The notes under the pieces: generated by a model | Database searches by the model: none | Seen by the model: only the letters and a program-made list of their open reading frames with translations | Told to the model about the DNA's origin: nothing | Origin: a virus | IMG/VR virus record: IMGVR_UViG_3300007735_000465 | Span: 1 to 21,428 of that record | Length of the DNA stretch: 21,428 nucleotides | Strand: one strand, 5' to 3' | Translations under genes and position numbers: made by a program | Part shown: positions 1 to 21,428 of the stretch, one piece after another | How positions within the stretch are numbered: the first letter of the stretch is position 1 | Layout: every line of letters starts with the position of its first letter

Positions 1-438
1 TAGCATTTCTTGTATAGTAATGTCTATGTTTTTACGATATTCTGCATCAGTAGTACGAACACCATTATCTTCTATTTCAACACCTTCTGGTGAAACATAT
101 ACTACTACATCGTAATTATTACGTAACTGCATTAATAATTCAACAAATTGACGTTTTTCATACCAACCAATTGATCTAGCTGATAATGTGAATGCACAAA
201 CATCATATATTGTTCTATCTGTTATGATATTTTCTTGCATTAATTCAATGCTACGTTCAGCAGCGAATACTAATTGACCTTTTAATGTAGAATCTGTATT
301 TAAAGCTACACCTAAGTCGCGTAAGTATTTACTACGTTCAGTTTGTATTGGATAATCTTTAAACATATCTAGTTTACCTAGTGCTTTAGCTAATGTAGTT
401 TTACCTACAGACATTGTACCTGTTAATCCTATTCTCAT
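1..438 (-). CDS. P-loop nucleotide kinase / NadR-like ATPase, 3' end missing
   Basis: The first 146 residues are visible and the frame is open to the window edge, so the C-terminus is missing. The protein begins MRIGLTGTMSVGKTTLAKAL. G7-T-M-S-V-G12-K13-T14 is a textbook Walker A loop, and the region around residues 70-80 (ENIITDRTIYD) resembles the second-strand motif of deoxynucleoside or NadR-type kinases. The likely role is ATP-dependent phosphorylation of a small molecule or nucleotide, but the substrate cannot be told without the lid region. The start ATG (438-436) overlaps the TGA stop of the preceding gene as ATGA, which indicates translational coupling. There is no capsid-targeting-like leader, because Walker A begins at residue 7. 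It could equally be a phage dNMP kinase. Confidence 0.8.
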   Translation of the reverse strand, partial: MRIGLTGTMSVGKTTLAKALGKLDMFKDYPIQTERSKYLRDLGVALNTDSTLKGQLVFAAERSIELMQENIITDRTIYDVCAFTLSARSIGWYEKRQFVELLMQLRNNYDVVVYVSPEGVEIEDNGVRTTDAEYRKNIDITIQEML

Positions 439-641
439 TTTTTATTTCTATTGTTTATTTTTTTCATTTGACGTGCTGCTTTCTTTTCTTGTTTAGCATT
501 TTTAGCGTTTTGCTTTATTGCTTTTTCAGCACCTGCTTTGTATTTGATATCAACACTAATTGGTCCATTTTTAAACTTATCAGTATTGTATTCCCATATC
601 TCAGTAGTGTATTCGTCTTCAAATGTGCGAGTAAATTTCAT
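435..641 (-). CDS. Small basic conserved phage protein, function unknown
   Basis: This 68-residue protein begins MKFTRTFEDEYTTEIWEYN. The N-terminal half is mixed and looks folded (beta-like, aromatic-rich). The last 30 residues are almost entirely K, A, N, Q and R, a highly basic tail likely to bind nucleic acid or be disordered. The pattern resembles small proteins I have seen in marine T4-like phages, but no function is known to me. It lies directly after a terminator-like hairpin, and its stop overlaps the start of the kinase gene (ATGA). The sequence before its ATG is A/T-rich without a Shine-Dalgarno. Being small and early in its transcript unit, it may be expressed separately from the gene upstream. 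Confidence 0.7.
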   Translation of the reverse strand: MKFTRTFEDEYTTEIWEYNTDKFKNGPISVDIKYKAGAEKAIKQNAKNAKQEKKAARQMKKINNRNKK

Positions 642-644
642 AAC

Positions 645-676
645 GTTAAATTAAAATAGGGACTTTGCAGTCCCTA
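645..676 (-). terminator. Rho-independent terminator-like hairpin
   Basis: Positions 657-664 and 669-676 form a perfect 8-bp inverted repeat (TAGGGACT / AGTCCCTA). Read on the minus strand the loop is GCAA, a GNRA tetraloop, and the stem is followed by a T-rich run (TTTTAATTT) down to 648. It sits between the 85-residue and 68-residue genes. It could terminate, attenuate or protect the 3' end of the upstream message. Confidence 0.7.
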
Positions 677-681
677 ATATT

Positions 682-939
682 TTATACTCTTGCGCCTGCT
701 GCTTTGCCAGCTGCTGTTTTATAGAATGGTACACCGTTAACATTTTTCTTAAACTCTAACCACTGATCTTTACTATACTTAATACCAAACAAATAGTATT
801 CTGCTTGACGTTTATTACCTTGTGGAATAAATGCAGCTCCATCCCAATTGTGCATTTTATTTACTCCGTTGATACGAACATAATGTGCTACTGTTCCGTC
901 TGCTTGTACTAATTTTTGTGTTTCTAGTGTCTCTTTCAT
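682..939 (-). CDS. Conserved hypothetical phage protein (85 aa)
   Basis: This 85-residue soluble protein has no signal peptide or membrane segment. Visible features are a compact beta-rich core around residues 15-35 (HYVRINGVNKMHNWDGAAF) and an aromatic stretch EYYLFGIKYSKDQW near residues 47-60. The C-terminus is short and Ala/Gly/Lys-rich. The combination NGVNKMHNWDG plus YYLFGIKY is, from memory, a recurring uncharacterised family in large marine phages. I cannot assign a function. The gene is followed by a terminator-like hairpin and preceded by A-rich sequence with no Shine-Dalgarno. Its upstream neighbour is the 341-residue probable virion protein. Confidence 0.75.
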   Translation of the reverse strand: MKETLETQKLVQADGTVAHYVRINGVNKMHNWDGAAFIPQGNKRQAEYYLFGIKYSKDQWLEFKKNVNGVPFYKTAAGKAAGARV

Positions 940-974
940 ACGTTTTTGTTTTAAAGATATGAAAGTTATTTTGA

Positions 975-2000
975 CTAATCTAAACTATTATCTAAAGCTT
1001 TTTCAGCATCATCACTACGTAAAATTCTTTCAATTTCTTTCATTTCATCTATTGCCCATTGTTTTTGTGAAGATGTTAATTCATCATTAACGGCGTTTTC
1101 AATAAATGGAAAAAATTCTTCGTCTGGTAGTTCATATAGCTTTCCAAAAAATAATTCACGAACACGTGCATCTTCTACATCGCTTTCATTATATATTTTA
1201 GAGATAGCATCATATAAAAATTTACCAAAACGTAGATCGTTTGGTTCGTTAGATAATTTATCTACAGCATTTACAACAGCTTGATTTTTTTCTCTATCAG
1301 GACCAAATCCTTTAGTACCAACAATCTCATACAATCCTTTTACAATCTCGTGTACAAGCATTGGGAAACATAATGCGCGAGCTTTAATAACGAATTGTTC
1401 ATTTTCTTCATCATATTCCATTTCACTTTCACCACCTTGTGGTGTTTGTCCTGATGCTAATGCCGCTAATAACATTGCAATAGCATTTTCATCATCATAG
1501 ATACCAAATGCTAATTTTAATATTTCATTGTATTTTTCTACTAAAGCTGGGTTGATAGAGTCTAAGTATTCTTTAAATAGCATAAATCCAAAAGCACCTC
1601 TAATTGAGGCACCTTGTGTTATACCATTAATAATACGACGTTTTGCTTGTAGTTTTTCAGGATCATCTTCACCAAATTCAGGTGTTGTTGGGTCTTGTGG
1701 AGGTGGTGGTTGTTGTAAACTAAAATCATCTCCTATTTTAGCGTCAATTCTAATATTAGCATAATCAATGATCGGATAAGCATCAGTCACCATTTGTGCT
1801 GCTACCATCTCTAATTCATCACGATATCCTTCTTCAGCATCAATAATTTCATCTAATAATGCTTTAGAACGTACCATTGTTTGCATCAATGACTTATTAC
1901 CAAGCATTGAGCGTAATGATTCGCCTGATTTACCTTTTAAGGAAGCCATTGTTTTGGGTGAGAATATTTTTTCGTATTCTACTTCTAATAAATTTGCCAT
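975..2000 (-). CDS. Conserved phage protein, possible head or virion component (341 aa)
   Basis: This acidic, mostly alpha-helical protein of 341 residues has a Pro-rich linker at about residues 95-112 (QQPPPPQDPTTPEF) separating an N-terminal helical domain from a larger C-terminal one. The section around residues 120-150 (KRRIINGITQGASIRGAFGF) and a KARALCFPMLVHEIVKGLY stretch look strongly conserved in type. I recall similar unnamed proteins in T4-like phages of aquatic bacteria but no function. The N-terminus MANLLEVEYEKIF has an L-L-E tripeptide at residues 4-6 but is too short to be a convincing capsid-targeting leader. The start overlaps the stop of the upstream gene (TAATG). A structural role is inferred from context only. 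Confidence 0.75.
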   Translation of the reverse strand: MANLLEVEYEKIFSPKTMASLKGKSGESLRSMLGNKSLMQTMVRSKALLDEIIDAEEGYRDELEMVAAQMVTDAYPIIDYANIRIDAKIGDDFSLQQPPPPQDPTTPEFGEDDPEKLQAKRRIINGITQGASIRGAFGFMLFKEYLDSINPALVEKYNEILKLAFGIYDDENAIAMLLAALASGQTPQGGESEMEYDEENEQFVIKARALCFPMLVHEIVKGLYEIVGTKGFGPDREKNQAVVNAVDKLSNEPNDLRFGKFLYDAISKIYNESDVEDARVRELFFGKLYELPDEEFFPFIENAVNDELTSSQKQWAIDEMKEIERILRSDDAEKALDNSLD

Positions 2001-2359
2001 TATTTTTGAGATCTAAAGCGTTTAATAATTTTAATTAAATCGTTAGCTTCCTTTACAGTTGCCTTTGTTCCAGCTTTTGCTGGCATCTTTTTAGGTATAG
2101 CATCTTTATCTTTTCCTGGGTTAAAACTTGGTTTTGCAGGTGGTTTTGTACCAGGATGTACTACTGGACCTGGTTTAGAAGGAGCATTTTCGTATAGTTC
2201 TAAATCTTCTATTGCCTTCATGTCTACAGGTTTACCTTGTTTTCCATCCTCATATCCTTTCATATATGCTGCTCGAGCTGGAGACATGTAAAGACCACCT
2301 TCATTTAATTCTTGTTTGATGATGCGGCTTATAGCTTCGCGTAATTCTTGTTTAGTCAT
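2000..2359 (-). CDS. Leader-bearing putative internal virion protein (119 aa)
   Basis: The first 20 residues form an amphipathic helix ending L18-N19-E20 followed by G21-G22, a close match to the (L/I)-x-E|(G/A/S) site cut by T4 gp21-type prohead proteases. After that comes a short motif (YMSPARAAYMKGYEDGKQGK), then a Pro/Lys-rich low-complexity stretch (about residues 58-95) and a basic C-terminal helix ending KRFRSQK. A small, basic, flexible body behind a cleavable leader fits a packaged DNA-associated internal protein (inference). There is no enzymatic motif. The start is preceded by a long A/T tract rather than a Shine-Dalgarno. Confidence 0.75.
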   Translation of the reverse strand: MTKQELREAISRIIKQELNEGGLYMSPARAAYMKGYEDGKQGKPVDMKAIEDLELYENAPSKPGPVVHPGTKPPAKPSFNPGKDKDAIPKKMPAKAGTKATVKEANDLIKIIKRFRSQK

Positions 2360-2377
2360 TTTATTATTTTTTATTTT

Positions 2378-3058
2378 TTATTTTGCCCACATCATATAGT
2401 TAGATTCTACTCTTCTAATATTTTCCGGTGTTGGATCTAGGTCCAGGATGCTTATTGGTTTAAATCCTTGTTTTAAAGCACCATCAATTCCTAATTTCCA
2501 TATTGCTATTGTATATAAACGATAAGCTTTAATTACAGTTTGAACTTTTTCAACATCTTTGTTTCTTCCTTCTTTATCGTATATTGATCTAACCCAAAAT
2601 GAAGGATTGACTATTTTATATTCTTCTAAGACTTTTTTACTAAATTCAATATTATCCATGTCTTTGCTACCAGAATATCCTTTAGATTCCATCCACTTAA
2701 CAAAATTATTCCATTGAGCCATTTGTTGAACAGATATCCCAGATTCATTAACTTTTTGTAATGCTTCATTACCTTCATAGCCAAGATTTGTTACTCTTCC
2801 GCTATTAAGATCTTTTAAAAAGGCTGTTGGGAATTGAAATTGTGATGTAAAGAAACCATTAATACCATCTACGTCAGTACCAGTACGAGTATCACTAACT
2901 GTTATAGCGGGTTTATCTGTTGGAATCTTAGATTGTGCTTTAGCTCCACCAAAAATACTAGAAGCAGCCATAGCTGCTCCCAATGCGATGTCTTTTGCAC
3001 CGACTTCTTCAAGTTGTTCTTGTTGGATTTGTTCTACAAGAGGCATTAGTTTAATCAT
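2378..3058 (-). CDS. Leader-bearing protein of unknown function (226 aa)
   Basis: The protein opens MIKLMPLVEQIQQEQLEE, a helix with possible cleavage positions after L-V-E (residue 9) or L-E-E (residue 18). A hydrophobic Ala/Gly stretch at about residues 24-40 (ALGAAMAASSIFGG) could be a membrane-active segment. The rest is soluble and mixed, with several Trp/Tyr-rich helices and a final ESNYMMWAK. No known domain is recognised. The start overlaps the FAD oxidoreductase stop (ATGA), and the bases just before it are ATATTTATT plus three, shared with other starts nearby. A packaged protein with a membrane-interacting segment is possible but unproven. Confidence 0.7.
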   Translation of the reverse strand: MIKLMPLVEQIQQEQLEEVGAKDIALGAAMAASSIFGGAKAQSKIPTDKPAITVSDTRTGTDVDGINGFFTSQFQFPTAFLKDLNSGRVTNLGYEGNEALQKVNESGISVQQMAQWNNFVKWMESKGYSGSKDMDNIEFSKKVLEEYKIVNPSFWVRSIYDKEGRNKDVEKVQTVIKAYRLYTIAIWKLGIDGALKQGFKPISILDLDPTPENIRRVESNYMMWAK

Positions 3059-4362
3059 GCCAATAAATATTCGGCAACATAAATTCCATGCGCCCCTGAT
3101 ACAGTAATACCACGAGCACTTAAGGCATCACCAACAAAATGTACGTTTGGATATTCAGTTAATGCTAGATTAGTATAATCTACTAATGGTTCTGGTGATA
3201 GATATTTTACTTCAGGAATATACATACCCCAATCATCGCCAAAATTGAATACTTTATTCATACCATCAATAAAATCATTAATATATTTAAAATATCCGCC
3301 GAATATTTCTTCAACTTTAGTTAAACCTATCCAACTAATTTTAGATGATGATACAGTTGTACCCTCAGATGTTAGTCCTGGTTCACGTGTCATATTAGGT
3401 GAGAAATATAATCCTGTATTATTAATCTGTAGTTTTTGTACTACATCTCTAGACCATTTAAATGGATCTTCAATACCTTTAATTTCCATCAATATACCAA
3501 AATTGGTCATATCGTTTCGGAATTGTTCACCCTTTTTCGCATGGCCGTTGTACGTGATATCGCCATAAGTTTCCTCCACGGCCACGTAAGCGGCATTGTT
3601 ATTAGTACAAAAGCTACGTAGAGAAACATTGTCAAACTTCTGATATAATTTGAAGTCATATGATATGTCTATTAATTTTTGAAAATATTTTTGTGGTGCT
3701 TCAAATCGAACACCTATTTGAACTGACTTAGGTTCAGTTGGTAGTTTATAATCGTCGGATAGTTTTTGTGCAAAGTCAATACCTGATTTACCTACTGCAA
3801 ATATAAGTTCATCATATATTATTTTGTCAGTAAAACCTTTATTTATTCTACACCATAAAGCGTTATATTTAAAGAATATATCAGTTACTTCAGCATTCCA
3901 TAAAAACTTAACACCCTTATCTAACAAATATTGGTACCATGCTTTAGCAATCTCGTGTAAGTAGTTACTACCAATGTGCCATACAGGAAACAAACGTAAT
4001 CCAAAATATGGTTTAATAAAGTCTGGTTCAGCTACTGGATCAGAACAGAATATTTCTTCTGGTTTAGGGTGAAAGCGTCTAAAGTTACTAATAACTTGAT
4101 CCATTAATTCCATTGCTTTTTCTTCACCACAATACTTAGCTAATTGACCACCAATTGCTGTATGGTATGTGAGTTTGCCATCGCTCCACCCTCCACTTCC
4201 TAACATGCCAGTCATAACTTCCTCTGGTTTACGATTATGAGGATCGTTTCCCTTATCGATTATTGTTATCAACTCGCCTGGGTATCCGTTATCGACAAGT
4301 TTAGTAGCAAAGTTAATACCTGCTACTCCCGCTCCAATTACTACAATTTTTTGTTGTTTCAT
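3055..4362 (-). CDS. FAD/NAD(P)-dependent oxidoreductase
   Basis: This full-length flavoprotein of 435 residues begins MKQQKIVVIGAGVAGINFAT. G10-A-G12-V-A-G15 is the Rossmann dinucleotide-binding GxGxxG. A central block (about residues 185-195, DELIFAVGKSG) resembles the second FAD/NAD motif, and the C-terminal NVHFVGDALSARGITVSGAHG is the typical final FAD-binding motif with an Asp contacting ribityl. The overall plan resembles uncharacterised FAD-dependent dehydrogenases of the COG2509 type. The substrate is unknown. Such a gene is unusual among phage structural genes and is probably an auxiliary metabolic gene (inference). A homing endonuclease gene lies immediately upstream, one base from its ATG. 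The next gene starts inside its stop codon. Confidence 0.85.
   Translation of the reverse strand: MKQQKIVVIGAGVAGINFATKLVDNGYPGELITIIDKGNDPHNRKPEEVMTGMLGSGGWSDGKLTYHTAIGGQLAKYCGEEKAMELMDQVISNFRRFHPKPEEIFCSDPVAEPDFIKPYFGLRLFPVWHIGSNYLHEIAKAWYQYLLDKGVKFLWNAEVTDIFFKYNALWCRINKGFTDKIIYDELIFAVGKSGIDFAQKLSDDYKLPTEPKSVQIGVRFEAPQKYFQKLIDISYDFKLYQKFDNVSLRSFCTNNNAAYVAVEETYGDITYNGHAKKGEQFRNDMTNFGILMEIKGIEDPFKWSRDVVQKLQINNTGLYFSPNMTREPGLTSEGTTVSSSKISWIGLTKVEEIFGGYFKYINDFIDGMNKVFNFGDDWGMYIPEVKYLSPEPLVDYTNLALTEYPNVHFVGDALSARGITVSGAHGIYVAEYLLA
3059..3070 (-). promoter_or_regulatory. ATATTTATT pre-start motif
   Basis: On the minus strand ATATTTATT (3070-3062) is followed by three bases and then the ATG at 3058. 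The same nine bases at the same spacing precede the starts at 5008 and 5395. Here it lies inside the end of the oxidoreductase gene (encoding EYLL), so coincidence is possible. Confidence 0.35.
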
Positions 4363-4363
4363 A

Positions 4364-5008
4364 TTATTTATATTTCCATTTAAAGTTAAATGCTGTTTTT
4401 TGCCTTCCCAAAATACAATCTTTAATCTGTGATGTTATATTACTTGTTTTGCCTGTTTGTTCTTTTATCCACTCTGCTGCTTGACCTTTACTTTCCCATT
4501 CTTTAATAAAATTATCATTTAAATCAAACATAAGCACAGGTGTTGCTTGCTTACGTTTAGCTATACCCATATTTTGTTTATGTTCATCTGAGAATGGTTT
4601 TGGGATATTTTTATTAGCCTTAGACATTTTTTGTCTTACATCCTCAGTGTAATATTGTGAGTGATTTCTTTGTTTTAGTGTTTTACTTATATGCATTCCT
4701 CTAGTAGGGTGATTTATAATTTTTTCTATTCGTTTAGGATTAATATTTTGTTTTTGATCTAATGTCCATTCTGTTGGACCTCCACCACCATCATTTTTAT
4801 TTTCTAACTTGAAACCCCATGCCTTAAATTGTTGTATCCAATATTGTTCCCAAAATTTCCATTGCTTATCTTCTACAATATCAATCACTTCTATTTTAAT
4901 ATCAGTACCAAAAGTTAAATAATGTTTATGTTGTCTTCTAACAGTATTTTTAGCTTTACCTACATAAAACGGTATTCCGTTTCTTTCTAAAATGTATATG
5001 TTTATCAT
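4364..5008 (-). CDS. GIY-YIG homing endonuclease with NUMOD repeats
   Basis: With the start at 5008 the product is 214 residues: MINIYILERNGIPFYVGKAK. Residues 4-17 hold the YIL...YVG form of the GIY-YIG nuclease core. The middle and C-terminus carry DNA-binding modules: an S-x-EH-K-type NUMOD3-like stretch (KPFSDEHKQNM) and a NUMOD1/IENR1-like FDLNDNFIKEWESKGQAAEWI, ending with FNFKWKYK. Freestanding enzymes of this kind cut a cognate site in related genomes and spread by gene conversion. The frame stays open further upstream to a possible ATG at 5080, but that would translate through a structured element. The M at 5008 directly precedes the nuclease core and has the ATATTTATT motif. The gene is wedged between the element and the FAD oxidoreductase start, as expected for an insertion. 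Confidence 0.88.
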   Translation of the reverse strand: MINIYILERNGIPFYVGKAKNTVRRQHKHYLTFGTDIKIEVIDIVEDKQWKFWEQYWIQQFKAWGFKLENKNDGGGGPTEWTLDQKQNINPKRIEKIINHPTRGMHISKTLKQRNHSQYYTEDVRQKMSKANKNIPKPFSDEHKQNMGIAKRKQATPVLMFDLNDNFIKEWESKGQAAEWIKEQTGKTSNITSQIKDCILGRQKTAFNFKWKYK

Positions 5009-5020
5009 GACAATAAATAT
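5009..5020 (-). promoter_or_regulatory. ATATTTATT pre-start motif
   Basis: ATATTTATT (5020-5012) stands three bases before the ATG at 5008. It supports this start over the longer reading frame and replaces a Shine-Dalgarno sequence. Confidence 0.4.
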
Positions 5021-5048
5021 ACGACTTTCCATCGGACCAACCACCAGA

Positions 5049-5128
5049 CAAAGAGAAAGCCCACCTTTTAGGTGGGCCACAGCTCCATAATTTTAACTTA
5101 GTCGATAAGGCTATGAATCCTATCTATA
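5049..5128 (-). promoter_or_regulatory. Structured element, copy 1
   Basis: This is an approximately 80-nt element nearly identical in layout to 5679-5757. One helix pairs 5059-5065 with 5071-5077 (GCCCACC/GGTGGGC). A second pairs 5104-5107 plus 5109-5110 with 5119-5124, around the invariant loop CTATGAAT (plus-strand reading). Invariant single-stranded blocks include ACAAAGAG, CACAGCT and TTAGTCGA. Helix bases differ between copies yet still pair. On the minus strand the element opens with TATAGATA (5128-5121), one mismatch from the T4 late-promoter box, and its GC-rich hairpin is followed by TTTCTCTTTG. It may be a 5' leader RNA, a terminator or a regulatory switch. No known family is recognised. 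Confidence 0.6.
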
Positions 5129-5155
5129 ATTTAATAATTTTTAAATTTATTTTCT

Positions 5156-5395
5156 TTATTCAAATTGTTTTAAAAAGTCCATTAAATTTTTTTTATCTTC
5201 ATCTTTTAATATACCTTGTACACCTTTATATGAATAAACAATTTTATTTAGTTTCTTATCTAAATAGAATCGTAAATCGCTTGGAGCATCTCCTCCAATA
5301 CTAACTCCCCTTCCCCACTCATAATCAAATGTAGATTCATTAATCACACCTGCTAATTCTTGCATTCTTTTAATTTCGTTGGATGACTGTTTCAT
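5156..5395 (-). CDS. Small leader-bearing protein (79 aa)
   Basis: Chosen start 5395 gives MKQSSNEIKRMQELAGVINE followed by STF. The segment ends I18-N19-E20|S21, an ideal gp21-type prohead protease site. RMQ-(x)-LAG-(I/V)-I is an N-terminal pattern I recall from many marine phage proteins. The remaining 59 residues form a small beta-rich domain (FYLDKKLNKIVYSYKGVQGI) with a short C-terminal helix (DEDKKNLMDFLKQF). An upstream in-frame start at 5425 would add ten residues before the leader, but 5395 is preferred because it has the ATATTTATT motif three bases upstream. The function of the mature domain is unknown. Confidence 0.7.
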   Translation of the reverse strand: MKQSSNEIKRMQELAGVINESTFDYEWGRGVSIGGDAPSDLRFYLDKKLNKIVYSYKGVQGILKDEDKKNLMDFLKQFE

Positions 5396-5407
5396 GATAA
5401 TAAATAT
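5396..5407 (-). promoter_or_regulatory. ATATTTATT pre-start motif
   Basis: ATATTTATT (5407-5399) is followed by ATC and the ATG at 5395, the same spacing as at 5008 and 3058. It was used to choose the start of the 79-residue gene. Confidence 0.4.
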
Positions 5408-5421
5408 GGGATAATTTTTAT

Positions 5422-5646
5422 TCACTTATAATTTTCTATTTCTTCTTTCATTTGTTCCCAGTATTTTTGTTTAGCTGTTCTACCATGTTCATTATTCCAT
5501 TCTTTTATTATCTTACTCACCGCTATTAAAGCACATTGTTTAGCAATCTCTCTATTACCTGTTATTTCCCAATATTCTTCTACTAATTTAGTTGCAGCGT
5601 TTATGCCCGCTACACCGGCGCCTACGATTACGATTTTCTTTTGCAT
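5422..5646 (-). CDS. Chimeric small ORF: FAD-oxidoreductase N-terminal stub fused to an unrelated tail
   Basis: With the start at 5646 the product is 74 residues. Residues 1-22 (MQKKIVIVGAGVAGINAATK...) match the first 23 residues of the FAD oxidoreductase at 4362 almost exactly in protein but clearly not in DNA, so this is not a fresh local copy. From about residue 24 the sequence changes to EYWEITGNREIAKQCALIAV and ends YWEQMKEEIENYK, a helical tail resembling small uncharacterised phage proteins. A GxGxxG loop alone cannot form a flavin domain, so the stub is probably a translation-start graft left by recombination. A longer frame to 5694 would read into the structured element and is disfavoured. 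Whether a protein is made is uncertain. Confidence 0.6.
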   Translation of the reverse strand: MQKKIVIVGAGVAGINAATKLVEEYWEITGNREIAKQCALIAVSKIIKEWNNEHGRTAKQKYWEQMKEEIENYK

Positions 5647-5658
5647 ATAATTAAATAT
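5647..5658 (-). promoter_or_regulatory. Variant pre-start motif (ATATTTAAT)
   Basis: ATATTTAAT (5658-5650) lies three bases before the ATG at 5646. It is one mismatch from the ATATTTATT found at the same spacing before 5008 and 5395. Confidence 0.3.
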
Positions 5659-5678
5659 AAAATTTTTATTTTGACCTA

Positions 5679-5757
5679 CAAAGAGAGAGCGCAATCTTTC
5701 GATTGCGCCACAGCTGCATAATATTGTTTATTAGTCGACAGGCTATGAATCTGTCTA
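5679..5757 (-). promoter_or_regulatory. Structured element, copy 2
   Basis: This copy matches the element at 5049-5128. The first helix pairs 5689-5696 with 5701-5708 (GCGCAATC/GATTGCGC); read on the minus strand its loop is GAAA, a GNRA tetraloop. The second pairs 5737-5741 with 5751-5755 (GACAG/CTGTC) around the conserved CTATGAAT. Compared with copy 1 at least four base pairs change on both sides, which argues for a selected RNA fold. The minus-strand beginning (5757-5755) coincides with the TAG stop of the 387-residue gene. The start of the FAD stub follows the hairpin by 42 bases. Its association with FAD-gene starts suggests a mobile or inherited 5' leader. Confidence 0.6.
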
Positions 5758-6918
5758 TATGTTATTATAATCTACTTCAGCACTACTACCTTTTAATTTA
5801 TTATCATCATATAATGCTCCTTTACTAAATACCCTAAATTCAATACCATATGCTTGTCCAATATGATTTGAGAAAGCAAATACTGGTTCATCATTAGTAC
5901 CTATTATATCATCTACATTAGTGTATATTGTACTACAGTTGATTGTTAATACATTATTATTAAATGTATAATTAGTAAAGCGTTCAAAATCTTCTTTAAC
6001 AACTATTGTTTTTGGATTATTTTCTTTACCAAATATTATACTATCATTATCTGCTTCAGGTATATTTGTTACTACTACTTTAGATAATATTTGATTAGTT
6101 GATGGGTTATATAGTTTGTATTTATTTTTAGCTCCTTGTATTGGTTGTAAACCTATATCTTTTAATTGTCCATTTAATGCTTTATTAATAAAATTTTTAA
6201 ATAAATCAGCAAATCTTGTTTTTGAACTTTCCCATCTTATTGCATTTTTCTTTTTAAGAGAGATATTAGCTGCTATTTTGTTATCATTATTAATTAATTG
6301 AGCATCTGCTTTAGCATATTCTGTTGCTTCTGTTTTAGAACTATCTACACATTCTATTATATTGTCAAACTGTAGATTTTTAGTAGCACTTTTTAGTATA
6401 ACTGTAATAGGATTAATAGTACCATCTTCATTTTTTGATATATGACTATTAATTAATGTAAAAAATGCGGATTCATTTATTTTACCTGATGATTCATTAC
6501 CTTGACCTTTTGCAAATTTAACGTATATTATTACTTTATTTTTAAACAATAAACGCCCTACAGATGAACCTTTACCAATAGATCCTTGATCAAACTGAAA
6601 GTCTGAATTTATTTTTTGCAAATCAGACATTAATTCTGTTCTAGAGAATTTAAATTTGTCTGGGATTAGAATAGAAAATGATGATTGACTTTTTGGTTTA
6701 AAGTTACTATCATCAAATTTATATTGATCTTTTATAAATTGAATAGCCTCATCAGCTAAAGGAGACATGTTAGCTTCGAAAAACATATCTAAATTATTAT
6801 TAGATTCTTTATCTAACATTTCACGTAAAATCATAACTTTATCTTCGTTATTCAAATCAACGATTCCATCGTGGCAAAGATATGACCACTCTAATAATAT
6901 TTTATCTATAACATTCAT
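5755..6918 (-). CDS. Leader-bearing conserved phage protein, possible nuclease-like fold (387 aa)
   Basis: The N-terminus MNVIDKILLEWSYLCHDGIV gives a potential cleavage site L8-L9-E10, and the stretch up to residue 35 (DLNNEDKVMILREML) is a helical module that I recall at the front of other aquatic phage proteins. The main domain includes GSSVGRLLF (119-125), YVKFAKGQGNESSGKINES (132-150) with a second I-N-E|S site at 147-150, and KADAQL...NISLKKKNAIRWE (203-230). The last could be the D...(x)-x-K core of a PD-(D/E)XK nuclease, with D205 and K222/K223 as candidates, but this is a weak guess. Codon use is very AT-rich. It ends in TAG inside the structured element. Confidence 0.7.
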   Translation of the reverse strand: MNVIDKILLEWSYLCHDGIVDLNNEDKVMILREMLDKESNNNLDMFFEANMSPLADEAIQFIKDQYKFDDSNFKPKSQSSFSILIPDKFKFSRTELMSDLQKINSDFQFDQGSIGKGSSVGRLLFKNKVIIYVKFAKGQGNESSGKINESAFFTLINSHISKNEDGTINPITVILKSATKNLQFDNIIECVDSSKTEATEYAKADAQLINNDNKIAANISLKKKNAIRWESSKTRFADLFKNFINKALNGQLKDIGLQPIQGAKNKYKLYNPSTNQILSKVVVTNIPEADNDSIIFGKENNPKTIVVKEDFERFTNYTFNNNVLTINCSTIYTNVDDIIGTNDEPVFAFSNHIGQAYGIEFRVFSKGALYDDNKLKGSSAEVDYNNI

Positions 6919-6919
6919 A

Positions 6920-7465
6920 TTATGCTTCTGCTGGTGGAGTTTCTTCTTCTGCTGGGGGAGGTGTTTCTGCTCCTGCTTCAGGTGCTGTAGTTTCAGGACC
7001 TGCTGCTGCTAAATCAGGACCTAATTCAGCTCCTGATGCTGCTGGAGATTCTGATGGTGGTGTTTCGGCTCCACCTTCTGCTCCTTCTTTAGGTGCGTAA
7101 TTTAATTCTAATAAATCAGCTATGCCTTGTGAAGCACGTTCTAATTCACCTATATTAATTGGATTGTATCTTCTACCTGCTACTTTAACTTGAAAATTAC
7201 CTTTACCAAGATATTTAATACTAAAGTCTTGACCATTAGTTAGATCAACTTTAAATGTAGTTGGTTTAGGAGCAACAATATTAATACCATTAACGTAACG
7301 ACCAAAAGCTGGAGACATTAAGTCTTCCATTAATTTTTTTAGTCCAGGGAAGCGATATACCATATACATCGCCTTCTCTGCTTTTCGCTGTTGTTCTTCT
7401 TGCTCTTTAAGAGCTTTTTTAACAGCTACCTTAATGTATTTTTCTAATATTAGTTGTTTATTCAT
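6920..7465 (-). CDS. Conserved phage protein with Pro/Ala/Glu-rich tail (181 aa)
   Basis: The N-terminal helix MNKQLILEKYIKVAVKKALK ends A-L-K-E at residue 21, a possible prohead protease site. Residues 34-125 form a compact beta domain with a striking conserved look (MYRFPGLKKLMEDLMSPAFG-like opening, then KPTTFKVDL, KYLGKGNFQVKVAGRRY, NIGELERASQGIADLLEL). The last 55 residues are a Pro, Ala, Glu, Gly and Thr tail that should be disordered and acidic. I recall the core as a widespread unnamed family in marine T4-like phages. The leader, a small folded core and a disordered tail are consistent with a head-internal or head-associated protein. Its start overlaps the stop of the next upstream gene. 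Confidence 0.75.
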   Translation of the reverse strand: MNKQLILEKYIKVAVKKALKEQEEQQRKAEKAMYMVYRFPGLKKLMEDLMSPAFGRYVNGINIVAPKPTTFKVDLTNGQDFSIKYLGKGNFQVKVAGRRYNPINIGELERASQGIADLLELNYAPKEGAEGGAETPPSESPAASGAELGPDLAAAGPETTAPEAGAETPPPAEEETPPAEA

Positions 7466-7790
7466 TATCGTTTAGTTCGTGGAAGCCTTGAGCCGCTTGA
7501 TCAATATAGTTTTCTGCATTTGTAATATGGTCTTGAATCCAACCTGGTATATCACGTTCCATGTTACCTAATTTGCTCATTAGTTGTGATGATGATCTAA
7601 TTATTGATTTTAAACTAGCTTGAGCCATTGCTACTTCGTGATCATCACCTTCTTTGATATTTTTAGCTATTGCTTTACGACGATTAGCAAGATAGTCATC
7701 TGTTTTATCTACCTTACCATCATTGTTAATATCCTCATCTTCTTTTCCTACTGGGTCTAGTTTTTCTAATATATCAATTAACTTTATCAT
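7458..7790 (-). CDS. Leader-bearing protein with EF-hand-like calcium loop (110 aa)
   Basis: The start is MIKLIDILEK, with I-L-E at residues 7-9 as a possible cleavage site. Residues 19-31 (DEDINNDGKVDKTDD) contain a D-x-N-x-D-G-x-V-D-x-x-D loop, the dockerin/EF-hand calcium-binding pattern, followed by YLANRRKAIAKNIK. The second half is a long helical region (SIIRSSSQLMSKLGNMERDI, then PGWIQDHITNAENYIDQAAQ) typical of small helical-bundle phage proteins. Calcium binding is inferred from the loop only. Neighbours are a Dps-like protein gene upstream, overlapping its start, and the 181-residue gene downstream. Confidence 0.75.
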   Translation of the reverse strand: MIKLIDILEKLDPVGKEDEDINNDGKVDKTDDYLANRRKAIAKNIKEGDDHEVAMAQASLKSIIRSSSQLMSKLGNMERDIPGWIQDHITNAENYIDQAAQGFHELNDNE

Positions 7791-8167
7791 TTTAAAAAGC
7801 GTAATTTATAGATTGTAGATTTGATTAACTCAACAATTGTATCAATTTGATTTTGAAGATATGAATCTTGACAAATCATTCCTCTGCTTTTATCAACATA
7901 AGTACAAAGTGTTTCAAAAAACATAATTATTGCTTCACAGCTCTGGTATTCTTGTAATGCAATATTACCATATCCAGTAATAACACCATATTTTCCTTGG
8001 TATGATTCTACAAATCCATCTACTAAAGGTATAATACCTTCATAATATAATTGTAGAGCTGTGTGAGCAGCAAATGAAGGTGTCTGGAGATGGAATATAT
8101 GAGCTTGTGTGCGTGAAGCCATCAATGTTGATACGAATTGTCCTACGAGTGGGTTATTGTGTTCCAT
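7787..8167 (-). CDS. DUF5856-type, ferritin/Dps-like four-helix protein
   Basis: This 126-residue all-helical protein carries no leader. The segment ASRTQAHIFHLQTPSFAAHT (about residues 17-36) with its H-x2-H-x-QT-x-SFA-H spacing, then YYEGIIPLVDGFVESYQGKYG (42-62), is what I know from phage DUF5856 proteins, which resemble starvation-inducible DNA-binding (Dps) ferritin-like folds. Known Dps proteins bind DNA and oxidise iron. Whether the His and Glu residues here form a ferroxidase site is not clear. It could protect DNA or serve as a host-modifying factor. The stop overlaps the start of the next gene (ATGA). Confidence 0.75.
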   Translation of the reverse strand: MEHNNPLVGQFVSTLMASRTQAHIFHLQTPSFAAHTALQLYYEGIIPLVDGFVESYQGKYGVITGYGNIALQEYQSCEAIIMFFETLCTYVDKSRGMICQDSYLQNQIDTIVELIKSTIYKLRFLK

Positions 8168-8169
8168 TA

Positions 8170-8730
8170 TTATTTCTTTTTAGTAGCTAATTTAGTAGCT
8201 GTTGCGTACATTTTACTTTTTTCTTCTTTAGATTTACCAAAACTACCTGATTTTTTCATACCTTTTACGATATCTTCTTTTTTATCTTTTTGAGCAGATG
8301 TCATTTTTTTCTTTTCATCTACCATTTTCTTTTGTCCACCTTCAGGAACAAGACCCATCATTTCTTTGATTTTATTTTTCTCATCAGAAATTTTAGTTTC
8401 TAGTTCTTTAATCTTTTCTTCAATTTCTTTTTCTAAATCAGCACCACGTTCTTTAATAGCCTCTAATTCTTTAGCAAAATTAGCTAAATCAGCAAATTCA
8501 ACCTCAGTTGATGCTGTTTTTTCAGCAAATTTAGCAGCTTGTAATTCATCACGATATTGCTTAAGAGCAGCTAATTCTTTTTTAAGATCAACTAATTTGC
8601 CAGAGCTTTTTGGAGCTTTTTCTTCTTTTTTAATAGATTTTTTAGGCTCTTTTTCTACTTTTTTTTCTTTAGTTTCTTTTGCTTCGTTTATTAAACTGCG
8701 CACAAATAGGCGTAATGCGAATTGATTCAT
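8170..8730 (-). CDS. Lys/Glu-rich coiled-coil internal protein with leader (186 aa)
   Basis: The protein begins MNQFALRLFVRSLINE followed by AKE; I14-N15-E16|A17 is a close match to the T4 prohead protease consensus. The mature part is extremely charged. Residues 17-45 are a K/E/P run, about 46-125 are a heptad-like coiled coil (LKKELAALKQYRDEL, LEKEIEEKIKELETKI), and the C-terminus is Lys-rich with KMYATATKLATKKK. This composition resembles T4 core or internal head proteins such as the scaffold and IP proteins (comparison by composition only). It has no enzymatic motif. The upstream leader contains an ATATTTATA box 18 bases before the ATG. Confidence 0.75.
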   Translation of the reverse strand: MNQFALRLFVRSLINEAKETKEKKVEKEPKKSIKKEEKAPKSSGKLVDLKKELAALKQYRDELQAAKFAEKTASTEVEFADLANFAKELEAIKERGADLEKEIEEKIKELETKISDEKNKIKEMMGLVPEGGQKKMVDEKKKMTSAQKDKKEDIVKGMKKSGSFGKSKEEKSKMYATATKLATKKK

Positions 8731-8755
8731 TTTTTTATGTTTATATGTATAAATA

Positions 8756-11416
8756 TTATTGATTTTTGGTTTCGGCTATGTGTTTTCTTAACATTTCTTT
8801 TACTTCATCCAAATGTTGTGGATTATTAGCAATATATTCACGTATCATATAGTTACGTACTTCAGCTAATCCACGACGTTGTAATACTGATAATAGTTCA
8901 GATGGTGAATTTAATGGTACCATTACATTACCGTTCTCATTATCTAGTAACACGTAATTTCTATTACCTGGTTGGATATTAATAGATGCTATTATGCGTT
9001 GATTTGCTAATCTAATGAAATATATTTTACTTTCATTTACTCCTATTACTCGACCTACTCTACCAGCATTACCTAATTGATTATTACGACGTGCTGCGCC
9101 TCTATCACCATTTGGATTAATACGAACAGCTGTTGTTGAATTAAGACGTCTATAATCATTTATTGGGAGACGGGAAAATGCTATTTCTAAACCGGTTTCA
9201 TCCATTACTTCAGCTACATTTATATCACCACCTCCTGCTGCAAGAGCTGCTGCACGTGGTTGTCCACCACCTGCTGGCCTACCTCTTCTAGTTGCACCTG
9301 CTACTGGAGCTTGTGCTCCTGGAGCTGTAGGTGTAGCTTCATCTGGTGTAGCGCCTGTTAATTGACGAGCCATAGCAGAAGGTATATTTGCTTTAACCAA
9401 TTTACCTGAATCTGATAATTTAAGAGATTCACGTGGATTAGCTTTATTTACAACATAATATATACCATTTGCTCCTATAGCTATTGCATATCTATCTGTT
9501 GGAGATAATGGTGGTTGAGCTCTAAACCATGCTTTTTTATTATCAAGACTAGTGTATGATGATCTAAACCATTGTGCTAGTCTACTTCCATCATAAACTA
9601 TATTTTCATTTCTTAAATAGGTAAAATAAGCTCTCCATGCTCCTTCATCCATTTGATTATTAGAATCTCTTTCTCTCCAATCATTTCCTCTCCATCCATA
9701 ATCTAATCCAGTATAAAAATTATATAATTCATTAGGAATACCACTTCCCATTTGTCTTGAAAAGAAAGTACGACTACTTTCTCCATCAGGTATAAGAAGT
9801 ACTTGTTGTCCCCCTAAATTACCAGAAGTTATTACTCTTTGGTTATATGGAGTAGATTTTAAAATAGATATAAATGCATCTTTATCAACTGTTGGTGGTA
9901 TATTAGAATAAGAATCAGCTGAGTTTTTAACTATGTTAACAACACCTTGTTGGAATGATGTATTGTCTTTTTCATCTTTTAATACTGCTTGTACTTCTTC
10001 ATCATTAAATGGTACTTTAGTTATCTTACCATCTTGAATTTTATATGATGAGAATGAATTAGCATCAACTAATATTTCACCATCTTCTACTTTTTTAACT
10101 ATAATAGCTGAATTTTCTTCTGATTTAGCTGTTTCAATAACTTTATCAATAAATGCTTTATCTACAATACCGTCAGTAGCTAATTTAAGTAAACTATTAA
10201 ATGGTAATTTATCTAATTCAGGATAATCAAGTAAGTATTTTGATGTACGTTGATTTAATTTAATATTTGGGTAGTCATCTTCTGCTGTATATAAACCTAT
10301 AGATATTTCATCTCCAAATTTTAATCTAACAATAGTATTACCATCTTTAGTAACATATAGTCTTTCATTAGATGGTATATTCCACTTATTTAATATTACT
10401 AATAATTTTTTAACATCAAATGGGAAAGTATCTAATGTAAGATATTTTAAATCAATTGGTTGCTGTATATTAGCTGTAATTGATTTTCTATCTTGATTAC
10501 TAAATTTATCTAGATTAGATAATAGGTAAGCATTGTCAATGATACCAGGAGTAATAGCAATAAATTCTGCTATTTGTGGATATTGAGGTAAATATTTTTC
10601 AACAAATTCTTTATTAGTAATATCACTAAATAAAGTTTTGTCTTTTCTAACAACCAAATATTGTTTTTTAACATTAAATGGCAATTTAATCCATTCTCTA
10701 ACACTAATAGTATCTTTTTTATATTTTTGAGCTACTTTTTCTTGATTAGATAATGGAATATAACGTAATATACCTCTAATATTTGGTATATCATTTAACC
10801 AAGGTACTTCAGATATTAATTTACTGAAAGACATTGGAGATGATTCGTATGGACTATTCTGTCTATTAGTATAGACATACTTTTTATTTTCATCATCTAC
10901 ATCCCTAACTTGTATAGCAACAAAACTTAATTTATCACTATCTGATAAGTTAGAGTTTTTAGCTAAATAAAATGTTGGATAACCTTTAGCAGCATCATAG
11001 CGATAATTACCAAATGATCCTCTAGTAATACACCATTTTTCACCTCTACCATATGTAATACAGTTATTTTCTTTAGAACCATTCCATACTGTAATGCCAC
11101 CATCTTGATATACTACATCGGGTGTTTGATCTTCTTCATCATCTGGGGCTTCAGCACCTACTGATGATGTAACTAGTTTTATTAGTTTAGATAAAGAGTA
11201 TTTACGTAAATCTTTTTCTTGTATTTTAGGAGAATTTTTGATAGCATCAAAACGTTGAATGTATGTTTTTAATGTATCATCACTGATATTGATATTTAAA
11301 TCATCAGCTTCTTCTCTAAATTGAGCCATTAAACGCTTTAATTCACCCTCAGAATATTCATTCAAAGGGAAAATATTATGTACTACGTGTAATATGAATT
11401 TATCTATTGCTCTCAT
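8756..11416 (-). CDS. Giant leader-bearing protein with KWCI domain (886 aa)
   Basis: This is the largest gene here. Residues 1-20 (MRAIDKFILHVVHNIFPLNE) form an amphipathic leader ending L-N-E. A domain near residues 100-175 has an N-N-C-I-T-Y-G-x-G-E-K-W-C-I core (KWCI at 127-130), then YRYDAAKGYPTFYLA. A similar W-C-x...FY pattern recurs in many large-phage proteins of unknown role. Residues 200-680 hold repetitive hydrophobic/polar segments with several roughly 60-residue units resembling each other. A Pro/Ala/Gly/Arg linker spans about 687-731, and a final beta domain plus a helical tail (HLDEVKEMLRKHI) follow. A packaged virion protein is inferred. No catalytic centre is seen. Confidence 0.75.
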   Translation of the reverse strand: MRAIDKFILHVVHNIFPLNEYSEGELKRLMAQFREEADDLNINISDDTLKTYIQRFDAIKNSPKIQEKDLRKYSLSKLIKLVTSSVGAEAPDDEEDQTPDVVYQDGGITVWNGSKENNCITYGRGEKWCITRGSFGNYRYDAAKGYPTFYLAKNSNLSDSDKLSFVAIQVRDVDDENKKYVYTNRQNSPYESSPMSFSKLISEVPWLNDIPNIRGILRYIPLSNQEKVAQKYKKDTISVREWIKLPFNVKKQYLVVRKDKTLFSDITNKEFVEKYLPQYPQIAEFIAITPGIIDNAYLLSNLDKFSNQDRKSITANIQQPIDLKYLTLDTFPFDVKKLLVILNKWNIPSNERLYVTKDGNTIVRLKFGDEISIGLYTAEDDYPNIKLNQRTSKYLLDYPELDKLPFNSLLKLATDGIVDKAFIDKVIETAKSEENSAIIVKKVEDGEILVDANSFSSYKIQDGKITKVPFNDEEVQAVLKDEKDNTSFQQGVVNIVKNSADSYSNIPPTVDKDAFISILKSTPYNQRVITSGNLGGQQVLLIPDGESSRTFFSRQMGSGIPNELYNFYTGLDYGWRGNDWRERDSNNQMDEGAWRAYFTYLRNENIVYDGSRLAQWFRSSYTSLDNKKAWFRAQPPLSPTDRYAIAIGANGIYYVVNKANPRESLKLSDSGKLVKANIPSAMARQLTGATPDEATPTAPGAQAPVAGATRRGRPAGGGQPRAAALAAGGGDINVAEVMDETGLEIAFSRLPINDYRRLNSTTAVRINPNGDRGAARRNNQLGNAGRVGRVIGVNESKIYFIRLANQRIIASINIQPGNRNYVLLDNENGNVMVPLNSPSELLSVLQRRGLAEVRNYMIREYIANNPQHLDEVKEMLRKHIAETKNQ

Positions 11417-12066
11417 TGTATTGGAGGTAAATTTAGTGCTTTTAATCTAGTAGACCATACATTTAAAATGTCTTGTCTATCTTTTTTATTTAATTTTACT
11501 TTATTAAAGTAATCGTTAATTACATCTTTAAATGGTGTACGTGTTTTTTTAGCTTTTAAATACATACCTTGTAACATAGCATCCACCTCTTTTTCTAATT
11601 TAAAGTAATCAGCTTTTGGTGCTAACTTCATGTTAATTAGATTACGCAATATTTCATCGTCACTCATTTCTTTAGAGGGAATAACATTTATACCTTGCTG
11701 TGTAAAATGTTCTAATTCATGTCTAATAACATCAGTTAAATCAAAATATATATCTTCCCATTTTTGTGGTAAATCTCTTGGATCAACCTGAAATCTGATT
11801 TCAAGGTATGGAGGGTCTGCTAATTGATCAACTCCACCATCTACAATATATCTTTGTGATTTTGTTGCTTTAACTCTTAATACTGCATTTAAATCAAATT
11901 CAAATGAACGACCTTTAGCATCAGTTAATTCATAATCATTTTCAAATTCTAAATCACCTTGCTCGTCCATATATTGATCTTTCCATTCTCTCATGATGTC
12001 AGTGACTATGTTTCTAGTCATAGAATCATAAGCACCTTCTTTCAATATATCGATTAATTTAATCAT
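11413..12066 (-). CDS. Leader-bearing HExxH zinc metalloprotease-like protein (217 aa)
   Basis: The first ten residues MIKLIDILKE, followed by GA, are a model capsid-targeting leader with L-K-E|G. Residues 113-124 (VIRHELEHFTQQ) contain H116-E117-x-x-H120, the zinc and general-base motif of gluzincin/metzincin peptidases. A downstream E160 in KLEKEVDAMLQG is a plausible third ligand. The N-terminal half is beta-rich. The likely activity is peptide hydrolysis, with the target unknown. It could act in head maturation or be injected to cut a host protein (inference). Start and stop both overlap neighbours (ATGA), placing it in one tightly coupled unit. Confidence 0.78.
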   Translation of the reverse strand: MIKLIDILKEGAYDSMTRNIVTDIMREWKDQYMDEQGDLEFENDYELTDAKGRSFEFDLNAVLRVKATKSQRYIVDGGVDQLADPPYLEIRFQVDPRDLPQKWEDIYFDLTDVIRHELEHFTQQGINVIPSKEMSDDEILRNLINMKLAPKADYFKLEKEVDAMLQGMYLKAKKTRTPFKDVINDYFNKVKLNKKDRQDILNVWSTRLKALNLPPIQ

Positions 12067-12956
12067 TTAGTTTTACCCCATTTTTTACCTTTACCTGGTT
12101 GTTTACATGCTGACACTGTTGGGCGACATGAAGGGTATTTTGCGCGTTTTTCACCTTTTTGGCGGCCACAAGGTTTACATTTAGTTTTACCATCTACTTC
12201 GCGACATGTATTACAATCTACCCAACCACCTGTTTTACCAGGAGCGCCTTTACGAGCAAACCATGTACGTAATGTTTCTTTTTGTTTTTCAGTTAATATT
12301 TCGTTTAACCAAGGAGCATTTAAACCAATATATACATTTGGTTGAATAAAACCTTCAGGATACATTTTAAATGTTTGAGTAGTTCTATGCCAACCTTCTC
12401 CTAATTCGTATTTACCATCTTTAGTTTTAAATAAAATAATTGGTTCTTTGGATATACCTTGACTTTTTAATAAATTTTGTTGTGTTTTATGTCTTTCAAC
12501 ATCCTTACCTACATCTTGTCTAATTTCACCTCCAATTCTTGATTTTAATTCTTTTTGAGTTTTATCACTAAAAATATCCATTGTTATAGGAAAATTTATC
12601 TTAGTCTCCCATTTTAAATCTTTAAGTTGGGTATCAATCCAATCCTGGATGCCTTCAGCTGTATTAATATTATCATCTTTTTTAATCATCTTATAAATCC
12701 AATCCTTTATAACATAATCAGGAAAATTTGGAAGTTGTTGTTTTAAATAACCAAGAAGACCTTGTCTTAATTCATTTAATTCAAACAGATTTTCTTCTTC
12801 CTTTAATCCTTTCCATATTTTACCTTTACGGCAACGTACAATAGCACCTGATTTATAGGCAGATGGTTTGTCGTATTTGCGATCAGCAATACGCTTACAA
12901 CGGTCTGCTTTTTTCTCAAGCATCATTTCAAATAATATATCTTGTAAACGTATCAT
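12063..12956 (-). CDS. Multidomain leader protein: basic cassette, ParB-like core, DUF5872-like Cys tail (297 aa)
   Basis: Leader MIRLQDILFE, with L-F-E at residues 8-10. A basic cassette follows at about residues 18-52 (DRCKRIADRKYDKPSAYKSG, then RCRKGKIWKG), which I recall as a repeated module in marine phage proteins. L60-N61-E62 is a second possible cleavage site. The core contains ILFKTKDGKYELGEGWHRT (174-192), resembling the G-G-x-H-R box of ParB/Srx-like nucleotide-binding folds. Residues 244-297 are a Cys-rich basic tail (GGWVDCNTCREVDGK, CKPCGRQKGEKRAKYP, CRPTVSACKQPGKG), matching what I know as DUF5872. Nucleic-acid binding and packaging are inferred. Confidence 0.75.
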   Translation of the reverse strand: MIRLQDILFEMMLEKKADRCKRIADRKYDKPSAYKSGAIVRCRKGKIWKGLKEEENLFELNELRQGLLGYLKQQLPNFPDYVIKDWIYKMIKKDDNINTAEGIQDWIDTQLKDLKWETKINFPITMDIFSDKTQKELKSRIGGEIRQDVGKDVERHKTQQNLLKSQGISKEPIILFKTKDGKYELGEGWHRTTQTFKMYPEGFIQPNVYIGLNAPWLNEILTEKQKETLRTWFARKGAPGKTGGWVDCNTCREVDGKTKCKPCGRQKGEKRAKYPSCRPTVSACKQPGKGKKWGKTK

Positions 12957-13234
12957 TGGAATAAATTAGCTACTGTTAAATTAATAATAAGGGCTATAAA
13001 GAATATAATCCAAACTTGATTGATTTGTGGCTTAACTCCATCCTCATCAAAGTTACCAATGTGATAAGGACGTGTTTTAAAATTAGAAAATCCCATAGTC
13101 AATCCAGCTCCAATAAAGGCAAATAGGTATGCTAGTGCTGCGTACCACATTTGATGGTCTTGGTCTACAAATAGGATTGGAAACGGTACTCCAAGTATGA
13201 ATGGTAGTCCTAATATTCTTTTTAATGCTTTCAT
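12953..13234 (-). CDS. Small membrane protein, three transmembrane segments (93 aa)
   Basis: Start 13234 gives MKALKRILGLPFILGVPFPI. This M was preferred to the in-frame M at 13288 because it overlaps the upstream stop as ATGA, the junction type used throughout the window. Hydrophobic stretches at about residues 7-22, 30-50 (AALAYLFAFIGAGLTMGF) and 72-92 (VWIIFFIALIINLTVANLF) predict three membrane helices, joined by a hydrophilic stretch with FKTRPYHIGNFDEDG. Two adjacent small membrane proteins in a phage suggest a role in lysis or envelope modification, such as a holin pair, but nothing in the sequence proves it. Confidence 0.65.
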   Translation of the reverse strand: MKALKRILGLPFILGVPFPILFVDQDHQMWYAALAYLFAFIGAGLTMGFSNFKTRPYHIGNFDEDGVKPQINQVWIIFFIALIINLTVANLFQ

Positions 13235-13458
13235 AAATGTGTTATTAAGACAGGTATTGCTCCTGCTACGGTGTATAAAAAATCCCAAATATCTGCTCCA
13301 CCTTTTCTTTTTTTTTCATCGTATACTTCCTTAGCTGCTCCTATTACTATAACTGGTATCAGAGCAAGTAGTGGTGATAATAGAAATAGAGATAGACAGT
13401 AAATTACTGTCCCTGCTATAAAATGGTTTGCTTTATCGGCTGCTATTAATATTTTCAT
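13231..13458 (-). CDS. Small membrane protein, YfiM/DUF2279-like (75 aa)
   Basis: This short protein begins MKILIAADKANHFIAGTVIY. The D-K-x-x-H-F-x-x-G start, two hydrophobic helices (about residues 14-40 and 60-74) and the intervening GAAKEVYDEKKRKGGADIWDF resemble the YfiM/DUF2279 membrane proteins known from bacteria and many phages, whose function is unknown to me. The DKxxHF and KExYD residues are the family-like positions. It overlaps the next membrane protein gene by ATGA. A lysis-related role is possible from context. Confidence 0.7.
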   Translation of the reverse strand: MKILIAADKANHFIAGTVIYCLSLFLLSPLLALIPVIVIGAAKEVYDEKKRKGGADIWDFLYTVAGAIPVLITHL

Positions 13459-13468
13459 TTTTTATAAT

Positions 13469-14152
13469 TTACCATGCTCTGCAAGACCAATAATTTGCTT
13501 TCCAACGTGGTCCTGGGTTATCACAGTTATGTCTTTTACGATATGCTGCTCTTCTTTTTGGATTTTTTACTTTAATATGCATACGTTTACCTTTAGCTGA
13601 TTTGCCACCAAATCCAAAGTTAACTTTTACAACTTTACCTTTGTTATTTTTAACGTATACTTTAAATTTTTTGATATCACCTTGCATTGGTTTACCTAAT
13701 TGTACCTTACGACCACGATATTCAGCTTCATATACACAAGGACATTCTGCTTCAGCTAAGAATGAATTATATTCATTCATAAATGTAATAAAATCTTTTA
13801 TTTCTTCAGGATTATTTTCATCAACATCATATTCGTCTATTTCTTCTTCTTTCATTGGCTTATTTTTCCAATCAGACATATTTCCAAGAGGACCTTCTTC
13901 GCTATCTGAGTTATGTGGTTCATTTTCACCAATGAAGAAAGCTTCATCCATTCCTACTTCATCTTTTAATTCTTGAAATTCTTCAATTGATGCATCTAAT
14001 ACATAATCTTTTAAATCTTCAAATGAAGGAAATTGTAAAAAAGGATATTGCTGTTTTTCAGCATATGATAAAAATTCAGGAACACCTACTGATTTAGCAC
14101 TTAGTTCACTAATTGCTTCCTTAATAATTTCTTTTAATTTATTTAGTTTCAT
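13469..14152 (-). CDS. Leader-bearing protein with conserved basic Cys/Trp C-terminal module (227 aa)
   Basis: Leader MKLNKLKEIIKE, with I10-K11-E12|A13, a good prohead protease site. Residues 30-130 are acidic and helical. The last 65 residues are basic: VYVKNNKGKVVKVNFGFGGK, then KNPKRRAAYRKRHNCDNPGP and KANYWSCRAW at the very end. I recall this RRxxYRxRHNCDNPGPxxKAxYWSCxxW ending from many marine T4-like cyanophage and pelagiphage proteins, without a known function. Two Cys plus His/Trp could bind metal. The acidic region and basic module separated by a flexible stretch fit a DNA-associated internal head protein. The start overlaps the upstream gene end. Confidence 0.75.
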   Translation of the reverse strand: MKLNKLKEIIKEAISELSAKSVGVPEFLSYAEKQQYPFLQFPSFEDLKDYVLDASIEEFQELKDEVGMDEAFFIGENEPHNSDSEEGPLGNMSDWKNKPMKEEEIDEYDVDENNPEEIKDFITFMNEYNSFLAEAECPCVYEAEYRGRKVQLGKPMQGDIKKFKVYVKNNKGKVVKVNFGFGGKSAKGKRMHIKVKNPKRRAAYRKRHNCDNPGPRWKANYWSCRAW

Positions 14153-14399
14153 CTTCTTGTTTTTTAGGTTCGAACCAATTTGAGCACCATTTTGATGGAT
14201 CTTTTATTTGATTACCTTCGTTATCAACTAATTCATCAGTACCCATGTATTCTTGATATTGTTTGTTTCGACACATATGCTTATCATCTTTCATGTAGTA
14301 ATAATTACAAACGTGACAACCAAAGCCTATTGGAGAAAACATGTAAGGAGGATATTCTTCCCCCTCTTTATGCTCTATTAAATCTAATAATCGTATCAT
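14139..14399 (-). CDS. Leader-bearing four-cysteine protein, possible metal or Fe-S binder (86 aa)
   Basis: Start 14399 yields MIRLLDLIEH (L-I-E at 7-9); it was chosen over the in-frame M at 14408 because it produces the leader shared with other genes here. Cysteines 28, 31, 43 and 72 follow a C-x2-C-x11-C-x28-C pattern, with FGCHVCNYYY at the front and DPSKWCSNWFEPK at the end. The spacing is loosely like high-potential iron-sulfur proteins or a zinc knuckle, but the match is not exact. The protein is 86 residues and soluble. The ligand and function are unknown. Confidence 0.7.
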   Translation of the reverse strand: MIRLLDLIEHKEGEEYPPYMFSPIGFGCHVCNYYYMKDDKHMCRNKQYQEYMGTDELVDNEGNQIKDPSKWCSNWFEPKKQEDETK

Positions 14400-14411
14400 G
14401 TTAAACATATG

Positions 14412-15017
14412 TTAGTGTTTCATTAATTCACTACCTAAAGTAGTAGCTTCTACTAATAAATGATTTATATCTTCTTGAGATAGTGTTGTTTTTCTATGGG
14501 TAAATTCTATACCTAAAGTTCCAACGAATTTACCTTCAATAGTTTTTACAGCAAATAAATAAGCACTTTTACAACCATTTTCCTCAGCTATATGGTTTAA
14601 ACCATAACTATTTACTGTTTTATCTTTAAAATCAGGAATGATGATTGTATCTTCTTCTAGTAAGTGATTGATAGACTTACTGAATAAACTAACGGGGATA
14701 TTTTGGAAACTAGATTGGATTGAAGCAGTACCTTGTGATACTGTTTCATAGAACATACTAAATTTCTGTATTGATTTACCTGTAGGGTAAAATGTACCAC
14801 CATTGTGGAATTGCATTACCCAAACACGGTCTGCCTTTGTATGTTCTTTAATTGCTTCTACTTTATTATTTACTAAAGCATTCTTTTGAAGCGATTCTTT
14901 TAGTATATCTTTTTTACTTTTTTTCTCTAGTTGTTCTTTAACAATATGGACCGCTATAGGGCCTATAACTGCTGTAAGTAAAGAAGAAACTAATGCTACA
15001 GTTAAATTCAAATCCAT
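14412..15017 (-). CDS. Membrane-anchored GAF-like protein (201 aa)
   Basis: Residues 4-26 (NLTVALVSSLLTAVIGPIAV) form one membrane helix, followed by a Lys-rich juxtamembrane stretch (about 27-45). The rest looks like a GAF sensor or ligand-binding domain: ADRVWVMQFHNGGTFYPTGK near residues 63-82, a variable middle, and KSAYLFAVKTIEGKFVGTLG then IEFTHRKTTLSQEDINHLLV near the C-terminus. No catalytic output domain is attached, so it may sense a small molecule or block a host signalling protein at the inner membrane (inference). There is no leader or cleavage motif. An ATATTTATA box lies 26 bases before the start. Confidence 0.72.
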   Translation of the reverse strand: MDLNLTVALVSSLLTAVIGPIAVHIVKEQLEKKSKKDILKESLQKNALVNNKVEAIKEHTKADRVWVMQFHNGGTFYPTGKSIQKFSMFYETVSQGTASIQSSFQNIPVSLFSKSINHLLEEDTIIIPDFKDKTVNSYGLNHIAEENGCKSAYLFAVKTIEGKFVGTLGIEFTHRKTTLSQEDINHLLVEATTLGSELMKH

Positions 15018-15050
15018 CGTGTATTTTTAGATAAATGTTACCTATAAATA

Positions 15051-15632
15051 TTAGTCTTTTATAGCATCCTTGAGTTTTTGTATGTATTCCTGTATATCTT
15101 TTACAAATTGATTGTCTAGACTTTTACCTTTCCATTCTTCAATATCACCCGCTTCTGTAACGTATTGTTCGCCAGATTGAGCCATGAGTAGTTCTAGTAA
15201 TACATTTTCCATTTCTTTAATGTGATATATAACACCCTGTCTAATCATGTTTTGTTCATATTCTTTATATTCGCCTTTAACTTTTAGTTTAGTTTCATAA
15301 TCAAATACACAATCTGAGCATTTCTGGTGTATTTTAAACATATACTTATCAATATGTCCTTTATTCATTGGTTTATTGCAGTTAGGACATGTGATAGGTG
15401 TGAATATTTGTTTCTTAATAGCATCAAAACGTGTTACAGTTTGTTTGATTCCGTTTTTTATAGTCCATTTTTTACCGCGCTCTTCCCAAACGTCACCCTC
15501 CTTATATTCAACGTAGTCTGCTTTGTAACCAACCTGTACTCCGGTTTTATCGCCCGCTTTCTTGCTAATAATATTACGCATACGTTGTACGTCGCGTGTT
15601 TTAAATTCCTTTTTAAGTAAATTGTCGCTCAT
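15051..15632 (-). CDS. Zinc-ribbon conserved phage protein (193 aa)
   Basis: Residues 1-75 are basic and helical/beta (RDVQRMRNIISKKAGDKTGV, GDVWEERGKKWTIKNGIKQT). The middle holds a CPNC pair near residues 82-85 and a CSDC pair near 104-107, a two-knuckle zinc ribbon with DKYMFKIHQKCSDC between. The C-terminal half is helical (YKEYEQNMIRQGVIYHIKEM). I recall this family from T4-like phages of marine bacteria with no assigned role. A function in transcription or virion assembly would be guesswork. The start overlaps the stop of the HAD gene upstream (TAATG). Confidence 0.72.
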   Translation of the reverse strand: MSDNLLKKEFKTRDVQRMRNIISKKAGDKTGVQVGYKADYVEYKEGDVWEERGKKWTIKNGIKQTVTRFDAIKKQIFTPITCPNCNKPMNKGHIDKYMFKIHQKCSDCVFDYETKLKVKGEYKEYEQNMIRQGVIYHIKEMENVLLELLMAQSGEQYVTEAGDIEEWKGKSLDNQFVKDIQEYIQKLKDAIKD

Positions 15633-16099
15633 TATAACCCTAATTTTTTAAGTTGTGAAATTGTATTTGAAGCTGAGGTGTGGTGAATACCTTTACCTCC
15701 TTTAGCTTCCCATTCATCTATTGTTTCTTTTAAATCATCAATTAATATTCTATCAGGTTCAGCAAACATTTGCTTCATACCTCTAGAGGCAAAAAATAAT
15801 TTTCTATATTGATTATTAATATGCATTTTACACCATGCTTCTTTACCTACACGAGATGAAGGATCTTGAGAAGGTGCTGATAGAATAGCTGGTTTGTAAC
15901 GTTTAATATAACGCCATAATTCAGGACCATCAGGCATCCAGGGTAAATTGGCCCAAAATGAAGCACCAGCATCACTTATTGGTTGCCAAAAGGCAGCATC
16001 ACCTTTAACATATTGTTTTGTGTGAACACCTGTTAATTCATAATAACCTCTTTCAAAATCGACCAACACCCCATCCATATCAGAGTAAATTGTATACAT
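15632..16099 (-). CDS. HAD-family phosphatase, 5'(3')-deoxyribonucleotidase-like
   Basis: This 155-residue protein begins MYTIYSDMDGVLVDFERGYY. D7-x-D9-G-V-L-V-D is HAD motif I, with nucleophile Asp7 and acid/base Asp9. S74 in AILSAPS is motif II. K86 in RVGKEAW is a candidate motif III lysine, and I-L-I-D121-D122 is motif IV. The small helical cap between motifs I and II fits 5'(3')-nucleotidase or polynucleotide-phosphatase-type HAD enzymes, which dephosphorylate dNMPs or 5' ends. No leader is present, so the enzyme probably acts in the cytoplasm in nucleotide metabolism or RNA/DNA end processing. Confidence 0.85.
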   Translation of the reverse strand: MYTIYSDMDGVLVDFERGYYELTGVHTKQYVKGDAAFWQPISDAGASFWANLPWMPDGPELWRYIKRYKPAILSAPSQDPSSRVGKEAWCKMHINNQYRKLFFASRGMKQMFAEPDRILIDDLKETIDEWEAKGGKGIHHTSASNTISQLKKLGL

Positions 16100-16114
16100 A
16101 ACTTATATTTTATT

Positions 16115-16648
16115 TTATTTAGACTCTATTCTTTTTAATATTACAAATTTACCCGTATCTCCAGATTTAGTTGTAAAGTCTAATCCAACCTCTTTTCTTG
16201 AATAACCAGGAATTTTATTTGTTTTTGATAAATTATTATAAATATTCCAATATCCGCTTTTATCTAAACTAGATAATCCTATATATTTTGGTTTTTCTGT
16301 TTCAACAAAGTCTAATATAATTTTATACATTGTTGATAATATTTTTATATAATTTTCTTTAGCATTTCCTGTTGGTTCATTTGATGATTTAGTATTATGT
16401 TTTTCGTCAAATTGTATATTATAAAAAGACCCATTATCTCTATAATAATTAGGTAAAGGTTGGATTGAATAAAGATATTCAATATCTCCTACTTTAAATT
16501 CACCATCCAATAAATTACCATTAATTTCAACCGCATTTTCAGGATTAAGACTTATTTCATTTATTTTTAATTCATATAATTGAGATGATAACCTATTACT
16601 TAATGTAATAGGAGTATCAAATTTTAATATATCAATTAATTTTATCAT
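16115..16648 (-). CDS. Unknown protein with MIKLIDIL leader but no matching cleavage Glu (177 aa)
   Basis: The N-terminus MIKLIDILKFDTPI is the shared leader, except that Phe replaces the Glu found at position 10 in the 217-residue protein. A later I-N-E-I at about residue 30 could be a substitute. The body is soluble. Toward the C-terminus YIGLSSLDKSGYWNIYNNLS, then IPGYSRKEVG, resembles the end of small phage acetyltransferase-like (GNAT) proteins, but the acetyl-CoA loop (R/Q-x-x-G-x-G/A) is not evident, so this is a weak suggestion. The start overlaps the stop of the three-domain gene upstream (TAATG). Confidence 0.65.
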   Translation of the reverse strand: MIKLIDILKFDTPITLSNRLSSQLYELKINEISLNPENAVEINGNLLDGEFKVGDIEYLYSIQPLPNYYRDNGSFYNIQFDEKHNTKSSNEPTGNAKENYIKILSTMYKIILDFVETEKPKYIGLSSLDKSGYWNIYNNLSKTNKIPGYSRKEVGLDFTTKSGDTGKFVILKRIESK

Positions 16649-18102
16649 TATTGATATATTTCTTCGTTTTGTTCGCCGAATTTTCTTAATAATACACCTG
16701 CTTGAGCATTTGCTTCATTTTCAATTTCACTACCTGTTTCACCACTAGTTGGATCTAAACGTCCATCCTCAGCTTGCTTACGATGTACTAATTCATGAGC
16801 TAATGTACGTAATAAATCGGCCATGTTACGATTTTTAACATATACCCAAATTTTATCATCGTTTTGATTGAATGTACCAAATGTACGACGAGATTTTGCC
16901 TTATCATTATTATTTGATAAAGTAATTCCTGAGGGTGGTTTTTGTATTCCTAATTCTTTAATAGCAAAACCAACAAATTTCTTTAATAATTTTTTATCAT
17001 TATTATCTTCAATACCTTCATTTAAAGAACTAGGTAGTGTTTTAGTTTGTAGATTAAGTGTTCCTACTAATGCTGTTGGTATTACACCTAATGATCTATA
17101 AATAGATAATATAACTTCACCACCTACTAAATAATATTTACCTTGTTGATATTGTAATATAAGTGGTAATGGTATATCTTCTTTTTTCTTAATAGCGTCA
17201 ATATATGGTTTAGGATTAATACCTGTCTTTAGAGCATGTGAAATAGCATCATCTAATGATTTCATATTGTAAGACTTAGAATTTTCTAGCTCACTCCACA
17301 TGTCATCATTTAATACCATTTCATTTCCACCATTAAAAGCATATTCCATATCTTCAATAGGAATATTAAATACAGCAGCTGCTTTCTCTATTTTAGCACG
17401 ATTTTGTGTTATATAATCTTGATAAGCATCATCATCAAAATTAAGTGGTGGTGATTCTTGTAGTGGTTGTTCTTCACCTTTTGGTGGTGTTGTTTCGGCT
17501 GGTGGTGTTTCTGCTGGTGTTTCAGCTGGAGGAGTTTCAGCAGGTGGAGTTTCCTCTGGTTTCTCTTCAGGTTTAGTGTTTAATGCTTGTAAAAATTGAT
17601 CTACTGACACTCCATCAGGAAGATATTTTGCAATTTCTTCTTCATTCTTTTGAGCTAAAGCCATACGTAAATTAGTTGCGCTAACACCTTCAATAGCACC
17701 AGCATCAAATACTTTTACGTTTGGGTATTTTTCAATACTTTTATAGCGATCCATTTCACCTTTACCAAACGCTACAATAAAATTAGTATCAGGATTATTT
17801 TTAACTACGCCATATACTTCTTTAACGGGACTATCGTCTGCTGCTACGCGTACTTCAACTGAGCCATTAAATTTAGGCTTATATAAATTCCACACAGCAA
17901 TGCTTTCATCAGCACTAACACCTTCACGCATTTTAGGTGATACAAGTACTACTACTTGATCTGCTGTTTTTAGTAATTTTTCAACTACATCAAAATGACC
18001 TTTATGAGGTGGTTTAAAAGCACCTGGGAATAGAGCAATTGTTTGTTCTGGTTGGTCACCTGCTTCTAGTATTATATTGGCTAAGTATTCTCCTAAATTC
18101 AT
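16648..18102 (-). CDS. Three-domain protein: nucleotidyltransferase, ParB-like, HExxH peptidase (484 aa)
   Basis: Leader MNLGEYLANIILE|AGDQ (I-L-E at 11-13). Residues 21-150 form a cytidylyltransferase-like domain: FPGAFKPPHKGHFD holds the H33-x-G-H36 nucleotide-binding motif and S141-ATNLR146 the C-terminal ISxTxxR-type motif, as in NMN, pantetheine-phosphate or glycerol-3-P transferases. A Pro/Glu/Thr linker (about 177-213) and L214-Q-E216|S217 lead to a middle domain. Its KYYLVGGEVILSIYRSLG (322-339) resembles ParB/Srx-like folds. L360-N-E362|G363 precedes a zinc-peptidase domain with H436-E-L-V-H440 and a downstream ENEAN Glu. The (L/I)-x-E sites at the joints suggest cutting into separate proteins by the prohead protease (inference). 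Confidence 0.8.
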   Translation of the reverse strand: MNLGEYLANIILEAGDQPEQTIALFPGAFKPPHKGHFDVVEKLLKTADQVVVLVSPKMREGVSADESIAVWNLYKPKFNGSVEVRVAADDSPVKEVYGVVKNNPDTNFIVAFGKGEMDRYKSIEKYPNVKVFDAGAIEGVSATNLRMALAQKNEEEIAKYLPDGVSVDQFLQALNTKPEEKPEETPPAETPPAETPAETPPAETTPPKGEEQPLQESPPLNFDDDAYQDYITQNRAKIEKAAAVFNIPIEDMEYAFNGGNEMVLNDDMWSELENSKSYNMKSLDDAISHALKTGINPKPYIDAIKKKEDIPLPLILQYQQGKYYLVGGEVILSIYRSLGVIPTALVGTLNLQTKTLPSSLNEGIEDNNDKKLLKKFVGFAIKELGIQKPPSGITLSNNNDKAKSRRTFGTFNQNDDKIWVYVKNRNMADLLRTLAHELVHRKQAEDGRLDPTSGETGSEIENEANAQAGVLLRKFGEQNEEIYQ

Positions 18103-18854
18103 TTTAAAAAGTCGTTTATTTTAGTTTTTGCATCTTCAATATCAGTAAAATCAGGGACCATTTTAAGTTGATTTGATATTTCCTGATTCATAGCATCTAT
18201 CTCTTGTCTTTTTTTAAGTAATTCCTCTGGTGAATATTGCTTACCACTACCTTTTACAGTTTGAAAAAATGTAGCTTTAGCATATGCCGGATCGTACTCT
18301 AATCTAGCTTCAGGATCATTATCAATCAAAATAAAATCATCACCAAAAATTCCTCTATACAATTCAACATTTTTATTTACATCTCTCCATGTACGTAATA
18401 CAATAGCTGGAGGTAATGCTCTATCTCTAGTAGCATTACGTTCTAATGATGTATAAGGTGAAACCCAAATCATTAACATTAATGTATCGTATCCTAATGA
18501 TTCTAAATCTGCTTTTTTCTTAAGTAATGGTTTACTAGCAGCACCAGTACCATCTATTACTATATTATTTTTAGCAGCAGATAGTTGTGCATATTTTTCT
18601 TTAGTAGCTTTTTGAGCTTGACCCATCATTTTAGCTGCTTGTGATAATTGATCTTGACTAAAGTCAGCAATTTTAGTACCTAATCCAGCAGTACGTAATA
18701 ATTCTTCATAGGTATCATCTACATTAATTACTGTTAAATTAGATGGAAGTAGTTGTTTAGTTACGAATGTTTTACCAGAGCCAGCAGGACCAGCTAAAAA
18801 TATAGCTTTTGATCGAGCTGATGCTTCTAATAATAGATCTAATAGTTTAATCAT
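18099..18854 (-). CDS. Leader-bearing P-loop kinase, zeta-toxin/PNKP-like (251 aa)
   Basis: Leader MIKLLDLLLE|AS (L8-L9-E10|A11) is followed at once by a P-loop: A-G22-P-A-G-S-G-K28-T29. The second Asp motif is NVDDTYEE (44-51), and NIVIDGTGAAS (97-107) fits Walker B or the substrate-binding strand of zeta-toxin or polynucleotide kinase-like enzymes. LERNATRDRALPP (137-149) supplies Arg residues for a lid. Zeta-type kinases phosphorylate UDP-GlcNAc and PNK-type kinases phosphorylate nucleic-acid 5' ends; the sequence does not decide. A leader on a kinase suggests packaging and delivery into the host (inference). ATATTTATT lies eight bases before its start. Confidence 0.8.
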   Translation of the reverse strand: MIKLLDLLLEASARSKAIFLAGPAGSGKTFVTKQLLPSNLTVINVDDTYEELLRTAGLGTKIADFSQDQLSQAAKMMGQAQKATKEKYAQLSAAKNNIVIDGTGAASKPLLKKKADLESLGYDTLMLMIWVSPYTSLERNATRDRALPPAIVLRTWRDVNKNVELYRGIFGDDFILIDNDPEARLEYDPAYAKATFFQTVKGSGKQYSPEELLKKRQEIDAMNQEISNQLKMVPDFTDIEDAKTKINDFLK

Positions 18855-18872
18855 AATATATCAATAAATATA

Positions 18873-19658
18873 TTACTTTACTATCTTAACTGTAGTTGGT
18901 AATGTTTCTGTGTATGGTTTATGGTCAGGATTTTCAAGTTTATATATTTCCTGTACATTTTTAAACATCTTGAAATTATTCTCGATATCGCTAATCATTT
19001 TTAATTCCCAACCTTTACCTTGGATTCTACCACCTTTACCCTCACCGCGTGTATTTGCTTTAACCCATAATATACCAGTGTGTGTAACTTTTTCATTATG
19101 TGTTTCATTCCATGCTGTTGCATAGGCTGCTAACTGTAGATCATAGCTAGTATGTAATGAATTTGATGTTTTAAGATCCAATAACCATAATTGATCAAAC
19201 ATTCTAACAACTAAATCTGCTGTGCCTGCAAACTCATGTTCATCTGAGAATAAATGGTATTCAGTTGCTATTAATTCGGGTTTATGAGTATTCCAAAAAT
19301 CAGCAAAGCGTAATATCATTTTCCAAACATCTAAATTATATTTTGCATTACCATATTCATCTAACCAATTAATTTCTTCACCACTTAAAAATGCTTCAAC
19401 AGCATTATGTACTTGTGTACCTTCACCAGCTGCTTTAGCGGCTATAATATCACTATTATGACCTACGTCTTTTAGCCAGGAATGGAAAAATTGATTTTTA
19501 GGGAAATAATTTAGAATTGATGTTACGGAGGCATAATATTTGTCGTTGCGTCTATAAAATCTGTTATCTAATACATTGATCTGTTTGTTATCGGCACTGT
19601 ATTCTACAATACGCTTGATCTTTGGATCTTTGATAACGTTTACATTTTTTTCAATCAT
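18873..19658 (-). CDS. PD-(D/E)XK nuclease, RecB/Cas4-like (261 aa)
   Basis: The domain order matches RecB-family exonucleases: GEGTQVHNAVEAFL (78-91) with H84, FAGTADLVVRMFDQLWLLDL (143-162) giving D148, the catalytic D161-L-K163, then SYDLQLAAYA (171-180) with the Q-x3-Y motif. D161/K163 with D148 and H84 would coordinate Mg for DNA cleavage. There is no Fe-S cysteine cluster as in Cas4. It likely takes part in phage DNA recombination, repair or host DNA degradation. Upstream lies the primase, whose stop overlaps this start by ATGA, supporting a replication/recombination module. No leader. Confidence 0.88.
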   Translation of the reverse strand: MIEKNVNVIKDPKIKRIVEYSADNKQINVLDNRFYRRNDKYYASVTSILNYFPKNQFFHSWLKDVGHNSDIIAAKAAGEGTQVHNAVEAFLSGEEINWLDEYGNAKYNLDVWKMILRFADFWNTHKPELIATEYHLFSDEHEFAGTADLVVRMFDQLWLLDLKTSNSLHTSYDLQLAAYATAWNETHNEKVTHTGILWVKANTRGEGKGGRIQGKGWELKMISDIENNFKMFKNVQEIYKLENPDHKPYTETLPTTVKIVK

Positions 19659-20593
19659 AATTGGAGTTTTTTAGTCAATAGAGACTGAAAGTTGAGAGGT
19701 TCAGTGTTTTCAATAATGTTTAAAAACCTCTCAAATCCAATTTCATTAGCATCTTTACCATCTAATTCTACTAAATATACTTCCTTACCATACGACATTA
19801 ATTCTTCGCAGTATTTAAAAGCATTTTTAATAGCATCAGGGTCAAGAGCAATATAGATTCTATTGACTGATGAACGGACTAATTTTTTCATTAGTTTCTC
19901 GTGAATAATTTTCCCAAATAAGGGAATGACGTTTCGTTTAATTGTTAGTGCATCAAATATACCTTCAACAAGTATAATAGGTGCGTCCCAATTTATATAT
20001 AACTCCCAACCAATAGCTGATTTAGCATCAGTAGGAGGATTTTTATATTTTGTAGGTCCTTCTTTATAAGCGCGGGCAATAAAGTAGTTTAGAATACCAT
20101 TTTCATCGTATGAAGGAACTATAACTCTATCTTTATATGGTCCATCATTACAAAATCCAATGTTGTATTTAATAATATCGTCAGGTGTTATACCACGCTT
20201 ACGTAAAAATTTAATAGCGTGTTTTGCTTCAATAGATATAATCTTATTTTCAATAGTTGATGTTAATGATATAAATTCCTTAGGTAACTCTAAAGCAGTA
20301 GATACAACATGTTTATCTACATCCTTACCAGGAGCTATAATCATGTTTAGTTCAGCTACTTTATTAGCCGCTACTTTAGCGCTTTTAAAAAGAGATCTAA
20401 TAGTTTTACCTTTTGCCTCACATACCCAACAATGCCAAGGATTCTCGCTTTTAGCGTTTGTTATGCAGTTGATTTCGAGTTTATTCTTATGGTGAGTACA
20501 AAATGGACATTTAAATGAATAATTGCCCCGACTAGTCTTGTGACCTTGTCCTAATATAGATTCTAATAATATTAATAGAGCAGCATTTTCCAT
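19655..20593 (-). CDS. DnaG/gp61-type DNA primase
   Basis: This 312-residue primase has an N-terminal zinc ribbon (C29-P-F-C32 and C55-W-V-C58), then the RNA-polymerase-type core with RVIVPSYDENGILNYFIARA (156-175), and a TOPRIM domain. In TOPRIM, I-L-V-E210-G is the catalytic Glu, and A-L-D251-P-D253 the metal-binding Asp pair. It makes RNA primers for lagging-strand synthesis with the phage helicase (T4 gp41-type), which is not in this window. Length and layout are close to T4 gp61 rather than to full bacterial DnaG, since the C-terminal helicase-interaction domain is short. No leader. Confidence 0.88.
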   Translation of the reverse strand: MENAALLILLESILGQGHKTSRGNYSFKCPFCTHHKNKLEINCITNAKSENPWHCWVCEAKGKTIRSLFKSAKVAANKVAELNMIIAPGKDVDKHVVSTALELPKEFISLTSTIENKIISIEAKHAIKFLRKRGITPDDIIKYNIGFCNDGPYKDRVIVPSYDENGILNYFIARAYKEGPTKYKNPPTDAKSAIGWELYINWDAPIILVEGIFDALTIKRNVIPLFGKIIHEKLMKKLVRSSVNRIYIALDPDAIKNAFKYCEELMSYGKEVYLVELDGKDANEIGFERFLNIIENTEPLNFQSLLTKKLQL

Positions 20594-20611
20594 AACCTAT
20601 AAGATACGAAA

Positions 20612-21052
20612 TTATTCTGCCGTAACAAAGTCTTTGCGATAGAATTTACCTAATATATTATCGTTGTAACTATCAGTGAATAGTACTGAGTGTTGTATTT
20701 GGTAGTGAATTTCGTAGTATGTAAGTTGCTTTTTAGTAGAGCAAAATTTTAGTATTTCTTTTTCAAATTTGTCTTCACCTAATAATTTAACATCAGCTAA
20801 TAATTCCTTAGATGAACCCCAGTAATTACGCCAACCGCTGTCGACTTGTTCTACTTTAGTAGTTGATTTGCGACCTGGGCCGGTTTGTTCAGCTAGTTCT
20901 TTTTTAGTAAGTTTTTTCTTCTTATTGTGAAAGAATGCTTTTTTACCTATGTAAAATTTGTTGGATTCTAAATTAGTGATTTTATATATAAAACCATAAT
21001 CATTTGTAGTAAAGTTGTCCCTTAAAGGAACATATTCATATAACCAATTCAT
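20612..21052 (-). CDS. GIY-YIG endonuclease, endonuclease II-like
   Basis: The product is 146 residues. Y19-G-F-I-Y-K-I-T-N (19-27) and K-F-Y-I-G-K-K (32-38) form the GIY-YIG core. A Lys-rich insert (about 38-60), WRNYWGSSKELLADVKLLG (74-92) and a helical C-terminus (LTYYEIHYQIQHSVLF) follow. This arrangement resembles a conserved phage family and T4 endonuclease II (DenA, also GIY-YIG, similar length), which degrades host DNA, but could also be a free-standing homing nuclease without NUMOD repeats. It lies directly ahead of the primase gene, in a DNA-metabolism group. Confidence 0.78.
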   Translation of the reverse strand: MNWLYEYVPLRDNFTTNDYGFIYKITNLESNKFYIGKKAFFHNKKKKLTKKELAEQTGPGRKSTTKVEQVDSGWRNYWGSSKELLADVKLLGEDKFEKEILKFCSTKKQLTYYEIHYQIQHSVLFTDSYNDNILGKFYRKDFVTAE

Positions 21053-21061
21053 AAAACTATT

Positions 21062-21428
21062 TTAAATATCGTATTTGACAATAAATGTCATATCTGTGTC
21101 TGATGATAGGACTATTGGTTTAGCTAATTTAGCTACCATTAATAATTCATTATCATCATTATATAATCCTATTGTTGTAACGTATGGTTGGAAAAAAGAA
21201 CCAGTAGCAAAATCTTTAACTGTACTATCAAATGATCCTGTTAATGTAAAGCTATTATTACTTCCTGTCATAATAGAATTACTACCTGATATAGGGACTA
21301 TATATTGTCCTTTATATTGCAATAAAGTAGGATTATAGGATAGATTAAAATCACTTTCTTTAACTATACAACGTACTTCATTTTCGTAAATGATATGTTC
21401 ATTTTGAAATGAAAGAACATTATTAGTT
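21062..21428 (-). CDS. Virion structural protein-like, 5' end outside window
   Basis: The frame stays open from 21062 to the right edge, so the N-terminus is missing. The visible C-terminal 121 residues read ...NEVRCIVKESDFNLSYNPTL, a Ser/Thr/Gly-rich mid-section (GSNSIMTGSNNSFTLTGSF) and a beta-rich end (TTIGLYNDDNELLMVAKLAK then PIVLSSDTDMTFIVKYDI). The YTTIGLYNDxNELLxVAKxxKPI pattern resembles C-terminal regions of phage baseplate or particle proteins I have seen, so a structural role is likely but not certain. An internal TTG at 21322 could be taken for a start but lies in the middle of the frame. Confidence 0.7.
   Translation of the reverse strand, partial: TNNVLSFQNEHIIYENEVRCIVKESDFNLSYNPTLLQYKGQYIVPISGSNSIMTGSNNSFTLTGSFDSTVKDFATGSFFQPYVTTIGLYNDDNELLMVAKLAKPIVLSSDTDMTFIVKYDI

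Follow-up and report, generated by a model that had tools for sequence, protein, structure and literature searches.

The question raised by this locus is why so many genes of one phage fragment, whose protein bodies are mutually unrelated, begin with much the same short leader. The window, that is, the whole stretch of DNA analysed, covers positions 1-21,428 of virus record IMGVR_UViG_3300007735_000465 (21,428 nt, one strand), and at the DNA level it had no match among named phage records. In phage T4, the internal proteins IPI-III and Alt carry an N-terminal capsid-targeting sequence that is removed by gp21. We consider it likely (probability of roughly 0.82) that the shared N-termini are capsid-targeting sequences of this internal-protein type, serving as an exchangeable tag for a greatly enlarged set of cargo proteins. 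Packaging, cleavage and ejection remain unproven in this lineage.

An earlier note, made without database searches, had claimed that about 15 unrelated proteins share a leader ending in (L/I)-x-E. All 15 listed starts correspond to ORFs on the minus strand whose N-termini are as quoted, and the claim held for 14 of them, which have (L/I)-x-E inside residues 9-21. The exception is the protein starting at 16648, where the leader is kept with F in place of the cleavage Glu (MIKLIDILKF). The bodies had been described as a kinase, a nucleotidyltransferase, a zinc peptidase, a Ca-loop protein and a coiled coil, and their unrelatedness also held. The leaders are 9-21 residues long and end in (L/I)-x-E; hydrophobic residues at positions 4, 7 and 8 within an N-terminal leader of about 10-20 residues meet the criterion for a T4-type targeting sequence, with deviant spacing at 7790 and 14399 (Table 1).

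Table 1. Leaders and landmark genes of the window, with observations from relatives. A slash marks a predicted cut after Glu.
Feature	Coordinates	Strand	Gene and body	In relatives
MTKQELREAISRIIKQELNE/G leader	2300..2359	-	2000-2359	
MIKLMPLVEQIQQEQLEE/V leader	3005..3058	-	2378-3058	counterpart leader in relative G002: MIKLIPIVEEIQQKQLEE/G
RMQxLAG-type leader MKQSSNEIKRMQELAGVINE/S	5336..5395	-	5156-5395	this leader type on 1-3 genes in each relative
MNVIDKILLE/W leader	6889..6918	-	5755-6918, phrog_12709-like	MEVIDKILNE/W, MTVIDKILRE/W
MNKQLILEKYIKVAVKKALKE/Q leader	7403..7465	-	6920-7465	similar
MIKLIDILE/K leader	7764..7790	-	7458-7790, Ca-loop DINNDGKVD	
MNQFALRLFVRSLINE/A leader	8683..8730	-	8170-8730, charged, coiled-coil-like	
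MRAIDKFILHVVHNIFPLNE/Y leader, LNE end	11357..11416	-	8756-11416, 886 aa, unknown	I4, F7, I8, L18, E20 invariant (12 orthologues)
MIKLIDILKE/G leader	12037..12066	-	11413-12066, zinc-peptidase-like HELEH motif	
MIRLQDILFE/MMLE/K leader	12915..12956	-	12063-12956, DUF5872-like + unknown	at least 4 different leaders on this body
MKLNKLKEIIKE/A leader	14117..14152	-	13469-14152, phrog_7595 C-terminus	
MIRLLDLIE/H leader	14373..14399	-	14139-14399, small cysteine-rich protein	MIRLIDILKE/H, MIKLIDMLKE/H
HAD/NT5C-like nucleotidase, leaderless	15632..16099	-		same body leader-bearing in immuto gp087 and contig L181
MIKLIDILKF, cleavage Glu missing	16619..16648	-	16115-16648, weak DUF6934	
MNLGEYLANIILE/A leader	18064..18102	-	16648-18102, NMNAT/cytidylyltransferase-like, C-terminal HELVH motif	E invariant, linker variable; cyanophage NMNAT-like proteins have T4-type leader and are virion-detected
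MIKLLDLLLE/A leader	18825..18854	-	18099-18854, P-loop kinase, AAA_33/Zeta_toxin-like	leader retained in 18/18 orthologues; post-E linker length variable
PD-(D/E)XK nuclease + DnaG-like primase, leaderless block-edge landmarks	18873..20593	-	primase pattern match is probably chance	

How far the leader exceeds chance depends on how it is defined. A loose motif is found in 17 of the 32 window genes. Its background is 15% when windows are taken from the interior of the encoded proteins (binomial p 6e-7) and 21% when N-termini are shuffled. In a relative available as an isolate, Flavobacterium phage immuto_2-6A (hereafter immuto), it occurs in 10 of 62 genes for replication, metabolism and tail (Fisher p 2.6e-4). 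This motif is not specific, because the PD-(D/E)XK nuclease (19658) and the primase (20593) also match; these two of the 17 are likely due to chance. A stricter pattern, still wider than that of T4 (hydrophobic at -6, -3 and -2, Glu at 0, that Glu falling at residue 8-24), is met by 11/32 window genes against 6-7% by chance, two of them (the primase and 5646) probably spurious. As a control, the wider pattern recovers IPII, IPIII, Alt, gp24, gp67 and gp68 from T4. The narrowest rule (hydrophobic 4/7/8, Glu 10) was taken from the T4 internal proteins and left untuned; four of the 32 window genes satisfy it, with 0.06 expected (Poisson p 5e-7). Across eight relatives it is met by 29/286 genes in the zone from primase to capsid, where 0.5 would be expected, and by 19/1436 elsewhere. 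In that zone Glu occupies residue 10 in 10.6% of proteins, about 40-fold above the 0.26% of shuffled sequences. Pooled p-values are overstated because orthologues across relatives are not independent, and the leader rules do produce false positives: the primase, a likely dCTP deaminase (MLNAAQIIDE) and a cyanophage RecA.

The fixed spacing itself is shown by the sequences. Of 156 proteins whose sequence begins with MI[KRQ]L, 145 have I or L at residue 7, 127 have L at residue 8 and 116 have E at residue 10. Mutagenesis of T4 IPIII assigned positions 4 and 7 to targeting and positions 8 and 10 to processing (PMC9026906), and the conserved leader positions 4, 7, 8 and 10 coincide with these. At the DNA level 102 distinct sequences were counted among 112 leaders, and therefore selection acts on the protein. 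Recent copying of one DNA cassette is largely rejected by the same count and by codon use that is near that of the genome at most positions. The Ile7 codon is an unexplained exception, being ATA in 81/87 cases.

The spread of the leader over unrelated bodies, and its gain or loss on a single body, are likewise shown. In relatives, near-identical strict leaders precede at least 36 unrelated body families, and an IMG/VR scan gives at least 45. Cargo in the lineage includes P-loop kinases, an NMNAT-like enzyme, ADP-ribosyltransferases, GNAT and thioesterase, with high turnover between relatives, unlike that of morphogenetic genes. Names of kinase-like and ADP-ribosyltransferase-like bodies are tentative, since Pfam gave no match for several that are convincing by eye. 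The NT5C-like body exists in leader-bearing and leaderless versions. The GGNVF protein likewise occurs both with the leader and without it; the G010 copy has the leader, its apparent absence there being a start-call error. Structure prediction, which the earlier note had proposed for each N-terminal helix, was limited to AlphaFold2 models of two proteins and was uninformative (11413-12066, pLDDT 62, about 26 in the leader; 8756-11416, pLDDT 75, pTM 0.42). Foldseek searches with the structure models returned nothing at E 0.001, and a defence-system search gave no match of note.

The window, a 21 kb fragment, contains neither prohead protease nor capsid gene of its own. Because the record holds no more than this fragment, relatives were searched instead. 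A gp21-type (S77) prohead protease (PF03420, above cut-off) and a gp23-type major capsid protein (PF07068) were each found in 12 of 14 related contigs. Their pro-regions are conserved (LTLTE in the protease, QLVTE/A in the capsid protein, the latter with a conserved (L/V)-x-E motif), with capsid cleavage itself not shown. The presence of these genes and the clustering of leaders beside head genes in relatives are shown. In immuto, the T4-type leader occurs on 0/42 replication/metabolism genes and 0/20 tail/portal/terminase genes; the wider pattern occurs in 1/42 and 1/20 of these, against 11/20 genes of the leader block. The immuto protease is gp070, and the predicted cuts in its tagged proteins fall after VIE10 (gp078), IKE12 (gp080), LRE9 (gp082), LSE19 (gp084), LLE14 (gp087) and LKE10 (gp093), whereas gp089 is leaderless.

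Published mass spectrometry of a distant T4-like phage, cyanophage S-CREM2, shows its leaders to be confined to virion-detected proteins. All five genes with a T4-type leader (SAM hydrolase, kinase, cytidylyltransferase and two unknowns) were detected in virions, and none of the 147 undetected genes carries one (p 0.001). The authors of that proteome regarded some such enzymes as possibly co-purifying contaminants, and their paper mentions neither targeting, propeptide nor cleavage. Of the seven non-tail virion proteins covered by 50 kb of another cyanophage, S-SCSM1, only the NMNAT has the leader, so that the enrichment there is not significant.

The earlier note had inferred that a large, enzyme-rich set of proteins is packed in the head, had asked for a prohead protease, and had named as refuting a leader found equally on polymerase or cytoplasmic genes. 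The inference is supported, the protease was found in relatives only, and the refuting outcome was not met when sought in immuto. With no proteome for the lineage, targeting, packaging, cleavage and ejection so far rest on inference. In the proposed mechanism, tagged proteins would be made late in infection as precursors. Through its tag, which has hydrophobic residues near positions 4, 7 and 8 and Glu near 10 or is a longer variant, each precursor would attach to the prohead core, and a gp21-type (S77) protease would then cut after (L/I/V)-x-E within the prohead. The freed bodies would remain with the DNA in the head, and at least some would enter the next host by ejection, to serve there as early-acting enzymes or in counter-defence.

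The rival that survives best, although we judge it unlikely, is that the proteins are packaged and processed but function within the head, in core assembly, DNA condensation or head maturation, and are not delivered effectors. In its favour, (L/I/V)-x-E sites of this sort are also present near the N-termini of the scaffold, protease and capsid precursors, several cargoes, such as those of 8170-8730 and 6920-7465, are short charged proteins, and T4 IPIII functions in head assembly (PMC9026906). Against this, many bodies resemble enzymes without an obvious head role (ADP-ribosyltransferase, GNAT, thioesterase, P-loop kinases, NMNAT), and they turn over between relatives as morphogenetic genes do not. 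A role of the leader as a helix that docks onto some other assembly of the phage or host, such as a membrane, replication compartment or chaperone, with no link to the head, is very unlikely. A short, probably amphipathic helix is compatible with many docking helices and the structure models are silent on a partner, but the conserved Glu 10 before a variable linker, the clustering near head genes, the match to mutagenised T4 positions and the S-CREM2 virion data speak against it. Chance, or translation-start bias in an AT-rich genome with many MIK/MKK starts, can draw on the 15-21% background of the loose motif and its matches to primase and nuclease, but is all but excluded by the lack of T4-type leaders on immuto replication, metabolism and tail genes, the Glu 10 excess and the diversity of leader DNA.

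If capsid targeting is the correct reading, one sequence feature would predict which unknown phage proteins ride in the particle and are delivered at the start of infection. Dozens of hypothetical proteins of aquatic T4-like phages would become testable host-takeover or counter-defence factors, and there would be one explanation for the finding of kinases, NMNAT and SAM hydrolase in the virion proteomes of cyanophages, where the authors left it undecided whether they are packaged or contaminants. The prediction is directly checkable because immuto exists as an isolate. A bolder version, which could as easily prove wrong as right, is that in a widespread aquatic lineage of the T4 superfamily, probably infecting Flavobacteria-like hosts, the detachable decapeptide is an open loading port through which any protein gaining the tag is packed. 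Relatives would thus swap dozens of single-domain effectors that arrive with the DNA before phage expression; these may comprise ADP-ribosyltransferases, kinases, acetyltransferase, hydrolases, a possible anti-CBASS 2H phosphoesterase and nucleases.

Several known systems resemble this one in part. Polyvalent proteins of phages and conjugative elements share ART-PolyVal, weak PBECR3 and GNAT domains with the relatives, but carry 2-15 domains per chain, whereas the proteins here are mostly single-domain and individually tagged. Chains of several effector domains were not the rule, most tagged proteins being short with at most one recognisable domain (exception 16648-18102, NMNAT + HELVH). P1 DarB and the inner-body or ejection proteins of phiKZ/SPN3US also have N-terminal targeting or propeptide regions on ejected head proteins. 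The first 30 residues of DarB are a sufficient N-terminal signal, in a phage without separate scaffold. The SPN3US protease cuts after A-x-E, mostly behind long propeptides of 111-254 residues, an arrangement not met in these leaders of 9-21 residues ending in (L/I)-x-E. The cyanophages S-CREM2, S-SCSM1 and S-CRM01, with kinases, NMNAT and SAM hydrolase as virion proteins, share NMNAT-like cargo and leaders of T4 type with this lineage, and in S-CREM2 and S-SCSM1 the presence in virions was measured; they are distant relatives, with leaders of the form MKxFxxFLTE against MIKLxDILKE here. The closest likeness is to T4 IPI-III and Alt, in leader length, hydrophobic 4/7/8, Glu 10 and the (L/I)-x-E site, in the S77 protease and gp23 capsid of relatives, in one leader before unrelated bodies and, for Alt, in ADP-ribosyltransferase domains among the relatives' cargo. 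T4 differs in having about four such proteins, against about 14 in 21 kb here, and this lineage has several leader types and at least 36 body families, for which packaging and cleavage are not shown. The tag and its mechanism are thus already known from T4, and the novelty lies in how large and varied the cargo is.

The window, 21,428 bases long, is a fragment of a virus record; its predicted genes lie on the minus strand. The earlier note had named 15 starts as carrying a leader of 9-21 residues that ends in (L/I)-x-E, and all 15 were present with the N-termini quoted. The claim for the motif itself held only in part, as 14 of the 15 have it within residues 9-21; the exception, the gene at 16648, starts MIKLIDILKF, a leader without the Glu. 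This loose motif occurs on 17 of the 32 window genes, above the chance rate of 15% seen in internal windows (p 6e-7) and the 21% seen in shuffled N-termini. It also matches the window primase and nuclease, as well as 10 of 62 genes for replication, metabolism and tail in one relative, a smaller share than in the window. By itself it is a weak criterion.

Mutagenesis of T4 IPIII associated residues 4 and 7 with targeting and residues 8 and 10 with processing (PMC9026906). Applied untuned, this spacing (hydrophobic residues at 4, 7 and 8, Glu at 10) matched 4/32 window genes, where internal sequence predicts 0.06. Across eight relatives it matched 29 of the 286 genes lying between primase and capsid gene, against 0.5 expected, and 19/1436 genes outside that zone, mostly additional MIKL-type genes. 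These pooled counts overstate independence because the relatives share orthologues. A wider pattern (hydrophobic at -6, -3 and -2 from a Glu at residue 8-24), when its Glu falls at residue 10, fits 10.6% of zone genes, 1.7% of genes beyond the zone and 0.26% of shuffled sequences. Residues 7, 8 and 10 are the conserved positions in 156 proteins that begin MI(K/R/Q)L. Pattern and spacing are demonstrated. As a control, the wider pattern picked up IPII, IPIII, Alt, gp24, gp67 and gp68 in T4 itself. T4 gene 61.1, which starts MKTFKEFIKE/D (slash, predicted cut), is also a good match to the capsid-targeting sequence (CTS) rule.

The genomic context, with protease and capsid genes in relatives, is likewise demonstrated. 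The window's primase is common to 69 viral contigs, the nearest named isolate found being Flavobacterium phage immuto_2-6A (46% primase identity). A gp21-type prohead protease and a gp23-type capsid protein, each above curated cut-off, were present in 12 of 14 tested relatives; the two negatives are short contigs. The order of genes is maintained from primase through nuclease, leader block, terminase, portal, protease and scaffold to capsid. QLVTE/A lies in a conserved pro-region of the capsid protein, and LTLTE at the N-terminus of the protease. The earlier note would have been refuted by equal occurrence of the leader on polymerase and cytoplasmic genes. This was not the case in immuto_2-6A, with gene classes taken from its own annotation: T4-type leaders were on 0/42 replication/metabolism and 0/20 tail/portal/terminase genes. 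For the wider pattern the counts in these classes were 1/42 and 1/20, versus 11/20 leader-block and 3/5 prohead-core genes.

Modularity of the leader is also demonstrated. In the fetched relatives a strict MxKLxxhhxE leader precedes at least 36 unrelated body families, and an IMG/VR scan for one narrow leader version returned at least 111 unique proteins in at least 45 families. A DUF5872-type body carries at least four different leaders across phages. An NT5C-like nucleotidase, leaderless in the window and close relatives, has MKKVMGNLADLLLE in immuto_2-6A and MIKLLDILKE in contig L181, and the leaderless GGNVF protein of immuto_2-6A consists of Met plus the sequence downstream of the predicted cut in leader-bearing forms. 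The linker behind the Glu varies in length while the Glu position is constant. At least four leader types exist in the lineage (MIKLxDILKE, MKKSxLxxIIKE, FDLKKFLxEN and RMQxLAGI). Leader DNAs are diverse (102 distinct among 112) and codon use is near that of the genome at most positions; therefore, the constraint is mostly on protein. Ile7 of MIKL-type leaders in window and relatives is ATA in 81/87, compared to 486/845 in internal (D/E/N)-Ile-Leu contexts, and Asp6 shows no bias; a Leu(TTA)-to-Ile(ATA) exchange is one possible origin of this otherwise unexplained bias.

Features discussed, with coordinates in the window unless a contig is named
Feature	Coordinates	Strand	Remark
P-loop kinase resembling zeta toxin	18099-18854	-	leader-bearing
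NMNAT-like protein with HELVH motif	16648-18102	-	leader-bearing
NT5C-like nucleotidase	15632-16099
HELEH-bearing protein	11413-12066	-	leader-bearing
DUF5856/phrog_858 protein	7787-8167	-	no leader, inside leader block
Short ORF	5422-5646	-
FAD oxidoreductase	3055-4362	-
2H phosphoesterase	L187:96-635	-	MIKLIDILKE leader, two HxT motifs
Kinase-like/guanylate cyclase fusion	L286:13212-13862	+	leader-bearing
Kinase-like/guanylate cyclase fusion	L026:19694-20345	+	leader-bearing
DUF5661 protein (immuto_2-6A gp080)	L116:13188-13946	+	leader-bearing
S-CREM2 gp12	L175:7704-10313	-	Cas9-like
T4 gene 61.1	L170:18969-19130	-

Several cargo names fall below Pfam cut-offs and are tentative. The remaining window cargo comprises several unknown proteins; in relatives and wider IMG/VR, leader-bearing bodies include ART-PolyVal (2e-10 and 3e-6), GNAT (7e-11), thioesterase (5e-10), kinase-like proteins and a weak PBECR3 match. 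The 2H phosphoesterase resembles the anti-CBASS protein Acb1 (PF23474) only sub-threshold (3.7e-4), and might be a packaged anti-CBASS enzyme. The guanylate cyclase domain of the two fusions (1.6e-23) follows a kinase-like N-terminus, possibly at a chimeric contig end. Similarity of the DUF5661 protein to T4 RegB endoribonuclease is weak (0.0056, below cut-off). The DUF5856/phrog_858 protein shares its product name with the annotation of T4 rI.-1. The short ORF combines a repeat of the FAD oxidoreductase's N-terminus (KKIVIVGAGVAGINAATKLV) with an unrelated tail and may be left over from partial duplication of the oxidoreductase gene.

An association between leader and virion protein is demonstrated in one distant phage, cyanophage S-CREM2, whose virion proteome is published with ORF coordinates (PMC10665884). 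Its five genes with T4-type leaders (SAM hydrolase, MKDFDSFLEE; ORF13, MKDLHSFLTE; kinase, MKRFDAFLTE; cytidylyltransferase, MKNFSSFLTE; ORF136, MQTFSMFFSE) were all virion-detected, and none of 147 undetected genes has a leader of this type (p 0.001). The proteome paper is silent on targeting, propeptide and cleavage, and its authors did not rule out co-purification of such enzymes (PMC10665884). Virion-detected S-CREM2 gp12 has a CTS-like N-terminus, RFASFMAE/AAVDQ, displaced to residue 25. The S-SCSM1 virion NMNAT has the leader MKSFLQFLKE/A (MKLFNQFFKE/A in its S-CRM01 orthologue); in the 50 kb examined, other virion-labelled S-SCSM1 proteins have none and enrichment was not significant. 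The leader is therefore not required for virion presence, nor by itself proof of it.

The best supported reading, which we consider likely, is that the leaders are T4-type CTSs on an enlarged, fast-changing cargo set. They would direct cargo into the prohead, where the phage's S77 protease would cut after the leader Glu, and at least some of the cargo would then be ejected to act as effectors. In this lineage targeting, cleavage, ejection and effector role are inferred only. According to the main rival explanation, packaged cargo serves only head assembly. For the T4-type CTS reading the principle is already known: in T4, internal proteins with divergent bodies have CTS leaders in common, and reviewers proposed the CTS as a way to package varied proteins (PMC9026906). 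Neither a cargo set this large nor a description of the leader in aquatic T4-like phages was found in the literature searched, which excluded most subscription journals.

Follow-up and report, generated by a model that had tools for sequence, protein, structure and literature searches.

A compact RNA element that occurs twice in the viral DNA analysed here belongs to a family, represented in IMG/VR by 154 elements with about 140 distinct cores, that precedes a gene for an FAD-binding oxidoreductase (hereafter the FAD gene). What can be read directly from the letters is the family itself, its pseudoknot, the association with this gene, an overlap between the pseudoknot and a terminator stem, and a promoter motif downstream. 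Taken together, these features probably define a new phage cis-regulatory RNA family, a pseudoknot-regulated intrinsic terminator that would govern read-through into the FAD operon; we infer both the role of the pseudoknot as the antiterminator state and the existence of something that controls it.

Two copies of the element in the window

The window comprises positions 1-21,428 of the IMG/VR virus record IMGVR_UViG_3300007735_000465, and the RNA strand of both copies is the minus strand, here also the coding strand. A preliminary description of this DNA had placed two copies at 5049-5128 and 5679-5757, with shared single-stranded blocks and helices that differ in sequence yet keep pairing, and a re-reading of the sequence agrees with it on each of these points. 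The window contains two occurrences of the two-block pattern SCCACAGCTNCATAATNTT (at most 3 mismatches), where 0.14 are expected. Both copies fold into a hairpin, P1, with a loop that base-pairs to a strand further downstream and so gives an H-type pseudoknot, and in both a GC-rich hairpin with a U-rich tail stands directly 3′ of the pseudoknot strand.

P1 of copy 2 (5737-5755) consists of GACAG (5755-5751), the loop AUUCAUAGC (5750-5742) and CUGUC (5741-5737). Covariation places its pseudoknot (5709-5747) between CAUAGC (5747-5742) in the P1 loop and GCUGUG (5714-5709), which are joined by an A-rich linker, L3, of 22 nt (5736-5715). The terminator-like hairpin GCGCAAUC-GAAA-GAUUGCGC (5708-5689), which is apparent from both sequence and covariation and has the GAAA loop noted earlier on the minus strand, is followed by the U-rich tail UCUCUCUUUGU (5688-5678), the whole spanning 5678-5708; its overlap with the pseudoknot strand is 1 nt only. 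Motif enrichment further identifies a promoter-like sequence at 5652-5682, made up of TTTG (5682-5679), a 19-nt spacer and TATATTTA (5659-5652).

In copy 1, P1 (5104-5124) was described earlier as GATA..GG/CCTATC; the helix is real, but its form is a 6-bp stem of GAUAGG (5124-5119) and CUUAUC (5109-5104) with one G-U pair, closed by the same loop AUUCAUAGC (5118-5110). The pseudoknot (5078-5115; sequence and covariation) pairs CAUAGC (5115-5110) with GCUGUG (5083-5078) across an L3 of 20 nt (5103-5084), and the hairpin GCCCACC-UAAAA-GGUGGGC (5077-5059) carries the tail UUUCUCUUUGU (5058-5048), together occupying 5048-5077 on the minus strand like all the features above. The covariance model described below, which includes copy 1 itself, matches this copy with E 1.9e-20. 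The preliminary description had seen both hairpins, but overlooked the CAUAGC/GCUGUG pseudoknot, the terminator-like character of the second hairpin with its U-rich tail, and the promoter motif between copy 2 and the FAD start. A short ORF across the 3′ half of the element (AUGCAGCUGUGGCGCACCUAA) was rejected, as the reading frame is not conserved.

The gene context is as first described from the ORF list. Copy 2 is followed by an FAD-gene stub (MQKKIVIVGAGVAGINAATKLV..., then an unrelated tail; 5422-5646, minus strand), whose start is the same as that of the intact FAD genes of L002, L006 and L007. Copy 1 is followed by a GIY-YIG-like homing endonuclease of 214 aa, assigned from its relatives (MINIYILERNGIPFYVGK...; 4364-5008, minus strand), and then by the complete FAD gene of 435 aa (3055-4362, minus strand), the gene that travels with the element. 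Its product scores above the cut-off for Pyr_redox_2 and has no PDB sequence match; the AlphaFold model (pLDDT 89) finds its best fold match in 3nlc (VP0956), with Z 33.3 over 381 residues against 20.4 for the next, and 3nlc is, judging by its title, uncharacterised too. On the evidence of the modelled fold and an FAD-binding N-terminus, the protein is a COG2509-type flavoprotein.

Relatives of the endonuclease also lie between element and FAD gene in L065, L115, L214, L237, L242, L243, L063, L236, L201 and L004, the last of which matches the phrog_314 homing endonuclease. The family sits at the 5′ side of the FAD gene and sometimes at the 3′ side (window 3055-5646; L004, L065, L115, L237). 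Beside the endonuclease, in the window and in L004, the FAD gene has an altered 5′ coding sequence (KIVVIGAGVAGINF), and the window's upstream stub retains the common one (KIVIVGAGVAGINA), as would be expected if the endonuclease cuts the FAD start of phages that lack it. L108 presents a second case like the window: at 1447-2964 it carries two different elements, one heading a Pyr_excise-like gene and the other heading FAD, with a GIY-YIG-type endonuclease ORF between them.

Distribution of the family among phages

An exact pattern derived from the two window copies retrieved six more elements from IMG/VR, and a looser pattern retrieved L009, in which P1 is changed to GACUG/CAGUC. A covariance model was built from nine sequences on P1 and the 3′ hairpin, with the pseudoknot left out, and was run on 80 loci recruited solely via the FAD protein; the element was present upstream of the FAD gene in 70 of them. 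Of the ten remaining loci, five have no more than 534 nt of upstream sequence, too short to tell, and four of these five begin in or just past the expected element site. The covariance-model search that the preliminary description proposed thus finds further homologs with covariation in IMG/VR. In a separate scan that used the RNA pattern alone and no gene information, all true elements with enough downstream sequence precede the same FAD gene; the exceptions are two chance matches in other sequence (L195, L212) and three contigs that end too early (L179, L203, L231). This rules out the random placement with respect to genes that had been raised as a counter-possibility.

The distance from element to FAD start is 50-65 nt in most genomes, though one or more genes, up to about 1.7 kb, sometimes lie between, and the FAD homologs behind the elements fall to 40% identity. 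Of 17 genome records, which range up to 183 kb, all but one carry a single convincing copy, located at the FAD locus, and the remaining record lacks the element; a match at 77.5 kb in G006 was rejected as an ordinary terminator. The window and L108 are the only contigs with two elements. The proteins encoded upstream fall into 41 BLAST clusters, the largest of which (56) is possibly chained. Since the downstream FAD gene is constant and the upstream genes vary, the element is tied to what follows it, as the preliminary description had supposed. The phage genomes are related, so that sequence counts do not equal independent events, and the pattern-based sets fix some loop bases; nevertheless, about 140 distinct cores with extensive covariation rule out chance.

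Outside these viruses, 85,000 bacterial and archaeal genomes scanned with a pattern yielded, at the sensitivity of that pattern, four matches, all without the structure and attributable to chance. The element is also absent from Flavobacterium phage immuto and from Campylobacter phage NCTC12673, the latter of which encodes a homolog of the FAD protein. The large uncultured viruses that carry the element probably infect Bacteroidota; a related contig encodes a terminase with 60% identity to its counterpart in Flavobacterium phage immuto, among the closest isolates. Consistent with the earlier statement that the element matches no recognised family, Rfam gave no match at the gathering score for the window and nine diverged loci, and only irrelevant weak matches for both window copies at E up to 5. 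We found no published description of the element in the literature covered, which omits most subscription journals. The 5′ flank ACATWYAGA showed no enrichment at other genes.

Several further features of these phages were observed alongside the element. In L161 (G003; 7396-13388), genes for FolE, QueD, a QueE-like protein and QueC stand together with a weakly DpdA-like gene, and each of the nine records of 127 kb or more that were searched has QueC; judging from this gene content, these phages probably carry 7-deazaguanine in their DNA. A link between the element and 7-deazaguanine (preQ0/preQ1) was considered and rejected as not specific, since FAD gene and QueC occur separately: NCTC12673 encodes the FAD homolog but no QueC, and immuto encodes QueC but lacks the FAD gene. 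In the window (2000-18854, minus strand), many genes share similar short N-termini ending in (L/I)xE before A or G (MIKLIDILKEGA, MIKLLDLLLEASA, MNLGEYLANIILEAG, MTKQELREAISRIIKQELNEGG), which resemble T4 capsid-targeting sequences with a prohead protease site; these genes possibly encode a large set of packaged internal proteins.

Pseudoknot, terminator and promoter motif

The pairing was assessed in an alignment of 61 distinct, model-derived rows, in the selection of which the pseudoknot played no part. Standard pairs fill 98.6% of pair cells, and two-sided changes occur at 15 of 18 pairs, three of them in the pseudoknot, which bears out the earlier proposal that the RNA is structured and its helices covary. 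The alignment scores 0.400 for covariation, compared with 0.123 after shuffling and at most 0.041 when the partner is slid by 1-3 columns. P1 is paired in 99.7% of cells and shows two-sided changes at each of its 5 pairs; the pseudoknot is paired in 98.3% of cells, and its 25 two-sided cells compare with 7.4 in shuffles (0 of 500 as high) and 0-4 when slid. A larger collection contains about 26 different paired versions of P1 and the pseudoknot types CAUAGC/GCUGUG, CAUUGC/GUAGUG, CAUUAC/GUAGUG and UAUAGC/GCUGUA, plus two with a single change; as this collection was filtered for P1 and pseudoknot pairing, the tests on the 61-row alignment are the fair ones. The near-invariant unpaired bases are an A before P1, AUU in the loop, a G after P1 and an A before the pseudoknot strand, of which the AUU and the last A were set in the search patterns. 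A small linker hairpin, such as CUC-GUAA-GAG, is present in 37 of 140 elements.

Nearly all 154 elements have the second hairpin and a U-rich run, and in 85 of them at least 6 of the 9 nt after the stem are U, as in intrinsic terminators; hairpin energies range from about -10 to -27 kcal/mol, a few degenerate elements aside. The best terminator stem overlaps the 6-nt pseudoknot strand by at least 3 nt in 111 of the 154 elements, and by all 6 nt in 21, L180 and L206 among them. The arms of the terminator covary with the pseudoknot variants: L256 has the pseudoknot strand GUAGUG and the terminator arm GCCACUACUCC, and L074 has GCUGUA and GGUUACAG, while the L180 stem, GGAGCUGUGGC...GCCACAGCUCU, runs directly into UUUUU. 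In many relatives one strand is thus, to judge by these alignments, conserved for two incompatible helices, and as the 3′ strand of the pseudoknot also forms the base of the terminator, the two folds would be mutually exclusive. For the marine L180, L206 and L074, the predicted fold is a strong terminator plus P1 (z -6.2, -4.5 and -4.2). The predicted stability of the terminator fold far exceeds that of P1 alone, and any control would therefore need to act kinetically.

In the explanation that we favour, polymerase arriving from the co-directional upstream gene would make P1, then the strand that closes the pseudoknot, and then the hairpin with its U-rich tail; the pseudoknot could form once its 3′ strand emerges. 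Where nothing holds the pseudoknot, the stabler full terminator stem would retake part or all of the strand, and transcription would stop before FAD (the OFF state). Where something, presumably a ligand or protein, keeps the pseudoknot in place, the base of the terminator would stay open and polymerase would read on (the ON state). Candidate holders are a metabolite, the FAD protein, a host protein or the ribosome on the upstream gene. The first of these would make the element a ligand-binding riboswitch, a reading that we offer only tentatively; it would then be a new riboswitch class restricted to large T4-like Bacteroidota phages, its pseudoknot binding a metabolite that the FAD enzyme makes or uses and switching transcription of the operon during infection.

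Two observations on the terminator count against the favoured explanation, namely the far stabler terminator fold predicted above and an overlap of merely 1-2 nt in 38 of the 154 elements. The window's clade is among the latter. There the pseudoknot and the hairpin stay compatible and the U tract is weak, with only 5 U among the 9 nt after the stem in the window copies, so that the switch may be weakened; by these measures, the window's own copies are predicted to be the weakest terminators.

A third point against it comes from the promoter motif. The sequence TT[TG]G-N17-21-TAnnTT[AT][AG] lies within 75 nt downstream of the pseudoknot strand in 121 of 154 elements, compared with 29 of 2903 control windows (1.0%), and upstream of the element in 4 of 150, near background. 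In two large phage records, a closely similar motif precedes 22 of 340 genes, whereas none of 340 windows of equal size inside genes contains it; we take the motif to resemble the Bacteroidota -33/-7 promoter. The FAD gene thus probably has its own promoter. As the motif lies between the hairpin and the FAD start, its transcripts would exclude the element, which is probably transcribed only from the co-directional upstream gene. A pseudoknot-regulated terminator would then add to or protect FAD expression without supplying all of it, and a switch that is dispensable for part of that expression is unusual for a riboswitch. A separate 8-mer, ATATTTAT, is found in the 50 nt preceding 46 of 295 genes and in no window of that size inside genes (G001 and G003 records; L146-L163), and perhaps represents a second (late) promoter class in these T4-like phages.

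A terminator followed by a promoter is also what a transcription-unit boundary would look like, and the element could be an unregulated terminator that ends the upstream mRNA and insulates the FAD promoter, with a pseudoknot that stabilises the 3′ end or becomes a 3′-UTR-derived small RNA. The compatibility of pseudoknot and hairpin in the window's clade fits this account, as do the FAD loci L073, L079 and L104, which lack the element and have at the same site, upstream of the FAD unit, a plain terminator (e.g. GGCCUCCUAGGAGGCC-AUUUUU). These plain terminators also suggest that termination is the base function, to which the pseudoknot adds control. What an unregulated terminator leaves unexplained is that the pseudoknot tracks FAD and not the varied upstream genes, that it occurs as a single copy among many such boundaries, and that it shares a strand with the terminator stem; we consider it unlikely.

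In 44 of 141 cases, 9 nt separate the upstream stop codon from P1; as a rule the two are no more than about 20 nt apart, and in some elements the stop codon falls within P1, as it would if a ribosome finishing the upstream gene covered P1 and decided between pseudoknot and terminator. However, the distance varies (mostly between -34 and +11), phage genes are normally packed tightly and such translation-coupled attenuation has no need of invariant loop bases, which makes it improbable. We regard as very improbable that the element acts within the FAD mRNA, either as a conventional 5′-leader riboswitch or as a translational operator like that of T4 gene 32. Its usual position 50-65 nt before the FAD start, and the A/U-rich stretch that runs up to the start codon in the window, would suit such a role, but the promoter motif intervenes, as may up to about 1.7 kb of other genes. 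Of the roles first suggested for the element, an RNA leader acting as riboswitch, attenuator or processing signal, attenuator is the best reading, and a leader of the oxidoreductase mRNA is not supported in that form.

A self-cleaving ribozyme or RNA processing site is less credible still: the topology is like that of the pistol ribozyme, a hairpin loop of which pairs just 5′ of a second hairpin, but inspection revealed neither an enclosing P2 nor the conserved cleavage junction 3′ of P3, only a U tract of variable sequence, and Rfam gave no pistol match. Strongly disfavoured is an end of a mobile element belonging to the homing endonuclease, which is found at this locus in many contigs and in both of those with two elements, because most elements have no endonuclease nearby, genomes carry one copy, which also speaks against the transposon end considered earlier, and the RNA covariation is clear.

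Relation to known RNAs and significance

Compact H-type pseudoknots with few conserved loop bases, often coupled to terminators, are known from the preQ1-I, -II and -III riboswitches. The phage element has the same combination of compact pseudoknot and terminator, but its conserved sequence is different, the FAD gene does not track preQ0 genes, and none of the three families matched at the gathering score or, for both window copies, at E up to 5. The T4 gene 32 leader is likewise an mRNA pseudoknot upstream of a gene in T4-like phages; the present element differs in its fusion to a terminator, in its position upstream of a promoter and in the gene that it precedes, which encodes a flavoprotein, not a single-strand-binding protein.

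The closest parallel in logic is the proven HMP-PP (thiS motif) riboswitch, in which the ON state is a small hairpin with a possible pseudoknot, the hairpin that follows forms the tip of an intrinsic terminator whose base is mutually exclusive with the aptamer, and the association with particular genes is near-exclusive (PMC6478431). The phage element would share the competition of pseudoknot and terminator, and it has the near-exclusive gene association too. It differs in sequence and genes, in its larger P1-pseudoknot upstream of the terminator, in the promoter after the terminator and in being phage-only. HMP-PP gave no Rfam 15 match at the gathering score, its inclusion in that release being assumed, and no thiamin genes were seen at the element's locus.

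The kind of device, a pseudoknot or aptamer that competes with a terminator, is therefore already known; what is new, as far as sequence comparison can tell, is the family, along with its restriction to phages and its placement upstream of a promoter. To our knowledge, few cis-regulatory RNA families are confined to lytic phages. The element has an unusually clean address, with one copy per genome at one gene whose homologs diverge to 40% identity. Should it prove to be a riboswitch, its ligand would show what the orphan COG2509 flavoprotein family, which also occurs in Campylobacter phages, uses as substrate or makes as product. If it is instead a terminator controlled by a protein or a ribosome, it would provide a compact natural competition between pseudoknot and terminator, with about 140 variants for the study of folding kinetics.

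Follow-up and report, generated by a model that had tools for sequence, protein, structure and literature searches.

In phage T4, the protease gp21 cleaves after the glutamate of an L/I-X-E motif. Internal proteins are directed to the head by targeting leaders of 10–19 residues, and gp21 cuts gp22, gp67 and one more core protein into several fragments each (PMC9026906). The polyvalent proteins, as presented in the accessible part of Iyer et al. (2017; PMC5512222), are multidomain phage proteins with ParB-like, zinc-peptidase and nucleotidyltransferase domains, which are predicted to enter with the DNA and have been likened to viral polyproteins. An NMNAT of cyanophage S-SCSM1 was detected in virions, with similar proteins in two other estuarine cyanophages (PMC9602691), and a cytidyltransferase is discussed likewise for cyanophage S-CREM2 (PMC10665884); the authors caution that the virion NMNAT/cytidyltransferase may be a co-purified contaminant (PMC9602691; PMC10665884). 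Within the open-licence literature, neither a phage polyprotein cut by the prohead protease nor a multidomain phage protein with capsid-protease joints was found described. The single mention of a 'polyprotein' in the accessible part of PMC3012670 is an animal-virus antigen, and no relevant virion study of Flavobacterium phage immuto was found, as judged by title and the start of the abstract.

The open reading frame (ORF) described here is likely to encode a head-targeted cargo polyprotein of a T4-related phage, which would be cut in trans by the prohead protease. Such a protein combines the known T4-type targeted head cargo with the polyvalent multidomain proteins, in a form for which the open-licence literature yielded no description.

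The locus and its modules

The window, i.e. the whole stretch of DNA analysed, is the entire virus record of 21,428 bases. The polyprotein ORF occupies the minus strand from 18,102 to 16,648 and encodes 484 amino acids, with its ATG at 18,102 and its stop at 16,648–16,650; it overlaps the upstream gene by four bases, and the plus strand of 16,648–18,102 is full of stops. Its parts are as follows (arrows mark candidate cuts).

16,648–18,102, minus strand: polyprotein ORF, 484 aa, with leader, nucleotidyltransferase, ParB-like module and zinc peptidase
18,064–18,102, minus strand: leader, residues 1–13 (helix 3–13), ending ILE↓A; candidate capsid-targeting sequence
17,578–18,045, minus strand: NMNAT/PPAT-type nucleotidyltransferase (NT) domain, residues 20–175
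17,995–18,006, minus strand: HxGH motif (HKGH), residues 33–36
17,455–17,577, minus strand: Pro/Glu-rich linker, residues 176–216, ending LQE↓S; pLDDT <50 over 179–224
17,017–17,454, minus strand: ParB/sulfiredoxin-like module, residues 217–362, ending LNE↓G; active-site Arg replaced (GGEVIL)
16,651–17,016, minus strand: zinc peptidase module, residues 363–484
16,783–16,797, minus strand: HELVH zinc-binding motif, residues 436–440

The observation of joined domains with protease-type sites, as made in the initial annotation, is confirmed: ILE13↓A14, LQE216↓S217 and LNE362↓G363 are all present in the translation, as are the intact HxGH (33–36) and HELVH (436–440) motifs. An AlphaFold2 model of the 484-aa protein, built with 25 homologues (mean pLDDT 79.8, pTM 0.40), has three folded domains. 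The only stretches with pLDDT below 50 are residues 179–224 and 352–363, where the second and third sites sit, and the modelled leader helix (residues 3–13) stops at the first site.

The three domain names first proposed fared differently. That of the NT domain held, with a match to Pfam CTP_transf_like (PF01467) above cut-off (4.4e-5) and a model that matches NMNAT and PPAT structures with Z about 14 over 142–152 residues (best 14.2, with rmsd of 2.8–3.4 Å over 148–152 residues); both the HxGH motif and the nucleotidyltransferase fold of the NMNAT/PPAT type are present. A phmmer search of PDB sequences gave only weak PPAT matches (E at least 0.006). The VIA-align list for the whole model was limited to residues 18–175, and hence it tests the NT domain alone and the absence of other families from it is uninformative. 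The zinc peptidase also stood. Its HMM matches were weak (PHROG 0.0011), Pfam and PHROGs giving no clear name, and tblastn gave clear matches to stand-alone cyanophage proteins (3e-13 and 4e-12); the module with its HELVH is related to those of cyanophages B23 and S-SRM01. For the ParB-like module the name is carried by a weak fold match: Pfam and PHROGs gave no family HMM match, and the module modelled alone (pLDDT 92) found sulfiredoxin and ParB/PadC at the top of the Foldseek list with E of 0.05–0.08 and probability of 0.96–0.98, none reaching E ≤0.001. The active-site Arg described for the ParB/sulfiredoxin superfamily (Iyer et al., PMC5512222) is replaced in the window module and kept in three of the 15 aligned modules (L034, L036 and L039). 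Because this residue is missing, the middle module is probably not a ParB-type enzyme.

Protease-type motifs at the domain joints

Strict [LI]xE↓[AGS] sites occur in the 484-aa protein only at ILE13↓A, LQE216↓S and LNE362↓G. With any P1' allowed there are five [LI]xE triplets (5, 13, 216, 362 and 383), of which E5 lies within the leader and E383 within a peptidase helix of the structure model. The strict-site count alone is unremarkable, because shuffled window proteins carry 1.24 such sites on average and 12.5% of the shuffles have three or more; at least three inside 80 joint residues were obtained in 0.1% of shuffles, these zones having been picked after viewing the protein. The leader, MNLGEYLANIILE↓A, is 13 residues long and has the form of a T4 propeptide (~7–19 residues ending in L/I-X-E), and cutting at the three sites would give predicted fragments of 22.1, 16.4 and 13.8 kDa.

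An alignment of 25 homologues has Glu at P1 in 24/24, 20/20 and 24/25 of the rows having the column at the first, second and third site, respectively, and Leu or Ile at P3 in 24/24, 16/20 (the others Val or Met) and 24/25. The P2 position is variable at both internal sites, and at the third site the entropy is 3.2 bits at P4 and 2.8 at P2 versus 1.0 at P3 and 0.2 at P1. At the second joint, P1' is Arg, Lys, Tyr, Leu, Ile or Met in nine of 20 rows. The conserved pattern matches the published T4 gp21 motif L/I-X-E. Homologues lacking conserved (L/I)-x-E at the joints had been named at the outset as the main refutation of the idea, which survived.

An alignment-free test was added because MAFFT may favour lining up Glu. 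Within 16-residue boundary windows, [LI]xE was found in 30/35 cases before the ParB-like module (9.4 when shuffled), 63/81 before the peptidase (18.9), 20/31 after the peptidase where more follows (7.6) and 60/60 at the leader (29.9), with 4.8–7.8 per 100 aa at boundaries versus 0.53 in domain cores. Among 54 dereplicated polyproteins, 71 of 101 internal joints have [LI]xE against 23.6 ± 4.0 expected by shuffling. Both the boundary and the joint counts are indicative, since the proteins are related by descent and the profiles of the modules start close to the sites of the window protein; the excess holds at the strictest dereplication (36 proteins). Thirteen of 14 decoy motifs were no more than 1.1 standard deviations above expectation and mostly below it, the sole enriched decoy being [VM]xE, moderately (17 vs 7.7). 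The motif is absent from 14–35% of internal joints, depending on the joint (18/81 pre-peptidase, 11/31 post-peptidase). Strict sites number 0.06 per 100 aa within domain cores against 1.2–2.4 in short linkers, and long NT–peptidase linkers have no clear strict-site enrichment after dereplication.

The C-terminus of the peptidase was considered separately, with the expectation that a terminal peptidase ends in IYQ and an extended one in IYE. In the 97 ORFs with a complete 3' end that matched the pattern, out of 133 peptidase proteins, this rule holds only in part: terminal peptidases have 20 Q and 20 E of 43, those extended by at least 30 residues have 30 E and one Q of 39, and the 15 with a shorter extension have mostly E. 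The IYE before added modules was set aside as cleavage evidence, because plain C-termini also have IYE.

Exchange of modules and the genes around them

Scans of viral contigs yielded four loci with the whole protein, 19 with the ParB-like module, and the best 80 of 470 NT loci and best 80 of 539 peptidase loci; the bacterial genome contigs gave only three distant peptidase matches. The 195 sequences gave 195 ORFs with at least one module, and 148 after dereplication. Their module content is peptidase in 51, NT–peptidase in 44 (plus three with a split NT match), NT–ParB–peptidase in 26 (plus two with a split ParB), NT in 14, ParB–peptidase in five (plus two split) and NT–ParB in one. The triple combination, for which the initial annotation knew no described counterpart, is hence not unique, the window protein being one of 28 such proteins among the 148, and fusions of ParB with zinc peptidase are published (PMC5512222).

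The relatives are mosaics with lengths of up to 1149 aa or more. Added modules include a Pol-beta nucleotidyltransferase (Pfam DNA_pol_B_palm), a nucleotidase (NT5C, below cut-off) and several unnamed ones. For example, L003 (817 aa) and L004 (837 aa), with 81% identity to the window protein over the aligned part, carry one further module at the third site, exactly between LGE↓G and LNE↓G. The ParB module is absent from L033, L037, L135 and L145, and in L122 the same leader is placed directly before it.

The domains, and the extra ones, are found elsewhere as separate genes or in other combinations, many bearing their own leaders, as a homologue check suggested at the outset had asked. An [LI]xE leader is retained in 11 of the 14 NT-only ORFs. 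By the stricter count, 22 of 46 peptidase-only ORFs have an upstream [LI]xE, five do not, and in 19 the domain starts too early for a leader to fit. Four of the 22 are long proteins with other upstream parts, their peptidase starting after residue 400. A raw count of 27/46 with [LI]xE in the first 28 residues was discarded as inflated by in-domain triplets. The NT and peptidase stand as adjacent separate genes, with a leaderless peptidase, on eight contigs (L097, L129, L158, L159, L161, L164, L169 and L178).

All 17 internal NT modules have an [LI]xE upstream within 45 residues, and 12 of them have two such sites before the fold, e.g. LNE↓TNLGRYLASLILE↓A, i.e. leaders retained inside fusions; cuts at these paired sites could free an internal leader at both ends. 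Fusions with a complete internal leader show that joints can come from simple gene fusion, and the leader site is the most strongly conserved of the three (24/24), as would be expected if the leader alone were removed, the modules stayed joined in one multidomain protein through packaging and ejection, and the L/I-x-E motifs inside the chain were relics of gene fusions. Relics should decay, yet P1 and P3 are conserved while P2, P4 and the remaining linker diverge, and decoy motifs are not retained at the joints; we therefore regard removal of the leader alone as unlikely.

A gp21-type S77 protease (PF03420) is encoded in 21 of the 27 relatives' records searched (5/7 and 16/20), and was not detected in the other six, four of which are 102–167 kb; the window itself is a 21 kb fragment. 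In the propeptide-like start of the capsid proteins of G001, G004 and immuto there are several L-E triplets, with LVTE↓A or IVSE↓A conserved as a candidate cut. In the relative G001, 23 of 216 called genes have a strict leader (8.3 ± 2.8 when shuffled), with 16 of the 40 genes at 33–69 kb, the polyprotein and head region, versus seven of 176 elsewhere, the interval having been picked after inspection. The strict leader is present in eight of 29 window genes. The neighbours of the polyprotein ORF include the following.

18,099–18,854, minus strand: upstream P-loop kinase-like gene with its own leader, MIKLLDLLLE↓A
16,115–16,648, minus strand: downstream 177-aa gene starting MIKLIDILK; module homologue in three related ORFs (L073, L083 and L078)
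15,632–16,099, minus strand: leaderless NT5C-type nucleotidase gene; homologous module in 19 related ORFs
11,413–12,066, minus strand: second zinc-peptidase gene, leader MIKLIDILKE↓G; module in two (L083 and Flavobacterium phage immuto)
8,756–11,416, minus strand: 886-aa gene, N-terminal part homologous to the module at the third joint in L003, L004, L022 and L028

Four of these genes (nucleotidase, 177-aa, second zinc peptidase and 886-aa) appear elsewhere as modules, and the N-terminal part of the 886-aa gene matches eight related ORFs.

Self-cutting by the embedded zinc peptidase, which has been put forward for DdrB of phage P1 and other polyvalent proteins, would agree with the intact HELVH and with the MPTase–ParB combination described among such proteins (PMC5512222). 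The same motif, however, ends the leaders of neighbouring genes without a peptidase domain, lies in the N-terminal part of the relatives' capsid proteins and is kept in the leader of most NT-only ORFs, which makes self-cutting improbable. A cytoplasmic multidomain enzyme that is never packaged and, for example, rebuilds NAD during infection is about as improbable. The NMNAT/PPAT-like fold would suit it, and NAD-rebuilding pathways are reported in phages; against it stand the gp21 motif at the end of the leader, the grouping of leader-bearing genes near the head genes of G001 and the NMNAT-like proteins described from virions of T4-like cyanophages (PMC9602691; PMC10665884).

Several other features of these genomes were recorded. 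The window gene at 12,063–12,956 (minus strand) has the leader MIRLQDILFE, a weak DUF5872 match and a second, possibly ParB-like stretch with GWHR and an inner LNE. A second leader type, KRMQxLAG followed by ITE↓S, ITE↓A or INE↓S, is seen at 5,156–5,425 (minus strand) of the window and in the G001 genes at 54916 and 58919, both near the major capsid gene. The 90-aa ORF at 5,422–5,694 (minus strand) has an N-terminus, KIVIVGAGVAGIN, nearly that of the oxidoreductase at 3,055–4,362 (Rossmann) and then diverges; it looks like a truncated duplicate or recombination product. A SegE-type GIY-YIG endonuclease (PF19835, 3.6e-27) is encoded at 20,612–21,052 (minus strand). The gene at 14,412–15,017 (minus strand) encodes a small protein whose N-terminus is hydrophobic and which has a GAF-like domain (E 8e-4, below cut-off). 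In S-SCSM1 (L204), the region 26358–31836 has the NMNAT in the company of genes with a virion-protein annotation, and some of these also begin with a short [LI]xE leader.

Proposed processing and comparison with described systems

For the head-targeted cargo polyprotein, we infer targeting, cleavage, packaging and ejection, as well as the substrates of each module. The 13-residue amphipathic leader would act like a T4 capsid-targeting sequence and bring the whole chain into the prohead core. A gp21-type (S77) prohead protease would cut after Glu at L/I-x-E, removing the leader, and cuts at the internal sites would set free three proteins (NT, ParB-like and zinc peptidase), which would be ejected together with the DNA. 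A single packaging tag could in this way bring several separate proteins into the virus, since the joints carry the motif that the head-assembly protease of the phage itself is expected to cut. The initial interpretation, that the prohead protease may release three enzymes within the head, is partly supported, and the finding is more general than that reader could see.

The chances are even that a polyprotein cargo system of this kind is widespread among the T4-related phages of aquatic bacteria, with exchangeable cassettes, one leader and the capsid protease acting in trans. The cassettes would be strung behind, or around, a single capsid-targeting leader, which may also function from within the chain and then be excised by a cut at either end. 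One gene would then supply early-acting proteins in a fixed ratio, among them possibly an NAD-making enzyme to forestall defences that deplete NAD. If true, tailed phages would use polyproteins much as many eukaryotic viruses do, and their processing enzyme would be the capsid protease. Head cargo could then be read from phage sequence by its L/I-x-E joints, and the long-open question of which proteins T4-like phages inject could be put to a direct test. A single tag would, on this reading, offer a simple means of loading several proteins into T4-type capsids.

The window polyprotein resembles T4 IPI–III and Alt in its short propeptide at the N-terminus, which ends in L/I-X-E, in the S77 protease of most relatives and in its predicted place among head cargo. 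The T4 internal proteins, as far as the source describes them, lose terminal propeptides, whereas in the window polyprotein such sites also lie between folded domains. Its pieces would be these domains, in contrast to the scaffold fragments of gp22 and gp67, which are mostly removed from the head. Gp68 is a further T4 core protein of this kind. One chain with several gp21-type cuts, predicted here, is shared with gp22 and gp67 (PMC9026906). Similarly, cyanophage S-SCSM1 ORF91 (NMNAT/cytidyltransferase) is a nucleotidyltransferase with an L-x-E leader, of 10 residues ending in LKE↓A; unlike the window polyprotein, its sequence showed no ParB-like or peptidase module. The polyvalent proteins share with the window polyprotein at least two disparate domains together with a zincin-like peptidase, there being three modules and an intact HELVH here, and the polyvalent nucleotidyltransferases named in the accessible part of the source are of the Pol-beta type, as is the upstream module of L022 (PMC5512222). 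In the polyvalent proteins the embedded peptidase is proposed as the processor (PMC5512222), whereas the joints of the window polyprotein carry the motif of the capsid protease.
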